From an uncultured Clostridia bacterium (GTDB lineage: Bacteria; Bacillota; Clostridia; Oscillospirales; Acutalibacteraceae), in the NCBI GenBank assembly GCA_947585615.1, contig CANPXD010000002.1, forward strand, positions 1 through 63,117: a DNA stretch of 63,117 nt. Reading direction: 5' to 3'. This document shows positions 1-63,117 of this stretch, in pieces. The notes below the pieces were generated by a model that saw nothing but the letters and a program-made list of their open reading frames with translations, did no database searches and had not been told where the DNA came from. Position numbers and translations under genes: made by a program. Position 1 is the stretch's first letter; the number at the start of each line of letters is the position of its first letter.

Positions 1-94
1 TTTCGATTTTCCGAAGTAAGTGGTCTTGCGGAACTAATGATTCTAAATCTACTATGAGAACCTCTCCTCGTCTATCTTTTCTCCATTGTTCCAT
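1..94 (-). pseudogene. Transposase N-terminus, cut by window edge (IS1182-like)
   Basis: Reading the minus strand from an ATG at 94, 31 codons stay open to the window edge and end in the motif LVPQDHLLRKIE. That motif is typical of the N-terminus of IS1182-type DDE transposases (family knowledge). Only the start is inside the window, so whether the gene is intact cannot be judged. It marks an insertion sequence just left of the housekeeping block. Confidence 0.55.
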
Positions 95-165
95 AACAAC
101 AACACCCCCGTTCCTTTATATTATACCGGAAACTAGGGCGTTTGTATAGCTTTTTTGACAGGCTG

Positions 166-203
166 ATAAAACCGAACAGTTGCTTGCAACTGTTCGGTTT
201 TAT
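166..203. terminator. 18-bp perfect inverted repeat, terminator-like
   Basis: Arms at 166-183 and 186-203 are perfectly complementary around a TT centre, with an A/T-rich outer part and a GC-containing middle (CCGAACAG/CTGTTCGG). Position and shape suit a bidirectional intrinsic terminator between the transposase gene and the metallophosphoesterase operon. It could also belong to the insertion sequence. Confidence 0.5.
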
Positions 204-331
204 GAATTAAACAGTAAATATATTGAGAATTTTCTTCTGAAACGTTCAAAGTTCCGTAACCGTATGCGTTTCTTTTACGAAGTTTGCTTTTGTGCGGCGG
301 AATGAAAATCGTGTTTGGCTTTTTATAACAA

Positions 332-1576
332 TTATTTGCCTTTTCTTTTTCTTGCGGCTTTAACGGTCAGGGTCGCCGCAGCAGAAACGGCGGCAATAAC
401 GCCGATTCCTCCGAACAGAGCGGGAAGGAAAATCTTTTTATATTCGTAATAGCCGTGATTTGCCTTATAAATATTTTTAACCTTGTAGCCGAGAATCTCG
501 TCGGAAAGAAGAATCTGCGACTCAAAAGACGATAGATCGTTTTCATTCAGTGTTATCGTTCGCACGCCGTGGTGATTGCCATAGCTGAAATAGCCGACAG
601 CCGGTGCGGCGACAAGCTTTATGCCTTTGTATTCTCCGGCATAGTCATTTACATGGTCGTGACCGAAAAAAGCGCCGATAATGTCTCCCTGCCTGAGCCA
701 GCTTTCAAACTGACCGTGGTTGACGTCAGGCGGACAGGGGCCTTCGTTCAGCGAGCCTTCATATATGTAATCGGGATTTACGGAATAATAATTTTTGCTC
801 CACGAGCCGTGACCGCGCACCGCGCCCTTTGTCTTTTTGCCGCTTTCGGTGAACATTTCATATACTTCCGGTACGGCGATGTGCTGAAAGAGCAGAGAGG
901 GAACGGGAACGCCCGAATTTTCAGCCCTTAGAGCATCTGATGTTCTGCAATACCATTGAGTCTGGTCCTCGTGAACATAGCCGTAACCGCCGCCCTCTTC
1001 CTCGGGAGCATAAGGGTTGGAATCCATAAACCACAGATTGAAAACTGTTTTCTCGCCGCCGCTGTCTTTAATGGGCAGATTATAGGTTCCGACGCCCGTC
1101 ATTTCCTCGCCCTCAACGGCAAGGCAAGTGCCGTAATTTTGGAAGCAGGAAAGTATAAATTCCTTTGCTTCCTCCTCGGTCATTCCGTTTTTCCCGCCGG
1201 CAAGTCCCTCATGGTCGTGATTGCCGAAAACAAGCGCAAAGGGAATTTGGCGGCTGTCGATGGCCGAAGCGATTATATCAACAGCCTGACGCGTCTGCTC
1301 CTTATTTACGCCATTCCACCATCCTGCGATATTGTCTCCGTTGAGAACGATCAAATCGGGCTGCGTTTCTGTTATTGCGGCGTTCATTAAATCAAGCGTT
1401 TCTTTCTGCGGAGTGTTTGTATCCTGAATATCCGACAGAATCAGGATTTTAAACGAACCGTCCCTGAATTGAAGGGTACGGGATGGCTGTTCAAGCGCAT
1501 AGGCGTTTACGGGAAGCGCGGCGGCCATTACCGCATTTACGGTAAACAAAGCAAGCAGCTTTTTAAGCAGTTTCAT
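332..1576 (-). CDS. Secreted/anchored calcineurin-like metallophosphoesterase
   Basis: The 414-residue protein has a signal peptide (about 1-27) and a metallophosphoesterase domain. Metal-binding motifs are SDIQD (48-52), GDN (80-82), GNHD (118-121) and GHDH (305-308). A hydrophobic segment near 382-406 followed by KAARKRKGK suggests a C-terminal membrane anchor with the catalytic domain outside the cell. Family members hydrolyse phosphomonoesters or diesters using two metal ions; the substrate is unknown. The first motif has Gln instead of the usual His, a common variant of this subgroup. It is the last gene of a minus-strand run, 17 bases after the alpha/beta hydrolase gene. Confidence 0.85.
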   Translation of the reverse strand: MKLLKKLLALFTVNAVMAAALPVNAYALEQPSRTLQFRDGSFKILILSDIQDTNTPQKETLDLMNAAITETQPDLIVLNGDNIAGWWNGVNKEQTRQAVDIIASAIDSRQIPFALVFGNHDHEGLAGGKNGMTEEEAKEFILSCFQNYGTCLAVEGEEMTGVGTYNLPIKDSGGEKTVFNLWFMDSNPYAPEEEGGGYGYVHEDQTQWYCRTSDALRAENSGVPVPSLLFQHIAVPEVYEMFTESGKKTKGAVRGHGSWSKNYYSVNPDYIYEGSLNEGPCPPDVNHGQFESWLRQGDIIGAFFGHDHVNDYAGEYKGIKLVAAPAVGYFSYGNHHGVRTITLNENDLSSFESQILLSDEILGYKVKNIYKANHGYYEYKKIFLPALFGGIGVIAAVSAAATLTVKAARKRKGK

Positions 1577-1593
1577 AATTTTTACCTCTCTTT

Positions 1594-2571
1594 TTATTTT
1601 AATCCGTTAGATTTGCTGTATCTGTTCATAAAGTCTGTTATTGTTTTGCCGTAAAGGGAGGGATTTGTATAGAAACTCCTTGCGTGAACGGCGCCGTCAA
1701 CAGCAAGGATTTCTTTCGGCGCGCGGCAGGCGTCATATAATTCTCTTTCCATATAAAACGGAACGAAATCGTCTTTTTTTCCGTGTATAAAAAGTATGGG
1801 GCATACCGCGTTTTTCACTGCGTTTATGGGCGAAGCGTCCCTGAATGAATAATGTGCGATACATCTGCAATAAAGATTGCAGATGTGAAGCAGCGGAAAA
1901 TCGGGAAGATGAAATGAAGTTTTAAGATGATAGGAAAATTCATCCCACGCAGAGGTGTAGGCGCAGTCCGCAATTATTCCGCGAACGCAGGCGCACGCCG
2001 GTTTGTCGCTCATCATAAGCACGGTTGCCGCGCCCATTGAAACACCCAGCAGAAACAGATCATAACCGGGGAAATGACTTTTTGCGTAATCAAGCCACAG
2101 CAGAGTATCCCTTGATTCGTGCGTTCCGTAGCCCATAAATTTTCCATCGCTCCTGCCGCAGCCGCGATGTTCGGGCAGTACGAGCGTATAGCCGTTTTCA
2201 TACAGAAACGGCGCGGTAAAGCAGAATTCGCCGAAAGCGTGACTCCGCGCTCCGTGGCAGGCTATAACAAGTCGCCCGTTCGGTGCTTCGGGACATAGTA
2301 TATGTCCTCTCAGATGAGCGCCGTCAGGCGCTGTCAGCGTAACTTCCTCAAACGGCAGTTTTTCAAGTTCTGCCTCTGCCTTCAGCGCATCTGTTGTGTA
2401 CTGCTCGGGTATAGCGTTTCCCGTGATAATTTTTCCGAAAAAACGCGTAATGAAATTCGGAATTTTAATCGGCGTCACCCAAATCAGATAGCTAAAAATA
2501 AAAGCGCATATCAGAAACAAAATCAGAACCAGCGCAAAAATGACCAGCGCAGCCGTAATTGCAGTTTTCAT
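1594..2571 (-). CDS. Alpha/beta hydrolase with N-terminal membrane anchor
   Basis: The 325-residue protein starts with a hydrophobic segment (about 5-32), then an alpha/beta-hydrolase fold of the serine aminopeptidase S33/lipase-like group. The nucleophile elbow is GVSMG (Ser178), the oxyanion region CHGARSH (about 105-111), the likely acid is in HGKKDD (267-268) and the catalytic His is 296. It is probably a membrane-tethered esterase, lipase or peptidase of unknown substrate. The start has AAAGGTGTC upstream and lies 14 bases after the HAD gene, so the two are likely co-transcribed. Confidence 0.85.
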   Translation of the reverse strand: MKTAITAALVIFALVLILFLICAFIFSYLIWVTPIKIPNFITRFFGKIITGNAIPEQYTTDALKAEAELEKLPFEEVTLTAPDGAHLRGHILCPEAPNGRLVIACHGARSHAFGEFCFTAPFLYENGYTLVLPEHRGCGRSDGKFMGYGTHESRDTLLWLDYAKSHFPGYDLFLLGVSMGAATVLMMSDKPACACVRGIIADCAYTSAWDEFSYHLKTSFHLPDFPLLHICNLYCRCIAHYSFRDASPINAVKNAVCPILFIHGKKDDFVPFYMERELYDACRAPKEILAVDGAVHARSFYTNPSLYGKTITDFMNRYSKSNGLK

Positions 2572-2585
2572 TTTTCAGACACCTT

Positions 2586-3356
2586 TCATTCAAACAGAAA
2601 ATAATTTTTGTTTATCCATTCGGCAACGCCGTCGCTGCCGCAGTCTTTGCAGACGCAGTCCGCGGCTTCTATGACTTCGGGCAGAGCGTTCTCAACGGCA
2701 ATTCCCATGCCGCACCCGCGCAGCATACCTATATCGTTCCAATCGTCGCCGAAAGCAACAATTTCATTCATTTTCACGCCGTAATGCTCTGCAAGAACTT
2801 TTACGGCATTTTCCTTTTTAGACTGAATGTTCATTATCATAGCCACCGTGCTTTCGGAAAGCTGAAGATAAAGATTGTCGGGGATATATTTTTTAAACTT
2901 GCCCAATTCATCGGTTGTGTGCGCTTCAACAAGGAGTTTATCCGCCACGGCGTTTTTCAGTTCGCTGAAATCGTACGTTTTAACATATTCAACTCCCTGC
3001 CATATATTTTCTGCGTTAAAATTTGCATAAAGCATATCGTTTGCCTCAACGGAAAGCTTTACATCAGGAAATGCGTTTAATATGGAAAGCGCGATGTCAA
3101 CGGGATGTTCAATGCCGATTTTTTGAATGATTTCATCGCCTTTTCGGATAACAGCGCCGTTGTGATGAATTGCGGCGTCGTATGCGAGAAAAGGAAGAAA
3201 TTTTTTAACGGAGCGTACGGGACGCGCAGTCGCAAGCACAAATCGTATCCCGTCACGGCGCAGTCTTTCAATGGTGTTTTTTGTATATTCAGAAATTGTT
3301 TTGTCCGCTTTCAGAAGCGTTCCGTCAAGATCTGTAACCACCATTTTGAAAGCCAT
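2586..3356 (-). CDS. HAD-superfamily phosphatase, Cof type
   Basis: The 256-residue protein has motif I DLDGT (Asp9 nucleophile, Asp11 general acid), a C2-type cap and motif IV GDDWND (203-208). It matches the Cof/YidA group of sugar-phosphate and cofactor phosphatases in length and motif spacing. The substrate cannot be told from sequence. It sits between the helicase gene (84-base gap) and the alpha/beta hydrolase gene. Confidence 0.9.
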   Translation of the reverse strand: MAFKMVVTDLDGTLLKADKTISEYTKNTIERLRRDGIRFVLATARPVRSVKKFLPFLAYDAAIHHNGAVIRKGDEIIQKIGIEHPVDIALSILNAFPDVKLSVEANDMLYANFNAENIWQGVEYVKTYDFSELKNAVADKLLVEAHTTDELGKFKKYIPDNLYLQLSESTVAMIMNIQSKKENAVKVLAEHYGVKMNEIVAFGDDWNDIGMLRGCGMGIAVENALPEVIEAADCVCKDCGSDGVAEWINKNYFLFE

Positions 3357-3440
3357 ACGGGATTCCCTCCGTTCTGCTGATAATGCCGATAATCATTATA
3401 TCAGCAAAAGCGTTCCTTGTAAATATTGTGCCGCCGCAAT

Positions 3441-5618
3441 TTAGGATGAAAATGCGCTTTGCTCCGTTATTTTCTCAAGCTTTGCCCGAAAGGATAGAAC
3501 GCGCGGTGTCTTTACTTCGTCAAACAGAACCGTGTAGGCGGCTTTTGACGGATTGGATTCAACAATCGTTCCGGCGCCGAGGACGCTGTGCATTACGCGC
3601 GTACCCGCATCAAAATAATGCTGTTTTTCTCCGTCGGTTATAAAACGCATACTGTTTTCAATATATTTGCGTGCCTGCGCCACAAGCGAGTCGGAGGGGG
3701 CTTTTGTGAAAGAGAGAAGGCCGCTGTCTATATTGAGTATAAAACGGGAGGGGTATCTGGGCGAGCCGTCAAACGTTCTGCCCTCGGCTTCCGAAAGGAA
3801 CAGTCCTTTTTCGGCGCGCGTCATCGCGACGAAGGCAAGGCGGCGCTCCTCCTCCATGCTCTGAATGGTTCTTGTTTTAACCGACGGAAAAACACCCTCG
3901 TTCATTGCGCAGAGAAATACATACGGAAATTCAAGTCCCTTTGCCGTGTGAACCGTCATCAGCTTCACCTTGTCGCCCGAATCTTCGGCATCGCTGTTTG
4001 TGAAAAGCGCGATATGCGAAAGATAATGTTCCGCCGTGCATTCCTCTCCGCAGGAGTTCTCATACTCATAGACGGACTGCTTTAGTTCCGCCAGATTGTC
4101 AAGACGTTCCTGACTGCCCTCGGTGCGGAGCATCTTTTCATAGCCGCTTTCGTTTAGTATTGCGGACAGAAGCTCCGAAACCTGCATATTCTCATAGCAC
4201 GAGGCAAAATCCTCAATCAGAGATATAAACCGCCGTGCTTTTGTTCCTTTGAAAAGCTCGCTGTCCATATTTGTTTTTAGCGCATCGTAAAGAGAGCAGC
4301 CGTTTTCTTCGGCGTATTCCTGAAGAAATTTCATTCTCCGCTGACCGATATTGCGCTTCGGCACGTTTGCAACTCTTGCAAACGACAAATCATCTCTGTA
4401 AACAATCACACGCAGATAGGAGAGTGCGTCCTTGATCTCTTTGCGATCAAAGAAATGGACGCCGCTGTAAATCGTGTAAGGAATTTTTTCTTTAAGAAAA
4501 ACATTTTCTATGTTTCTGGTTATATAGTGGGCTCTGTAAAGCACGGCGATGTCGCGGTAAGGAATGCCGTTGTTGTGAAGCTCCGCGGCTTTCCGGGAAA
4601 TCCACCGCGCCTCCGCCTCGGAATTTTCACCGTGGTGGCATATCACAGGCCCGCCTGACGGCAAAACGGGAATCAAATCTTTTTTTATACGGTGCGCATT
4701 TTTGTCTATAAGAGAATTGGCGGCGGCAAGAATCTGCGGCGTTGAGCGGTAGTTCTGCATCATCATAATGGTTTTCACATTCGGAAAGGAGTGGTCGAAA
4801 TCAAGCAGATATTTCACGTTTGCACCGCGCCAGGAGTAAATGGTCTGGTCAGGATCGCCGACGATAAAAAGATTTTTGTGGTAACCGCAAAGCACTTTCA
4901 TAAGCGTGTACTGCAGTTCATCAATGTCCTGAAATTCATCAATCATTATGTATTCAAGGCGTTTCTGCCATTTCAGCTTTATTTCACTGTTCTGTTCAAA
5001 TATATAAAGAGAAAATTTTATAAGGTCGTTGTAATCAAGACCAAAGCATTTCTTTTCCTGATACAGATAGCCGTAAAATATAATGTCGCCTGCGGAGACA
5101 GAGCTTTCATATTTTTCTCTCAGCGTATCAAGCGGCATGGTTATCATATCAAGATAGTATTCCGGCTCCTTGAAGATTTTGCGCATTTCAATCATATCGC
5201 GCGCCTTGCTGAAAGTCATATTGCGCAGAGTCAGTCCGCGCTCCTCATAGATCATTCTCAGCATGGAATCTATATCGGAGTTGTCAAGAACGAGAAAGTT
5301 TTTCGGATACTGAACGGCGTAGCTGTCCTCCTGAAGAACCGATACGCAGAAGCCGTGAAAGGTATTGATATATCCTGTGTCGTTGTCACCCGTAAGATTA
5401 TGTATTCTGCGCCGCATTTCGTTTGCCGATTTATTGGTGAATGTTACGCAGAGGATATTTCCCGGCAGTATGCCTATTTCATTTACAAGATATGCAAATC
5501 TGTGAGAAATTGCACGCGTTTTGCCTGAGCCTGCGCCTGCGATAACGCGGATGAAACCCTCGGTAGACGTAACAGCGTCAAGCTGCTGCGCGTTAAGTCC
5601 CTGCAATATGTCGCTCAT
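3441..5618 (-). CDS. UvrD/PcrA/Rep-family 3'-5' DNA helicase
   Basis: The 725-residue SF1A helicase shows the Q-motif region LNAQQLDAV, Walker A GAGSGKT (28-34), Walker B DEFQD (227-231), GDPDQTIYSWRGA (254-266), QNYRS (288-292), TAKGLEFP and AMTRAEKGLFL. Such enzymes unwind DNA during excision and mismatch repair and displace RecA and transcription complexes. Length and motif order match PcrA/UvrD/Rep. It heads the minus-strand run and has a GGAGG-type site before the ATG. Confidence 0.92.
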   Translation of the reverse strand: MSDILQGLNAQQLDAVTSTEGFIRVIAGAGSGKTRAISHRFAYLVNEIGILPGNILCVTFTNKSANEMRRRIHNLTGDNDTGYINTFHGFCVSVLQEDSYAVQYPKNFLVLDNSDIDSMLRMIYEERGLTLRNMTFSKARDMIEMRKIFKEPEYYLDMITMPLDTLREKYESSVSAGDIIFYGYLYQEKKCFGLDYNDLIKFSLYIFEQNSEIKLKWQKRLEYIMIDEFQDIDELQYTLMKVLCGYHKNLFIVGDPDQTIYSWRGANVKYLLDFDHSFPNVKTIMMMQNYRSTPQILAAANSLIDKNAHRIKKDLIPVLPSGGPVICHHGENSEAEARWISRKAAELHNNGIPYRDIAVLYRAHYITRNIENVFLKEKIPYTIYSGVHFFDRKEIKDALSYLRVIVYRDDLSFARVANVPKRNIGQRRMKFLQEYAEENGCSLYDALKTNMDSELFKGTKARRFISLIEDFASCYENMQVSELLSAILNESGYEKMLRTEGSQERLDNLAELKQSVYEYENSCGEECTAEHYLSHIALFTNSDAEDSGDKVKLMTVHTAKGLEFPYVFLCAMNEGVFPSVKTRTIQSMEEERRLAFVAMTRAEKGLFLSEAEGRTFDGSPRYPSRFILNIDSGLLSFTKAPSDSLVAQARKYIENSMRFITDGEKQHYFDAGTRVMHSVLGAGTIVESNPSKAAYTVLFDEVKTPRVLSFRAKLEKITEQSAFSS

Positions 5619-5776
5619 ACTTTCGCCTCCTTTTACTGCATTGTACCATATTAAATATAGTTTTAAAAGATAAAACGGTACAGATAGCTGATAAGTCCCG
5701 AAAAAGTCCCTGTGCTAAAATCCCTCTCTGTATCATATTTAAGCAGAATGGCATATCATATTATGATATTTATTAA

Positions 5777-5986
5777 GTTATAAGAGCGGATCTTCCGAGT
5801 ACCGTTGCAGGGCGCACAACCGGAACAACGCAGATAATCGGCAATTTTATCATTGAAACAACGCAGATTAATTCAGTCTTGACGGTGCAGAACCCCTCGG
5901 GGAATTCAACTGCGCTTACAATAACTCCGCTTTCAGGAGGAAATCGGCCTGTTTCAGCGCATCTCATTATTACGCAGTTACAATAA
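5777..5986 (+). pseudogene. 3' remnant of a surface/exosporium-like protein
   Basis: A plus-strand frame is open for 69 codons from the codon after an in-frame TAA (5774-5776) to TAA at 5984-5986, with no ATG and no ribosome site. It encodes a beta-rich, Thr/Asn/Ser-rich stretch that includes TVQNPSGNSTALTITP and PVSAHLIITQLQ. This resembles the C-terminal head of clostridial collagen-like or exosporium proteins; the match is from memory and tentative. No start and an abrupt 5' end make it a leftover 3' fragment. Confidence 0.4.
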
Positions 5987-5989
5987 AAG

Positions 5990-6019
5990 AGACTGTCTCA
6001 GAAAAATCTGAGACAGTCT
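5990..6019 (-). terminator. Intrinsic terminator of the DUF2804 gene
   Basis: AGACTGTCTCAGA (5990-6002) pairs perfectly with TCTGAGACAGTCT (6007-6019) across an AAAA loop. On the minus strand the hairpin is followed by CTTTTATTG, and it lies 17 bases after the stop of the DUF2804 gene. Confidence 0.8.
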
Positions 6020-6035
6020 TCGGCTATCTGCTTCA

Positions 6036-7076
6036 TTACCATTTATTGTGTACTCTTTCGGCAAATACCATTTTGTTTTCAAGCTTGATCTGTGTGCCGT
6101 CATCAAGAATTGCCGTTCCTGAAATCAAACCGAATACCTGATGCGGTATCATACATATGAGTTTGAGATCAACAGGCGCCTGACGGTCGATTACCGGCTG
6201 AAATTTCATTTCAAATCTTCCGTCCGACGAAGTGAAGGTCCACGGTTCGGTATAGAGATATTTGCCGTTTTTCATCGGAATGTTGAAGCTGACGTCCTCA
6301 AGCTTGTGTGCTTTTCTGTTGTAAAAGAGCATATTTTCTCCTGCGGCCGACGTGTTTCCGAAGCCGTAGCCTATGTTGAATCCGAAAACGCTTGAATCGT
6401 CAAGTATCATCTGGCCTGAGCCCCAGTACCATGTATTATCGTATGTCCAGACTCCTCTGCCCCAGTCAAGCGTGGCGAGCGAGCCGTTCTCCCTGTTGAA
6501 TTCAAAACGTCTGCCGTCAAATTCAAAGTAACCGTCGGCGCGCATACAGTTTATTTTTTGGTTGTAATAAAAATGTTTGTCCTTGTCAAAGGGCGTTGCG
6601 ATAACCATACTTTCTTCGGGAATTGCGGTCAGCGTAACGTCAAAGACAAGACGCTTCTTTGTGTTGCAGTAATTGTCGTATGTACCGGTCAGTCGGCGCG
6701 TCTGCCCGTCGTTTTTAAAGCGCATTTCTGCAGTGCCGACTTTAGCGTAAATATCGCCGCGTTCGCTTGTGTTCGGCAGATTCAATTTGCCCATCGGGAA
6801 AAAGCCAAGCTCCGAATCGTTTGTCTGAACGGGATTTTCACCGAATTCAAGATGTGAAACGGAAAGGCAGCTCACATATCCGGAATCGGATACCGTCAGG
6901 CACAGACCGTATTCCTGATTTCCGATATAATAGTAGTCCCATTCCTTGATTCGCCAGCGCGGAGCTTTAATATCGTTTCTGCTGTATTTCCACAGAAGCT
7001 TTTTTGCAAAGCCCGGCTCCGCGATATTTCCGTTTTGGTCAAGAAGTCTCTGCGGTGCTGTTATTTCGTGCTGCAT
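6036..7076 (-). CDS. DUF2804 family protein
   Basis: The 346-residue protein is rich in aromatic residues and beta-strands. It contains the DUF2804 signature region LDWGRGVWTY...WYWGSGQ near the middle. The fold is probably a lipocalin or retinol-binding-like beta barrel and the biochemical role is unknown; nothing here shows a catalytic site. The start is supported by AAAGGGG before ATG. A TATGAT-like -10 lies about 35 bases upstream, and the gene has its own terminator. Confidence 0.8.
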   Translation of the reverse strand: MQHEITAPQRLLDQNGNIAEPGFAKKLLWKYSRNDIKAPRWRIKEWDYYYIGNQEYGLCLTVSDSGYVSCLSVSHLEFGENPVQTNDSELGFFPMGKLNLPNTSERGDIYAKVGTAEMRFKNDGQTRRLTGTYDNYCNTKKRLVFDVTLTAIPEESMVIATPFDKDKHFYYNQKINCMRADGYFEFDGRRFEFNRENGSLATLDWGRGVWTYDNTWYWGSGQMILDDSSVFGFNIGYGFGNTSAAGENMLFYNRKAHKLEDVSFNIPMKNGKYLYTEPWTFTSSDGRFEMKFQPVIDRQAPVDLKLICMIPHQVFGLISGTAILDDGTQIKLENKMVFAERVHNKW

Positions 7077-7190
7077 AATATTACCCCTTTTTGCAGATTA
7101 TGTTTTCAGTTTAATCATAACATATTTTTAAAGAAAAAAGAAGTTTTTTCTGTATGTGGGGAAAATAAAGATTGTCAGCGCGGAAAATGA

Positions 7191-7220
7191 AAAAGACCGC
7201 CGGCTTTCCGACAGTCTTTT
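7191..7220. terminator. Bidirectional hairpin downstream of recombinase-SpoVT gene
   Basis: AAAAGAC (7191-7197) pairs with GTCTTTT (7214-7220), and CGG with CCG inside. The U-rich arms would end transcription in either direction. The rest of the gene-free stretch 7077-7433 holds two smaller hairpins (7244-7258 and 7263-7282, the latter AACAGCA/TGCTGTT) and no recognisable gene. Confidence 0.55.
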
Positions 7221-7409
7221 CCAAAGGGGTAAAAATTTATGTGAAAGCCAAAGGCTTCTCAGTAACAGCATTTCTGCTGTTGGATTAGATTATACTCTAC
7301 GGTTATAAAAAATCAATAATTTTGTCCTTTAGTTTATAATTTATATAGAATTCCGTTAAAATGCAAAAAACATGGCAAACAGCGGTAAAGTGTTTTGTAA
7401 AATATGTAG

Positions 7410-7436
7410 ACGGGAGCGTTTTTGCTCCCGTTTTTA
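7410..7436. terminator. Hairpin abutting the recombinase-SpoVT stop codon
   Basis: ACGGGAGC (7410-7417) pairs with GCTCCCGT (7424-7431) around TTTTTT-type loop sequence. The T-run TTTTTATT is on the plus-strand side. It sits directly beyond the stop codon of spoVT, as expected for the original spoVT transcript end. Confidence 0.5.
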
Positions 7437-9623
7437 TTCCATCTGTTTTCCGAGGAAAGCCGCTGCCACCTGAACAAGCTTTATATCGGTTTCGGTCGGT
7501 AAATTGTTTGACTCATCCTCAATAAGCGCAATTGCGCCCGAAACATCGCCGCCGTAAACGATCGGATAAACAACGTTTGCCTTGCGGTTGAACCCCTCTA
7601 TTGCGTTTATGGGCGGAACATCGGGCGTTGATATATGGATTGCCCTGTTTTCCATTAGTTCCTCAAGGTTCTTTGTTATACGCCTTTCAAGAATTTCTCG
7701 TTTGCTTATTCCCGAAGCGGCAATAACGTGGTCGTTGTCCATAATGGCAATCGGCAGTCCGCCGCTTTTGTGAAGCACCTCGGCATACTGATTGGCGAAA
7801 TTTGAAAGCTCGCCGATCGGGGAATATTTTTTAAAGATAACCTCGCCTTCGGCATCTGTGAAGATTTCAAGCGGGTCACCGCTACTGATAACATTGACAT
7901 CAAGAGCCTTGTCCTTCTGGTGTGTCACCTTAAGGACTACTTTGGCATTTGAGTTACTCCTGATGTCCCAATCAAAATTTACAGCTTTATTCATAGGTGT
8001 GAAATCAGGCATAAGCTCCTCGCTTATTGTTCCTGTTTCAAGGAGCATTTGAATATCGCTTTTGAGCTGTATATCAATATGGTCATCATAAATATCTATA
8101 CGGTCAATAATTATTTCAAGGTCATTTTTATCAATCAGTTCTTTATTTAATATATCATTAAAAATATCAATAGCTGTTCGGGCAATACGATTTACCTTGA
8201 TTATTGTGTTTTCTCGTTCGGTTGCAAAGGTTATCTGATTTTCTATACCGGCAATTCTGCTGTGCAAATCGTTAATCAAATACTCATAGCTTTCCTCAAT
8301 TACATCTGCATTGTCAGGATTTTTCTGTATCTCCTTAATTTTCTGTCGCATTGTAACTACAAGCTCGTCCTTTGCATCAAACAGTTGAGTTTGTAATTCG
8401 TTGATTTCGGATTGACCTTTTTTGAGGTTCTTTTTTTCATCCTTAATGCCCTGTTCTAATTTTGCAAGCATTTCTTCGGAGTTCTTCACAACTCTTGCAA
8501 CATAGCTTTTTAAGATGGCAGTGAGCATATCAACTCTTGTATGATGTGACGTGCATCCCTTTAATCCTCTTTTGTGATATGTTCCACAGGTGTAGGCTGC
8601 CGCCATATCCGAACGACTCATTGAAAACATAGGGCTTCCGCAATCTCCGCAGAATAAAAATCCACTGAAAGATGTATCGTATTTTTTAACACCCCTGTAA
8701 TTTGAGCGTGTTCGCTTTTTCATTTGCTCCTGAACCGTTGCGAAGGTCCTGTAATCAATGATAGGTTCGTGATGATTTTCAAACACTATATGACTGTTTT
8801 CGGACAGCTTCACATCAGGGCCGTTAATTTTTGAACGACTATACTTTTTCTGACGGAGCGTGCCAATATAAAAATCATTACCCAGAATTCCTTGAATGGT
8901 GGGAATTGCCCAAACAGGCTTTGCTCTGATTTTGTTAGGTATATTCTGTTCATCTTTGCGCTGCTTTTCAACCATTCTTGGCGTCGGAATATGTTCATCA
9001 GTCAGATAGTTGGCAATTTTTTTATATCCCCATCCTTCAAGATACAATGAGAAAATCTTTTTAACCACCTCCGCAGCTTGCGGTTCAATTTCAAAATAGC
9101 CTAATTTCGTGTTGGTAATTACATAGCCGAAAGGCACGCTGCATATCCAATCACCGCTCTTTTGCTTAACATCAATAACTCGTCTTACCTTTTTTGATGT
9201 ATCTGTTACAGGCATTTCATTCATAAGAAATTTAAACTGAATAAGTGTCCAGTCATCCTGAACAGGATAATCAATACCATCATTTATAGCAATGATTCGA
9301 AGCCCGGAATCCCTTAAATCCTCAAGCTCAACAAGACCTCTGCTGTTCCTACGGGAAAAACGGGATAAATCCTTTACCATTAAAATATCATAAGTGCCGT
9401 TTTTTAGTAATGGACGAAGCCGCATATAATCCTCTCTTTGCTCAAAAGTATAACCGCTTCTGTCTCTGTCGGTATAAAAATCAAGCTGAGCATCAGGAAA
9501 TTCTCTTGATACAAACATCTCAATGCTGCGGCGTTGATTTTCTATTGAGGTATTGTCACGGTCTTCTTCCGTATCAACGGAAATTCGCAAATAACCGGCT
9601 ATCTTTAAAACTTTATTCGTCAT
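7434..9623 (-). CDS. Large serine recombinase fused in frame to the SpoVT C-terminal (GAF) half
   Basis: The 729-residue ORF is chimeric. Residues 1-581 form a large serine recombinase: resolvase domain with YLRIS (catalytic Ser15) and DLSRFSRR (85-92), recombinase domain about 160-300, zinc ribbon cysteines 325, 328, 346 and 357, then a coiled coil about 375-480. At residues 582-583 (GD, at attL) the frame runs into host spoVT: PLEIFTD, GEVIFKKYSPIGEL and the terminal AAAFLGKQME are SpoVT signatures. The enzyme should integrate and excise the element. In the excised circle its tail would instead be the 25 residues now at 22141-22218. AAGGAG precedes the ATG. The fusion is read directly from sequence; its activity is unknown. 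Confidence 0.93.
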   Translation of the reverse strand: MTNKVLKIAGYLRISVDTEEDRDNTSIENQRRSIEMFVSREFPDAQLDFYTDRDRSGYTFEQREDYMRLRPLLKNGTYDILMVKDLSRFSRRNSRGLVELEDLRDSGLRIIAINDGIDYPVQDDWTLIQFKFLMNEMPVTDTSKKVRRVIDVKQKSGDWICSVPFGYVITNTKLGYFEIEPQAAEVVKKIFSLYLEGWGYKKIANYLTDEHIPTPRMVEKQRKDEQNIPNKIRAKPVWAIPTIQGILGNDFYIGTLRQKKYSRSKINGPDVKLSENSHIVFENHHEPIIDYRTFATVQEQMKKRTRSNYRGVKKYDTSFSGFLFCGDCGSPMFSMSRSDMAAAYTCGTYHKRGLKGCTSHHTRVDMLTAILKSYVARVVKNSEEMLAKLEQGIKDEKKNLKKGQSEINELQTQLFDAKDELVVTMRQKIKEIQKNPDNADVIEESYEYLINDLHSRIAGIENQITFATERENTIIKVNRIARTAIDIFNDILNKELIDKNDLEIIIDRIDIYDDHIDIQLKSDIQMLLETGTISEELMPDFTPMNKAVNFDWDIRSNSNAKVVLKVTHQKDKALDVNVISSGDPLEIFTDAEGEVIFKKYSPIGELSNFANQYAEVLHKSGGLPIAIMDNDHVIAASGISKREILERRITKNLEELMENRAIHISTPDVPPINAIEGFNRKANVVYPIVYGGDVSGAIALIEDESNNLPTETDIKLVQVAAAFLGKQME
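7874..7880 (-). other. attL core (recombinase / spoVT-C junction)
   Basis: On the minus strand the sequence GGTGACC encodes the shared Gly-Asp at the junction. Left of it lies host spoVT (PLEIFTD...); right of it lies the recombinase gene. The same site at attR reads GGCGACC (22218-22224), so the core is GGYGACC with the crossover somewhere inside. Confidence 0.8.
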
Positions 9624-9639
9624 AATACTCCTTCTTTTT

Positions 9640-9684
9640 TACAATGTTATATTTCATAAAAATATATTTACTAATAACATTGTA
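9640..9684. promoter_or_regulatory. Inverted repeat in the recombinase leader
   Basis: TACAATGTTAT (9640-9650) and ATAACATTGTA (9674-9684) are perfect inverted arms 17 bases upstream of the recombinase start. The arrangement suits an operator controlling recombinase expression; no cognate regulator is identified. Confidence 0.45.
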
Positions 9685-9755
9685 ACAGGTAAATTTAATA
9701 AATTCAATAGTTTTGTTTGTATTTATTTCGCAGTCTTACATATAATAATCGCAAA

Positions 9756-9829
9756 TGCAATAATTGCACATTTTCACATTGACAATATGCAATTATTGCA
9801 CTATAATCAAATCAGAGGTGCAATTATTA
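9756..9829 (+). promoter_or_regulatory. mntA-hepT promoter with three phased operator copies
   Basis: A strong promoter is visible: TTGACA (9779-9784), 17-base spacer, TATAAT (9802-9807). Palindromes TGCAATAATTGCA (9756-9768) and TGCAATTATTGCA (9788-9800, inside the spacer), plus a half copy TGCAATTATT (9819-9828) running into the start codon, are spaced 31-32 bases centre to centre, about three helical turns. The likely ligand is the HTH domain of the downstream MntA-like protein, giving autorepression. Confidence 0.75.
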
Positions 9830-10299
9830 TGAATCTGAGAGATTTAAGAATTGAAAAAGCATTGACACAAAAGCAGGTTGCAGAGTTAGTCAATATTTCC
9901 CTACGTTCCTATATAACATATGAGAATGATGAAACAAAAATAGGAACTATTAAATATAATTACATTATTGAGAAGCTGAGTCAAATAAATCCTGTTGACG
10001 AGGAACACGGTGTAGTCAGCATTGATTACATCAAAGACAAATGTAATCATGTTTTTGAAAAATATAGCGTTGACTATTGCTATTTATTCGGATCCTACGC
10101 AAAGGGCTCTGCAAATGAAAAAAGCGATGTGGATTTGCTGATTTCTGCGGATATTAAAGGCATAAAGTTTTTTGCCTTAGTAGAGGAACTGCGAATAGCT
10201 TTGCAAAAAAAGGTTGATGCATTAGATATTAATCAACTAAATAATAATCCGGATTTAACAAGAGAAATATTAAAGGACGGAATAAAAATATATGGATAA
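9829..10299 (+). CDS. HTH-MntA fusion: XRE DNA-binding domain plus MNT nucleotidyltransferase antitoxin
   Basis: Starting at the ATG at 9829 (AGAGGTG ribosome site; an upstream in-frame ATG lies in the promoter), the protein has 156 residues. Residues 1-55 are an XRE-type helix-turn-helix (LTQKQVAELVNISLRSYITYE). Residues 65-156 are a minimal nucleotidyltransferase with GS-x10-DxD: Gly88-Ser89, Asp100, Asp102. In HepT/MntA systems MntA AMPylates and neutralises the HEPN toxin. The next gene overlaps by 8 bases and encodes that HEPN partner. The HTH fusion allows operon autoregulation through the TGCAAT palindromes. Confidence 0.88.
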   Translation: MNLRDLRIEKALTQKQVAELVNISLRSYITYENDETKIGTIKYNYIIEKLSQINPVDEEHGVVSIDYIKDKCNHVFEKYSVDYCYLFGSYAKGSANEKSDVDLLISADIKGIKFFALVEELRIALQKKVDALDINQLNNNPDLTREILKDGIKIYG

Positions 10300-10624
10300 T
10301 ATCAAAAATGATAGCTATTATGTAAACAAGATAATTACGGATTTAGAGTTTATCACTGTGCATATGGAAACAGTTAATTTAGAGGAACTGACCAAAAACG
10401 ACATTCTTCTTGATTCTATGCTTTTTCGCATGATTCAGATTTCCGAAAATACAAAATTGTTATCTGAAGAATACAAATCATCAAAGCCACATATTCCATG
10501 GTATGCAATTTCAGGATTAAGAAACAGAATTGTTCATGATTATGGCAGTGTCGATTTAAATGTAATCTATGAAACATTGAAAAATGATATTCCCGAATTA
10601 TTAGAAATGTTAAAAAACGAATAA
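10292..10624 (+). CDS. HepT-like HEPN ribonuclease toxin (DUF86)
   Basis: The 110-residue all-helical protein carries the HEPN RNase motif R-x4-H-x-Y as Arg77, His82, Tyr84 (RNRIVHDY), preceded by the conserved PWYAISGLRN. HepT proteins cleave RNA and are held inactive by AMPylation of the motif tyrosine by MntA. Translation is coupled to the upstream antitoxin by overlap. It probably stabilises the element or acts in phage defence. Confidence 0.88.
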   Translation: MDNIKNDSYYVNKIITDLEFITVHMETVNLEELTKNDILLDSMLFRMIQISENTKLLSEEYKSSKPHIPWYAISGLRNRIVHDYGSVDLNVIYETLKNDIPELLEMLKNE

Positions 10625-10684
10625 TTCATTTGTGTTGACTTTTACATGAGCCAAGGTCAACTTTTTAATATAACATTTGAAAAG

Positions 10685-10850
10685 ATGTCCCCCGCCTCTA
10701 TAGGCGGCGGGGAACACCTTTTTCTTTCAGCGGAAGTTATAATCTCCCGCTGAACGGGCTTAAGCCCTTAACAAATGTTGGTGTTCGGGCATTGCCCTCG
10801 ATTAAAATGCCACCTCAACCAACTGATGTCGATTGAGGCAGCAACTCATA
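10685..10850. other. Structured non-coding stretch, possible RNA or transposon end
   Basis: The region holds consecutive stems: CCCCGCC/GGCGGGG (about 10690-10712), TCAGCGG/CCGCTGA (about 10728-10754), the 12-base palindrome GGGCTTAAGCCC (10758-10769), and GTTGGT/ACCAAC arms (10778-10823) enclosing further pairing. No convincing ORF covers it. The layout resembles IS200/IS605 ends or the 3' end of a TnpB-associated RNA. That is inference only, and a terminator cluster for hepT is the plainer alternative. Confidence 0.35.
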
Positions 10851-10852
10851 AA

Positions 10853-11152
10853 TTATCTTTCCCAGTTACGCTCTTTGCGATTTTTGAGTTTTTTTGCCTG
10901 TGCCATTTCTGCTCTGACCGCATTTCTTGCGAACAACTCTCTGTTGTATTTCAGCAATCTTACGGTATTTTCTATTAAGTCTTCTTCGCCGGATAATAAA
11001 ACAGCCACCTTGTAACCTGCAGCCTTGCATTGCTTATAATACGGCTTAAGGCTTTCTCTGAACTCCGCGTTGTCTCGTTCCTCTTTAGAAAGATAGAGAC
11101 AAACAACCTTTTCTTTTTCCAACACTTCACGAAACAAATCATTTACCTCCAT
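10853..11152 (-). CDS. Small hypothetical protein downstream of relaxase
   Basis: From the ATG at 11152 the protein has 99 residues (an earlier in-frame ATG at 11185 would add 11). The central part LYLSKEERDNAEFRESLKPYYKQCKAAGYKVAVLLSGEEDL looks like an alpha/beta domain that could sense or bind a nucleotide; the C-terminus is strongly basic (AQAKKLKNRKERNWER). It lies directly after mobA and is likely part of the mobilization operon. I do not recognise a named family. Confidence 0.6.
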   Translation of the reverse strand: MEVNDLFREVLEKEKVVCLYLSKEERDNAEFRESLKPYYKQCKAAGYKVAVLLSGEEDLIENTVRLLKYNRELFARNAVRAEMAQAKKLKNRKERNWER

Positions 11153-11191
11153 TTCATATATAGTTTTAACAAAAATTGGTAGCAATATTCG

Positions 11192-12553
11192 TTACCGTTC
11201 CTGATTTCTATTCTGTCTTTGATTTACTTTAATGCCCTCTATTGCCTTTTCCGTTTTGATTAAATCATCAAGATAAGATATTCTTTCAAGTGCAGATTTG
11301 GCAATTTTCATCTCATCTCGCAGTGGAGTTATTTTCTTTGTAAACTCTCTTGCTTTTGCATAAAGCATTTCCTTTTCGCTGCTATTTGCTCTGCGACAGC
11401 GATTATAGATACCTTGCCTTTGAGAAGATAAAATCTTAATCTGCTTTTGTTTTTGATCAATAAATAAAGAAAGCTCCTCAATCGAATGAATGTCATTCTT
11501 TGTTAGGAGCAAATATTCCTTATTTATTTTTTCTGCGTTTTTAACCTCTTGTCCGAGCATGGGTAACAGAGGTTTTGTTTTATCCTGACTGATATTATTT
11601 CCTGTCAGCAGCTTTAATAACTCGCTTATCAAAGCAAAAGTTAATTGAATACCATTCATTTTTTTAAGTTGATTATACTCAATGAGTAACAACTTTAACG
11701 GCTTCTCTTTCGGCTTATAAAATACATATCCTGAATCAAATCCGTTTTTATGATAGTTTTCATCAAGCCGTCGCTTAATCTCATCATCAGGATAGCCAAT
11801 GCTTTTCATTCGTATTGGTCTTTGCCAGCCGGGAGCAATAACAACAAGGTTGCAATTGTTATCTTTTTTCAATTTATAACCCATAGACTTTAGCCGGCGT
11901 TCAAAACTATGCCGGTCTGTTGCTGTTTGCAATGACTCCTCAATATCCTGCTTTAGCATATCTCTGTGAGTCATTTTACCTGACTGATGAAGCCAATAAA
12001 TGTTCTTGTTCTTTGAGTAAAAATCAGCGTTTTTGATAACAGATTTACCATAATCAAGGCATATTGCATCAGAAATTTGCCGTAGCAATTTATGGCCGTT
12101 AATCTTGTTTTCAAACTTTTTACCATCTACAAATGACACTGAATTGACTACAATATGGTTGTGAATATTGTCTGTATTCAAGTGGGTAGTAACTAACACC
12201 TCATACCTACCGCCCCACATTTGATGTGCAGTTTTGATACCGATTTCGTGAGCCTCTTCCGGTGTAACCTCGCCGTATGCAAAGCTTTGATAACCGTGAT
12301 AAGCAACATTACCTCCAAGCTTTCCAAAGCGTTTTTTAGTTGTGATCATTGTTTCATAAGCCCTTGGTGCAGCACAGTTTATACCCGTTACATACATCTT
12401 TTTGTCAGTCTTTTTATCATTTTTGGAATAGTTTATTACTCTTGCCAAATCATCATCAAGATATCTTTTGTCGATTGTTTTATCAGGATTTTCAGCATAA
12501 TCAATAACCTCTTTGAGTGATGATTTTACAGGCCAAAAGCCTGTTGTTGCCAT
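11192..12553 (-). CDS. MobA/VirD2-type relaxase (MOBP)
   Basis: The 453-residue protein has a relaxase domain in the first 200 residues with the three-histidine metal site His124, His131, His133 (HLNTDNIHNHIVVNSVSF) and a nearby candidate catalytic Tyr19. The C-terminal half is helical and basic. Relaxases nick oriT and pilot the strand during conjugative transfer. No coupling protein or secretion genes are present, so transfer would need a helper. It lies 4 bases downstream of mobC. Confidence 0.88.
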   Translation of the reverse strand: MATTGFWPVKSSLKEVIDYAENPDKTIDKRYLDDDLARVINYSKNDKKTDKKMYVTGINCAAPRAYETMITTKKRFGKLGGNVAYHGYQSFAYGEVTPEEAHEIGIKTAHQMWGGRYEVLVTTHLNTDNIHNHIVVNSVSFVDGKKFENKINGHKLLRQISDAICLDYGKSVIKNADFYSKNKNIYWLHQSGKMTHRDMLKQDIEESLQTATDRHSFERRLKSMGYKLKKDNNCNLVVIAPGWQRPIRMKSIGYPDDEIKRRLDENYHKNGFDSGYVFYKPKEKPLKLLLIEYNQLKKMNGIQLTFALISELLKLLTGNNISQDKTKPLLPMLGQEVKNAEKINKEYLLLTKNDIHSIEELSLFIDQKQKQIKILSSQRQGIYNRCRRANSSEKEMLYAKAREFTKKITPLRDEMKIAKSALERISYLDDLIKTEKAIEGIKVNQRQNRNQER

Positions 12554-12557
12554 GAAA

Positions 12558-12845
12558 TCATCTCCTATCCTCCTTTAGAAATTCATCTCTGATATCGTCA
12601 ATAAGTTTTAATAATTCAACTTCTGTTTCGTTATTAATCTTATCATTGCAGAGCGAATACAGCTTATTTATCCGTGACGAAAACTGATAAAAAGCATCAG
12701 GCGGCGTTGCCTTTGGTGTGTATCCTAATGCTAATTTACGCAGATATTCTGAAAGAGAAAGACCGCATTTGTTCGCTTTTTTGCGAATAGAAATGTGTTC
12801 ATTTTGAGTAACTCTAACATAAATACTTTTATCTCTTTTGTTCAT
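12558..12845 (-). CDS. MobC-like relaxosome accessory protein
   Basis: The 95-residue protein begins with a ribbon-helix-helix-like segment (SIYVRVTQNEHISIRKKANKCGLSLSEYLRKLALG), typical of MobC/plasmid mobilization proteins that bind oriT and help the relaxase. It is directly upstream of the relaxase gene and next to the oriT candidate. A GGAACG site precedes the ATG. Confidence 0.8.
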   Translation of the reverse strand: MNKRDKSIYVRVTQNEHISIRKKANKCGLSLSEYLRKLALGYTPKATPPDAFYQFSSRINKLYSLCNDKINNETEVELLKLIDDIRDEFLKEDRR

Positions 12846-12879
12846 AATTTCGTTCCTTTCGATTGGTTGTTAGAGGGTT

Positions 12880-12960
12880 TTAGGGAAAATTTCCCTAAAA
12901 AACGGAGAATGTGCAATACATTCTCCCTGCTTGCTACAGGATGAGACACATCCTGTGAGT
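12880..12960. other. Candidate origin of transfer (oriT)
   Basis: Upstream of mobC are three nested inverted repeats: TTAGGGAAA/TTTCCCTAA (about 12880-12898), GGAGAATGT/ACATTCTCC (12904-12926) and ACAGGATG/CATCCTGT (12936-12943, 12949-12956). The last arm, CATCCTGT, fits the nick consensus YATCCTGY known for RP4-type MOBP relaxases. Position next to mobC-mobA supports the call; nicking is not shown. Confidence 0.5.
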
Positions 12961-13014
12961 ATTTTTAGACATAAAAATAACACCTACTGATTTTTTAATT
13001 CAAATAGGTGTTTA

Positions 13015-13914
13015 CTAAATTATCTTATTGTCTGAAAAGCCATAATCAACATCCGCAAAGTATTCATAAGCCTGACCTATCTTACGAATTCTTTTTTGTA
13101 CGCCACTATGATTTTTGTAGCCGAGCTTGTCAGCAATTTCTTCAAGGGTATATCCTTGCATACGATATTCAAGAATTTTCCTATCCTTCTCGCTTAATGT
13201 TGAAAGAAACTGATCAACTAAAACATCAGATGTCACATCATTCTCAACATCAATGTTTGTATCAATTATATCCCAACTCAAACCGTTATGAGAATTCTCA
13301 TAATCCGCCTGAAATCCCTCGAGCGAAATTTGAGGATGGTTTGTTCTTGTATGATACCACTTGCGATAGAAATCTGTTTTTTGTCGGCTGTTTCTTAAAT
13401 CAAAATCATCAAAAGAGCGGTATTCTTCAACGATTTTTAAAACATCGTACATATTATTGTTTCTCATAGTGACTTTTACTGCCGGTTTAAGGAATTTGAT
13501 AACCTCATCCATTGGCGGATATGGAAAAATTTTATCTGCTAATCGTTCAGCAATAAATTCAATCTCATTAATAACGCCTTGCAGAGTTAATGTTCTGATC
13601 CAATAATATGGTGTGTGAGAAAATGCCCAGGAAGGTTCTGTTTCAGAATAAATTTCTCTGCCGACACTCGGCATCATAATAGGCCATATCAGGTAAGCAT
13701 AAGAGCGCAGAAGAAAATTCATAAAGTCAGGACTTTCAACTAATGCAACAGCCTTATCATCATTAATCAGTGCATTAAATGATCTTGGTATTCGTCTGTA
13801 CTCCTTACCCCACATGGATATTATTTCTCGTGGTAAGAAATAGTATGCCGGAATATAATCAGCATTTTTGAACTCGCTGAATATTCCATTTCTTCTAAAA
13901 AGATTAATTGGCAT
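13015..13914 (-). CDS. Element protein with C-terminal sigma-region-4-like HTH
   Basis: In this 299-residue protein only the C-terminus is recognisable: LSEKDRKILEYRMQGYTLEEIADKLGYKNHSGVQKRI (about 240-285) matches a sigma-70 region 4 or LuxR-like helix-turn-helix. The N-terminal 200 residues are rich in Trp and Tyr and show no clear sigma region 2, so this may be an activator rather than a sigma factor. It probably regulates element genes. Confidence 0.6.
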   Translation of the reverse strand: MPINLFRRNGIFSEFKNADYIPAYYFLPREIISMWGKEYRRIPRSFNALINDDKAVALVESPDFMNFLLRSYAYLIWPIMMPSVGREIYSETEPSWAFSHTPYYWIRTLTLQGVINEIEFIAERLADKIFPYPPMDEVIKFLKPAVKVTMRNNNMYDVLKIVEEYRSFDDFDLRNSRQKTDFYRKWYHTRTNHPQISLEGFQADYENSHNGLSWDIIDTNIDVENDVTSDVLVDQFLSTLSEKDRKILEYRMQGYTLEEIADKLGYKNHSGVQKRIRKIGQAYEYFADVDYGFSDNKII

Positions 13915-14033
13915 TATTTTTCATCTCCTTTCCGAGGTAGTGCCCTCTATTAAATTAACGACATTGATGCATCTAAATTGTTCCTATATTTCCAATAAAA
14001 TTATACCATTTTTCAATTTATTTGCAAAATAAA

Positions 14034-14072
14034 AAATCCGATAATCTGCAACAAGTACAAAATATCGGATTT
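14034..14072 (-). terminator. Hairpin with T-tract on minus strand
   Basis: AAATCCGATA (14034-14043) pairs with TATCGGATTT (14063-14072) over a 19-base loop. On the minus strand it is followed by TTTTATTTTGC. The long loop makes it a weaker terminator; it separates the DUF234 promoter region from the gene ending at 13015. Confidence 0.4.
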
Positions 14073-14104
14073 CGGTAACTTTCAAACAAATATAAATCAT
14101 AAAC

Positions 14105-14191
14105 AAGTAAATCGTAAATCACTAAATGTATTTTAACTATTGACATCAGGAAGTTAGTAGAGTATAATTAAGTAAATCATAAATCACTAAA
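14105..14191 (+). promoter_or_regulatory. Promoter flanked by two 22-bp direct repeats
   Basis: TTGACA (14140-14145), a 17-base spacer and TATAAT (14163-14168) form a near-consensus promoter. A 22-bp repeat (starting AAGTAAATC and ending AAATCACTAAA) occurs at 14105-14126 and, with one mismatch, at 14170-14191, on either side of the promoter 65 bases apart. A partial copy lies after the gene near 15673. The layout suits looping repression by an unknown regulator. Confidence 0.6.
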
Positions 14192-14209
14192 CACAAAAAG
14201 GTGAACAAA

Positions 14210-15598
14210 ATGTTTATAGGACGAAAAAAGGAATTAGGCGAATTAAATAAACTGTATAATTCTGACAAATTTGAATTCACCGTTATATATGGCAGGCGCC
14301 GTGTCGGTAAAACTGCTCTTATTAATGAATTTACTAAAAATAAAGATACTATTTTTTTTACCGGTGTTGAAACCAATGCAAAACAAAATCTTGAAAATTT
14401 TTCAAAAAGCATTTTGGAGTACAATACAGGCAAAATAGTCGATTCAACCTTTTTTTCTTTTCAATCTGCGTTAGAATATGTTTTTGAATTGGCTAAAAGC
14501 AAAAGAATAGTCCTTGTAATTGATGAGTATCCATATGTCGCTCGCGCATCAAAAAGCCTTGCTTCTACACTTCAGCTTTTGATAGATAAGTACAAGGATT
14601 CTTCAAAGCTGTTTTTGATTCTATGCGGCTCTTCTATGTCCTATATGGAAGATAAAGTATTAGCGTATAAAGCACCTCTGTATGGCAGAAGAACAGCTCA
14701 GTTTAAAATACAGCCATTTGACTTTTTTGATATATGTGATTATTTCAAGAATTATACTGCAGAAGAAAAATTAATGGCTTATGGAATTATCGGCGGCACA
14801 CCCCAATATCTTTTGCAAATAAATGATAAAATCTCTATTGAAGATAACATCAAAAACATTTATCTTAATCCGACTTCGGCCATATATGAGGAACCAAATA
14901 ACCTCTTGAAACAGGAAGTCAGAGAGCCTGCCATTTACAATGCAATTATTACTGCTATTGCTGTCGGTGCATCAAAAATGAGTGAGATTTCAAGCAAGGT
15001 AGCAGAAGATACAAGCGTATGTTCAACCTATATTAAAAACCTTATTTCACTCGGCATTGTGAAAAAGGAAACGCCCTATGGCGAAAAATCAAGCCGAAAA
15101 ACAATTTATTCCATTGAAGATAATATGTTTCGTTTTTGGTATCGTTTTGTACCTGAAAACACATCTGTTATTTCCAGAGGTGCAACGGATCTTGCATATA
15201 AACGAATTGAACCTGTGCTTTCAACTTATATGGGCAGTGTGTTTGAAGAAATTTGCAAGCAATATTTGTGGAATCAGCTGCTTGACGGAAAAAGTCCGAT
15301 AAATTTCTCAGACCTCGGCAGATGGTGGGGCACAAACCCCAAAACCAAATCTCAGGAAGAAATTGATATTATGGGTACCGATAAAGACTCTGCTTTATTT
15401 GCCGAATGCAAATGGACAAATGAAAAGGTTGATACAGGAGTATTAGATACGCTTGTAAAACGCAGCGAATTATTCAACTTCAAAGAAAAACATTTTTACC
15501 TGTTTGCCAAAACAGGGTTTACAAAGGGTTGTATTGATAGGGCAAATGATATGGGAAATGTAACGCTTGTTAAATATATGGATATGTTAAAAAGCTAA
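14210..15598 (+). CDS. DUF234-type ATPase with PD-(D/E)xK nuclease-like C-terminus
   Basis: I place the start at ATG 14210, because AGGTGA (14199-14204) is spaced correctly for it and not for the GTG at 14201. The 462-residue protein has an archaeal-type AAA ATPase domain (Walker A GRRRVGKT, residues 28-35), a winged-helix middle and a C-terminal DUF234 domain. The latter ends in a PD-(D/E)xK-like site: Glu384/Asp386 then Glu399-Cys-Lys401 (FAECKW). Such proteins recur in gut anaerobes; a role in DNA targeting or defence is plausible but unproven. Confidence 0.8.
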   Translation: MFIGRKKELGELNKLYNSDKFEFTVIYGRRRVGKTALINEFTKNKDTIFFTGVETNAKQNLENFSKSILEYNTGKIVDSTFFSFQSALEYVFELAKSKRIVLVIDEYPYVARASKSLASTLQLLIDKYKDSSKLFLILCGSSMSYMEDKVLAYKAPLYGRRTAQFKIQPFDFFDICDYFKNYTAEEKLMAYGIIGGTPQYLLQINDKISIEDNIKNIYLNPTSAIYEEPNNLLKQEVREPAIYNAIITAIAVGASKMSEISSKVAEDTSVCSTYIKNLISLGIVKKETPYGEKSSRKTIYSIEDNMFRFWYRFVPENTSVISRGATDLAYKRIEPVLSTYMGSVFEEICKQYLWNQLLDGKSPINFSDLGRWWGTNPKTKSQEEIDIMGTDKDSALFAECKWTNEKVDTGVLDTLVKRSELFNFKEKHFYLFAKTGFTKGCIDRANDMGNVTLVKYMDMLKS

Positions 15599-15713
15599 AA
15601 CAAAGTTATTGTTTTTTCTTAGGATGCACCTTGGTGACGTTGACTTTCAAAATTTATAAATGATAGAAAGATAAGTAAATGAATCATAAATCGAAAAATC
15701 ACGAGACGGCAAT

Positions 15714-15750
15714 AGGGCATCCTTGATTAAGAGGGTGTCCTAAAATTTTA
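15714..15750 (+). terminator. Terminator after the DUF234 ATPase gene
   Basis: AGGGCATCC (15714-15722) pairs, with two wobbles, with GGGTGTCCT (15733-15741), followed by AAAATTTTA. The surrounding stretch 15599-15891 holds no gene I can support. Confidence 0.5.
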
Positions 15751-15891
15751 GTAATCAGCCGTATTGGTTTGACTGTAGGTTAAATAATTAATTTAATCGG
15801 GAAAATTACAATGAAATTATTATATGAGGAAATGAATGGAACTAATGGGATGGCTGGTGTTATATTTTTATCTTAATGGAAACTAATTACC

Positions 15892-16803
15892 TTATTGGAT
15901 TATGAATACGAAGATATAGCAATCATCTATGATGGAATAAACTATACCTATAAATAATTTAACGGCAGGAGCAATTCTACCGCTTATGTCCTTGTAGGAT
16001 ACATACTTTGGACTGTCATCTATTTGATGAATTATACAATGCTGTATTTCCGTATTCGGGTAAACTGCGGATATTGCCTCAGGAAAACCTATAAGTCCGT
16101 CTATACAGGTTATCAGAATATCTTCAACACCCCTGTTTTTAAGCCCGTTCAGTATGGAAAGCCAGTATTTGATGCTTTCATTTTCCCCCACATACATTCC
16201 GAGTACTTCTTTTCTCCCGTCAAGATTTATTCCTATGGCAACATATACAGCCTTTTTAACGATTCTTCCCTCATAACGAACATGATAGTGTATCGCATCC
16301 ATAAATACAACCGCATATATGCTTTCCAATGGTCTCTGCTGCCATTCCTTTACCACAGGCAGTATCTTGTCCGTTACACGGCTGATTGTACTGTTTGATA
16401 CCTCGAGCCCGTATATTTCAAGAATATGGGAGGATATATCGTTTTGAGACATCCCTTTGGCGTACTGGATTCGACTCTCCGTTGCGTAACTGTTTCTGCT
16501 ATTTGAAGTGTCTTTATTTCGGTAATCATACTTGCTGTAAACAAGCTCTTCATCAAGCTCCGCCTCAAGTCCATTCTCAAGGATATCTCCAACCATTTCC
16601 TTGAACAGACTGTTGATGTCGTTCATATTCTTTACGGCATTTCAGACATCAGTTCCCGTAATTTTTCTTTCCTTGAGGCTTTTGATGCCCTTTCTTCCGG
16701 GCTTAATTTGTACTTTGGCATAAAAATTTCCTCCTGAAAGTTATTTCTATTCTACGTCTTTCAGGAGGTTTACACAATATTTGAAAAAATCTCAAAACTG
16801 CCC
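15892..16803 (-). pseudogene. Decayed IS256-family transposase
   Basis: The N-terminus starts at ATG 16721 (MPKYKLSPEERASKA) and hits a stop after 29 residues. A frameshift then opens MNDINSLFKEMVGDILENG from 16626. An internal deletion joins SYATESRIQ directly to AKGMSQNDI, removing the region that carries the first catalytic Asp. The DDE core continues with VVFMDAIHYHVRYEGR and CIDGLIGFPEAI and breaks off after CIIHQI. The right terminus, read on the minus strand from about 16803, is CAGTTTTGAGATTTTTTC. It cannot encode an active transposase. Confidence 0.85.
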
Positions 16804-16809
16804 TTTATT

Positions 16810-17532
16810 TTAAATATTTAGAAGTCTTTTGAAATTATAATAAACTATTGATTCAAAATCACTAATGTTTAACACAGAAGAAATATGGTTGTAAGAATCT
16901 TTAAGTAGTTTTGGGTAATACTTTTTACCATTTACTTTTGTGAAAGGTCCGTCACTTTCGACCAATATTCTATCAGTGGGAATCACACTCAATAAATCCT
17001 TTGATTTTTCTAACATATTAGTGTTAATCGAAAAATAACAGTTTAAATAAACAAGTGATTCTAGTTGAGCTTTTGAACCGTTAAACCAGTGAATTATTGC
17101 CTTTTGAGGGCGATATTTTTCTATAATATCAATTGCATGGTTTTCAGACCTTTTTAAATGAATAGACATTAATCTGTTCCGCTCACTAGCTATTTTTACA
17201 ATTTCATCAAAATACAAAAGTTGTTTTTCTTTATCCAGATATCTCTTGCTATTAGAAAAATCCAAACCAATTTCGCCGAAATAATCAGTTCTATAAGACA
17301 TAAAAATGAATTGATTAAAATCTCGTATAGTTAAATCTTTACATTTAGGATGAAACCCCATAGCAAATTTAATATACTTTGATTCACCTAACATGCGGCA
17401 ACAAGAGTTATATATTCCGGGACTATTTGTCATACATAATGTGTATTGTTCTAAACAGTTTATGTTGTTATATAGTTCTTTATAATTTGGATAATAATCT
17501 AAATGAAAGTGAGTATCTATCAAATGCGTCAT
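16810..17532 (-). CDS. qatD: QatD: TatD-like metal-dependent hydrolase
   Basis: The 240-residue protein keeps the TatD metal ligands: His8-x-His10 (DTHFH), Glu87 (GEIGLDF), His125, His148 and Asp194 (ESDGPF). TatD proteins are DNases or deoxynucleases. As the last gene of qatABCD it is a required part of the Qat anti-phage system. Its ATG overlaps the qatC stop by 4 bases (ATGA). It differs from housekeeping TatD by operon context and short length. Confidence 0.9.
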   Translation of the reverse strand: MTHLIDTHFHLDYYPNYKELYNNINCLEQYTLCMTNSPGIYNSCCRMLGESKYIKFAMGFHPKCKDLTIRDFNQFIFMSYRTDYFGEIGLDFSNSKRYLDKEKQLLYFDEIVKIASERNRLMSIHLKRSENHAIDIIEKYRPQKAIIHWFNGSKAQLESLVYLNCYFSINTNMLEKSKDLLSVIPTDRILVESDGPFTKVNGKKYYPKLLKDSYNHISSVLNISDFESIVYYNFKRLLNI

Positions 17533-18899
17533 TCTTCAATGTATTCCTTTAACTCAGTATCTTGATATAACAATTCTATTATATCATTTAATGAGTCTTT
17601 GTAAACATCTTTGAATATATTTATTTCCTCAAGTGATAGTTTACCTGTGCTTCTAATTATCCTTGTTAATTCGTCATCGTTGATGTGTTGGTATCGATAA
17701 ACTGTGCTAATTACAGCATTTAAATCGCTAACTTTATCTGAACCCTCATATTGTTTTAAAAAGTCCATATTTAGAGCGTTATAATCATAACGTTGATCTT
17801 CATTAGATACATCTAATAATGAACTTTTTCTAATAATGCAAGGATAACAATATCCACAGTTTATGGGATATTCGACTTGCCTTGTTCTATAATATCTTGG
17901 ATTGCAAGGATGAGAACAAGAAATTGTTTTTGAATATCCTTTTTTAAATGCCACTTCGTCTTTTACAGAATTAACAATATTTCTTTTTGTTTCGTGTGCA
18001 AAAGGATTAATTATATCATTATTTATTCCTACTGAATTTAGTATGTCTTTAAACATATTCAAAAAATATGGATGGGTTGTTCTGGTAGTGCAAGAGCCTT
18101 TTCTGCTATTGGTTAGGGGTACATTTAAACCGATAAATCCGTTTTCAGGTATGTAAACAGGTATGTTTTCACCTAAAATACTTGCCATAACTAATGCAAC
18201 GCATAAAAACAGCAAAGAACGTCCCCTCGATGTGTTTTCGCTCCCTTTAAACAGTGTTCCGTCTTCATATTTTGGAGCATATGAACCAGCAGTAAAACTG
18301 ATAAATTCAGCATTTAGAGAAGGATACTCTTCTCTAAACATTTTAGATAAGTCATTTTGTTTCTTTTGTAGTTTAGGATATTCATTATGTCCAACAAGAC
18401 AAGGCGAGTGACCATTTTTTAATAAGTGAATTGCCCCGCAGAAAGAATCTAGACCACCTGAAAATAAACACACGGAATCACATTGAGGAAGTGGATTTGT
18501 TTTTCGACGTTTAATTTCATCATGAAAGATGGAATACTCTGTCTTTCTAAAAGCAACATCCCATTTGTCTCCAGTTAAATATCTTAACATAGCATTTACT
18601 CTGTTAACTTCATTATTCCATTTTGCAAATTTAAAAACAGGTATATTTACCTTTAAATCTCTTGTCCAGTTATCGTCAAAACAACTCCGAGGAATTCTTT
18701 TATCAACAGCAAATACTGATAATCCAACAGTAAACAAATCTTCATATATTGGATTGATATCTTTAATTCCCATCCTGTTTAAGACTTTTGGGAAATTAGT
18801 AAAAACATTTCTTTCTGCATATCTGTCTATCGAAAACAAAATAGAATTATCCAGGAAATCCACTGTTTCATTGACGTCTTTCTTAATGAAAATATTCAT
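17529..18899 (-). CDS. qatC: QatC: QueC-like PP-loop protein
   Basis: The 456-residue protein has the PP-loop ATP-pyrophosphatase motif SGGLDS (147-152) and a QueC-type zinc site with Cys328, Cys332, Cys348, Cys351 and Cys354. QueC makes the 7-cyano-7-deazaguanine base; the longer QatC (about twice QueC length, with an extra N-terminal domain) is specific to Qat systems and may modify a protein or nucleic acid. No other queuosine genes are nearby, which supports a defence role. It begins one base after the qatB stop. Confidence 0.9.
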   Translation of the reverse strand: MNIFIKKDVNETVDFLDNSILFSIDRYAERNVFTNFPKVLNRMGIKDINPIYEDLFTVGLSVFAVDKRIPRSCFDDNWTRDLKVNIPVFKFAKWNNEVNRVNAMLRYLTGDKWDVAFRKTEYSIFHDEIKRRKTNPLPQCDSVCLFSGGLDSFCGAIHLLKNGHSPCLVGHNEYPKLQKKQNDLSKMFREEYPSLNAEFISFTAGSYAPKYEDGTLFKGSENTSRGRSLLFLCVALVMASILGENIPVYIPENGFIGLNVPLTNSRKGSCTTRTTHPYFLNMFKDILNSVGINNDIINPFAHETKRNIVNSVKDEVAFKKGYSKTISCSHPCNPRYYRTRQVEYPINCGYCYPCIIRKSSLLDVSNEDQRYDYNALNMDFLKQYEGSDKVSDLNAVISTVYRYQHINDDELTRIIRSTGKLSLEEINIFKDVYKDSLNDIIELLYQDTELKEYIEE

Positions 18900-19586
18900 T
18901 TAATTCAACTCCCCATAGTATTCTTTCATAGTATTATAGGCATCATCAACAGTGTTTTTCACAACATTAGAATCAGAAATGTTTATAAAATCATTATCCT
19001 TAAGCTGCGAAATATCGACTTTTTCAAACATAATACTTCTGATGTACCTTTCAACTTCATTCAAAATATCAGCTGTTTGCTTCGGAGATTTTTTATTGCG
19101 TATTTGTTCTTCATACATAAATGCAAATAGTATAGATGCAAAGCAAGCTAATAATTCTATTAATAAATGTCCTTGGTCAAAATTCACCAAATCATCTAAC
19201 GATTCTATCCTTAAGTTCTTGAGTGCCTTTGACAGAGCATCGCTTGCCAACGATTCTTCTTTTGTTGAACCTCCGGAAGCATACTCATCGTATAATTCTT
19301 CCCATATTTCTTTTGCTGTTTTTCCTATTAGGTATTCTTTTTCGTATTCTTCAAGAGTGCGATTTAATCCATTAACTCGAATTCCTCTTGAAATGCCTAA
19401 CAAACTAGAAACTGCTTTTGAGAATTCTTCTGCAAAACTATCATCTGTTCTTACGGCAGAAGCATATTTTCTGACTGCATTTGGTAATCCGTCACTTACA
19501 CTACCATTTACCATTCGTGTAACGGCTCTTTTTGCTTTTGTCCATTCACCATTTGTGGGCGGAATATAACTTTTTGATGTTCCCAT
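18900..19586 (-). CDS. qatB: QatB: Qat system component of unknown function
   Basis: The 228-residue, mainly helical protein starts MGTSKSYIPPTNGEWTKAKRAVTRMV, a characteristic QatB beginning. It is acidic and has no catalytic motif that I recognise. Identity rests on position between the KAP ATPase and QueC-like genes and on its N-terminus. It may be the substrate of QatC, which is speculation. Confidence 0.8.
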   Translation of the reverse strand: MGTSKSYIPPTNGEWTKAKRAVTRMVNGSVSDGLPNAVRKYASAVRTDDSFAEEFSKAVSSLLGISRGIRVNGLNRTLEEYEKEYLIGKTAKEIWEELYDEYASGGSTKEESLASDALSKALKNLRIESLDDLVNFDQGHLLIELLACFASILFAFMYEEQIRNKKSPKQTADILNEVERYIRSIMFEKVDISQLKDNDFINISDSNVVKNTVDDAYNTMKEYYGELN

Positions 19587-21389
19587 TTATTTTTCTCCTC
19601 TTATTTTCTTAGCTAATTCAACAGTGATTTTATTTTTTTGTTGTAATGTTTTCAACACATCATCAATCACATTACTATCTTTTAAATACATTTTTTGCAT
19701 ATAGTTAATATCTCCCATACCTAATTTTTCGTCTTTTGAGATAATAACTTCTGCAATTTCTTGTCTGTAATCATCAAATTCAGAGAATAATGCACTTATT
19801 ACAAAATAATCAATGCTTCCTTTTTTGAAAGCAGACAGAATAACTGAGAAAATGCTTTTTATATCAACTGCATTTAATGATCTCATTTCACTAACAATAT
19901 TCTTTATCGTTCCTTCATTAGAAACACTAATTCGGTCAATAAAGTTTTTTGCTATTTCGCTAGTGTTACTTGTACCAGTTCCGTTAGTCCTTAAATGTTC
20001 ACGTGTTAAATAAAAGTACTTGTCCAATCTCTGTTTATATAAATCTTTGGGTTCACATTCAATCCATTTAATAACATTTGGAGCACTCCAACGTTTAAAA
20101 TCATTTTTAAATTCAGGCGTTCCTACGTTTTCAACTACTTTTTTAAATTCTTCGTTTTCTGTTTGATAATCCTTGTTCCATTCATTGAGTTGACTAAACA
20201 ATTCAGAATCAATTTTTTGAAGGACTAAAAGTTTGGCAAGGATTTGTGGCTCAATTTCATCTCCATAATACATTCTTGCTAACTCTCGTTTTGTAATAAA
20301 TGTATTTAAGAATCTTTTAGCCTGTCTAGGATTTCCTTTTAATGTAGCTGAAACGATGTTCCTAATATTGTCTATTACGCAAAAATCATCGGAAAGCTGT
20401 GTGTTTTCTTCATAGTTGAAATTCAGTTCTCTACATATTTCAAACAATTGGTCAACAGTAATTCTATCTGTTTTAGTAATGAGACCTTTTTCATATACCT
20501 TTCCCACTATTTGTTTGAATTGCTCAGCATCAAAATGATTTTGAGCAATTAATAGTAAAAGATAATTCTCAATGTCTTTTGTTGATAAATCAGGAATATA
20601 GATGGGTATTTGAATAATTTTCTCAATGTATTCCTCTGAAAGTTCAACATCCATATCCTCGATTTTGGGATATTTTTTCTTTATTGCATATTTAATGACA
20701 TTATTATCTGCTGCAATAATAAAAGAAGTGTTTTTCACCGACAAGAATAGTTTTATGGCTTCAAGAGTTTCAATAATTCTTTCTGGTGAACATCTATCTA
20801 AATCATCAACTATTACAACAACATTAATATTCGACTCATTTAATAAACACTCAAATTCTTTTTTGAAATCTGTAATATTTTTTACTACTTCTTCTGCAGT
20901 TATTGATTCTTTTACATCGTTAGCAAATTTGACAACATCCTGTGCATCTCGAGCAACAGCCATTGCCGCAAATCCAGGGTCACCTGTAGCTGCCGAACTA
21001 GCGATAGCTATACCAGTAGTAAGCGCACTGCTAGCAATCTTCAAAAAGTTTATTCTTTTAATTAAGCTCTTGATTTTGGTTTTAAAAGAAGACACTTTAT
21101 CTTTGTTTTCAAGTTCACCAAGCAAGCATTGCATTAGAGCTATTTTAGCATCTTCATATCCTTCAAACATCCATGCATTAACATTTATAACTAATGTGTT
21201 ACTATCGCTTTTGTCGCTTTCTAATTTTTTATCAATTAAATTTAATAATGTGGACTTACCGGCACCCCATAAACCAAAAACGCCTATGGTTGTTGGTGTA
21301 TTGTTTTGGTCATTTACAATGTTAGAAATGATTTCTGCATAAGGTTCATAAAACAAAAAATCAATATCGGAAGCATTATCTAACCACAT
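19587..21389 (-). CDS. qatA: QatA: KAP-family P-loop NTPase
   Basis: The 600-residue KAP NTPase has Walker A GLWGAGKS (39-46), a hydrophobic insertion at about 115-135 (FLKIASSALTTGIAIASSAAT) typical of KAP proteins, and Walker B VVVIVDDLDR (190-199). It is the first gene of qatABCD and probably powers or senses during phage infection, perhaps at the membrane. Start: GAGGTGATC site before ATG. Its stop abuts the qatB start. A long AT repeat lies just upstream. Confidence 0.9.
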   Translation of the reverse strand: MWLDNASDIDFLFYEPYAEIISNIVNDQNNTPTTIGVFGLWGAGKSTLLNLIDKKLESDKSDSNTLVINVNAWMFEGYEDAKIALMQCLLGELENKDKVSSFKTKIKSLIKRINFLKIASSALTTGIAIASSAATGDPGFAAMAVARDAQDVVKFANDVKESITAEEVVKNITDFKKEFECLLNESNINVVVIVDDLDRCSPERIIETLEAIKLFLSVKNTSFIIAADNNVIKYAIKKKYPKIEDMDVELSEEYIEKIIQIPIYIPDLSTKDIENYLLLLIAQNHFDAEQFKQIVGKVYEKGLITKTDRITVDQLFEICRELNFNYEENTQLSDDFCVIDNIRNIVSATLKGNPRQAKRFLNTFITKRELARMYYGDEIEPQILAKLLVLQKIDSELFSQLNEWNKDYQTENEEFKKVVENVGTPEFKNDFKRWSAPNVIKWIECEPKDLYKQRLDKYFYLTREHLRTNGTGTSNTSEIAKNFIDRISVSNEGTIKNIVSEMRSLNAVDIKSIFSVILSAFKKGSIDYFVISALFSEFDDYRQEIAEVIISKDEKLGMGDINYMQKMYLKDSNVIDDVLKTLQQKNKITVELAKKIRGEK

Positions 21390-21400
21390 AAGATCACCTC

Positions 21401-21420
21401 ATATATATATATATATATAA
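21401..21420. repeat. AT dinucleotide repeat in the qatA leader
   Basis: About ten AT units lie directly upstream of the qatA ribosome site (GAGGTGATC). On the minus strand a weak promoter (TTGCCT, 17 bases, TTATAT) leads into the repeat, so slippage would change the promoter or leader spacing. Confidence 0.7.
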
Positions 21421-21554
21421 TATCTCAAGTTTATGATAGGCAAAATCGTCATAAATGTCAATTTTTCTGCAAAAATGTACAAAAAAACGACAAAAAAAGA
21501 CTCGATTATTTAAAAATAAATCTTTGTTGTTCTAAATTATAATTATTTGATAAT

Positions 21555-21705
21555 TGAGCGCCGAAACGATACCGGTTATCTTCTAGGATATGACTTTGAT
21601 GAAGAAGTAGCAAAGCTCTTTAAACGGAAGCGTTGGAAGGATAGTCTAAAGAAAGAGCGTTACTGTAACTCCCAAAACCATGACGAGCGAGATTTGGAAA
21701 GATAG
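21555..21705 (+). pseudogene. Orphan 3' coding fragment of unknown family
   Basis: A plus-strand frame ending at TAG 21703-21705 encodes TGYLLGYDFDEEVAKLFK and RWKDSLKKERYCNSQNHDERDLER. Its composition looks genuine but it lacks a good start and ribosome site. It lies between the qat promoter region and a strong hairpin, and may be the tail of a gene lost during element rearrangement. Confidence 0.3.
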
Positions 21706-21720
21706 AAATCATATTAGCAA

Positions 21721-21757
21721 AAATGACCTATGCTGATCTTCTCGGCATAGGTCATTT
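21721..21757. terminator. 13-bp stem hairpin, terminator
   Basis: AAATGACCTATGC (21721-21733) pairs with GCATAGGTCATTT (21745-21757) over an 11-base loop. It follows the orphan coding fragment by 16 bases. Confidence 0.6.
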
Positions 21758-21780
21758 CTATTGTTTGGCTATAAGCATGA

Positions 21781-22082
21781 AACCCCCCGGTTTTACCGGG
21801 GGGGGAATAGAGCGCTTTAGTAAAAATAAGAACGCCGAGCTGCAAGCAAGGCGAGAGTATTGGCGAAAAAATAACCTCCAAGTATAATAGAAACGGTTTG
21901 GCATCCGCATTACAAAAACAGGGAGGAATTAAATAGTGAAAACAGCAGGAAATAATGAAATAAATAAATTATCGCATTCAACGTATAGATGTCAGTTTCA
22001 TATAGTGTTTGCGCCAAAATACCTATCTTATAATTTGTTGAACCAGACACAACATTCATCAAACAGACATCTCCTGCCTTGA
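21781..22082 (+). pseudogene. Truncated IS200/IS605-type tnpA with left-end hairpin
   Basis: A GC-rich hairpin CCCCCCGG/CCGGGGGG (21783-21790, 21796-21803) resembles an IS200 left end. GGGAGGA precedes GTG at 21936, which opens a frame with LSHSTYRCQFHIVFAPKYL, the classic Y1 transposase N-terminus (HxVFxPKY). After about 30 residues the sequence changes to an unrelated tail ending at TGA 22080-22082. The HUH motif and catalytic Tyr are missing, so it is inactive. Confidence 0.75.
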
Positions 22083-22140
22083 GTATGTACTTCTAATTTA
22101 TTCAAATAACGATTTCATTGTTTTTTCTCCATTCATTTTA

Positions 22141-22314
22141 TTATCTAACGCAGCGCTCATAGAAATTCAGCATTGCGAAACAGAAGCGTTCATCGTCTGT
22201 CAATGTTATCAGTGGTCGGTCGCCCTCGCGTATACGGAACGAGCGTCTTATTTCCTTAGGAATTACGATTCTTCCCAAATCGTCGATTCGTCTTACAATT
22301 CCTGTTGCTTTCAT
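22141..22314 (-). pseudogene. spoVT: spoVT 5' part: AbrB-type DNA-binding half with element-encoded tail
   Basis: From ATG 22314 (GGGAG site upstream) the frame reads MKATGIVRRIDDLGRIVIPK and continues EIRRSFRIREGD, the SpoVT/AbrB swapped-hairpin DNA-binding domain. At residues 31-32 (GD) it crosses attR into element DNA and ends after 25 more residues (RPLITLTDDERF...YERCVR). The missing GAF half sits at 7434-7877 on the same strand. The truncated 57-residue product might still fold, since the foreign tail mimics the beta-strand pattern PLEIFTD. SpoVT is the forespore regulator acting with sigma G in Bacillus. Confidence 0.93.
22218..22224 (-). other. attR core (spoVT-N / element junction)
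   Basis: On the minus strand GGCGACC encodes the Gly-Asp shared with attL (GGTGACC at 7874-7880). Upstream codons match SpoVT (EIRRSFRIRE); downstream codons (RPLITL) do not. Six of seven bases are common, as expected for a serine recombinase with a short core. Confidence 0.8.
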
Positions 22315-22354
22315 GTAAACATTTCTCCCTTAATTTGTGTATAATTGTAATTTT

Positions 22355-22391
22355 CTCTGTAATATTTTGCACATATTAAAGTCTGCTATAC
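22355..22391 (-). promoter_or_regulatory. Candidate sigma-G-type promoter of spoVT
   Basis: On the minus strand GTATA (22391-22387), a 17-base gap and CAAAATA (22369-22363) fit the sigma-G consensus (GHATR, then CATNHTA) with one mismatch. It lies about 50 bases upstream of the spoVT start, a reasonable position. Confidence 0.35.
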
Positions 22392-22471
22392 TATTAATTT
22401 CTTAGGATTTTTTGGAAATCGAGCCAATAAAAAATTTTTAGTATTTAATAAATTTTTCTTTATTTTAATAG

Positions 22472-24016
<1,545 letters not shown>

Positions 24017-24042
24017 AGCTGCAAAGCCGCATTATATACGGG

Positions 24043-25023
24043 GTGACGTCGGTGCAAAAGCTCTCTTTTGACGAAATAAACAAAGCGCAGTTCAAACTGT
24101 ATAAAGGAAATCCGATTATAAGAAATTTCGGCGGCAGCTTTACCGCCGCCGACCCGTCGGTACTTACTCCGTCCCAGTCGTGCGACGGTCTGTGGCATCT
24201 TTTCTGCCACACATTTTTCGGCGTTTATATGTTCAGCAGTGAGAACGGAATTGATTTCGAAAATGTAAAAAAAATTGTTCCCAGAGCAATGCGGCCAAAC
24301 ATAAATTTTATAGACGGCAGGTATTATCTTTTTTATGAGAGAACAAAAACGGTTGCAGGAAACGCGCTCAGTCTTGTGGGCGGCAAATGGAAATCCGAAA
24401 TTTTTGTAACGGTGTCCGATGATCTTGAACTGTGGACAAAACCGCGTCGGGTCATAGGAAAAACGCGTGATTTTGAGGCGGACGGCAGAGGACAGGCAAT
24501 TTCAAATCCGTTTCTGATAAAAATCGGGGAAAATTACCGCCTATATTATTCATGCGGACAGACATTTATCAAAGACTGCGGTTTCTGTGAGCCGACATAT
24601 ATAAGCTTTGCCGAGAGCGCCGATATTGACGAAGGCTACCTTTCGCGAAGCGAGCCGATAATACGACCCGACAGGAGCAGTCCGTATCTCAACCTCTGCT
24701 CAGGCTGCATTAAGGTATACAGACTTGCCGACTGTTATATAGGGCTGCAAAACGGAATTTTTGAAAAGAACGGCAAAAGTCGTTCGGCAATTATGCTCTT
24801 GCGCTCCGATGACGGAATAAAATTTGAGTTTGTAAAAATGCTTCTCGAACCGCAGCGGTGCGGCGAAAGCGATTGGATGGCGCAGTTTGTCTATGCCTGC
24901 CACCTTGTTTATTATGACGGCAGGCTCAGGCTTTATTTCAACGCACGCAATACGGCAAATCCCTTAACGGGGAGGGAATGTATCGGAATGTATGAAGCGG
25001 AACTGCCGAGTGAGCGTTCTTGA
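24043..25023 (+). CDS. GH43/GH32-like five-bladed beta-propeller protein
   Basis: The 326-residue protein has repeated propeller features: AADPSVL (early acidic site), DGLWHLFCH, DGRYYLFYERT, DFEADGRGQAISNPFLI and LRLYFNARN. It resembles inverting furanosidase-fold proteins (GH43/GH117-type). The exact substrate is unclear. No signal peptide. The start is GTG 24043 or GTG 24052; the second has GGGGTG at a good distance. Its position right after GH51 suggests pentose oligosaccharide breakdown. Confidence 0.7.
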   Translation: MTSVQKLSFDEINKAQFKLYKGNPIIRNFGGSFTAADPSVLTPSQSCDGLWHLFCHTFFGVYMFSSENGIDFENVKKIVPRAMRPNINFIDGRYYLFYERTKTVAGNALSLVGGKWKSEIFVTVSDDLELWTKPRRVIGKTRDFEADGRGQAISNPFLIKIGENYRLYYSCGQTFIKDCGFCEPTYISFAESADIDEGYLSRSEPIIRPDRSSPYLNLCSGCIKVYRLADCYIGLQNGIFEKNGKSRSAIMLLRSDDGIKFEFVKMLLEPQRCGESDWMAQFVYACHLVYYDGRLRLYFNARNTANPLTGRECIGMYEAELPSERS

Positions 25024-25135
25024 TAAGTTTATTAAAATATTATTAAATTTTTATACCGTATCAACTCCGATGCGGTTTATTCAGATATAATTATTTTTAT
25101 ATGGATTTTATACGGATAACAGAGAAGGGATTATA

Positions 25136-25969
25136 TTGTATAGAATTGCGGAAAAGAAAAGACTGAATTCAACAGTTACCGAGATGGTTGTTGAAGCTCC
25201 GTATGTTGCCAAAAAGGCAGAGCCGGGGCAGTTTATCATTTTGCGCGTTGACGAGGACGGCGAGCGTGTGCCCTTTACGATAGCCGATTTTGACAGGGAA
25301 AAGAAAACGGTGACGATTATTTTTCAGATTGTCGGCGCCGAAACGGCACGCCTGAATCAAAAAGAAAAGGGCGATTATATCAGCGATTTTGTAGGCCCGC
25401 TCGGAAACGCCGCCGAAACAGACGGTTACAAAAAGGTTGCTGTGGTGGGCGGCGGAGTGGGATCTGCCATAGCCTATCCCGTTGCAAAGAAGTTTCATCA
25501 GAATGGGGCGGAGGTTCACTGCATTGCAGGCTTCAGAACAAAGGAAATCGTTATTCTCGAGGATGAGTTCAAAGCTGTTTCGGATAAATACGTTCTTGTT
25601 ACCGACGACGGCTCTTCCGGCAAAAAGGGCTTTGTTACGGACGCCCTTAAAGAACTGCTTGACAGCGGCGAAAAATACGATCTTGTCGTTGCGATTGGTC
25701 CGCTTGTTATGATGAAATACGTCTGCGAGCTGACGCGCGGCTACGGTATAAGCACGCGTGTTTCCATGAACCCTATTATGATAGACGGCACCGGAATGTG
25801 CGGAGGCTGCCGCCTCACAGTCGGCGGTGAAACAAAGTTTGCCTGCATTGACGGCCCTGAATTTGACGGTCACCTTATTGATTTTGACGAGGCTATAGAG
25901 CGAAGCGCAATGTATAAGAGGTTTGAGCGTGAAGCTAACTGCCGTATTATGAACAGTGGGGAGGAATAA
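25136..25969 (+). CDS. nfnA: NfnA: NADH-dependent ferredoxin:NADP oxidoreductase, small subunit
   Basis: The 277-residue protein has a FAD-binding barrel, an NAD-binding domain with VVGGGVGSAIAYPVA (103-117) and a C-terminal [2Fe-2S] loop with Asp217, Cys222, Cys225 and Cys237. NfnAB couples NADH and reduced ferredoxin oxidation to NADP reduction by electron bifurcation. The start is TTG with GAAGGGA upstream. The large subunit follows one base after the stop. A sulfide-dehydrogenase-type reductase is the alternative name for the same architecture. Confidence 0.9.
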   Translation: MYRIAEKKRLNSTVTEMVVEAPYVAKKAEPGQFIILRVDEDGERVPFTIADFDREKKTVTIIFQIVGAETARLNQKEKGDYISDFVGPLGNAAETDGYKKVAVVGGGVGSAIAYPVAKKFHQNGAEVHCIAGFRTKEIVILEDEFKAVSDKYVLVTDDGSSGKKGFVTDALKELLDSGEKYDLVVAIGPLVMMKYVCELTRGYGISTRVSMNPIMIDGTGMCGGCRLTVGGETKFACIDGPEFDGHLIDFDEAIERSAMYKRFEREANCRIMNSGEE

Positions 25970-25970
25970 T

Positions 25971-27353
25971 ATGGATTTAACAAAAAGAAATCCTATGCCG
26001 TGTCAGGATCCTCTGATCAGAAATAAAAATTTTGATGAGGTAAATCTCGGGTATGACGCCGAAACTGCCGTCAACGAGGCGAAAAGATGTCTGCACTGCA
26101 GGCACAGACCGTGTATAAGCGGCTGTCCCGTTAATATTTCAATTCCCGATTTTATAAAATGCGTTGCAGACGGTGATTTTGAAAAGGCATATGAAATCAT
26201 TAATCAAAGCTCCGCGCTGCCTGCCGTTTGCGGAAGGGTGTGTCCGCAGGAAAAACAGTGCGAATCAAAATGTGTGAGAGGGATAAAGGGCGATCCCGTT
26301 TCAATCGGACGCCTTGAGCGTTTTGTGGCGGACTACCATAACAAAAACGCCGCAATAAAAGCAGTTGAACGGGCGACAAACGGAAAGAGCGTTGCGATAA
26401 TCGGCTCAGGCCCAAGTTCCCTTACTTGCGCAGGTGACCTTGCAAGACTCGGATACAACGTAACGGTTTTTGAGGCGCTCCATATTGCGGGCGGCGTTCT
26501 TGTTTACGGTATTCCTGAATTCAGACTTCCAAAATCAATCGTTGCGCGCGAAATAGAGGGACTCAAGGCAAACGGCGTTGTGTTCAAAACAAACGTTGTT
26601 GTCGGAAAAAGCATTTCGATAGACGATATATTTAAAAAGCACGATGCAGTGTTCATCGGCTCGGGAGCGGGACTTCCGAGATTTATGGGCATCGAGGGCG
26701 AAAATCTAAAGGGCGTTTATTCGGCAAATGAATTTTTAACGCGGATTAATCTAATGAAAGCCTATGAGCGTGACAGCAGAACGCCTGTTAAACGCGGCAA
26801 CAGAGTTGCGGTTGTGGGCGGAGGAAATGTCGCAATGGACGCGGCGCGCTCCGCGTTGCGCCTCGGCGCTCAGAAAGTCTATGTTATTTACCGCCGTTCT
26901 CTTGAGGAAATCCCTGCAAGGGCGGAAGAAGTTGAACACGCCCGTGAAGAGGGCATAGAATTTAAAACGCTTCAAAATCCAACAAGGATTATAGGGGATG
27001 AAAGCCGAAACGTTTGCGGTGTTGTATGTGTTGAGATGAAGCTCGGAGAGCCTGATGAATCGGGAAGAAGGCGGCCTGTTAAAATGGAGGGCAGCGAGCA
27101 TATTCTTGATGTTGACTGCGTGATTATTGCAATAGGAACTTCTCCGAATCCGCTTATAAAGGCAACAACGGCAGGACTTGACGTAAACGCTTCAGGCGGC
27201 ATTATCACCGATGAAAACGGCAGAACCTCAAGAAAGGGCGTTTTTGCGGGCGGAGACGCCGTAACGGGCGCGGCAACCGTTATAAAAGCAATGGGCGCAG
27301 GAAAAAAGGCCGCTGCTGCCATAGACGAATACTTGAAAGGGATTGATAAGTAA
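25971..27353 (+). CDS. nfnB: NfnB: large subunit of Nfn transhydrogenase (GltD/SudA-type)
   Basis: I start at ATG 25971, which has GGGGAGGAA upstream, one base after nfnA. The 460-residue protein has N-terminal [4Fe-4S] cysteines (CLHCRHRPCISGCPVNI and CGRVCPQEKQCESKC), the FAD motif VAIIGSGPSSLTCAGDLA and the NADP motif VAVVGGGNVAMDAARSA. It is homologous to the glutamate synthase small subunit. Paired with nfnA and with no gltB nearby, the Nfn assignment is strong. Confidence 0.9.
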   Translation: MDLTKRNPMPCQDPLIRNKNFDEVNLGYDAETAVNEAKRCLHCRHRPCISGCPVNISIPDFIKCVADGDFEKAYEIINQSSALPAVCGRVCPQEKQCESKCVRGIKGDPVSIGRLERFVADYHNKNAAIKAVERATNGKSVAIIGSGPSSLTCAGDLARLGYNVTVFEALHIAGGVLVYGIPEFRLPKSIVAREIEGLKANGVVFKTNVVVGKSISIDDIFKKHDAVFIGSGAGLPRFMGIEGENLKGVYSANEFLTRINLMKAYERDSRTPVKRGNRVAVVGGGNVAMDAARSALRLGAQKVYVIYRRSLEEIPARAEEVEHAREEGIEFKTLQNPTRIIGDESRNVCGVVCVEMKLGEPDESGRRRPVKMEGSEHILDVDCVIIAIGTSPNPLIKATTAGLDVNASGGIITDENGRTSRKGVFAGGDAVTGAATVIKAMGAGKKAAAAIDEYLKGIDK

Positions 27354-27540
27354 AATGAAAAGCTCCGTACCTAACGCCGTTTTTTGCCTTGCCATACGGC
27401 AAGTATGCCTGCGGAAAAAATAACCTTACGCACAAAAAACGATTCTTTCAGGCGCGAAGTTAAACCTATTTTGCTCGATTAAAAAGGACAATAAAAAAAG
27501 ACCCCTCTTGATGCGGAATAAACATCAGGAGGGATTCTTT

Positions 27541-27600
27541 ATGGCAAGAAGTTACGGGCATATAAGGGATTATAAAAGCAAAATCGCCTTCTATCCGAAT
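27541..27600 (+). pseudogene. Possible IS3-type orfA start remnant
   Basis: After AGGAGGGATTCTTT the frame starts MARSYGHIRDYKSKI, like the N-terminus of IS3-family orfA proteins, then departs from it. The stretch 27354-27726 otherwise holds only fragments. Low confidence, since only about 15 residues match. Confidence 0.3.
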
Positions 27601-27726
27601 ACATCCGTTTCTGCAAGGATTGCCGTATTCAAGCTAAAACAAAACGGACTCCGCTTGAAAACGAAATCCGTTTGCTGCTTAAAATTGAATTTTCTACACC
27701 AAGCAGGCTTTTTTGTGCGGTCTATC

Positions 27727-28326
27727 CTATTCGGTGCGGTTCACAAAACGCAGACGGCGTTCTTTGATTTTCCCTGCTGCGAGCAGTACGCTTTCCAGAA
27801 TAAGACTGACGCAGGCGGGCGCGAATAATACTTTAAGCCGGAATCCATAGGAAACGACAGCGGCAACGGCTATTATGGCAAGAATGATTCTTGCTGTTTT
27901 GCGAAAATGAACAATCTCTTTATCGGAAAGCGGTTTTTCGGGTGTGTCCAGCGGACAGAGAATAAATATGCAGACCGCGGAAATTCCTGCGAGAATTAAC
28001 AGGAATATTCCGAAATTATATATACCCGACAGCTTGATAACCGCAATGCTTGCAACGATAGAGGATATTGACATCAGCTCGCACCTTGCTTCCGATGACG
28101 CGTGATAGCCGCCCGCGTATCTTCTGATAAAGAGAAACGCCGCGTAAAAAATCACGCTTTCAAAAAAGCAGCCGAAGATCAGTCCCAGAATACAGACAAT
28201 GATCAAATACATGAGCTGGGATAACAGCATAAAGAAACCGTAAACATAAAGTTCACGGTCCTCTTTTGCAATGTTGCCGTCCGATATTAACTTTTCAGTG
28301 AAAAATTCAGATAGATGGGTTATCAT
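27727..28326 (-). CDS. agrB: AgrB: autoinducer peptide-processing membrane protease
   Basis: The 199-residue polytopic membrane protein has the AgrB signature RRYAGGYHA (about residues 68-76), with the catalytic His in GGYHAS and a following Cys in EARCELMS (Cys84). AgrB cleaves the AgrD C-terminus, forms the thiolactone and helps export it. The ATG overlaps the agrD stop by 4 bases. Gene order here is agrD then agrB, opposite to Staphylococcus. Confidence 0.92.
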   Translation of the reverse strand: MITHLSEFFTEKLISDGNIAKEDRELYVYGFFMLLSQLMYLIIVCILGLIFGCFFESVIFYAAFLFIRRYAGGYHASSEARCELMSISSIVASIAVIKLSGIYNFGIFLLILAGISAVCIFILCPLDTPEKPLSDKEIVHFRKTARIILAIIAVAAVVSYGFRLKVLFAPACVSLILESVLLAAGKIKERRLRFVNRTE

Positions 28327-28469
28327 TTATCTATTTTGCTGAATTTTTTAAGAGCTGCGGGAGCTTTTGGCTGATATACCCAAGTACAGGTTGTTGAATT
28401 TGCGCTTACCGCCAATGATTTTTCAGCCATCTTTTTTATTGCCTGAAGCGCGCTTGTTTTCTTGCTCAT
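28323..28469 (-). CDS. agrD: AgrD: cyclic autoinducer peptide precursor
   Basis: The real start is ATG 28469; an upstream extension of the frame lacks a ribosome site. The 48-residue product has an amphipathic N-terminal helix, a core NSTTCTWVY (Cys28 followed by four residues, the size needed for a five-membered thiolactone ring) and a charged C-terminal recognition segment QPKAPAALKKFSKIDK. It is overlapped by agrB. The predicted signal is a cyclic peptide ending at Tyr32. Confidence 0.88.
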   Translation of the reverse strand: MSKKTSALQAIKKMAEKSLAVSANSTTCTWVYQPKAPAALKKFSKIDK

Positions 28470-28672
28470 TGAAAATACCTCTTTTCTAAAATATTCTGGT
28501 ATGTTTATTTTAGCAAAGCCTTTTTTCCATAACAAGTAAAGCGGCATATTCGCACGTATTTGTGCCCAAACAGCACAATCTGACAAATAAATTTGTAATT
28601 TGATATTTTAATCAAAAATTTTCAATTATAAAGAAAATATGATTTTAATTTCGTTCATTTTTTTCGGCTATG

Positions 28673-28701
28673 ATGATAACATCAATTTGAGGTGTTATCA
28701 T
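28673..28701. promoter_or_regulatory. Operator over the XRE gene start
   Basis: ATGATAACA (28673-28681) and TGTTATCAT (28693-28701) are perfect inverted arms; the second covers the start codon of the XRE gene. They flank the ribosome site TTGAGG, so a bound protein would block translation start and transcription. Autoregulation by the XRE protein is likely. Confidence 0.55.
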
Positions 28702-29038
28702 GGATAATAAAGATAAAAAAGTGATTTTGGGTATGAGAATTATGCAGAAAAGAAAGCATATGGGAATGACGCAGAGCCAGCTTGCGGAGGCGGTTGATTT
28801 GAGCGATCATCAGATTTCAAATATAGAAAACGGTAAAAGCTATCCGCGAATGAGCAGCTTTATAAAAATCTGTGAGGAGTTTGATATGAACTCGGATTAT
28901 TTTATTGCGGGGATCATTAAAAAGGATATTCAGGAAAATATTATTGATATGATTGCCTCGTGCACCATTGAGGAGCAGAAAACAATATGGAAGCTGCTTG
29001 ATGCTTATATTCACAGGAAAGACGATACAAGAATTTGA
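28700..29038 (+). CDS. XRE-family transcriptional regulator
   Basis: The 112-residue protein has an N-terminal helix-turn-helix at about 11-65 (MGMTQSQLAEAVDLSDHQIS) and a short C-terminal helical part (IIDMIASCTIEEQKTIWKLLDAY). It diverges from agrDB and precedes the response regulator, so it probably controls one or both sides of the agr locus. Confidence 0.85.
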   Translation: MDNKDKKVILGMRIMQKRKHMGMTQSQLAEAVDLSDHQISNIENGKSYPRMSSFIKICEEFDMNSDYFIAGIIKKDIQENIIDMIASCTIEEQKTIWKLLDAYIHRKDDTRI

Positions 29039-29057
29039 TTTTTTGTCAAAATATGGT

Positions 29058-29097
29058 ATACTTATTACAATATTCTTTTGTAATAAGTATATTTTAT
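29058..29097 (+). terminator. Hairpin between XRE gene and agrA-like gene
   Basis: ATACTTATTACAA (29058-29070) pairs with TTGTAATAAGTAT (29078-29090), followed by ATTTTATTTT. It ends the XRE transcript or attenuates read-through into the two-component genes; an AgrA-type binding site is an alternative. Confidence 0.5.
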
Positions 29098-29111
29098 TTT
29101 AGAGGTGAAAT

Positions 29112-29813
29112 ATGAATATCTTGATTTGTGATGATGAACGCGCATATGTGAACGATATAAAAAATCATGTTGAATTATTTATGGATGATCATAATTACGA
29201 TACAGAGATTGACACCTTTTATAATGGCGAGGAACTGCTGAAAAATTGCGGTAAAAAATACGATATTGCCTTTCTTGATATAGAGATAGGAAATGTGAAG
29301 GGTACGGATGTTGCAGTTAAGCTCAAGGAGGCAAACAAAAATATTATCATATTTATCATAACGGCATACGATAAATATCTCGATGAAGCAATGGATCTCG
29401 ATGTTCTTAGATTCATCGTAAAGCCTTTGGACGCCAAAAGGCTGTATTCGGGTCTTGAAAAGGCAATAAATTTAATTGACGACAGGATGGTTGATTTTTA
29501 TTTGAAATATAAGGACGGCGCCGTAAGGGTTTCGACAAGCGATATTATTTATGTGGAAATATTCAACAGGGCAACAAAGGTCGTAACAACGATCGGAGAA
29601 TTTATGTCCCGGGAAAAAATAAATTATTGGGAAAATAATCTTGTTGCTTCCTATTTTTTTAAGGTTCACACAAGTTTTATTATCAATATGAAATATATAA
29701 CCAAATATGAACGGGATATTGTTGAACTGAACAACAGTTATCTGGTTCCCGTCGCGTACAGAACAAGATCAAAATTTAAAAATTACTTTATAAATTATTT
29801 CGGCGGCGTATAA
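29112..29813 (+). CDS. agrA: AgrA-like LytTR response regulator
   Basis: The 233-residue protein has a receiver domain with Asp7, Asp8 and phospho-acceptor Asp56 (FLDIEIG), conserved Thr/Ala at ITAYD and Lys in VKPLD. A LytTR DNA-binding domain covers about 133-230 (DIIYVEIFNRATKVVT, VHTSFIINMKYI). With the adjacent kinase it should read the AgrD-derived peptide. GAGGTGAAAT precedes ATG. Confidence 0.88.
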   Translation: MNILICDDERAYVNDIKNHVELFMDDHNYDTEIDTFYNGEELLKNCGKKYDIAFLDIEIGNVKGTDVAVKLKEANKNIIIFIITAYDKYLDEAMDLDVLRFIVKPLDAKRLYSGLEKAINLIDDRMVDFYLKYKDGAVRVSTSDIIYVEIFNRATKVVTTIGEFMSREKINYWENNLVASYFFKVHTSFIINMKYITKYERDIVELNNSYLVPVAYRTRSKFKNYFINYFGGV

Positions 29814-29814
29814 A

Positions 29815-31095
29815 ATGAAAGAATATATTTTCAACATAGCGGTATATATGACCGAAATGCTCATTTCCTATACATATTTTTCTGATATTTCCTCAAGAAA
29901 AATAAAAAGCCGTTATATTTTGCTGATAGGTGTTGCCCTGTTTCTGCCCGCGGCAATACTTAATTTTCGTTTTAACAATATTGCTTTAAATATTCTATCC
30001 TTTGTGTTAATAAATATAGTTTTTTCATTATTATGTTTTGAAATTAATTTACTGAAAGCTGTAATAAACACTATAATTTTAGAAGTTATTGTAACCATTT
30101 CTGAAAGCGCTGTACTGTCAATTATATCCGCCTTTACGGAAACCGCCTACACGTCATATCAGGATAATTTCACCATTTATTTTCTTGATGTGCTGCTGAG
30201 CAAAATGCTGTACTTCATAATCTGCAAGGTATGCACAAGAATATCATCCTATAAAAGTCAGACAAACGGCTCTCCGCTGTATCTTCTAATCTATCCTGTG
30301 AGCACAATGGTTATGTTGGTCATTCTTCGCATAGTGCTTTCAAAAAGCAAGGTTTCGTCAGAGCTGAACACGTCAATATCCGTAATCAGCTTCATCATGC
30401 TCCTCTCGGTTATCGTTATTTATGTTTTTTACAACAATTCAATAAAAAAGGATAACGAGCTGTTTGCTTTAAGAAACGAGATAGACAAGATTGAAATCAA
30501 TGACGCTTACAACGCAATACTCGAGCATCAGAACGATGAACTTCACAGATTTGCGCATGATACAAAAAATCATCTTATAACAATCAAAGCGCTCTCCGAC
30601 AATGAGACCGTTGATGAATACATAGATAAGATATATGATGACTTGAAGAAGATAAGTGTGTCGGGAAAAACGAAGAATAAAATTCTTGATATGATTATAA
30701 ATAAATACAGTATTCTCTGTGAAATAAACAATATCAAGTTCATCACAATCGTTAAAACCGCGAACCTTGATTTTATTGAAAACAGCGATCTTTCCACCCT
30801 GCTTAACAATCTGCTTGACAATGCCCTTGAAGCGGCAAAAAAATCAAATGAAAAAACGATTGAACTATCCATAAACAGAAAGCAGACCTTTGACGTGCTG
30901 ACGTGTATCAACAGCTGCGACATGCCTCCCGTGACAATAAACAAGAATCTTGCAACAACAAAGAAGGATAAAAAGCTGCACGGCTACGGCACAAAAAGCA
31001 TAATGAAAATCGCGCAGAAATACAGCGGAAATTATCAGTGGGATTATGACGACAATTTAAAAGAATTTACAACAACAATAGTATTTAATCATTAA
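29815..31095 (+). CDS. agrC: AgrC-like GHKL sensor histidine kinase
   Basis: The 426-residue kinase has six or so membrane segments in residues 1-205, a coiled linker, the phospho-acceptor His248 in RFAHDTKNHLITIKAL, the N box LLNNLLDNALEAAK and the glycine box GYGTKSIMKIA. The multi-span N-terminus is the peptide sensor of AgrC-type kinases. It starts one base after the response-regulator stop and its own stop is 14 bases before the GH4 start. Confidence 0.88.
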   Translation: MKEYIFNIAVYMTEMLISYTYFSDISSRKIKSRYILLIGVALFLPAAILNFRFNNIALNILSFVLINIVFSLLCFEINLLKAVINTIILEVIVTISESAVLSIISAFTETAYTSYQDNFTIYFLDVLLSKMLYFIICKVCTRISSYKSQTNGSPLYLLIYPVSTMVMLVILRIVLSKSKVSSELNTSISVISFIMLLSVIVIYVFYNNSIKKDNELFALRNEIDKIEINDAYNAILEHQNDELHRFAHDTKNHLITIKALSDNETVDEYIDKIYDDLKKISVSGKTKNKILDMIINKYSILCEINNIKFITIVKTANLDFIENSDLSTLLNNLLDNALEAAKKSNEKTIELSINRKQTFDVLTCINSCDMPPVTINKNLATTKKDKKLHGYGTKSIMKIAQKYSGNYQWDYDDNLKEFTTTIVFNH

Positions 31096-31109
31096 TGAGG
31101 CGAGTGAAT

Positions 31110-32432
31110 ATGAAAATAACCTTTATGGGTGCGGGAAGCACTGTTTTTGTAAGAAACATTATAGGCGACTGTATGCTTACGGACTGCTTGAAGAACAGCG
31201 AATTTGCATTGTATGACATAGATGAAACACGCCTGAACGAAAGCAGGCTTATTGTTGATGCCATGAACGCTTATCTTGGAAATCCCGCGTCAATAACAAC
31301 ATATCTCGGCGTTGAAAACAGAAAAAAAGCTCTCAAAGGAGCTTCATTTGTAATAAACGCGATTCAGGTCGGAGGCTATGAGCCGTGCACCGTTACCGAT
31401 TTTGAAATTCCGAAAAAATACGGTCTGCGGCAGACGATAGGGGATACACTCGGCATAGGCGGAATAATGAGAGCGCTGCGCACAATTCCTGTTGTTGAGG
31501 ATTTTTGCAGAGATATGCGGGAGGTTTGCCCGGACGCAATGTTTCTCAATTATGTAAATCCGATGGCAATGATTACAGGATATATACAGCGGTATTCCTT
31601 TGCCGACACCGTAGGGCTTTGCCATTCCGTTCAGACCTGTGCCGAATCTATTCTTAAGGGAGTGGGTATGGAGGAATACGCCGAAAGCCGAAAGGAGCTT
31701 ATTGCCGGAATCAATCATCAGGCGTGGCTCATCAAAATCGAGGATTCACAGGGAAAAGATCTTTATCCCGAAATCAGAAAAAGAGTTCGCCGCCGTCTTG
31801 CGGAGGACAAAGCGTTTGACGATCAGGTAAGAAATATTTATATTGAGCGTTTCGGCTACTACTGCACAGAGAGCAGCGAACACAATGCCGAATATAATCC
31901 GTATTTTATCAAAAGCAAATATCCCGAGTTGATTGAAAGACACCATATTCCGCTTGATGAATATCCGAGACGATGCGTCAATCAGATAAAAAGCTGGAAA
32001 GAGGAATTTGAACAGCTCAAAGTAAGCGGAATAAAGGAATTCAAACGTTCAAAAGAGTACGCCTCTCGCATTATGGAGGCAGTCATCACAAACACTCCGT
32101 ATAAAATAGGCGGAAATGTTCTGAACACGAATCATCTGATTTCAAACTTCCCCGAGGAGGCGTGCGTTGAAGTGCCGTGCCTTGTCGACGGAGTAGGCAT
32201 TCATCCAACAGCCGTAGGCACACTGCCGACAGCCTGCGCCGCACTGAATATGACAAATATCAACTGCCAGCTTATGACGATTGAGGCGGCAAGAAGCCAT
32301 AAGAAAAATGATGTTTACCTTGCGGCGATGCTTGATCCGCACACGTCGGCAGAGCTTGATATAGACACCATTGTAAAAATGTGCGACGAGCTGATTGAAG
32401 CGCACGGAAGCTATCTTCCCGAATTTATATAA
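31110..32432 (+). CDS. GH4 NAD-dependent glycosidase, alpha-galactosidase type
   Basis: Starting at ATG 31110 (an in-frame ATG at 31095 overlaps the agrC stop), the 440-residue protein has the GH4 Rossmann motif FMGAGST (5-11), NPMAMITG (150-157), the metal site Cys171-His172-Ser173 with His203, and GDTLGIGG. GH4 enzymes use NAD and Mn2+ in a redox elimination mechanism. CHS rather than CNV/CNP points to the MelA-like alpha-galactosidase branch; galacturonidase is an alternative. It is in line with agrC and may be under agr control. Confidence 0.88.
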   Translation: MKITFMGAGSTVFVRNIIGDCMLTDCLKNSEFALYDIDETRLNESRLIVDAMNAYLGNPASITTYLGVENRKKALKGASFVINAIQVGGYEPCTVTDFEIPKKYGLRQTIGDTLGIGGIMRALRTIPVVEDFCRDMREVCPDAMFLNYVNPMAMITGYIQRYSFADTVGLCHSVQTCAESILKGVGMEEYAESRKELIAGINHQAWLIKIEDSQGKDLYPEIRKRVRRRLAEDKAFDDQVRNIYIERFGYYCTESSEHNAEYNPYFIKSKYPELIERHHIPLDEYPRRCVNQIKSWKEEFEQLKVSGIKEFKRSKEYASRIMEAVITNTPYKIGGNVLNTNHLISNFPEEACVEVPCLVDGVGIHPTAVGTLPTACAALNMTNINCQLMTIEAARSHKKNDVYLAAMLDPHTSAELDIDTIVKMCDELIEAHGSYLPEFI

Positions 32433-34229
32433 TCAACGTGTTCCCTTATAGTTAAAATCGGGGATGTTTTTCCATCGGGTTTTAAAATAATGGGCCGCGA
32501 GCTTAGGGCGTCTGTCTCTTGAGAAGATGCCCTTTTTATTTCCGTCAACTCTCATAACGCCCTGTATTGTCGCAAAATCGGCAAAATTCCACGCCTGTTC
32601 TCCGACGATGAATTTATATTTGTCCAGAACACGGTTTATTCTTTTGTAGTATTCAAGCTGGAATTCCTCGCTGAACATATCGGGTACCGCATTGTGAATT
32701 CCGGAAACGGCGTCAGCTCCGTATTCGGTAAGCATAACCGGTTTGTTGAATTTGCTCCAGTACGCCATTTCAATTTCCATTGCCTGCGCCGCCGCGTCAA
32801 GGTCTCCGCCGAAAATGTACCAGCCGTAATAGCGGTTAAGACAGATGACGTCCATAAACGGAGCAACCCTGTCCTTAACATAATCATTGTTGCAGACGAC
32901 CACACTAACCGGTCTGTTCTGAGGGTCGCATTTGTGAGCAAGACGGTAAAGCGGTTCAAAATAATCAAAAGCGCTGTCCGCGCGCGCCGTCGTATCAGGT
33001 TCGTTTGCAAGCGACCACATTACTATACAGGGATGATTTTTGTCCCTTGCGATCATATCCTTTATCACCTCTTGGTGATATTCGGCGGTATGGCAGTAAT
33101 TTTTATACCAATCCTTGTTCGCACCCGGGAAATTAAGTCCCACTGCAGGAGCTTCGGCGATGACGACAATGCCCTCCTCGTCGCAAAGGTTCAGCATTTC
33201 CTCGGAATAGGGATAGTGTGCGCTTCTGAAAGAGTTTGCGTTTATCCATTTCATAAGGGAAAGATCTTTAACATTAAGAGCCTCGTCAGTGCCTCTGCCA
33301 TGTGTTTCGCTGTCCTCGTGCTTGCCGAAGCCTTTGAAATAGAAGGGCTTTGAGTTGATAAGGAAGCTGTTGCCTGTTACCTCTATTTCTCTCACGCCGA
33401 ATTTCTGGTAGTAGCAGTCGTTTTTAAAGCTGACCTTCGCAGTGTATAAATAAGCGCTGCCCGGCTGCCAAAGTTTGACGTTTTCAATAATAAATTTCTC
33501 ATTGATTTTTTGATCGGATATGATTTCTTTCCCCTTACTGTCAATAATCGAAACGGATGCACTGCCGGTGCCGGCAAGCTCGGCAGTGACCTTAACCGAC
33601 GCATTGGTGCCAAGAATTTTTGTGCATACACAAATGTCTTTTATATATTCTTTCGGCGTAGTATACAGCTTGACGGATCTGTTGATGCCGCAGTAATTGA
33701 AGAAGTCGAAATTAGGATAATTTTTCTTTTTTATAATTGTCCCTTTAACGCTTTCAAAATCGGGGAGCGAATCGCCGAACATGGCCCTTCTGTTTTCGTT
33801 GCCGACCGGAAGAGTAGAAAAATCGACTCTGTTGTCAACGGCAACGCAAAGAAGATTTTTTTCTTTGAGAAGCGACGGCTCAAGTTCAATTTCAAACGGC
33901 AAAAAGCCTCCCCTATGCCTTGCGGCAGGCTTTCCGTTAATATATACAATGCAGTTGTGCGCGACAGCGCCGAAACGGAGAACGAGCCTTTCTTCTCTGA
34001 AAAACACGGGAAGGGAAAAGTCTCTCTGGTAATATGCCCAGCCGTAGTGATCTCTGAAGCGAACATCCGCCTTTTGATCGTTATATGAAGCGGGCACATA
34101 TATTTTTTCGGGATTTTCCATTTTGTCAGTCAGGCATTTTTCTTCAAGATTTTCTCCGCCGAGGCGGAAATCCCATATTCCGTCAAAATCGGTCATAAAT
34201 CTTTTTTCGTTCATCTGCGCGAACAGCAT
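32433..34229 (-). CDS. uidA: GH2 beta-glucuronidase
   Basis: The 598-residue enzyme has the three GH2 domains with acid/base Glu410 (SLANEPDT), nucleophile Glu502 (LTEYGA) and the glucuronate-recognising N-x-K (Asn564-Lys-Lys566 in DGNKKGIFSRDRRPK), which separates beta-glucuronidases from beta-galactosidases. No signal peptide, so it acts inside the cell on imported glucuronides. It is convergent with GH4 and divergent from GH78. Confidence 0.9.
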   Translation of the reverse strand: MLFAQMNEKRFMTDFDGIWDFRLGGENLEEKCLTDKMENPEKIYVPASYNDQKADVRFRDHYGWAYYQRDFSLPVFFREERLVLRFGAVAHNCIVYINGKPAARHRGGFLPFEIELEPSLLKEKNLLCVAVDNRVDFSTLPVGNENRRAMFGDSLPDFESVKGTIIKKKNYPNFDFFNYCGINRSVKLYTTPKEYIKDICVCTKILGTNASVKVTAELAGTGSASVSIIDSKGKEIISDQKINEKFIIENVKLWQPGSAYLYTAKVSFKNDCYYQKFGVREIEVTGNSFLINSKPFYFKGFGKHEDSETHGRGTDEALNVKDLSLMKWINANSFRSAHYPYSEEMLNLCDEEGIVVIAEAPAVGLNFPGANKDWYKNYCHTAEYHQEVIKDMIARDKNHPCIVMWSLANEPDTTARADSAFDYFEPLYRLAHKCDPQNRPVSVVVCNNDYVKDRVAPFMDVICLNRYYGWYIFGGDLDAAAQAMEIEMAYWSKFNKPVMLTEYGADAVSGIHNAVPDMFSEEFQLEYYKRINRVLDKYKFIVGEQAWNFADFATIQGVMRVDGNKKGIFSRDRRPKLAAHYFKTRWKNIPDFNYKGTR

Positions 34230-34331
34230 ATTTTTTCCTCCTGTAGGCTGAAAAGCTTTATATGAAAATGATCAATTTAAGAATACCATAATTGCGCTTG
34301 CAATTCAACGGCGCGTTAAGAGGGTGACGGC

Positions 34332-36272
34332 GTGAACAATGTATTTTCCGGAAAATGGATAACGGCACAGGAATTTCGCGGAGACGCGGGAAGAATAAAG
34401 AATTTTTATATGAAGGTGAAAAAATCCTTTACGCTTGCCAAAATTCCGCGGGCGTGCGTAAACATTACGGCGGACGATTATTATAAGCTTTTTATCAATG
34501 GAAAATATGTCGGTCAGGGACCTGCGCCGGGATATGCGTTTGCATACAATTACAACAGATACGATATAACCGATTTTCTTGAAAAAGGCGAAAATACCGT
34601 TGAAGCGGTTGTGTATTATCAGGGACTGGTGAACCGTGTTTTTGTCAGTGGGGACGGCAGACAGGTCATGATAGCCGATTTCTATTTTGACAACGTGTTC
34701 GCTTTCGGGACGGACGAAAGCTGGCAATACTGCACGGACAACAGCTTTGTTTCCAAACGCGTTACAGGATATGACACGGCGTTTCTTGAGGACAGAGATC
34801 TGAGAATCCGTGACAGCGGATATAAAAACTGCGTTGCGGTTGACGCGGATTATCAATTGAATAAGAAACCTTTCCCCGCGCTTGAAATTTATCCTGTCCG
34901 CGCGAAAGCCGTTGTAAACGCAAACAGATATTTTTACGATTTCGGTCAGGAATACGCGTGTCACCTGAGAATATGCGCCGTTTCAAAAAAATCGGGCGGC
35001 AAAATAATGATTCACTGCGCTGAAGAGCTTGACGAAAACGGCAGACCGAGATATAAAATGCGCTGCAACTGCGAGTATGAGGAAATCTGCATTTTAAACG
35101 AGGGGGAAAATCGAATTGAGCAGTATGATTATAAGGCGTTCAGATACCTTGAAATTATTACAGACGGCTCAGTCACCGTGAAAGACGCCGAAATCCTCGT
35201 AAGGCATTATCCTTTTCCCGAAAAATCCGCACAGCTTAAAAGCACGGATGAAAAGCTGACCGCTGTTTTCAATCTGTGTAAAAATACAATAAAATACGGA
35301 ACTCAGGAAGTTTTTGTGGATTGTCCGACGCGTGAAAAGGGGCAGTATGCGGGCGATGCTTTCATATCGGGCTTTGCTCATTTTTATCTTACGGGAGACT
35401 GCCGTATGCTTAAAAAGGCAATCGAAAATACGGCACAGTCTGTTAAATACGGCTCGGAGCTTCTTGCCGTGTCCCCCTGTTCATTAAAACAGAAAATTGC
35501 CGATTATTCCTTGCTTTTTCCTCTTATGCTCCTGAAATATTACACGCTCACGAAAGACCTCGAATTCCTTTCCGAAACGGTTTGGGTGTGCGATTACGTT
35601 ATAAACAGCTTCAAAAAGTATGAGGACAAAGACGGACTGCTCAATAAGGTCGACGGTCAGTGGAATCTGGTTGACTGGCCGGATAATTTTCGCGACAGCT
35701 ACGATTTTAATTTATCCGATCCCATCGGCGGAGGCAGACACAATGTAATCAACGCTTTTTATATTTCTTGTATCGAAAACACTCAGAAAATAAAGAAACT
35801 GCTCAAAATACCGTTTGAAGATAAGGTATCGGAGCTTAAAAAAAGCTTTAACAATGCTTTTTATAATAAGGACAGCAGTCTTTATACAGACAGCGACGCG
35901 AGCCTCCATTCATCTGTCCATTCAAATTTTCTGCCTGTTGTTTTCGATATATGCGGCAACAGCAGGAGAGAAAACATTGCGGATTATCTTGTGTCGCGCG
36001 GTATGCGCTGCGGCGTTTATATGTCGTATTTTTATCTTAAAGCGCTTTGCGTTTCAGGCAAAAAAAACGACGCTTACGGATTTTTAACGTCAGACGGGGA
36101 AAACAGCTGGCTGAATATGATAAAAGAGGGCGCAACAGTCTGTTTTGAAGCTTGGGGCAAGGATAAAAAATGGAACACAAGCCTTTTTCACCCATGGGCG
36201 GCAGCTCCGATTTTGATTTTGGCGGAGCATTTCCCCGATAAATTTATTTATGCGGCAGGCGGCCGCTTGTAA
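34332..36272 (+). CDS. GH78-like alpha-L-rhamnosidase
   Basis: The 646-residue protein starts at GTG and has an N-terminal beta-sandwich (FINGKYVGQGPAPGYAFAYNY) and an (alpha/alpha)6 barrel. The catalytic region is DCPTREKGQYAGDAF (from about residue 330), which parallels the family motif DCP-x-R-(D/E)...GDA; DGQWNLVDWPD and EGATVCFEAW are also characteristic. No signal peptide. Length is shorter than many GH78 proteins because accessory beta-domains are absent. Confidence 0.85.
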   Translation: MNNVFSGKWITAQEFRGDAGRIKNFYMKVKKSFTLAKIPRACVNITADDYYKLFINGKYVGQGPAPGYAFAYNYNRYDITDFLEKGENTVEAVVYYQGLVNRVFVSGDGRQVMIADFYFDNVFAFGTDESWQYCTDNSFVSKRVTGYDTAFLEDRDLRIRDSGYKNCVAVDADYQLNKKPFPALEIYPVRAKAVVNANRYFYDFGQEYACHLRICAVSKKSGGKIMIHCAEELDENGRPRYKMRCNCEYEEICILNEGENRIEQYDYKAFRYLEIITDGSVTVKDAEILVRHYPFPEKSAQLKSTDEKLTAVFNLCKNTIKYGTQEVFVDCPTREKGQYAGDAFISGFAHFYLTGDCRMLKKAIENTAQSVKYGSELLAVSPCSLKQKIADYSLLFPLMLLKYYTLTKDLEFLSETVWVCDYVINSFKKYEDKDGLLNKVDGQWNLVDWPDNFRDSYDFNLSDPIGGGRHNVINAFYISCIENTQKIKKLLKIPFEDKVSELKKSFNNAFYNKDSSLYTDSDASLHSSVHSNFLPVVFDICGNSRRENIADYLVSRGMRCGVYMSYFYLKALCVSGKKNDAYGFLTSDGENSWLNMIKEGATVCFEAWGKDKKWNTSLFHPWAAAPILILAEHFPDKFIYAAGGRL

Positions 36273-36307
36273 ATTCCAGAATTTGATGTTAAGATTAGCT
36301 TAGGCAA

Positions 36308-36577
36308 ATGTACCGTTGCGAGGGCATTTCAACCGAAATGCTCCAAAGTGTGATAGAGGATTCCCGAAAAGGCGGATACGGCGATGCTGAGGTATATCCG
36401 AATATGAAAAAAACCGATATGTTTTAGAATGATGTCGATCTGCTTCGTTTCTATAAAAAGTTCGATTTTGAGCCGTACGCAGAAACAAAACGGCGTCTTG
36501 TTATGCCAAAAAATTATAATCGGGATTGCTGCCGTAAAAATTCCGTATGTGTTGACGCGGCAGGAACGGAGGAATAG
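36308..36577 (+). pseudogene. GNAT acetyltransferase remnant with in-frame stop
   Basis: The frame from ATG 36308 reads MYRCEGISTEMLQSVIEDSR, meets TAG at 36425-36427 and continues in frame with DVDLLRFYKKFDFEPYAETK to TAG 36575-36577. Both halves resemble the C-terminal part of GNAT proteins (coenzyme A site helix, then the FYxKxGF region). The N-terminus is missing. Confidence 0.55.
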
Positions 36578-36580
36578 TAA

Positions 36581-37028
36581 ATGGAAATAGAAATAAAAAA
36601 AGCCGAATGGACCGACAGCAATATAAAAGCTTTATAGCGCTTTCAAAAAAATGGGAAAAGAAGATTCAACGTTTGGATATTGCGCAAATAACAAGAATGA
36701 TTTAACAGGCAATGATTTATTCCTTGCATATTCAGAGGATAAAATAATCGGCTACTTATTCGGCAGGTGTTCGGAAACTGAAGAAACGATTGCGCCGGTT
36801 GAGCAGGGAGCAAAATGCTTTGAGATAGATGAAATATATGTTGAAAAAGACTGCCGTTCGCAAGGAATAGGCAGTGCGCTTTTTGAATATGCTCAGAATT
36901 ATTTCGGGCAAATTGCAGACTATATCACATTGTCTACAGCAACTAAAAATCACAAAAGTATTCTGCGCTTTTATATTGAAAAAATGGGTATGACCTTTTG
37001 GTCTGCAAAATTGTTTAAGAAAATATAA
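36581..37028 (+). pseudogene. GNAT acetyltransferase with frameshifted N-terminus
   Basis: From ATG 36581 (GGAGGAA upstream) the frame reads MEIEIKKAEWTDSNIKAL and stops. The continuation IALSKKWEK is in a second frame and EDSTFGYCANNKND with the rest in a third (open from ATG 36651, 125 residues). The acetyl-CoA loop CRSQGIGSALFEYA and FYIEKMGM are intact. The two indels lie at A-rich runs, so genuine decay and sequencing error are both possible. Confidence 0.6.
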
Positions 37029-37112
37029 TAAACGGACTGCATTTTCCTGACTTAAATACAGCAAAATCAGCGGCTGATACAGTTCGATATTATAAAGAAA
37101 AGGTGAATCGTT

Positions 37113-38534
37113 ATGAAAATTTCACTTATCCCCGCACCTGAAAAAATCGTTTGCAAAAGCGGGTTTACAGGCAATGAAACGGAAATCAAAATACGCTATG
37201 ACAATGCTATTCCCCCGGAGGGCTTTGTTATGGATATTAACGGTGAAATAACGCTCAAAGCATCGTCCGACGCAGGACTTTTCTATGCCCGAGGCGCTCT
37301 GGAACAGATAAAATTTCAGTGCGGCAAGAACCTTCCGAATGTTCATATCGAGGATTCTCCGAGATTTTCTCACCGTTCGTTTATGCTTGATTCATGCCGC
37401 CATTTCATCTCTGTCAGCGATATAAAAAGAATGATAACTTATTGCGCAAAGCTCAGATTTAACGTTTTTCACTGGCATCTTACCGACGATCAGGGCTGGC
37501 GGATGGAGATGGATTGCAGAAGGGAGCTTATAAATACAGGTTCTGTCAGAAAAGGCAATCATTTCGGAGCGGAACAGAACGATAAAATCCACTCCGGATA
37601 TTACACGAAGGAACAGATGAGAGAGATTATCGCATTTGCGCACGAAAAACATATGCAGGTCATACCCGAATTTGATATGCCCGGTCACGCGTCCGCACTG
37701 CTGAAATCAATACCCGAGCTTGCCTGCTGCGGCAAAAAAGTTGAAATCAAAACGAAACCGGGAATATTTAAAGATATTATCTGCGCAGGAAACGAGAAAA
37801 CATATGAAACGCTGTTTTTGATTCTTGATGAAATCTGCGAAATTTTCACGGATGAATATATTCATCTCGGCGGCGACGAGGCTCCGAAGCCGCAATGGCA
37901 AAACTGCCCCGACTGCCAAAAAAGAATGGCGGATGAGGGACTTAAAAACGAAAATGAACTTCAGGGTTGGTTTATAAACCGCATTGCGGATTATCTTGCG
38001 GGGAAAGGTAAAAAGGTTATAACGTGGAACGAAAGCCTGAAAGGCGGAAATCTCGCCGAGAACATAACCGTTCAGATGTGGATGGATCCAAAGCGCCTTT
38101 CCAAAAACTGCCCGAATCGGATTATAAACAGTGATTTTTTCCACTATTACGCCGATTATCCATATGCTATGACGCCTCTTAAAAAGGTGTATTGCTATGA
38201 TCCTCAGATTAACGAAAACGTTATCGGAGTGGACACGCCGATATGGACGGAATACATAGAGAATAGGAAGCAAATGGAATATATGTGTTTCCCGAGGTTT
38301 ATCGCAACCGCGCAAACCGCATGGAGCAAAAGCAAACCTCCGTATGCGGTGTTTAAAAAGGAGGTTTCGGAGTTGATGCCGTATTTTGGAATAAAATACG
38401 CCGCGGCTTCGGACGAATGGGATCCTAAGGCATATAAAAGACTGCCCGGTATTATAAGGCATTTCGGCTCTGTAAGCCCATATGAGAAAGCGAGAAAAAT
38501 ATTCACAAAAAAGAATCGGCAGGAGACAAATTAA
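37113..38534 (+). CDS. GH20 beta-N-acetylhexosaminidase
   Basis: The 473-residue enzyme has a short N-terminal GH20b-like domain, then a TIM barrel with FHWHLTDDQGWRMEM, PEFDMPGHASA and the catalytic pair Asp255-Glu256 (HLGGDEAP). Substrate-assisted catalysis removes terminal GlcNAc or GalNAc. No signal peptide. AAGGTGA precedes ATG. It could serve mucin-glycan or cell-wall amino-sugar recycling. Confidence 0.9.
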   Translation: MKISLIPAPEKIVCKSGFTGNETEIKIRYDNAIPPEGFVMDINGEITLKASSDAGLFYARGALEQIKFQCGKNLPNVHIEDSPRFSHRSFMLDSCRHFISVSDIKRMITYCAKLRFNVFHWHLTDDQGWRMEMDCRRELINTGSVRKGNHFGAEQNDKIHSGYYTKEQMREIIAFAHEKHMQVIPEFDMPGHASALLKSIPELACCGKKVEIKTKPGIFKDIICAGNEKTYETLFLILDEICEIFTDEYIHLGGDEAPKPQWQNCPDCQKRMADEGLKNENELQGWFINRIADYLAGKGKKVITWNESLKGGNLAENITVQMWMDPKRLSKNCPNRIINSDFFHYYADYPYAMTPLKKVYCYDPQINENVIGVDTPIWTEYIENRKQMEYMCFPRFIATAQTAWSKSKPPYAVFKKEVSELMPYFGIKYAAASDEWDPKAYKRLPGIIRHFGSVSPYEKARKIFTKKNRQETN

Positions 38535-38539
38535 AAAAT

Positions 38540-39109
38540 ATGAATAAGTTAGGTACAAAAACGTTAGATTCCAAGCGCTGTTGTATGAGAAAGCTTGCGA
38601 TAACGGATGCGCAGCAGTTATTTGAAAATATTTATTCCGATCCCAAGGCTGCGGGGTATATGTCGTGGGACTGTTACCCTGACGTGAATTCTGTTGAGCA
38701 TTATTTGACAAAATGGCAGGAGCGCTATAAATGCAACGAATGTTATTGGGGTGTGTTTTTAAAAGAAAAGGATACTTTAATCGGTACGGTCTGTCTCTGT
38801 GATGAGAATGCGGCAGCGCAGGTTGGTTTTATTTCCTATTGCTTTGGCTCAGAATTTTGGGGCAACGGTTATGCGACGGAGTCGGTTAAAGCAGTTTTAG
38901 AGTACGCTTTTAAAGAAATCGGATATAACAATATCACTACCTTTGTTGCAAAAAGCAATCTCCGTTCACAGAATGTGCTGAAACGCTTGGGCTTTAAATG
39001 TGAAGCGGTGTTAAGACAGAGAGATAAAACGGATTTTGGTATAGAGGATTGTTTTTCCTTCTCATTACTGAAAAGTGAAAGTAAGGGCTTTTGCGATGAT
39101 AATCAATAA
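38540..39109 (+). CDS. GNAT acetyltransferase, RimJ/RimL type
   Basis: The 189-residue protein has the RimJ/L-like features CMRKLAITDAQQLFENIYSDP, a central sheet and the coenzyme A loop FWGNGYATESVKAVLEYAF, then NLRSQNVLKRLGF. This group acetylates protein N-termini or small amines; the substrate is unknown. It overlaps the next gene slightly and begins the run of small plus-strand enzymes. Confidence 0.85.
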   Translation: MNKLGTKTLDSKRCCMRKLAITDAQQLFENIYSDPKAAGYMSWDCYPDVNSVEHYLTKWQERYKCNECYWGVFLKEKDTLIGTVCLCDENAAAQVGFISYCFGSEFWGNGYATESVKAVLEYAFKEIGYNNITTFVAKSNLRSQNVLKRLGFKCEAVLRQRDKTDFGIEDCFSFSLLKSESKGFCDDNQ

Positions 39110-39602
39110 AAATTATATATGTAAAATCGCGACCGTTGACGAAATGGAAACAAAGTGGAATTCTGAAATAAAAAAGCATAAAAGTGATAATTGGAAGACA
39201 TGGAAAACAGAATCAATAGAGCGTGTCAGAAACGGTCAGAGCATTGCTTATTACGGTGTGCTGAACGGCAAAATCATTTGCGAGGCAACAGCCATGCTTG
39301 ATAAAAGCATTGTTCAAAACGGTGACGATTTGGCGGATGATAAAACGGCGTATCTCTGTGCTTTCAGAACGATTGAAAAGTACCGGGGCAAGGGCTGTTT
39401 TTCAAAGTTGTTTCTCTTTATGATTGATGATTTGAAAAGCAAGGGCTATGAAAAGGTTACTTTGGGCGTTGAGCCGAGTGAAACAGAAAATCTAAAAATA
39501 TATCGGCATTTGGGTTTTGATGAATTTCTTAAATCGGCACAGGAAACTTATCCGGACGGAACGATTATAGATGTTGATTATTACGGAATGGACTTATTAT
39601 AA
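39096..39602 (+). CDS. GNAT acetyltransferase
   Basis: Starting at ATG 39096 the protein has 168 residues. The coenzyme A loop is EKYRGKGCFSKLFLFMIDDLKSKGY, followed by EPSETENLKIYRHLGF. The start overlaps the previous gene by 14 bases, indicating translational coupling. Substrate unknown. Confidence 0.82.
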   Translation: MIINKNYICKIATVDEMETKWNSEIKKHKSDNWKTWKTESIERVRNGQSIAYYGVLNGKIICEATAMLDKSIVQNGDDLADDKTAYLCAFRTIEKYRGKGCFSKLFLFMIDDLKSKGYEKVTLGVEPSETENLKIYRHLGFDEFLKSAQETYPDGTIIDVDYYGMDLL

Positions 39603-39611
39603 GGAGAATTT

Positions 39612-40124
39612 ATGGATAGAAATATAAATCATTCCGATATGTCAGATGTTTTAAGAGATATGACATACGGTTTAATGGATAATTTCCGCAGAGCGATATT
39701 GACTTGTGATTTAAACAAAAAGCTATATCATCAGCCGCTGTGGAAGCATATTTATCACGCAATGTATTGGTTTGATTATTGGTGCTGTACGCCTCAAAAT
39801 TATTTAGGCGCTGATTTTCACCGCGATAATTTACATTCATTGGATATGGAATCGGATAGTATCGTTACAAAAGAAGAACTGTTGAATTATTTTGAAGGGA
39901 TTAAGGCTAAAACAACGGAGTATCTTGAATGCCTGCCCGAGGATAAACTGAATGAAGCGGCTGAAAATTGTGATAATAAATCAAGATTTGAATGTATTTT
40001 AGGGCAGTTCAGGCACGTATCTTTCCATCTTGGCAATGTGAACGCTGTGACTATAGAAGCTACAGGCGAATGGCCTTATGTATCGGCAAGAGAAAAGGAT
40101 TTTACGCACGATTTATTTGAATAG
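39612..40124 (+). CDS. DinB-like four-helix bundle protein
   Basis: The 170-residue protein fits the DinB/YfiT metalloprotein superfamily: PLWKHIYHAMYWFDYW carries a first metal-binding His, and FRHVSFHLGNVNA the last two. Members include thiol transferases (bacillithiol, mycothiol) and FosX-like detoxification relatives. The role here is unknown but small-molecule detoxification suits the neighbourhood. AAGGAG precedes ATG. Confidence 0.75.
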   Translation: MDRNINHSDMSDVLRDMTYGLMDNFRRAILTCDLNKKLYHQPLWKHIYHAMYWFDYWCCTPQNYLGADFHRDNLHSLDMESDSIVTKEELLNYFEGIKAKTTEYLECLPEDKLNEAAENCDNKSRFECILGQFRHVSFHLGNVNAVTIEATGEWPYVSAREKDFTHDLFE

Positions 40125-40141
40125 ATTTACGGAGTTAAGAA

Positions 40142-40738
40142 ATGAAACTATTCCTTTCAGGCAATATGCGGATAATTAAAAAATATGTTAAAAAAGGCTC
40201 TGCGCTTGGCTTTATTCCAACTGCGTCCGAAGTGGAAAACGACCGCAGCTATATGGTGCAAAACAAACTGAATCTTCAGAATATGGGATATAAAATAATT
40301 GATATTGAGCTTTCAACGGAAAGCAAAGAAGAAATTGCGGAAAAGCTTAATACGATTGACGCGCTGTATGTTGCAGGCGGTAACTGTTTTTATTTATTAC
40401 AGCAGATAAAACAGAAAAATGTATTAAATGAATTAAGGAATTTTGCGGATAAAAAGATTTATATCGGTGCAAGCGCAGGTTCATGTATTGCGTGTCCGTC
40501 TATCGAATATGTTCATAATCTTGACGACAGAACTGCCGCACCGTTGCTTACGGATTATCATTCGCTTAATTTGATTCAAGCCTATATTTTGCCTCATTAT
40601 AACAGCAGCGAGGAGTACAACGCTTTGATTGATAAAACTATAGACGAAAATCCGAATCTCAACTTTATAATTCTTACAGACAGACAGGCTGTTGTCGTTA
40701 ATGACAATGAGGATTACACGGTTGAATATACAGATTGA
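40142..40738 (+). CDS. Peptidase E family (S51) serine dipeptidase
   Basis: The 198-residue class I glutamine-amidotransferase-like protein has the nucleophile elbow GASAGS (Ser111) and LYVAGGNCFYLL, as in peptidase E and cyanophycinase relatives; ILPHYN carries a candidate catalytic His. Peptidase E cleaves Asp-Xaa dipeptides, and relatives confer microcin C resistance by cleaving the processed aspartyl nucleotide. GGAG precedes ATG. Confidence 0.82.
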   Translation: MKLFLSGNMRIIKKYVKKGSALGFIPTASEVENDRSYMVQNKLNLQNMGYKIIDIELSTESKEEIAEKLNTIDALYVAGGNCFYLLQQIKQKNVLNELRNFADKKIYIGASAGSCIACPSIEYVHNLDDRTAAPLLTDYHSLNLIQAYILPHYNSSEEYNALIDKTIDENPNLNFIILTDRQAVVVNDNEDYTVEYTD

Positions 40739-40790
40739 TTTCTTTTGTAATCATTGCTGCTTAATGAAAGGAATTGTTGGATTAATAAGA

Positions 40791-41246
40791 ATGAAAAAAT
40801 GTATTGCCTATCATGTGGTAACCGAAAAGCCTATGTATATAGGTCAGCATATAGTCTTTGATGAAAATCATCATAACGGTGTTTGGCAAAGAGTAAATGA
40901 AAAACTTGATATTGTCAACGACGTTTATAAAAATCCTGAAAAATATAAAAATACACAACTTGAACACCACACCTCTGTGGCACTAAGAGAAGTTGCTTTA
41001 GAAAAAGTCAGAGTAAATAAATTTCCAAAGTATCCGTCAAGAATGGCTTGCCTGTATGTTTCAAAAACATTGGAAGAAGCCGAAAAGTGGTCTGATTATT
41101 TTATTCGTTTAGGCAGACAGGCGTTTCAGATTGTAAAGTTAAAAATAAACGGAAATGTGTTTTACGGTGATGCAGAAAAGTGTGATGTTCTTTGTTGTAA
41201 AAGCAAGAGAATCAGCGGTTGTCGGAAATTTATTGAGAAAATATGA
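40791..41246 (+). CDS. DUF2441-like protein
   Basis: From ATG 40791 the protein has 151 residues (MKKCIAYHVVTEKPMYIGQHI...). It contains LEHHTSVALREVALEKVR and YPSRMACLYVSKTLEEAEKW, features of DUF2441-type proteins whose fold recalls ADP-ribosyltransferases (His and Tyr near the N-terminus). Function unknown. The stop overlaps the next start as ATGA. Confidence 0.6.
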   Translation: MKKCIAYHVVTEKPMYIGQHIVFDENHHNGVWQRVNEKLDIVNDVYKNPEKYKNTQLEHHTSVALREVALEKVRVNKFPKYPSRMACLYVSKTLEEAEKWSDYFIRLGRQAFQIVKLKINGNVFYGDAEKCDVLCCKSKRISGCRKFIEKI

Positions 41247-41743
41247 TGGAACTTAAAACGAAGGATTTAATTTTAAGAACAGTAAGTGAAAATGATATTG
41301 CCGAAGTCGCAAGAATGTATGAATATCCAAATATCATTTCTTCAGCACAAGCCGAAAACGCAATCAATACGATGATTAGCAATTACAAGCAAAACAAAGT
41401 TGGTTACATAAAACATCTTTGTTTGGCGGTATGCCTAAAAGAAAAACCAACCGTAATTATCGGTTGGTGCGGCTTAGACGGTGAAGCGGAAAAGGACAAG
41501 GTTGTAATATTTTATAGTATTGATGAAAAATATCGGAACAAAAGATATGCGGCACAAGCGGCGGAGTCTGTTATCAAATATGCTTTTGAGCAAGCGTGCT
41601 TGGATTGTGTTTACGGCGGATGTGATAAAAACAATCTGCCGTCATATAAAGTTATGCGTAAAATCGGAATGTGTTATTGCGGATGTAATGAAAACGGTGA
41701 TCCGTTATTTCGGATTGAAAGGGCAAATTACAAAAATGGATGA
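41243..41743 (+). CDS. GNAT acetyltransferase
   Basis: The 166-residue protein has a typical GNAT start (LKTKDLILRTVSENDIAEVARMYE), the coenzyme A loop YRNKRYAAQAAESVIKYAF and NNLPSYKVMRKIGM. It overlaps the DUF2441 gene, so the pair is translationally coupled. Substrate unknown. Confidence 0.83.
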   Translation: MMELKTKDLILRTVSENDIAEVARMYEYPNIISSAQAENAINTMISNYKQNKVGYIKHLCLAVCLKEKPTVIIGWCGLDGEAEKDKVVIFYSIDEKYRNKRYAAQAAESVIKYAFEQACLDCVYGGCDKNNLPSYKVMRKIGMCYCGCNENGDPLFRIERANYKNG

Positions 41744-42055
41744 GGCAGAAATATTAAAAGAATATTATAACAACAAAATAGACCGTGTTGAGTTCATTCG
41801 CCAAGGCGGGAATATATCTTATGATGTAGACTGTGCAAGGCAAATTTTTCTTTGTTGACAGAGATACATAAATAGCTTAAAGCAAAAGGAATACAACAAA
41901 AAAGCTGAATGAATATATAGAAATAGGAAATTCTCTCCGAAACAGTGTAAAAGACTTGCCATATGGATTTTGCCATGAATCAATTCTATGATTTTATGAA
42001 TAAAACGGCTGAAGAATTTCAATTTGTATTTGACACAGTATTAATGGAGGAATAG
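41736..42055 (+). pseudogene. Decayed aminoglycoside-phosphotransferase-like gene
   Basis: The frame from ATG 41736 gives MDEAEILKEYYNNKIDRVEF then IRQGGNISYDVD before a stop, like the ATP-binding start of APH family kinases. Further on, other frames show LPYGFCHESIL (compare the APH catalytic GFCHGDLH region) and a C-terminal QFYDFMNKTAEEFQFV ending at 42055. Large deletions and frameshifts leave only scraps. Confidence 0.5.
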
Positions 42056-42081
42056 CATTATTTAAAAAAAGGAATTATATT

Positions 42082-42822
42082 ATGAATGTAATTACTAAAC
42101 AAGATATTATCAATGGTTTGGCAGACTTAGGTTTACAATCGGACGATGAAATAGAAGTACATAGTTCACTAAGCAGTTTTGGATATGTTGACGGCGGCGC
42201 GGAGACGGTTATTTCTTCCTTAAAAGAAGTTATCGGTGAAAACGGCAGCATATTTATGCCTGCCTTAAGATTAAGCAAAGAATTACCTTTGACCGATCAA
42301 GACAAAGAACTTGGTATTACAACTAAAATCAAAATATTGCCCGAAGATTGTGACCGCAGTGCTATGGGAATTATTGCAGACACTTTTAGACATATGCCGG
42401 ATACAATAACCAATGAAGGAATATTCCGCATTTCCGCTTGGGGCAAATCTGCAAATGAAGTAAAGGACGGACTGCAATACTTAATACATAACAGCGGAAA
42501 AGCTCTTCTGCTGGGAGTTGATATTTATAAGCTAACGGCGATGCATTATGTGGAGGATTTACTGCCTAATGATATTAAAAATGCTTTTCCGTTAAGTGAT
42601 GAAATCAACAAAATTTATCCACCTGAAAAATGGTTTATTGAAGCAGGAACGTTTCCTGTTAAGTCTTGGTATACAATTCAAAATCTGGCATATGAAAAAG
42701 GTGTTATTAAGAACGGTGTAATTGGTAATTCAAAGGTAATGTTTTTTACTATATGGGATGTTGTTGGTTTGTATGAATCAGAACTAAAAAACAACCCATA
42801 TAAGCTGTATGGACTGAGTTAA
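42082..42822 (+). CDS. AAC(3)-family aminoglycoside N-acetyltransferase-like protein
   Basis: The 246-residue protein has the AAC(3) N-terminal signature EIEVHSSLSSFGYVDGGAETVI and GSIFMPALR, RSAMGIIADTFRHMP and the active-site region LLLGVDIYKLTAMHYVE. AAC(3) enzymes transfer acetyl from acetyl-CoA to the 3-amino group of 2-deoxystreptamine drugs; many chromosomal relatives act on other amines. Whether it gives resistance is unknown. AAGGAA precedes ATG. Confidence 0.85.
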   Translation: MNVITKQDIINGLADLGLQSDDEIEVHSSLSSFGYVDGGAETVISSLKEVIGENGSIFMPALRLSKELPLTDQDKELGITTKIKILPEDCDRSAMGIIADTFRHMPDTITNEGIFRISAWGKSANEVKDGLQYLIHNSGKALLLGVDIYKLTAMHYVEDLLPNDIKNAFPLSDEINKIYPPEKWFIEAGTFPVKSWYTIQNLAYEKGVIKNGVIGNSKVMFFTIWDVVGLYESELKNNPYKLYGLS

Positions 42823-42897
42823 AAACAGGAGCGATAATTTGCAATGATAAACGCTGAATAAAATATCCTGTTTCAATAAGATGAAACTTGATTAAAG

Positions 42898-43452
42898 GTG
42901 ATTGGTTTGGGCAGATTTGAACAGGCAAATCATATTTTATATGATTACGGCTTACTGAATGAATTGAATAAATACGGAAAGACGCATATTATCGGCAGTT
43001 ACAAAATGAATCTTATGGCTTGGAATGATTTGGATATTGATGTTGAAAATGATTCTATGTCGTTGGAAAAACTTCACAAACTCACAAGTTATATTCTACA
43101 GAATTTCAATCCCACTTGGTACGAGGCAAAAGAGGAAATCAACGAGCAAGGAAACAAAATTTGGTTTCACGGATTTGAATTTTATCTGAGCGGCGAACGT
43201 TGGAATACCGATATTTGGTTTTTGGATAAAGGCACAATTGAAAAAGCAGAAAAGTATTGCGACAATATTTCCGAAAAGGTTAGAAATAACGAAAGTCTGA
43301 GAACCGCAATTATTGAAATCAAGCAGGATCTTATTTGCATAAGTCTTTATGCTTTTGATAAATTCACAAGTTTGGATGTTTATGACGCTGTGCTTAATAA
43401 AGGCATTCTTCGTGCGGATGAGTTTATTGAGAATTATGTTGAATCAAACTAA
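42898..43452 (+). CDS. Nucleotidyltransferase-fold protein
   Basis: The 184-residue protein contains IGSYKMNLMAWNDLDIDVE, a GS...DxD nucleotidyltransferase motif, and HGFEFYLSGERWNTDIWFLD, which supplies a third carboxylate. It resembles stand-alone adenylyltransferases near lincosamide or aminoglycoside resistance enzymes, but the substrate is unknown. The start is GTG 42898 or TTG 42907; the second fits the AAAGGTGAT site better. Confidence 0.7.
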   Translation: MIGLGRFEQANHILYDYGLLNELNKYGKTHIIGSYKMNLMAWNDLDIDVENDSMSLEKLHKLTSYILQNFNPTWYEAKEEINEQGNKIWFHGFEFYLSGERWNTDIWFLDKGTIEKAEKYCDNISEKVRNNESLRTAIIEIKQDLICISLYAFDKFTSLDVYDAVLNKGILRADEFIENYVESN

Positions 43453-43584
43453 ACAAGATATAAGAAACGGATTGCTTGGCTTGGGTCTTAAGGTCGGAGA
43501 TGAAATGGAAGTGCATCGTTTTTGAGCGGCTTCGGATATGCCGGCAGTGATATGGAGGCTGCAGAGATAGTAAAGGAATTATAA
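43436..43584 (+). pseudogene. Second AAC(3) remnant (N-terminus only)
   Basis: From ATG 43436, inside the 3' end of the nucleotidyltransferase gene, the frame reads MLNQTKQDIRNGLLGLGLKV and on to DEMEVHRF before a stop. After a small deletion, LSGFGYAGSDMEAAEIVKEL follows in another frame to TAA 43584. The pieces parallel the first 60 residues of the AAC(3) gene at 42082. Everything downstream has been lost. Confidence 0.7.
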
Positions 43585-43585
43585 T

Positions 43586-44113
43586 ATGAGTAACTATGTA
43601 GTGATTGCAAGATTTGACAGGATTACAGACGGAATATTGAATAAGCTGAGGAAGTCGTTTGCGAATGCAGGCTATTCAGTTCCTGAATGGCCAATACATA
43701 TAACGATCGCTGCTTATGAAAATATGGATGAAAAGCGGCTTTGTGATTGGACGGAAGCATTTTGCGAAAGTCATACTCGCGTTGATGTTCATCTTTGTTC
43801 CTTAGGCACATTTCTTCCCAATAATAACAGCAATGTTTTATATCTTGCTCCTGCCTATTCAAAAACTTTTGTGGATTTTTATTACGGCTTTCATCAAAAG
43901 TATGAGGAGTATTGCACAGGTATCGGCAGATATAACTCTATCAAAGATGACAGTCCGTCAATACATTGTACGATTGCGGAAATGGATACTGATCATTTGC
44001 AAAATGCCATGAAATTGGTGTTTGACAGGAATTGTTTTAAACAAGCAAAAATCACCGCGTTAGAAGTTTATACTTATCCAATGAGCTTAATAAAAAGATT
44101 TGAGTTAAAGTAA
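43586..44113 (+). CDS. 2H phosphoesterase (LigT/2'-5' RNA ligase-like)
   Basis: The 175-residue protein has two HxT motifs, HITIA (His38) and HCTIA (near residue 132), at the spacing of the 2H phosphoesterase superfamily. Members hydrolyse cyclic phosphodiesters in tRNA-repair or nucleotide metabolism. The ribosome site AAGGAA lies inside the end of the AAC(3) remnant. Confidence 0.8.
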   Translation: MSNYVVIARFDRITDGILNKLRKSFANAGYSVPEWPIHITIAAYENMDEKRLCDWTEAFCESHTRVDVHLCSLGTFLPNNNSNVLYLAPAYSKTFVDFYYGFHQKYEEYCTGIGRYNSIKDDSPSIHCTIAEMDTDHLQNAMKLVFDRNCFKQAKITALEVYTYPMSLIKRFELK

Positions 44114-44125
44114 AAGAGGAGAAAA

Positions 44126-45214
44126 ATGGCTGAATTTATAAAAGGATTGGAATTATGCGAGAAATTTTTTAATGAATGCGCAAAGCCTGTTATTGATAAA
44201 TATTTCCCCGATTTGCAGTATTCGGCAGGGTTAATCGGTTATGGCTCTGATGTTCTCGGCTATGATGACAAGGTTTCCCGTGACCATATGTGGGGACCTC
44301 GTTTCTATCTGTTTCTGAGCGGGAAAGATATAGATAAAAAAGACGAAATATTCAACAAGTTCGCGGAAAATCTGCCATATACGTATAAGGGTTACAGTGT
44401 GAATTTTACCGAACCCGACCCAAATGACAACGGCGTTCAGCACCCAAAGTTACTTAACAAGGGCAAGGTTAATCCTTTGATCTTCATTCAGACCTTTGAT
44501 AAATTTCTTATTGATGAAATCGGAACTTCTGATTTGGATAATATTGCGCCTTTGGATTGGCTTGCATTTTCAGAACACAGATTATTATCTTTTGTATCGG
44601 GTAAATTGTTTGCGGACAAGCTGAATATCAAAAATCAAACAGATAAAATAAAGTTTTATCCTGATACGGTTAAGTTATATCTTATCGCGTCGCAATGGAA
44701 TATAATCGCGTCTGAACAGGCGTTTGTTAAGCGCTGCGGTAAGGTCGGTGATGAAATCGGCTCACAAATTATCTGTGCAAGAATTGCCGAAAGATTAATG
44801 CGCTTATGCTTTTTATATCAGGATACATACGCGCCATATAGCAAATGGTTCGGAACTGCGTTCAGCAAGTTGGATATTGATGAGAAGCTCAAAGCAAAAA
44901 TCAATGCCGCTCTGAAAGCAAATGACTTAACAGAACGGGAAAACAACCTTGTTGAAGCACAGGCGCTTGTTGCGGAATTACATAATGCAAGCGGACTGAC
45001 GGACAAGGTTGATTACGATATTGAGTCTTATTTCGGCAGAGATATAAAGGTTATTTTTGCGGATAAGTTTGTAGATGCCGCTATTGAAAAATTAAAAGGA
45101 ACAGGATTTGAAAATATACCGCTCATAGGAACAATGAGCCAGTTTGGCGGATTATCCGATTTTGCGGACGAAAAAGTTTACTATGAACAGATAAAAAGAA
45201 TTTATGGCGTTTAA
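44126..45214 (+). CDS. DUF4037 protein with nucleotidyltransferase-like N-terminus
   Basis: The 362-residue protein starts with a region containing GSDVLGYDDKVSRDHMWGPR, typical of DUF4037 proteins, followed by a helical C-terminus. The GSD...D arrangement suggests a nucleotidyltransferase relative. Function unknown. It is the last plus-strand gene of the array and is followed by a strong terminator. Confidence 0.82.
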   Translation: MAEFIKGLELCEKFFNECAKPVIDKYFPDLQYSAGLIGYGSDVLGYDDKVSRDHMWGPRFYLFLSGKDIDKKDEIFNKFAENLPYTYKGYSVNFTEPDPNDNGVQHPKLLNKGKVNPLIFIQTFDKFLIDEIGTSDLDNIAPLDWLAFSEHRLLSFVSGKLFADKLNIKNQTDKIKFYPDTVKLYLIASQWNIIASEQAFVKRCGKVGDEIGSQIICARIAERLMRLCFLYQDTYAPYSKWFGTAFSKLDIDEKLKAKINAALKANDLTERENNLVEAQALVAELHNASGLTDKVDYDIESYFGRDIKVIFADKFVDAAIEKLKGTGFENIPLIGTMSQFGGLSDFADEKVYYEQIKRIYGV

Positions 45215-45251
45215 GTATGCCGAAAATAAGATACGCGACTATGCAAGATTA

Positions 45252-45286
45252 AAAAACCTCCGAAAACTGAAGTTTCGGAGGTTTTT
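45252..45286. terminator. Bidirectional terminator between convergent genes
   Basis: AAAAACCTCCGAAA (45252-45265) pairs with TTTCGGAGGTTTTT (45273-45286). It serves the DUF4037 gene on the plus strand and touches the stop of the GNAT gene on the minus strand. Confidence 0.85.
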
Positions 45287-45920
45287 ATAGTGCTTTTTCG
45301 GTTAAGATATGCCAGACATCATTTCCCTTGAAATGGCATTTTCTGTATACAGCTTCAGGATTTGTCGCGTTATCACATTCACCCGAAACGGTGGCAAAAT
45401 CGGCAAAACCCTTCATTGCTTTTAAAGCGTGGCTGATTAAAGCAGAGGCTGTACCCCGTCCTCTGTATTCCGGAAGCACCTGAAGCCACTCAATAATTCC
45501 CTCGCCTGTTTCGCGGTCAAAATCACACAGGATAGAGCCGATAAGGCGTTGTCCGGAGAAAGCGCCTATCCACAGCTCAGGACAGTATGCTTCCGTTTCG
45601 GTCAGACTTTGAATATAATCGGGGGACACTTTGATTTCTGTATGCTTGTAGCAGTTGTTTATACAGTCTGAAAGCTCGTTGATTCTGTCGGGCGTGATAA
45701 CATCTAATGTTATGTCCGATGTGCCGTAATCGGGTATGTTTTTAAGGTCGTGCTTCAGTCTGAAAAATCTTTTATCGCAATAATGATCCGATAAATTTAA
45801 ATTAAATTCACTGTTATGAACGATCTGTATATCCGGCGGCAGCAACATATTTTTTGCTTTCCAATACGGAATTGAAAGTGACCGGCAGGGATTTGCTTTG
45901 TATTCTTTGACTGAAATCAT
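45285..45920 (-). CDS. GNAT acetyltransferase
   Basis: The 211-residue protein has its GNAT domain in the C-terminal 140 residues, with the coenzyme A loop LPEYRGRGTASALISHALKAM and ATNPEAVYRKCHF. The N-terminal 70 residues are an extra segment of unknown use. AAAGGAA precedes ATG. Substrate unknown. Confidence 0.82.
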   Translation of the reverse strand: MISVKEYKANPCRSLSIPYWKAKNMLLPPDIQIVHNSEFNLNLSDHYCDKRFFRLKHDLKNIPDYGTSDITLDVITPDRINELSDCINNCYKHTEIKVSPDYIQSLTETEAYCPELWIGAFSGQRLIGSILCDFDRETGEGIIEWLQVLPEYRGRGTASALISHALKAMKGFADFATVSGECDNATNPEAVYRKCHFKGNDVWHILTEKAL

Positions 45921-45957
45921 TACGGTACTATTCCTTTCGGCAAATAATCGGAACGGC

Positions 45958-46467
45958 TTAACTTAAATCAAATCTGTAGGATTGTATATCATATGGTTTT
46001 CCGTTCAGTTCATAGGTGCTCTTTCCTTCCGCTTTGCCGCCTGCTTTTTCATAGAAATGTTTTGCTCCGGTGTTTTCCAGGAAACAGCTCAAATAAAGTT
46101 TTTTCATTCCTTTTCGTATAAGATGATTTAATGTATGTGTAAATAATTTGCTGCCGATTCCCATTCTTTTCAAATCGGGTCTTACATAAAGCTCCCTGAT
46201 TTCGCAGTCGGTTTTCTCATCCTCGCAGATGCGGAATCTGCAAAATCCGAGGATTTCATTATCTGCCTCGGCAATAAAAACCGTATTCGGGGAATAAACG
46301 TTTTTAAACAATTCAGACTGTTCGGGTATGGACATTGCGCGCAGATAAGCATCGTCAACAATTCCCCTGTATGCTGTCTGCCAGCCCTCAACCTTTATTT
46401 TTGCGATTGACTCGGCGTCGCGTGCCTCCGCCGGTCTTATTAGAATATTTTCAAGCGTCATACACAA
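45958..46467 (-). CDS. GNAT acetyltransferase
   Basis: The 169-residue protein has IRPAEARDAESIAKIKVEGW, a coenzyme A loop PDLKRMGIGSKLFTHTLNHL and NTGAKHFYEKAGG, typical of ribosomal-protein-alanine or phosphinothricin-like acetyltransferases. The start is TTG 46467 (AAGGA at good distance) or ATG 46461. It probably forms an operon with the upstream EamA and MraY-like genes. Confidence 0.83.
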   Translation of the reverse strand: MCMTLENILIRPAEARDAESIAKIKVEGWQTAYRGIVDDAYLRAMSIPEQSELFKNVYSPNTVFIAEADNEILGFCRFRICEDEKTDCEIRELYVRPDLKRMGIGSKLFTHTLNHLIRKGMKKLYLSCFLENTGAKHFYEKAGGKAEGKSTYELNGKPYDIQSYRFDLS

Positions 46468-46499
46468 TAGATTCCTTGTATTGTTGAATGAAATGAATT

Positions 46500-46913
46500 T
46501 TACAGTACCATTGTCAAAGTTCCCGCGCCGATTAAAACACAGCCGATCAAGGATTTAACGGTAAATTCCTCGTGCAGGAACAAAAAGGACAGAATGAGCG
46601 TGAACACAACGCTGAGCTTGTCTATCGGGACAACTTTTGAGACGTCTCCAAGTTGTAATGCCTTATAATAGCAAAGCCATGACGCGCCTGTTGCAAGACC
46701 GGACAGAATCAAAAAGATCCAGCTTTTACGGCTTATTTCCGAAATGCCTTTCTGTGCCTGTGTCAGGAAAACCATACCCCATGCCATTCCGACAACGACA
46801 ACAGTTCTGATTGCGGTCGCGAGATTTGCGTTTACTCCGTCTATACCGATTTTCGCGAGTATAGAGGTAAGTGTGGCAAAAACAGCAGACAGCACCGCAA
46901 ATGTAATCCACAT
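46500..46913 (-). CDS. Single-domain EamA-family membrane transporter
   Basis: The 137-residue protein has five hydrophobic segments and the EamA/DMT features LSGLATGASWLCYYKALQLG and VVPIDKLSVVFTLILSFLFLHE. It is half the length of classic ten-helix EamA proteins, as in the small bacterial DMT group, and probably works as a dimer. AGGAGG precedes ATG. Substrate unknown. Confidence 0.85.
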   Translation of the reverse strand: MWITFAVLSAVFATLTSILAKIGIDGVNANLATAIRTVVVVGMAWGMVFLTQAQKGISEISRKSWIFLILSGLATGASWLCYYKALQLGDVSKVVPIDKLSVVFTLILSFLFLHEEFTVKSLIGCVLIGAGTLTMVL

Positions 46914-46925
46914 AAGACGGCCTCC

Positions 46926-47882
46926 TTATGCACAGATGATAAAATATATTGCTGAAATAAACACCTGAATGATACAGAATCTGACCAGAACCTGTGTATC
47001 AGACCAATTGTGATTTTTTCTCATTTCATCATGAATGGGCGTGCGTATATTTTTCAGCACTTCGATTTTCAGAAATCTTTTCAGGAAAATTTTAATTAAT
47101 CCGGCAATACCGTCCAACAGTAATATGGCTGATAAAAATAAATAACTTATCGGATGTGATGATTTTAAAAGAATTAATACGATTATCAGTCCGACAGCTC
47201 TGGAGCCTGCGTCGCCCATAAGCTGTGAGCTGGGACTTGCGTTAAAGCATAAATATGCGATTAAAACGCCAATGAGAATAAAGCTGTAAACAGTATATTG
47301 TTCACCGATTTGGTCGAAAAATAGTAAGGATATGCTCAAAAGAGAAATTATGCTTAATGATCCGCATAAACCGTCCACACCGTCTGAGCAGTTAGTAACA
47401 TTAATACCAATCCAGAGCAATGCAGTGGAAAGTACTGTATACAAAACAGGATGCACATGGATTTCATAATCAAAAATCATAATCTCGGTAGAGTTATTAT
47501 AAACAAAGACTACGGAAATGATAAGGCAGATTATAAAATCAATAAATCCTTTTTTGTAATCAGACCAAGGGGTATCGGAAGCATCGTCAAGGTAACCGCT
47601 CAGCATTTCTAAAAAAATTAAAATGTCATAGCCTATGATTTCTTTGGTGATTGGCAGCAGAAAAACGGAGCAAAGCACAAATGTGCTTATCATTATCAGA
47701 CCCGCTCCTCTTATTTTTCCTCTGGAAACTTCCCCGTTTACCGCAAATGCCCTACCTTTGTCTTTCGGTAGAAACGGTAATTTTAATTTCAGCAATATAA
47801 AGCAAACAACAAATGCTAATACAAACGCAATGGCAATATATTGCTGTGTATTTGTAATAACATTGAAAAAATAATACAACAT
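46926..47882 (-). CDS. MraY/WecA-family polyprenyl-phosphate sugar-phosphate transferase
   Basis: The 318-residue membrane protein has about nine to ten spans and the family motifs FLPKDKGRAFAVN (MraY has KKGTPTMGG here), GYLDDASD (catalytic Asp-Asp), NCSDGVDGL and MGDAGSRAVG. These enzymes move a sugar-1-phosphate onto undecaprenyl phosphate. The changed first motif and loss of the HHH loop (PIHDEM) suggest this is not the housekeeping MraY but a paralog, perhaps making a lipid-linked surface glycan. Confidence 0.8.
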   Translation of the reverse strand: MLYYFFNVITNTQQYIAIAFVLAFVVCFILLKLKLPFLPKDKGRAFAVNGEVSRGKIRGAGLIMISTFVLCSVFLLPITKEIIGYDILIFLEMLSGYLDDASDTPWSDYKKGFIDFIICLIISVVFVYNNSTEIMIFDYEIHVHPVLYTVLSTALLWIGINVTNCSDGVDGLCGSLSIISLLSISLLFFDQIGEQYTVYSFILIGVLIAYLCFNASPSSQLMGDAGSRAVGLIIVLILLKSSHPISYLFLSAILLLDGIAGLIKIFLKRFLKIEVLKNIRTPIHDEMRKNHNWSDTQVLVRFCIIQVFISAIYFIICA

Positions 47883-48042
47883 TTTTAAACATCCTAACCG
47901 AAACAGTTATTATCAAGCGTCTGTCAAGTGCGGCAGCTTAAATATCGGAACGCAATCATTATAAGTGATTTTGCTTGGAATTTCAAGATGCACGCCAAGA
48001 GACGATGGATTGCAATTTAAAAGAAATGTAATCCCATATTTT

Positions 48043-48106
48043 GCAACAGTTGATTATTTTATTAAAATTTGAACGGTAATTCGTTAGGATAAGGAAGATT
48101 TGCAGG
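48043..48106. repeat. 64-bp direct repeat, copy A (isomerase 3'-end duplicate)
   Basis: The segment matches 50358-50421 with about 10% mismatches. It contains the last codons of the isomerase gene (ANLPYPNELPFKF plus stop) in a frame different from the MATE gene that now ends over it. It marks one edge of a duplicated or inserted MATE-GNAT block. Confidence 0.85.
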
Positions 48107-49487
48107 ATAATTGTTTATAGGTTGAAGCAATAATCACGGCAGAGATAACGGCAGTTAAAATATCGGAGATCGGCATAGAATACAAAACACCGTCAAGACC
48201 GAAAAACGGCGGCAGCAGGAGCGCAAAACCGACTCCGAATACGATTTCACGAATCATGGAAAGCATCGTCGAGGCAACGGCCTTCCCCATCGCCTGAAGG
48301 AAAATAAAGGTTGCTTTATTCAGGCAGGCAAAAACGATCATGCAGAGATAAATCCGAAATGCTTTGACTGCAAATTCCGTATAATAGACGCTTTCGTTTG
48401 CCGAACCGAAAATACCAATCAGCTGACGGGGCAGAAGCTCCACAACCAGCAGGGCAATCAGACCGACTGCCGCTTCGAAGGTCAACAGCAGAGAAAACAG
48501 CCGTTTGACCCGCTCATGCCGTCCCGCTCCCATGTTATATCCCACAACCGGAATGCAGCCCGCCGCCATGCCGATGACAACGGAGATTACAATTTGAAAT
48601 ACTTTCATGACAATCCCCACAACCGCCATCGGGATCTGTGCATAAATCGCCTGCCCGAACACGGTATCGAGTGCACCGTATTTTCGAACCATATTGTTGA
48701 TCGCCGCCATGGCCGCTACCAGCGATATTTGTGAGAGAAAGCTGCAAATTCCAAGCGACAGCGTGCGTCCTGCAATTTCTTTATTCGGGCGAAAATCACG
48801 TCTCGATATTTTTACCGACTTTGTGTGCAGAAGATACCAAAGTGAAAGCAGCGCCGTCGCAATCTGTCCGATCACCGTGGCAACGGCGGCACCCATCATG
48901 CCCCAGTGGAAACAGAAAATAAAAATCGGATCGAGAATGATGTTCAGGACAGCGCCAAGCAGCGTGGAAGCCATCGCGAATTTCGGGCTTCCGTCTGCAC
49001 GGATGACAGGATTCATCGCCTGTCCGAACATATAGAAAGGAATGCCGAGCGCTATATAAAAGAAATATTCTTTTGAAAGTGCAAAGGTTTCCTCATTAAC
49101 GGTTCCGCCAAACACGGTGATGATCGGCGTTGAAAAAAGTAGATACACGGCGCAGAGAAAAACGCTGCTTATCACAGTCATCAGCACCGAAAGACCGATG
49201 CTGTTCCCGGCCATGGTTTTATTTCCTTTTCCGAGGCTCAGGCTTACAAACGCGCAGCAGCCATCCCCGATCATAACGGCGATTGCCAGCGCAATGACTG
49301 TTAGCGGAAACACCACCGTGTTGGCGGCGTTTCCGTAAGAGCCGAGATAGCTTGCATTGGCAATAAAAATTTGATCAACAATGTTGTAAAGCGCGCCGAC
49401 AAGCAGTGATATAATACAGGGCACGGCATATTTGCCCATGAGTTTGCTCACCTTTTCCGTGGCGAGATAAGATTGATTTTGTTCCAT
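48084..49487 (-). CDS. MATE-family multidrug efflux transporter
   Basis: I start at ATG 49487, where AGGAGG lies upstream; an in-frame start at 49508 would add 7 residues. The 467-residue protein has twelve membrane spans in two six-helix halves (for example CIISLLVGALYNIVDQIFIA and the related stretch after residue 240), as in NorM/DinF/MepA exporters driven by Na+ or H+. The last codons (KQLSCKSSLS) come from duplicated isomerase DNA, so the original C-terminus was replaced. Confidence 0.9.
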   Translation of the reverse strand: MEQNQSYLATEKVSKLMGKYAVPCIISLLVGALYNIVDQIFIANASYLGSYGNAANTVVFPLTVIALAIAVMIGDGCCAFVSLSLGKGNKTMAGNSIGLSVLMTVISSVFLCAVYLLFSTPIITVFGGTVNEETFALSKEYFFYIALGIPFYMFGQAMNPVIRADGSPKFAMASTLLGAVLNIILDPIFIFCFHWGMMGAAVATVIGQIATALLSLWYLLHTKSVKISRRDFRPNKEIAGRTLSLGICSFLSQISLVAAMAAINNMVRKYGALDTVFGQAIYAQIPMAVVGIVMKVFQIVISVVIGMAAGCIPVVGYNMGAGRHERVKRLFSLLLTFEAAVGLIALLVVELLPRQLIGIFGSANESVYYTEFAVKAFRIYLCMIVFACLNKATFIFLQAMGKAVASTMLSMIREIVFGVGFALLLPPFFGLDGVLYSMPISDILTAVISAVIIASTYKQLSCKSSLS

Positions 49488-49513
49488 CGTAATTAACCTC
49501 CTAATCAACGCAA

Positions 49514-49550
49514 AAACGGCGTAAGTCCCAAAGTTGGACTTACGCCGTTT
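49514..49550 (-). promoter_or_regulatory. Leader hairpin upstream of MATE gene (attenuator or operator)
   Basis: AAACGGCGTAAGTCC (49514-49528) pairs perfectly with GGACTTACGCCGTTT (49536-49550) around a 7-base loop. On the minus strand the stem is followed by TTTTTG and the start codon is 27 bases on. A promoter TTGCGA, 17 bases, TATACT lies just upstream (about 49570-49600), so the hairpin begins close to the transcript 5' end. It could be an attenuator or a palindromic repressor site. Confidence 0.6.
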
Positions 49551-49728
49551 CGGCTACACACTGTTAGATAGTATATCAAATAGCCGCGGTTTTCGCAAAG
49601 GCAATTTTGCACAAAAATCATGCCGTGATCTGCTTAAAAGTCAGCGCCGTGGTATTCTTTTGTTATCAAAGTTGATAACAAAAAACGGGTAAGCGGATGA
49701 TTTTCATAAGAGGCGTAATTGAAAAGAA

Positions 49729-50301
49729 TTACAGTGCTCTTCGCATAATAGAAAAATCTGTAAGTTCACGGTATAACACAAAACCGTGTTTCTCATATAA
49801 TCTGCGTGGACCCTTGTATTGATAAATATATTCCTTATCGGTAAACGGGTAGGCTTCTATATAAGAAAATCCTTCTGCTTTTGCGTCTGCAACAGCTTTT
49901 TCGACTACAAGATTTGCAATTCCACGGCCTCGGTAATTGGGTGCGATATCCATACAATATATGATTTTGATTTTACCCTTTTCTAAAATATCTGTGCGAT
50001 ATTTTTCATTTTCACAAATTGAACGGTAGTCGGCTTTGTCTCCGGCGTTGCACCAACCGATAACACGGGAAGAATCATAGATAAGATACCCGGTCATAGT
50101 ACCTGCCCAAATCAGTTTTTCGGCCTTTTTCCGACGCTTTTTCCTCTGCCCCCACAATTTATCATTTTCCTGTGCGGACAAATGGCTTTCAAGACAATAA
50201 CACCATTTCCATTCGTCATGGTCGGAGAAAGCGTTATTATCAAAAAAACCGAAAAAATCATCCATATACTCGGCAGATAGCTTTTTAATGATAATCTCCA
50301 C
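49729..50301 (-). CDS. GNAT acetyltransferase
   Basis: The start GTG 50301 has AAGGAGCG five bases upstream; an ATG at 50355 would add 18 residues without a ribosome site. The 190-residue protein includes DEWKWCYCLESH (a substrate-side segment), SRVIGWCNAGDK and the coenzyme A loop PNYRGRGIANLVVEKAVADA. Substrate unknown. It lies inside the repeat-bounded MATE block. Confidence 0.82.
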   Translation of the reverse strand: MEIIIKKLSAEYMDDFFGFFDNNAFSDHDEWKWCYCLESHLSAQENDKLWGQRKKRRKKAEKLIWAGTMTGYLIYDSSRVIGWCNAGDKADYRSICENEKYRTDILEKGKIKIIYCMDIAPNYRGRGIANLVVEKAVADAKAEGFSYIEAYPFTDKEYIYQYKGPRRLYEKHGFVLYRELTDFSIMRRAL

Positions 50302-50357
50302 TTTGCGCTCCTTTTTTAAGCTGTGAAATAAAAATCCACAAACTGCTGTCATCAAGT

Positions 50358-50421
50358 GCAGCAGTTGCTGATTTTATTAAAATTTGAATGGTAATTCGTT
50401 CGGATAAGGAAGGTTTGCAGG
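50358..50421. repeat. 64-bp direct repeat, copy B (true isomerase 3' end)
   Basis: This copy carries the authentic end of the isomerase gene and following bases; copy A lies 2.3 kb away next to the MATE stop. See 48043-48106. Confidence 0.85.
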
Positions 50422-51855
50422 CTGATTATACGCAATATCCTTAATGCCTAAATATTTGAACACCTCTGAAAGTATTTTGCCGTAATGGCCGAACGCAACC
50501 GCACCGTGATGAGGGAAACGCTTTGCAATAAGCACATTTCGGTAAAATCTGCCCATTTCGGGTATGGCGAAAACACCGATACCGCCGAATGATTTTGTGC
50601 GAACGTCAAGCACTTCGCCCTCTGCTATATATGAGCGAAGTTTTCCCTCACTGTCACACTGCAATCTGAAAAATGTAATATCACTTGGGGCAATATCCCC
50701 CTCGAGCGTACCGCGGCTTATATTGGGTTCACTGCCTTCGGGTTCAAGAACCCTGTGCTGAATAAGCTGATATTTTATCGCTCTTTCACTGCACATTTTA
50801 CAGCTTGGTGTGTTGCCGCAGTGGAAGCCCATAAAGGTGTCTGTCAGTTTATAACCGGTTGACGGCTTAATGTATTTTTCGTACATATCCTTTGGCACAG
50901 AGTTGTTGATGTCGAGAATTGTAACCGCGTCAAGACTTGAGCAAGCGCCTATGTATTCGCTCAAAGCGCCGTAAATATCAACTTCGCAGGCAACAGGAAT
51001 GCCTTTTGAAGCAAGGCGGGAATGAACATAGCAAGGCTCAAAACCGAACTGACTCGGAAACGCGGGCCAGCACTTGTTTGCAAAGGCAATATATTTTCTG
51101 CTGCCCTTGTGCTGATTAGCCCAATCGAGCAAGGTCAGCTCATACTGCGCCATTCTTTCGTTAAGGTCGGGGTAGAAATTTCCGTCTCCCATTTCCTCTG
51201 CCATTTCTTTCATAATATCGGGGATTCTCGGATCTCCCTTATGCTCCTTATAGGACACAAGCAAATCCAGCTCGCTGTTTTCCTCAATCTCTACGCCTAA
51301 TTCATAAAGCCCTTTTATGGGCGCGTTGCAGGCAAAGAAGTCCTGCGGTCTCGGACCGAAGGTGATAATTTTAAGATTTTTAACGCCGATAACAGCTCTT
51401 GCAATCGGGGCAAAATTCTTTATCATATCCGCGATTTCATCTGCCGTGCCTACGGGATAATCGGGTATATATGCGTTAAGATGACGCATACCCAAATTGT
51501 ATGAGCAGTTGAGCATACCGCAATACGCGTCGCCTCTGCCGTTTATCAAGTCGTTTTCGCTTTCCTCGGCGGCGGCAACGAACATACAGGGTCCGTTAAA
51601 GCGCTTTGCAATAAGGGTTTCGGGTGTTTCCGGCCCAAAGTTGCCCAAAAATACGACAAGCGCGTTACAACCTGCTCTGTCAACATCTTCAACCGCCTTT
51701 TGCATATCCATTTCATTTTCGACTGTAACGGGACATTCGTAAAGCGCTCCGTCATATGTCTCAACAATTGCCTTACGGCGTTTTTCACTCAACGCTACAG
51801 GAAAGCAGTCACGTGATACGGCAACAATGCCAAGCTTAACATTCGGGATATTCAT
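50377..51855 (-). CDS. L-fucose/L-arabinose isomerase-fold protein
   Basis: The 492-residue protein belongs to the fucose-isomerase-like family: LVVFLGNFGPETPE, PCMFVAAAEES, ACEVDIYGALSEYI and FHCGNTP are characteristic, with metal ligands expected at Glu/Asp (EVDIYG) and His (GFHCGN). Such enzymes interconvert aldoses and ketoses. Its start overlaps the xylulokinase stop (ATGA), so the product is likely a ketopentose fed to that kinase. No xylA-type isomerase is visible in the window. Confidence 0.8.
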   Translation of the reverse strand: MNIPNVKLGIVAVSRDCFPVALSEKRRKAIVETYDGALYECPVTVENEMDMQKAVEDVDRAGCNALVVFLGNFGPETPETLIAKRFNGPCMFVAAAEESENDLINGRGDAYCGMLNCSYNLGMRHLNAYIPDYPVGTADEIADMIKNFAPIARAVIGVKNLKIITFGPRPQDFFACNAPIKGLYELGVEIEENSELDLLVSYKEHKGDPRIPDIMKEMAEEMGDGNFYPDLNERMAQYELTLLDWANQHKGSRKYIAFANKCWPAFPSQFGFEPCYVHSRLASKGIPVACEVDIYGALSEYIGACSSLDAVTILDINNSVPKDMYEKYIKPSTGYKLTDTFMGFHCGNTPSCKMCSERAIKYQLIQHRVLEPEGSEPNISRGTLEGDIAPSDITFFRLQCDSEGKLRSYIAEGEVLDVRTKSFGGIGVFAIPEMGRFYRNVLIAKRFPHHGAVAFGHYGKILSEVFKYLGIKDIAYNQPANLPYPNELPFKF

Positions 51856-53285
51856 ATATTTTCCTCCTTATAAAAGTCCTTTAATGCAGGATATAGCTTT
51901 TTGAATTTCTTGTATTTGCTCTTGTAAATATCAACAAGTTTTTTATTCGGATTTACTGTGTAAAGAATATCATTTTCAATCTTCGGATTAAGACCTGTTG
52001 CCCGCGCCGAAAGAATCGCTCCGCCGAGCGCGGGCCCTTCATTTTTGATAACGCTTATATCCGTTGCGAGAACATTTGAAAGAATTTCCATCCACAGCCT
52101 GCTCTTTGTGCCGCCACCGCAAACGGTGGCTTTTTTTATCCCGTTCGGTATAAGGCTGACACAATCTTTAATCGCGAAAGAGACTCCCTCAAAAAGCGCG
52201 GTCTGCAAATCCGTTCTTTCGGTATTGAGCGACAGACCGATAAAAGCACCACGAATATCTGCGTCATTATGCGGACATCTTTCACCTGCAAGATAGGGCA
52301 TAAAATAAACCTGTTTGCTTGCCGTATCGGGATTTAACTCGACGGTATTCTTATTGTAATCCTCTGTATCAAAAACACTTTCAACAAGCCATTTGTTTGC
52401 GCTTGCGGCCGAAAGAATGCAACCCATTAAATGATATTTCCCGTTTGCGTGGCAGAAAGAATGGAGCGCGGGATTATCCGTTTTAACATATTTATCAGTC
52501 GGGATAAATACCGTTCCACTTGTGCCGAGAGAAATATTGCACTGACCATCAAATATGGTGCTTGTTCCGATTGCCGCGGCGGCGTTATCTCCCGCGCCGG
52601 CGCAAACCGTGATGTTATCACCAAAGCCAAGCTCGGGTTTAACTCTGCCTATAGGCTCATAGCTTTCATAAACCGTCGGAAGCATATCCCTTGTGATAGC
52701 GCAGATGTCAAGCATTTCATCTGACCAGCAGCGGTTTTCCACATCAAACAGCAGCGTTCCCGAAGCGTCGCTGACATCTGTTGCAAAAACACCTGTGAGC
52801 ATAAAATTTATGTAATCCTTCGGCAGGCATATTTTGGCGCACCTCGCAAAATTTTCGGGTTCGTTTTCTTTTACCCAAAGAATTTTAGTAGCGGTAAAGC
52901 CGGCAAATGCTATATTGCCCGTTAATTTTTGCAGGTTTTCTTTGCCGATTTCGTTGTTGAGATAATCGGTCTCCCTGCTTGTTCTCGTATCGTTCCAAAG
53001 AATAGCGGGGCGAAGGATATTGTCGTTTTCATCAAGCATAACCAGTCCGTGCATTTGACCGCCGACGCCGATACCCGCAATGTCATTGCCGACGGTATCC
53101 GAAGTTAATTCGCTGAGCCCCTCTTTAACGGCGTTCCACCAATCGGCGGGATTTTGCTCGCTTTTGCCGTCTTCGGAAAAATCAAGCGGATATGCTTTTG
53201 AAACCTGCCGTATAATATTCATTTTTTCATCGGTCAGAATTATTTTTACAGACGATGTTCCCAAATCAATTCCAATGAAATTCAT
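51852..53285 (-). CDS. xylB: Xylulokinase-like FGGY carbohydrate kinase
   Basis: I start at ATG 53285 (MNFIGIDLGTSSVKI), 4 bases after the GH3 stop. The 477-residue kinase has the phosphate-1 loop GIDLGTSSVK, GGQMHGLVMLD (the XylB substrate loop), LWNDTRTS, CAGAGDNAAAAIG and GGGTKSRLWMEILSN. Xylulokinase phosphorylates D-xylulose to xylulose 5-phosphate. Position between a GH3 hydrolase and an isomerase supports pentose use. Confidence 0.88.
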   Translation of the reverse strand: MNFIGIDLGTSSVKIILTDEKMNIIRQVSKAYPLDFSEDGKSEQNPADWWNAVKEGLSELTSDTVGNDIAGIGVGGQMHGLVMLDENDNILRPAILWNDTRTSRETDYLNNEIGKENLQKLTGNIAFAGFTATKILWVKENEPENFARCAKICLPKDYINFMLTGVFATDVSDASGTLLFDVENRCWSDEMLDICAITRDMLPTVYESYEPIGRVKPELGFGDNITVCAGAGDNAAAAIGTSTIFDGQCNISLGTSGTVFIPTDKYVKTDNPALHSFCHANGKYHLMGCILSAASANKWLVESVFDTEDYNKNTVELNPDTASKQVYFMPYLAGERCPHNDADIRGAFIGLSLNTERTDLQTALFEGVSFAIKDCVSLIPNGIKKATVCGGGTKSRLWMEILSNVLATDISVIKNEGPALGGAILSARATGLNPKIENDILYTVNPNKKLVDIYKSKYKKFKKLYPALKDFYKEENI

Positions 53286-53289
53286 TCTA

Positions 53290-55392
53290 TTACCTAATTT
53301 CAACCTTTACACAATGTTTTTTAAACAAACCTTCGCTGTATTCGTCAGGCTGATGACCGCCTGCGTAAAGGGTTATTTTGCCGTTCGGTTCTGTTCTGCT
53401 GCCGTCAGAGAGAACAGCTTTTATCCAATATGTGTCAATTGTTGCTTCTATTGACCGTATTTCATCGGCTTTAAGCTCAATCGGTATTACAGAGCAAAGC
53501 TGGTAATTCGGTGTATTTGTTCGGCTGTCGGTATACTGTGCATAGATCTGCATTTTTTCGCTTGCTTTCATATTGCCTGTATTTCTCACAGTCAGACCGA
53601 CCTTTATTTCGGAATCGTCACAGCTGAGAATCTTAAAATTGTTATATTCAAATTCGGTGTATGCCAAGCCGTATCCAAACGGATATATCGGTCTGCATTT
53701 TAAGAAGCGGTAGGTTCTTCCTTCCATAGAATAATTTGTAATATCCGGCAATTTTGTTTCTGCGCTGTAAAATGTTACGGGTAATTTGCCGGAGGGGGAA
53801 TACATACCGGCAAGGAGCTGTGCAATTGCAAGGCCGCCGAGTGCTCCGGGATACCATGCGTGAATCACCGCCTTTGCGTGATTTCTTACTTTTTCTCCCA
53901 CATCAACGGCACTGCCGCACATTGTAATAACAATTAAATGATCACACACATCGCAAATTGCATCGGCAAGCTTCATTTGCGTCTTTGGCAAATACAAGGT
54001 CTTTTTATCACCGTGGTCAGAGAAATCGTCTCCTCTCCCCGTGTCTTCACCTTCAATATGCCTGTTAAGCCCCAAGCATAAAACGGTAACATCCGCATAT
54101 GAAGCGGCCGCGACCGCTTCACTTTCAAGATCGTTAAAACCGTCGTAATACTTGCTTTTGTCAAAGTTGATTTGAGAACCGTCTGCGACAATAATCTCAC
54201 AGCTGTCAAAAACTCTTCTTATTCCGTCTGCAACGGTTACATACTCGTCTGCATGACCGTTATAATTTCCCTCGAGAGCAATAGTTGATAAGGCGTTAGG
54301 TCCTATAACGGCTATTCTTTTTAATTGAGCTTTGTTTAAAGGCAGATAACGGCCTTCATTTTTAAGAAGCACAATACTTTGCCTTGCCGTCTCAAGATTA
54401 AGCGCTTTGTGCGCCGGACAGTTAAGCTTATTGTACGGAATATCCGCAAAAGGTCTGTTCTTTTCAAATTCGCCAAGCAAAGCTCTTGTCGTATAAAGTC
54501 TTATGGCCGCGTCTGTAATATCGTTCTCATCAATCAAATCCTCTTCGTATGCGTCAATCAGATTGGCATATGCTTCGCCGCAGTTGAGATTGCAGCCTGC
54601 CTTGAGAGCAAGAGCGGCGGCCTCGGTTAAATTTTCTGCGTATTTATGGTTTTTTGATATGTCGGCAATAGCTCCGCAGTCAGACACAAAATATCCGTTA
54701 AAACCCCATTTTGTACGCAGAATATCTTTTATTAAATTTTCGTTAGCGCAGCACGGTTTACCGTTTGTGCGGTTATATGCGCCCATAATACCGGCAACAT
54801 TTGCTTTTACCGCGTATTCAAATGCGGGCAGGTATGTTTCGTACAAATCCTTTTCGCTTGTCTCGGCGTCAAACGAATGCCTCAGCTTTTCGGGACCCGA
54901 ATGAACCGCAAAATGCTTTGCACAGGCAGCCGCCTTTAAAAATTCACCATCTCCCTGTAACCCTTTTATAAACGCGCATCCGAGAACCGCCGTAAGAAAT
55001 GGGTCTTCGCCAAAGGTTTCCTGCCCTCGACCCCAGCGAGGGTCTCTGAAAATGTTAATATTCGGCGACCAATAGGTAAGACCTTTGTATATGCCCCTGT
55101 CGCCGTATTTTACACTCTCATTGTATTTTGCGCGTCCTTCGTCGGCGATAGCGTTCGCAACACTGCCGATAAGTGTCGGATTAAATGTCGCCGCCAGTCC
55201 TATTGTTTGAGGAAACACGGTCGCCACGCCTGCTCTTGCAACGCCGTGGCAGGCTTCGTTCCACCAATTATATTCGTTGATTTTGAGTCTGTCTATTGCT
55301 TTGGCATTATATTGAAGCTGTGATATTTTTTCGTCTATTGTCATTTGTGAGACAATAGAAACCGCCTTTTCTCTCGCAGCTTTGTAATCCAT
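53290..55392 (-). CDS. GH3 beta-xylosidase/beta-glucosidase
   Basis: The 700-residue protein has the GH3 N-terminal barrel with WWNEACHGVAR, SPNINIFRDPRWGRGQETFGEDP and nucleophile Asp238 (VSDCGA), a C-terminal sandwich with GEDTGRGDD (acid/base region) and a FnIII-like tail (EFEYNNFKI). The EACHGVA motif and kinase and isomerase neighbours favour beta-xylosidase. No signal peptide. It heads the GH3-xylB-isomerase operon. Confidence 0.88.
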   Translation of the reverse strand: MDYKAAREKAVSIVSQMTIDEKISQLQYNAKAIDRLKINEYNWWNEACHGVARAGVATVFPQTIGLAATFNPTLIGSVANAIADEGRAKYNESVKYGDRGIYKGLTYWSPNINIFRDPRWGRGQETFGEDPFLTAVLGCAFIKGLQGDGEFLKAAACAKHFAVHSGPEKLRHSFDAETSEKDLYETYLPAFEYAVKANVAGIMGAYNRTNGKPCCANENLIKDILRTKWGFNGYFVSDCGAIADISKNHKYAENLTEAAALALKAGCNLNCGEAYANLIDAYEEDLIDENDITDAAIRLYTTRALLGEFEKNRPFADIPYNKLNCPAHKALNLETARQSIVLLKNEGRYLPLNKAQLKRIAVIGPNALSTIALEGNYNGHADEYVTVADGIRRVFDSCEIIVADGSQINFDKSKYYDGFNDLESEAVAAASYADVTVLCLGLNRHIEGEDTGRGDDFSDHGDKKTLYLPKTQMKLADAICDVCDHLIVITMCGSAVDVGEKVRNHAKAVIHAWYPGALGGLAIAQLLAGMYSPSGKLPVTFYSAETKLPDITNYSMEGRTYRFLKCRPIYPFGYGLAYTEFEYNNFKILSCDDSEIKVGLTVRNTGNMKASEKMQIYAQYTDSRTNTPNYQLCSVIPIELKADEIRSIEATIDTYWIKAVLSDGSRTEPNGKITLYAGGHQPDEYSEGLFKKHCVKVEIR

Positions 55393-55496
55393 AAGATAAC
55401 CCCTTTTAGCTTTCTATACCCAAATTATACCTTATCGGTTGTTGGCAACGCAAGCAAAAAATAATAATATCATAGACAAAAGTTAAGGTGATAAAA

Positions 55497-55634
55497 ATGT
55501 ATTTTTATCAGCAGGAACGCGCTACCGAAAGAAATTATTTGTACTGCCAATTTGATACCGATTTAAATTTTCCGCTGCGCATAAAAGCTTTGAATTTGTC
55601 ACCGCTTTTTGCCGACCTATGCGCATCGGCATAA
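55497..55634 (+). pseudogene. AraC-type regulator, N-terminal remnant
   Basis: After AAGGTGAT the frame from ATG 55497 reads MYFYQQERATERNYLYCQFD and FPLRIKALNLSPLF, then stops at 55634 after 45 residues. The start resembles the cupin-like arm of AraC regulators (YQEKRTE...FPLHLH). The DNA-binding domain is gone. It diverges from the pentose operon, which it may once have controlled. Confidence 0.45.
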
Positions 55635-55650
55635 AGCAACTGAAAAACGA

Positions 55651-55690
55651 AAAAGGGCATTACCGACTGCAAAAATCAGTAATGCCTTTT
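55651..55690 (+). terminator. Terminator after the AraC remnant
   Basis: AAAAGGGCATTAC (55651-55663) pairs with GTAATGCCTTTT (55679-55690) with one wobble. Retention of a good terminator is consistent with a recent deletion in the regulator gene. The stretch up to 55876 holds only a GTTATC/GATAAC inverted repeat near 55767. Confidence 0.6.
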
Positions 55691-55876
55691 ATAGTATTAA
55701 GATATTTGTACCTTCAAACCACTCAGACTTTTAGAATAAAAGTGTTTCGTAGTTTGCTATTATTTTGTTATCGCCGTTGATAACAGGAATCGTTGCGCTG
55801 TGGATATGTCATCTTCTATAAGAATATTTTTTGAAAATTATTCCTTTGAAAATCTACTTATACACAAATCAAAATG

Positions 55877-56350
55877 TTATTTATAATTTATTTTTATGAT
55901 TTTTTTGAAAGTAAAAGGAAGTATCATCAATAATATTCCGCTTATCCCCAAAATCACTCCGAATATTATGAAGCTTACATTTGGTTTTAATACAGAAGTG
56001 GATTTTTCGGGAGACTGTGGGTCGTATTTTATTTCAAACTTATCTCCGATTTTTTTATAATTTACAGACTTGATCAAACCGGTGTATCTATTTTCTTCTG
56101 CACTGTATTCATATGAAATATCATATATAATATATTTATTTCCGCTCGTTGTCATATTTTCATATACATTTGTAACAGCTGCATCCGTCTTTATCCAGTT
56201 TAATTGTGACATCTCTTCCTTATATCCCGGAATTCCGGTTATAATTGTAACTACGCAGCTAATAGACAGAACAATTCCCACAAGAAAAATAAATCCTGGA
56301 ATAATGTTTTTTACTTGTTTTTTGAATTCCCCAAAATCCGTATATGTCAT
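55877..56350 (-). CDS. DUF3592 membrane protein
   Basis: The 157-residue protein has a membrane span at about 17-40, an extracytoplasmic segment with WIKTDAAVTNVYENMTTSGN and VNYKKIGDKFEIKYDPQSPEKS, and a second span at about 125-147. This is the DUF3592 layout. Function unknown. The region 56351-56600 upstream holds nothing recognisable. Confidence 0.75.
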   Translation of the reverse strand: MTYTDFGEFKKQVKNIIPGFIFLVGIVLSISCVVTIITGIPGYKEEMSQLNWIKTDAAVTNVYENMTTSGNKYIIYDISYEYSAEENRYTGLIKSVNYKKIGDKFEIKYDPQSPEKSTSVLKPNVSFIIFGVILGISGILLMILPFTFKKIIKINYK

Positions 56351-56600
56351 ATAAATTTGTATATATCCTTTCCCGACATTATTTATATTAATGCTTCTAA
56401 TGTTAAAAGGCAGTATTCACGTGCAATATAATTACACGAAAACTCAATGCTTATACTCGCTGACTGCGAATGTTTGAGTGTCTATCTTTTGGGCGGTAAA
56501 TCAGTTGTATTGCACGGTGTTTCCCTCTCATATAGTTCCAAATCACTTCTCGACAAACTAGTTAAAGTGATGTGATGATTTCCGTTGTTTGTTCCACATT

Positions 56601-57060
56601 TTAATCGGACACATCGATCTTCACTGTGTTGAGCGTAGCATACAACGGCAGTCGCTCTATGCTACGGGCTATAACATCTTCATGACGTATGCCTGCCCTA
56701 ATATCTTTTTTCAACCTTTTTACCAGTTCATTGTGGTTGCAAATCAAAGATAATGTTTTGACATCGCAGTTTGCTAAATCGAGGTTGGATAACAATATCG
56801 TTGATATTGTTTTGCTCATGCATAACCCAGCAAAAAATCACATTGTCATAAACGGAGCAGTGTATAAAATTATTCAGCAAATGGCAGATGTTATCAATAA
56901 CCATCCCTTTTGTCTCATCATTAACTTGAAAGGGATTAGCAACCCAACACCAATCGCCATCCAAAAATGCCGAATTTTTAAGCTCTTTTTTAGCGTCTGA
57001 CAAACGTTTGCCTTATGCACCCATTGTTCTACCAATTAGATAAATCCGTTTTATCTCAAA
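56601..57060 (-). pseudogene. Decayed P-loop nucleoside/nucleotide kinase-like gene
   Basis: On the minus strand, IYLIGRTMGA is followed by a stop and GK inside what was Walker A (GxxGxGK). The frame continues ELKNSAFLDGDWCWVANPF and CHLLNNFIHCSVYDNVIF until a frameshift near 56810, after which LSNLDLANCDVKTLSLIC and RAGIRHEDVIARSIERLPLY follow in another frame. The parts match an AAA_33-type small kinase with DGDWCW. Two lesions make it inactive. Confidence 0.65.
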
Positions 57061-57220
57061 CTCCCTGAAAAATTCCTGTTTGTCGAACAGTCACCCGTTC
57101 AACACCAAATATTATACACCCGAATTATGAAGAAATCTACCGCAAACAGCGATTTTTTCGGTAGAAATACCCTTGGCTATACCGCCGACTTTATGACTTC
57201 AGAACATCTGCTGAAAAGGA

Positions 57221-57252
57221 AAAAGGCCGCCGTCAGGCGACGGCGGCCTTTT
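57221..57252. terminator. Strong GC-rich terminator
   Basis: AAAAGGCCGCCGTC (57221-57234) pairs with GACGGCGGCCTTTT (57239-57252) across AGGC. It is a bidirectional terminator marking the left edge of the McrBC module. Confidence 0.85.
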
Positions 57253-57268
57253 GCATAACTCTTACTAC

Positions 57269-57279
57269 TATTCCCACTC
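57269..57279. repeat. 11-bp direct repeat flanking McrBC, left copy
   Basis: TATTCCCACTC at 57269-57279 recurs in the same orientation at 61936-61946. On the minus strand it reads GAGTGGGAATA, which with the next base encodes Glu-Trp-Glu-stop, like the 3' end of guaA, a known island target. No integrase is present, so the link is tentative. Confidence 0.4.
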
Positions 57280-57303
57280 TTTTTTAGAACCGCTTACATC
57301 CTA

Positions 57304-57579
57304 TTACAGCTTTGTTTTGTTACAAAACAAGCCTTTAAGTAAACCTTTCTTTGTGTTATTCTCTTTCTTTGATTTTCTGTTGCGAATATCGCAAAGAAAT
57401 GATTTCGACCGGGCATTCTCCTTATATGGCATTCTTAATATAGAGTCCAACAACGGCTCCAAAAGCACCTCAATATCTCCTCGAAGTTCCTCGTCCATGG
57501 AACAGCCTGATTCGATTCGTTGAAGCTCAGTAAGGCTCTCCGTTAATTTGTCATACACTGCACGCCACGCTGAAAACAT
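57304..57579 (-). CDS. Small hypothetical protein at the end of the mcrBC operon
   Basis: The 91-residue protein (MFSAWRAVYDKLTESLTELQ...) is helical with a possible coiled coil in the first 50 residues, then a basic tail (RNRKSKKENNTKKG). It starts 6 bases after the mcrC stop, so it is likely co-transcribed with mcrBC. No family is recognised; it could be an accessory subunit or only a passenger. Confidence 0.5.
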   Translation of the reverse strand: MFSAWRAVYDKLTESLTELQRIESGCSMDEELRGDIEVLLEPLLDSILRMPYKENARSKSFLCDIRNRKSKKENNTKKGLLKGLFCNKTKL

Positions 57580-57585
57580 TCAAAT

Positions 57586-58863
57586 TTATGAGAATCCCCT
57601 CTCAATTTCACTCAAGCTTTTTTTCATATCAAATAAATCTACAAAACAAGTTTGCACGACAACTCCGTCATTAGATTGAAAATTAAGCTCCTGATTTCGC
57701 ATCTTTTCGGTTCGTGGATAAATCAGCGTAACATTCTTTGCATTATATTTCTTTTGATAAGCATACATCTGATACATATCGGCTTGCGAAATTCCGTAGT
57801 TGGTCTTATCTTTAGCAAGGACTTTCCATTTTGTATCGCAGATAAAAATCGCTTTGTCAGACTTTCGTTGCACGACTATATCCGGCTTCATCAAAAACTT
57901 TCTGTTTGGGTAATCAAAAAGATGATATTTTTTGTCTTGAACGGATATTTTGTAGTCAAATGGATTTAACGACTTTCTCATTTGAACAGCAACATAGCTT
58001 TCAAATAGAGTTTCCATCGGAAAAAGAAGAGCAAACGCAATTTCAGATCCGGAAAAAGCAGTAAAGCTCTTTCCGGCGAGAAATACTTTGCACCACATCA
58101 ATGTTGTAGAATAATCTGTCATATTACGATCCGATTTGCATCGTTCAAAATCGCTTGAATAGTCCGTTGATGGCTTTACTTCACCAAAGGCATTAAGAAG
58201 CGTGCGAAGGTCTTTCTTATTCAAATTGCTTGTGGTTTGACGATAAAGGTACAATAGGGTTGCCTTTATCAATTTATTTTCCGGTCTGTTTGTATTAAAA
58301 TCATCATACTCAATATATATCCGTTCTTTATGAGCATAATTGTGCTTAATCTGTTCGGAAAATAAAATTTTTCCTTTCACTACGCCTCCATTTTCAGACA
58401 GAGCGTTATAGTCGTTCTTCAATCCTTTCTTGACAATAACATATACCTCATCAAGGAACATCCGAATAAATATTTCAAAGATGTTCATTTTGGAAGTATC
58501 GACAGCCGTACTTTGGAGGCTTTTAAATGGCGAATTTTGCAAAGACCTCAACATATCAATGAAAAGAGTCTTTACCTGTCTTGCAGTAAAATCTTCTTTT
58601 GAATAAATCTTAGGAAGAATTTCGATTGTAGTTCCATCTTTCATGGAAATAATACCTACATAGTTTTTAGCTGTAATGACTTTTCCAACCCTCTTACGGG
58701 CAGAAAGACTCATTAGGTCAAGGCCATCTGTTTCACCATTCGTATTTGAAAGAATAAAGTTCTCCAACTGAGCAAAAGTGCTTTCAGGCAAAGATATGTA
58801 GCCATCGACTTCCTTTCCCGATATGAAAGAACTGAATTCGGTAATTTGGTAAGTCTTCTTCAT
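57586..58863 (-). CDS. mcrC: McrC-like nuclease subunit of type IV restriction system
   Basis: The 425-residue protein has an N-terminal McrB-interacting region (ISLPESTFAQLENFI, KNYVGIISMKDG, IEILPKI) and a C-terminal PD-(D/E)xK nuclease with Pro327-Asp328 and Asp343-Thr-Lys345 (ICDTKWK). McrC cuts modified DNA when activated by McrB. It follows mcrB after 33 bases. Confidence 0.9.
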   Translation of the reverse strand: MKKTYQITEFSSFISGKEVDGYISLPESTFAQLENFILSNTNGETDGLDLMSLSARKRVGKVITAKNYVGIISMKDGTTIEILPKIYSKEDFTARQVKTLFIDMLRSLQNSPFKSLQSTAVDTSKMNIFEIFIRMFLDEVYVIVKKGLKNDYNALSENGGVVKGKILFSEQIKHNYAHKERIYIEYDDFNTNRPENKLIKATLLYLYRQTTSNLNKKDLRTLLNAFGEVKPSTDYSSDFERCKSDRNMTDYSTTLMWCKVFLAGKSFTAFSGSEIAFALLFPMETLFESYVAVQMRKSLNPFDYKISVQDKKYHLFDYPNRKFLMKPDIVVQRKSDKAIFICDTKWKVLAKDKTNYGISQADMYQMYAYQKKYNAKNVTLIYPRTEKMRNQELNFQSNDGVVVQTCFVDLFDMKKSLSEIERGFS

Positions 58864-58896
58864 TATTTGGTCCTTCGCTTAGATTTGGCTGCCTTT

Positions 58897-61755
58897 TTAA
58901 ATGTAACGATAGGCTTCGATATTATTGAAAGCTGCCGGATTTATTTCATAATTGAATCTGTCCTCAATATCCAAGTCAGAATCCCCGAATAATTCCGCAT
59001 AATTCATCGGTTTAGCGATGATAAACTGTTCGTCGATTTCACTTTTGTTCTTATCTCCGAGAATCAACCTGATTTTTTCATAATCATCATAGAAATACTC
59101 TTGAAGCAGCGGAATAATGCTGTTTTCAAAAATCGCTCCAAGTGTTTCTATCGTCGGATTCATTCGCAGAGGGATAAAATAGGCATGTCCAATAGTATGG
59201 TCTCTGTCATAGAGTACGCTGATTTTTTGATTCATTCGAGTGAGCATTTCTTTAATCGAAATATCTTCCACGCTTATTCCCTCTAAGATTGCCGGATTAG
59301 GTTGTATTTCCTTAAACCGAAAACGGCGTCGTAAGGCTGTGTCAATAGTGGCAATAGATCTGTCGGCTGTATTCATCGTACCAATCAGGAAAATATTGTC
59401 CGGAACGCCAAATGGCTTTTTTGAATACGGCAAAATCGCAGTCATGCCTTCCGTTTGTCCTATACGCTTTGATGGTTCAATTAGAGTAATCAGCTCCCCG
59501 AAAATTTTTGAGATGTTTCCTCTGTTGATTTCATCAATAATGAAGACATAATTGTTTTCGTTCTCTTGCACTTCATCTTTTTCGGCAGAATACTTACTAA
59601 CAATTTCCATAACATCGGATAAAGAGATATTCATACGATAAACAGTCGATAGTGTCATGGTTGACCCATTTGCCGATGTGATGTCTTCCCGAATTCCTTT
59701 CACAAGCCATTTGACATTACGAACTCGTTTCAAATGTTCATATTCGTCATGCCACTCGTAATCCCCGGTCACCACTCCCACAGCATCAATCATAGACGAA
59801 CTGTAACAAGAAAGAACTACATCCCCTTTTTTCATTTTATAAATCAAAGCGTTGAGGACATTTTTTCCACCGTTTGTGAACTCTGTTTCGCTCGTTATAT
59901 TTTCTCCATAGCTGTCATACCCAACGCGGATATGATTATTCATCATGCACTCTGTTCTTGTCGGATTATCCCCGGTTCCTTCAAGGGAAACTTTCCACAC
60001 GGTCGGTGAGGCATTCAAACCAATATCCTGTTCCGCCTTTTTCAATACAGGTTGGCTTGCTTTTTCACAAAAGCGCTTAAAAAGACCGGGCGTGATTTCA
60101 TATTCTATTTCACTCCGTTCATCACTATCCGTATCCATAGTTGGTTTAATTCCTTCTATGAAGTCTTCATATCCATATGACTGGTGAAAAGTCGTAAATT
60201 CAATATAGCCTGCCGCTTTGTACTCATTATATCGAGAAATCACATCTTCGTAGGGCTCCGCTATAACCGACGCAAGCGGACGGTTCTCGATAATTGCCAC
60301 TGCGTATAGAACGGTATTATAAGTCTTACCTGTTCCGGGAGGACCGTATAGAATAATGTTCTTAAAAACATCTGTGACCGGCTTCTTGTCCAAAGAAATG
60401 TTGATTCCGGATAAATCCATATTTTCAAGTGCCTCCTTTAATTCTGTTCTGAGTTTCCATGAGTATTTTTTCACACCATTTTCAAGTACATATCTTCCAA
60501 TAAAGGGAATCGGAAAATATCTTGCAGTTCCCTCGTCAATACAATCAGGACAGTTTAACTTATTTTTTACCCGTCTTCCGAATGTAGTTCCGATTCGGTA
60601 ATAGTTTGTATGAACTCCGCCGTATTGTTCGGCGAGATTAGAGCAGGTGCTTTCTCCACCGAGTTCAAGCATCATCTTGAGCATTCGCATTGTCTCCGGA
60701 GTTGCAATCTCATTATCTGAGAGAACGAGTTCCCACTGCTTTTCACTGATATTTGGATTGTATACATCGAGGGGAGACCGATATTCCTCGTTCATGATAG
60801 GCTTACTTGAAGCCTTATATGACAGTCCGAAGTGGATTATATCCATCACGAGCAGATGACAGGCTTCATCATTATAACAATCTTCACCAAGTCGGGATTT
60901 GTGCATCTTTTGAAGCTCGCTATCGTTTCGCACCACATCTAAGATAAGATCGCACATCCGAGTATAGTTTTCAAGTTTCCAAACCTCAGATTTATTCTTT
61001 CCTTTTTGCTCTGCGAATCCAATCAAGTCACGGAAATTCTTATAAATCTTGAATTTGTAGATATAATAAGTTTCCGGGTATTCAAAAGAAAGATAAACAG
61101 AAATCGCATGGAGGTCTTGATAGTGATTGAATGGTTTTGTTCTGTCTTTTTCTTCTTCAGTGAACTCTGCAATAAAATCATCGCATGAATTTTTGAACGC
61201 AACATACCGCTTCGCAAGAGGTTTTTGCTCATCGTAAAGCATCCTGAAAAGTTCCCGAACTTCTTCTGGATGCTTTTGAGCGTATCCGCAAATCATTCGA
61301 TAAGGCCAGTACATAGGCCCGGCTAACAAGTTACCGGCCTTGCTGAATGACTCTGCAATCATAGCTGCAAAATCGGGGGCTTCAATGTTCCAATGTTTCT
61401 TATACCACTGAACCGCCTTCCATTTATAAATTTCATCACGATGTATTCGTTCAAAATCAGCTTTATAAGAGTCAATAATATTATTTATGTTTTCAAAAGA
61501 ATAATTTTCTCCGACATATCTATACTTACCCGTATCTACACGCATAAAGAAATTCGGGAAATTATCTGTCTTTCCTTTGTTAGTCATATTATAGCAATAA
61601 TCACTTGGAATAATGCTATTGGGGTTCGTCCTAAATAATTTCCCCATTTGTTCTATTATTTCCTGCCGAGTTAAAATTGTTCCGACAGGAGTATCTGCAA
61701 AGCACTTTCTATATTGGTCGGGAATTTTGATTTTAGCATTACTATTATCGTTCAT
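58897..61755 (-). CDS. mcrB: McrB-like AAA+ GTPase with EVE-like domain inserted in the motor
   Basis: The 952-residue protein has a roughly 460-residue N-terminal part of unclear fold with a winged-helix-like start, then an AAA+ motor with Walker A GPPGTGKT (near 470) and Walker B FIIDEINRGN (near 740), and the sensor region GTMNTADRSIATIDTALRRR. Between Walker A and B, at about 583-705, sits VWKVSLEGTGDN, NHIRVGYDSYG, GDVVLSCYSS and IDAVGVVTGDYEW, which looks like an EVE/PUA-type modified-base reader. Typical McrB places the reader at the N-terminus. GAGGTAAGAG precedes ATG. Confidence 0.9.
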   Translation of the reverse strand: MNDNSNAKIKIPDQYRKCFADTPVGTILTRQEIIEQMGKLFRTNPNSIIPSDYCYNMTNKGKTDNFPNFFMRVDTGKYRYVGENYSFENINNIIDSYKADFERIHRDEIYKWKAVQWYKKHWNIEAPDFAAMIAESFSKAGNLLAGPMYWPYRMICGYAQKHPEEVRELFRMLYDEQKPLAKRYVAFKNSCDDFIAEFTEEEKDRTKPFNHYQDLHAISVYLSFEYPETYYIYKFKIYKNFRDLIGFAEQKGKNKSEVWKLENYTRMCDLILDVVRNDSELQKMHKSRLGEDCYNDEACHLLVMDIIHFGLSYKASSKPIMNEEYRSPLDVYNPNISEKQWELVLSDNEIATPETMRMLKMMLELGGESTCSNLAEQYGGVHTNYYRIGTTFGRRVKNKLNCPDCIDEGTARYFPIPFIGRYVLENGVKKYSWKLRTELKEALENMDLSGINISLDKKPVTDVFKNIILYGPPGTGKTYNTVLYAVAIIENRPLASVIAEPYEDVISRYNEYKAAGYIEFTTFHQSYGYEDFIEGIKPTMDTDSDERSEIEYEITPGLFKRFCEKASQPVLKKAEQDIGLNASPTVWKVSLEGTGDNPTRTECMMNNHIRVGYDSYGENITSETEFTNGGKNVLNALIYKMKKGDVVLSCYSSSMIDAVGVVTGDYEWHDEYEHLKRVRNVKWLVKGIREDITSANGSTMTLSTVYRMNISLSDVMEIVSKYSAEKDEVQENENNYVFIIDEINRGNISKIFGELITLIEPSKRIGQTEGMTAILPYSKKPFGVPDNIFLIGTMNTADRSIATIDTALRRRFRFKEIQPNPAILEGISVEDISIKEMLTRMNQKISVLYDRDHTIGHAYFIPLRMNPTIETLGAIFENSIIPLLQEYFYDDYEKIRLILGDKNKSEIDEQFIIAKPMNYAELFGDSDLDIEDRFNYEINPAAFNNIEAYRYI

Positions 61756-62070
61756 TGACTCTTACCTCAATTCTTAAAACAAGAGATAGCTCGCTTGATA
61801 AATCAGCAAGGGCTATTATGGTACTTTATAAACACTCGGAACGATCCCGCCTGTTGCAAAAGTGCTGCAAAAAAGCAAGATGCCCGAAAACCCAGTATTT
61901 ATGCGGGCTTTCTGGCACATCATAGCTAAGGGGGGTATTCCCACTCCACTCAAATATCATTTATTATAAGTGGTTGGTACTATATATAGTGTTTTTATTG
62001 TATATTATTCTTGTTTTTATTTCATTTGAATATTGTTTTTATAATAAATATAGTCAAAACATAGTCAGCG
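61756..62070. other. Gene-free stretch upstream of mcrB
   Basis: No gene is supported. The stretch holds a GCCCG/CGGGC hairpin near 61889-61914 with a T-rich continuation on the minus strand, the right copy of the 11-bp repeat TATTCCCACTC (61936-61946) and a very A+T-rich tail. Confidence 0.5.
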
Positions 62071-62469
62071 TTATATTTGTGTTTTGATATATTTTTCAAT
62101 TCGTTTTACAAACTTAACAGCATTATCATACTGCTCTGCAACCTCTTGTTTTGAAATTATATAAAAGTCTGAATAATCGCTTTGTGTTCTTACTGAAAAT
62201 GCTTCTTTAGCAATTTTTGCATACTCAATTTCAATCAAACCAGATTTGATATATTCCAAATTGAAATTTGAAAGAACACCAGAGTGCTTTTTAAATCCTA
62301 TACTTTTTAATGCAAATAAAGCATTTATTGAATGAAATATAGCATAGTAGGAACGATTTGCACTATCCGCATAAAGTCCATCATTAAGGAGTAGCTTTGA
62401 TGCGTTAAGACAATCCTTTGCCTTTTCTATTCTGTATTTTGCAAGAGCAATTTCGTCTTGATTAGGCAA
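62071..62469 (-). CDS. HEPN-domain protein (toxin partner of MNT)
   Basis: The 132-residue helical HEPN protein (family of KNTase C-terminal-like domains) has RSYYAIFHSINALFALKSIGFKKHSG and a C-terminal KRIEKYI. The strict R-x4-6-H RNase motif is not as clear as in HepT, although Arg38 and the conserved Tyr/His of this branch are present. It overlaps the MNT gene by 8 bases, the same overlap as the pair at 10.3 kb, and is probably the paired toxin. Confidence 0.8.
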   Translation of the reverse strand: MPNQDEIALAKYRIEKAKDCLNASKLLLNDGLYADSANRSYYAIFHSINALFALKSIGFKKHSGVLSNFNLEYIKSGLIEIEYAKIAKEAFSVRTQSDYSDFYIISKQEVAEQYDNAVKFVKRIEKYIKTQI

Positions 62470-62803
62470 CTAAATCAACTCCTTCTTTTTCAATATTCTT
62501 AAAGAAAGGATAAGTAGCCTTATATCTGTCATAAGTTGCCTTATCTTGAAGCACAAGAGATAAAACTATGTCATACTTCAAATCAATATCGAGCGAGTAA
62601 TCAGAAAATGTTTTTGTAAATGTTTTGATTTCTTCGTTTGAAATATCTGCAATAATCATTACATCAATATCAGACTCTTCGTCATAATCGCCACGAGCAT
62701 AAGAGCCGTAAAGAATAACCGCATCAAGAGCAGTTCCGAGCTCCGATTTTGCACGATTACAAACATCATCAAGAATAATCTTTAACGTGTTTTCAGTACA
62801 CAT
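62462..62803 (-). CDS. MNT-type nucleotidyltransferase (antitoxin)
   Basis: The 113-residue protein has LYGSYARGDYDEESDIDVM, a full GS-x10-DxD site (Gly32-Ser33, Asp44, Asp46), and a third acidic position in IDLKYDIVLS. It is a minimal nucleotidyltransferase of the MntA class without an HTH fusion. It lies upstream of the HEPN gene, giving a classic MNT-HEPN operon. GGAGGTGAG precedes ATG. Confidence 0.87.
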   Translation of the reverse strand: MCTENTLKIILDDVCNRAKSELGTALDAVILYGSYARGDYDEESDIDVMIIADISNEEIKTFTKTFSDYSLDIDLKYDIVLSLVLQDKATYDRYKATYPFFKNIEKEGVDLVA

Positions 62804-62848
62804 AATCTCACCTCCACTTATTTTCTAATATTTATTATTATAAACAAA

Positions 62849-62864
62849 TGCAATAAAAATTGCA
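62849..62864. promoter_or_regulatory. TGCAAT-N4-ATTGCA palindrome upstream of MNT-HEPN
   Basis: TGCAAT (62849-62854) and ATTGCA (62859-62864) are inverted arms 46 bases upstream of the MNT start. The half-site equals that of the mntA-hepT operator array at 9756-9828, although the spacer differs (four bases against one). Confidence 0.4.
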
Positions 62865-62908
62865 ATAATAATAAAATTAAGATGTTTTTCTCATAAATTT
62901 GAAAATCA

Positions 62909-62945
62909 AAAAGGGCAAAACAAAATCAATCTGTTTTGCCCTTTT
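62909..62945 (+). terminator. Intrinsic terminator
   Basis: AAAAGGGCAAAACA (62909-62922) pairs with TGTTTTGCCCTTTT (62932-62945). It lies upstream of the MNT-HEPN operon and probably ends a neighbouring transcript. The remaining bases to 63117 show no recognisable gene. Confidence 0.75.
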
Positions 62946-63117
62946 CTCTCTTTTAAGACCCTTTTGGTGCAGGGGATAACACGCTGCTGTTTATTAACTC
63001 GTTTAGCAGGTTAAGAGATTAGCACTTTTAGTACGGTCTGTGCGGTTGACCGCTTTTAACGACCCAATTTTATCATAGACAAAATCATAGTTCAAGTTAT
63101 TTTTTTATTAATTCAAA

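Follow-up and report, generated by a model that had tools for sequence, protein, structure and literature searches.

An integrated element interrupts spoVT at codon 32 in Clostridia and joins its serine recombinase in frame to the SpoVT C-terminal half

The sporulation gene spoVT of an uncultured gut bacterium of the Clostridia (Acutalibacteraceae; assembly GCA_947585615.1) is interrupted at codon 32 by a 14,341-bp element, whose large serine recombinase (LSR) reads in frame into the separated 3′ part of the gene. The window is the whole analysed stretch of 63,117 nt, contig CANPXD010000002.1. We lean towards the reading that excision rebuilds both spoVT and the recombinase gene, so that the element would behave like the skin elements. 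The gene pieces and junctions are:

22363–22391, minus strand: sigmaF/G-like promoter of spoVT (GTATA-N17-CAAAATA), retained on the N-half
22219–22314, minus strand: spoVT N-half, codons 1–32, last codon GAC
22198–22227, minus strand: attL core, GAGGGCGACC/GACCACTGATAACATTGACA
22141–22218, minus strand: element-coded tail of 25 codons and a stop, in frame behind the spoVT N-half
7434–9623, minus strand: LSR in frame with the SpoVT C-half, 729 aa, recombinase residues 1–582
7868–7899, minus strand: attR core, TGTCAATGTTATCAGTAGCGGTGACC/CGCTTG
7434–7877, minus strand: spoVT C-half, comprising the shared codon 32, codons 33–178 and the stop, with the GAF-bearing SpoVT_C domain (PF15714, E 5.6e-38)

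Both halves are open frames, in order, with a short common core. A TIGR02851 profile search of the whole genome returned two pieces only, covering profile positions 1–40 and 27–180, which confirms the proposal of the first-pass annotation that the element lies inside spoVT with the halves on the same strand and in order. Its placing of codons 1–32 at 22314–22219 stands, whereas codons 33–178, put at 7877–7437, properly occupy 7874–7437; the GAC of Asp32 is duplicated, and positions 7877–7875 hold the second copy. The junction, noted earlier as GGYGACC, indeed reads GGCGACC at attL and GGTGACC at attR. A second complete spoVT, which had been raised as a counter-argument, was not found in the TIGR02851 search of this draft genome (125 contigs, 96.65% complete). 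The uninterrupted relative that had been sought exists: in the sister species G021 an unbroken spoVT stands among the same neighbouring genes. When the window flanks are joined in silico, they align with the G021 gene without a gap across the joint, and the joint is therefore far beyond chance.

The LSR frame has no stop at the junction. The protein has resolvase, recombinase and zinc-ribbon domains, a long helical region and the catalytic Ser. Lesions, another counter-argument raised earlier, are not seen in its Y-x-R-x-S motif or four zinc-ribbon Cys, which are conserved, and judged by open frame, domains and motifs the site-specific recombinase appears intact. The N-half encodes a product of 57 aa, 32 of them SpoVT residues and 25 element-coded. 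By position, the 25-codon tail would be the LSR's own C-terminus in the excised circle; integration thus replaces the recombinase tail by a host GAF domain. Amino-acid changes in the tail are rare (low pN) in the close pairs G217/G291, G204/G272 and G000/G008, and pN is higher in the more distant pairs G061/G072, G000/G061, G330/G426 and G402/G408, so by this comparison conservation of the tail is not general across pairs. Neither the C-half as the 3′ end of the recombinase ORF nor the element-coded extension of the N-half ORF had been noted in the first-pass annotation.

Between the two halves, the element carries the following features:

9639–9685, minus strand: inverted repeat TTACAATGTTAT..ATAACATTGTAA just upstream of the recombinase gene, half-sites as in attP
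9787–10299, plus strand: HTH and nucleotidyltransferase (MNT) protein
10292–10624, plus strand: HepT-like protein (PF01934), with the preceding gene a probable MNT-HEPN toxin-antitoxin pair
10853–11185, minus strand: small conserved protein, candidate recombination directionality factor
11192–12553, minus strand: MobA/VirD2-like relaxase (PF03432, E 1e-36)
12558–12845, minus strand: NikA-like mobilisation protein (PF21983)
13015–13914, minus strand: protein with a sigma-70 region-4-like HTH, below curated cut-offs
14201–15598, plus strand: ATPase with DUF234, PADLOC candidate PDC-S27
15892–16626, minus strand: Mutator-family transposase remnant, profile positions 111–270 of 379
16810–21389, minus strand: Qat defence operon (QatD 16810–17532; QatC 17529–18899; QatB 18900–19586, weak match, E 2.6e-8; QatA 19587–21389)

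The adjacent QatA, QatB, QatC and QatD genes constitute a predicted defence system carried as cargo. No transfer-channel family was found among the element ORFs scanned, and the window-type relaxase cluster occurs in 6 of 17 elements. On gene content the element is probably integrative and mobilisable, and it resembles a transferable island that carries accessory genes rather than a prophage remnant. Between two host species, G000 and G099, the recombinase has a pS of 0.03 against 0.82 for the spoVT C-half, which points to recent transfer. In 60 of 80 loci the small protein is encoded no more than 350 nt upstream of the LSR; within the genus it is present in 5 of 6 LSR-bearing genomes and in none of the 74 others. 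Searches gave no clear family or fold match, and the protein is undescribed. Its position and co-occurrence make it a candidate directionality factor that would aid excision.

These features can be arranged in a pathway. The LSR would insert attP into codon 32 of spoVT. attP lies within the recombinase gene, in its 3′ end, so a single integration event breaks both genes, and the integrated recombinase would lack its own 25-residue tail and gain SpoVT residues 33–178. Recombination of attL with attR would then excise the element and restore both genes, probably with help from the small conserved protein whose gene lies upstream. Across 27 elements attP is near-palindromic, with the best axis exactly between G and A. 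A C. difficile spoVT mutant forms no heat-resistant spores, and spoVT is a forespore gene there (PMC3789822). Given this requirement and the lack of another spoVT match, excision is most likely, at least in sporulating cells, and we infer that it happens and is tied to sporulation. Because of the forespore role in C. difficile, excision restricted to the mother cell would not obviously suffice. The recombinase itself does not seem to be under forespore control: candidate forespore promoters occur in 4 of 110 upstream regions (shuffled mean 3.7, no enrichment), whereas sigmaA-like sites occur in 92 of 110 (27.9 when shuffled).

A bolder version, which we think rather improbable, has the chimera act as an excision switch that responds to sporulation. 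Integration would be the work of the free enzyme, which keeps its own tail, and excision that of the host-domain form once the spore programme is on. As SpoVT acts in the forespore, excision of this kind would have to reach the germ line; the spore would hold an intact spoVT and a circle that re-integrates after germination, and the element would cycle in and out once per spore generation.

The arrangement is widespread. Of the 80 best-matching LSR relatives, 73 have an in-frame LSR-SpoVT_C fusion; among the carriers are R. bromii, R. bicirculans, R. flavefaciens, R. albus and Anaerotruncus isolates. Among the 7 unfused loci, L133 terminates at a contig edge, L171 runs into an spoVT N-half in inverted orientation, L127, L128, L129 and L148 end in other sequence, and in L185 an LSR with an attP-like end and a degenerate tail is followed 2.8 kb further on by an intact spoVT. 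In the order, spoVT is cut at this site in at least 34 of 394 sampled genomes, a lower bound, as genomes with a split plus an intact copy would escape the count. To arrive at this number, 38 genomes chosen for a weak best E-value were re-searched for spoVT pieces; 34 had a C-half and no full-length match, and the match was full-length or nearly so in G359, G377, G401 and G123. G126 and G373 were left out, their pieces lying at contig edges and those of G373 reading as one unbroken gene, and the remaining 32 were joined by G000 and G008. A long LSR frame is present in 29 of the 34 split genomes; in G180 the fused frame is ended by the contig (299 aa), and G185, G143, G438 and G114 have other junctions. 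A search for the N-half located it as well in 26 of these 34 genomes and did not find it in 8. Ten re-searched isolate genomes carrying the family LSR all gave no intact spoVT, and 7 of them have both halves on one contig in the expected order, 14.6–55 kb apart. In G003, G143, G185, G438 and G114, junctions at the same codon occur without a fusion. In three genomes of the genus (G034, G062, G094) a displaced N-half with element tail precedes an intact spoVT, and no such recombinase is present; they look as if spoVT had been permanently restored, which suggests that the split state is costly.

Outside cellular genomes, the plasmid collection gave no record with the LSR at E 1e-80, and the phage collection gave at E 1e-60 two phage-labelled fecal records whose LSRs are below 60% identity. 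No excision product was seen in these searches for a free circle. Viral contigs gave 57 LSR loci, 4 of them full-length at 55% identity or more; L201–L203 share the fusion, two of them being cut off by the edge of the contig, and L204 stops at the junction.

Alternatively, the split may have nothing to do with sporulation. An ordinary integrative mobilisable element could dock at the highly conserved EGDPLEI of spoVT, with SpoVT lost and excision rare, independent of sporulation and important for transfer only; the fusion would be a by-product of attP lying within the recombinase gene. We regard this as a serious alternative that we do not favour. The relaxase, NikA, varied cargo and recent transfer between species all suit such an element, but a split with an open C-half in so many genomes of the order, and a forespore-type promoter retained on the N-half, are harder to fit. 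Restored alleles from which the recombinase has gone and fusion-free junctions at the same codon are also as this explanation would have it. Substitution patterns fall on both sides. In G384/G449, whose elements share collinear blocks, recombinase and split C-half have diverged alike (pS 0.34 and 0.24), and the split C-half has a low pN, 0.012, at that pS; in G121/G122 the C-half is relaxed (pN 0.409 with pS 0.77). The trio G217/G281/G291 is intermediate, with a recombinase pS of 0.21–0.23 against 0.35–0.40 for the C-half. Judged by these values, constraint on the split C-half is uneven between genomes, and the pN/pS of many pairs tells little because the element was transferred, recombinase pS being well below spoVT pS. 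Against loss of SpoVT there is also sigG: 40 of 44 examined genomes match the sigG model with at least 340 bits, although none of the 44 reaches its curated cut-off and 10 of 14 control genomes, non-spore-formers included, match it as well. The best match in G145 has 202 bits, and in R. albus KH2T6 sigG is split too. Several hosts (R. albus, R. flavefaciens) are described as non-sporulating.

Function without excision, from the recombinase-SpoVT_C chimera or from two pieces in trans, seems very unlikely. Independent folding is predicted for the GAF-bearing SpoVT_C domain of the chimera (pLDDT block means 76–91, residues 601–729), but no piece has a complete AbrB-type DNA-binding domain, the N product offering only its 32 SpoVT residues; the cut falls inside that domain. 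An assembly artefact or a one-off disrupted gene could be suspected in a draft of 125 contigs; it is refuted to near certainty, since the structure recurs in many species and is also present on long contigs of the named isolates G472 and G473.

Precise excision restores sigK from the skin elements of B. subtilis and C. difficile, and skinCd employs the LSR CD1231 and the RDF CD1234 (PMC5025042). The spoVT element likewise encodes an LSR within a sporulation gene whose halves are in order. It differs in its target, a forespore gene in C. difficile, in being IME-like rather than prophage-like, in the translational fusion of its recombinase to the host gene, and in that its excision is predicted only. 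The gin element in gerE of B. cereus (GirC and GirX) is likewise non-phage, with LSRs, variable cargo that includes restriction-modification genes, and an imperfect inverted repeat in its att sites. It differs in having three recombinases and in its target, gerE being active in the mother cell, and the available part of PMC5595907 mentions no host-gene fusion. SPbeta in spsM, vfbin in spoVFB and yin in yabG also intervene in sporulation genes and are described as prophage-like, spoVT not being named among the targets in the accessible portion of PMC10747680. The targets listed in the parts of the literature available to us are sigK, spsM, spoVFB, spoVR, gerE and yabG, without spoVT. The first-pass annotation likewise did not recall spoVT as a target, and a full-text open-access search, judged by titles and openings, found no description of an element interrupting it.

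Those same sources link the excision of skin in B. subtilis, of skinCd and of SPbeta to the mother cell, where gerE also acts. Rearranging that genome costs nothing, because the mother cell dies. By contrast, spoVT, and sigG with another type of element, are genes of the forespore line, which passes its DNA on; if they must be rebuilt, programmed rearrangement reaches the bacterial germ line. The natural chimera of a recombinase and a host domain also offers a ready test of what controls direction in serine integrases, and the family is found in gut commensals of which isolates exist.

Elements with attP inside one of their own genes, so that integration alters its product, are familiar from SSV-type archaeal integrases and integration-dependent phage repressors. 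The spoVT element resembles them in this, except that the altered product is a serine recombinase, which stays in frame and acquires a regulatory domain from the host. The SPbeta integrase YokA, also named SprA, is one of the nearest solved full-length LSRs in both sequence and fold. A chain of PDB 9dxd is listed under both YokA and YotN and appears to join the integrase to its RDF; in the spoVT element, unlike that chain, the recombinase is naturally joined at its C-terminus to a sporulation domain of the host.

The first-pass annotation was right that an element splits spoVT in this genome. Both parts of the gene lie on the minus strand, and a search of the whole genome (1.98 Mb, 125 contigs) found no second copy. 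The features are:

22314-22219, minus strand: spoVT codons 1-32 (N-half)
7877-7434, minus strand: remainder of spoVT (C-half)
7434-9623, minus strand: recombinase-SpoVT chimera
10853-11185: gene of a small protein
16810-21389: QatABCD anti-phage operon, cargo of the element

Taking out 14,341 bp and one copy of the shared GAC in silico leaves ..GAGGGCGAC joined to CCGCTTGAA... A comparison of the flanks with relatives, which had been suggested as a check, located the uninterrupted gene: the sister species G021 carries an unbroken spoVT between the same neighbours (a UvrD-like gene, the gene at 6036-7076 and an arabinofuranosidase gene). The joined flanks align to it without a gap over the joint, in blocks of 78-81% identity. 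With the chimera as query, matches in G021 at E 1e-10 or better are confined to its spoVT part.

The surprising parts are the chimera of recombinase and host gene and the breadth of its family. Rather than standing as a gene of its own, the C-half forms the 3′ end of a single 729-aa open reading frame, in which a large serine recombinase (LSR; resolvase, recombinase and zinc-ribbon domains) is followed by SpoVT residues 33-178 with no stop between. The SpoVT_C domain is recognized at E 5.6e-38, and the LSR keeps the Y-x-R-x-S motif and four zinc-ribbon cysteines. In an AlphaFold model from 27 sequences (mean pLDDT 70, pTM 0.29), confidence in the LSR part is mixed, pLDDT drops below 50 in a linker (530-600), and a GAF domain at about 601-728 is predicted well. 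The best Foldseek matches are serine integrase complexes, including that of SPbeta, and B. subtilis SpoVT. At the other end, the N-half frame runs on through a tail of 25 element residues to a stop. The form DPxxTTLTxxExFCFAMLxLxKRxGW is frequent among the tails of other elements. Since the tail is in frame with the LSR across the core, in the circle it would be the C-terminus of the LSR itself, and integration would thus swap the C-termini of enzyme and host gene.

The attachment sites were compared in 27 elements, after G281 was dropped from the 28 with both ends because of a short arm; G114, G185 and G438 have other junctions and were kept out. On average, 17.6 of 24 positions of the attP arms (joined element ends) match as a palindrome around the central GA, where shuffled arms give 6.3 (maximum 16); the value for attB, the uninterrupted spoVT site, is 9.7. 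When the axis is moved, attP is most symmetric about the point exactly between the G and the A (14.5 of 20, with 8.5 for the next-best axis and a mean of 5.2), and the same axis is barely the best in attB (7.8 versus 7.6). The half-sites CAATGTTA and TAACATTG have a spacing of 32 bases in 24 of the 27 attP. This pair recurs directly upstream of the LSR gene at 41 of 102 loci (shuffled mean 0.4, maximum 2; six duplicate loci and those with <200 bases upstream left out), 29 of the 41 with a spacing of 33 or 34 bases, and is absent there from the other 61. The recurrence suggests that the LSR may bind its own promoter.

By BLAST clustering, the LSR is the only gene common to all 17 complete elements, which range from 8.9 to 29.4 kb. 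The small protein is the only other family near universal in them. A profile made with 11 of these elements matches 15 of the 17 at 1e-10 or better on the strand of the LSR, and so four of the six outside the build. G476 has a match of 5.5e-10 on that strand and G402 a weak one (3e-5) on the opposite strand, while in G217 the gene is found close to the element's far end. Among the best 80 of at least 577 LSR loci, 67 have a homologue in the retrieved DNA. It lies no more than 350 nt upstream of the LSR and on the same strand at 60 loci, farther upstream at 6 and on the opposite strand at 1. Eight of the 13 loci without it have <1 kb of upstream DNA. Within the genus, six of 80 genomes carry an LSR of 60% identity or more, and three more have one at 29-30%. 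The small protein occurs in five of the six and in none of the other 74 (chance value 2.5e-7, ignoring relatedness); in the sixth, G072, the contig ends about 100 bases upstream of the LSR. It matched no known family. We propose it as a candidate directionality factor.

Among the best 80 of at least 577 LSR relatives, kept from a search of a species collection, 73 have an in-frame SpoVT_C fusion by blastp. These include R. bromii 5AMG, R. flavefaciens 007c, ATCC 19208 and FD-1, R. bicirculans 80/3, R. albus KH2T6 and Anaerotruncus massiliensis AT3. Ten isolate genomes picked for carrying the LSR were searched again, and all lack an intact spoVT. Seven have the two halves in the expected order on a single contig, at distances of 14.6-55 kb, and two have them on separate contigs; the N-half was not found in G478. 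In an even sample of the order, spoVT is cut at this site in at least 34 of 394 genomes. In 29 of these 34, a frame of 567 aa or more stays open into the C-half, and the N-half was detected in 26. The 80 genomes of the genus comprise 7 split, 61 with full-length spoVT and 12 with none or a fragment. This LSR is matched at E 1e-150, in open frames of 721-757 aa, in 5 of 196 genomes sampled across the class: this genome, another member of its family and three that do not belong to the order; G584, the one read of those three, has the same fusion. At L185 (4001-9078), 2.8 kb separate an LSR with an attP-like end and a degenerate tail from an intact spoVT downstream; this is the sole case seen of an LSR beside an unsplit spoVT among the best 80 of at least 577 loci.

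Synonymous differences between this genome and G099 amount to 3% in the recombinase versus 82% in the C-half, and for G008 to 32% versus 81%. The far lower divergence of the recombinase indicates that the element has passed between species and re-entered the same codon. The cargo here is QatABCD and an MNT-HEPN pair; the LSR of G008 is 98% identical, yet restriction-modification-like genes, judged by eye with no family scan, take the place of QatABCD. Such elements may therefore carry defence genes.

In five further genomes (G003, G143, G185, G438, G114) the cut is at this position too, but the junction sequences are different and there is no fusion. Only in G003 do the arms look like the common attP. 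The codon is a shared docking site; fusion characterizes this LSR clade and is not required. Two N-halves with similar non-SpoVT continuations lie 1.9 kb apart in G185 (L086), which suggests tandem insertions by another type of recombinase. In G268 (L063/L064) and G114 (L081/L082) the halves are on opposite strands, with 24 kb and 240 kb between them, and at L171 the LSR is joined to an inverted N-half; each is an inversion that broke at the att core. In G373 (L107/L108), the assembly splits spoVT into two contigs exactly at the core, the pieces reading as an unbroken gene; a mixed split and unsplit population is one possible cause.

It is plausible that the element behaves like skin of sigK, since excision would restore spoVT and no other copy was found. 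The N-half retains a promoter, GTATA-N17-CAAAATA, of a type present upstream of 31 of 69 start codons of spoVT, pooled over split, intact and restored genes (shuffled mean 1.6), which fits the sigmaF/sigmaG consensus. Between G384 and G449, the C-half has a synonymous divergence of 0.24 and a nonsynonymous one of 0.012, and the elements share collinear blocks of 78-92% identity. A sigG model gave 340 bits or more in 40 of 44 genomes; the gene is in pieces in G268, G478 and R. albus G477, and the best match in G145 is 202 bits. This supports sigG but is no proof of sporulation, because none of the 44 reaches the curated cut-off of 457 bits and the model also matches in 10 of 14 control genomes. 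In C. difficile, according to PMC3789822, spoVT expression drops in sigF and sigG mutants and a spoVT mutant forms no heat-resistant spores. Among the papers listed by full-text searches of an open-access collection, with most subscription journals and bioRxiv outside, none announces an element in spoVT in its title or first lines.

Several findings count against the skin-like reading. An extra N-half with the element tail lies 1.3-6 kb upstream of an intact spoVT in G034 (L040), G094 (L119) and G062 (L120), genomes without this recombinase. G062 has a direct repeat of at least 196 bases, made up of promoter region and N-half, whose copies show one difference. By these footprints, spoVT appears permanently restored, which makes the split state look costly. 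In G121/G122 the C-half is fast-evolving, and R. albus and R. flavefaciens are described as non-sporulating. Excision in the mother cell cannot mend a forespore gene unless the mother cell supplies the product. Excision could instead occur before or in the forespore, the circle then being lost or re-inserted later. Alternatively, lineages with a split spoVT may form spores without SpoVT, or none. Which of these holds is a clean question for isolates.

Another forespore gene, sigG, breaks off after FSTYAVP/FSTYGVP at three loci:

L265 (R. albus KH2T6), 1102-1398 and 7496-8017: sigG pieces
L266 (G268), 660-1004 and 18036-18476: sigG pieces
L267 (Lachnoclostridium MSJ-17), 6116-6460: sigG N-piece only

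A different, shorter serine recombinase (452, 461 and 475 aa, respectively) lies nearby, and the second sigG piece follows at L265 and L266. These cases look like a second class of intervening element in forespore genes.
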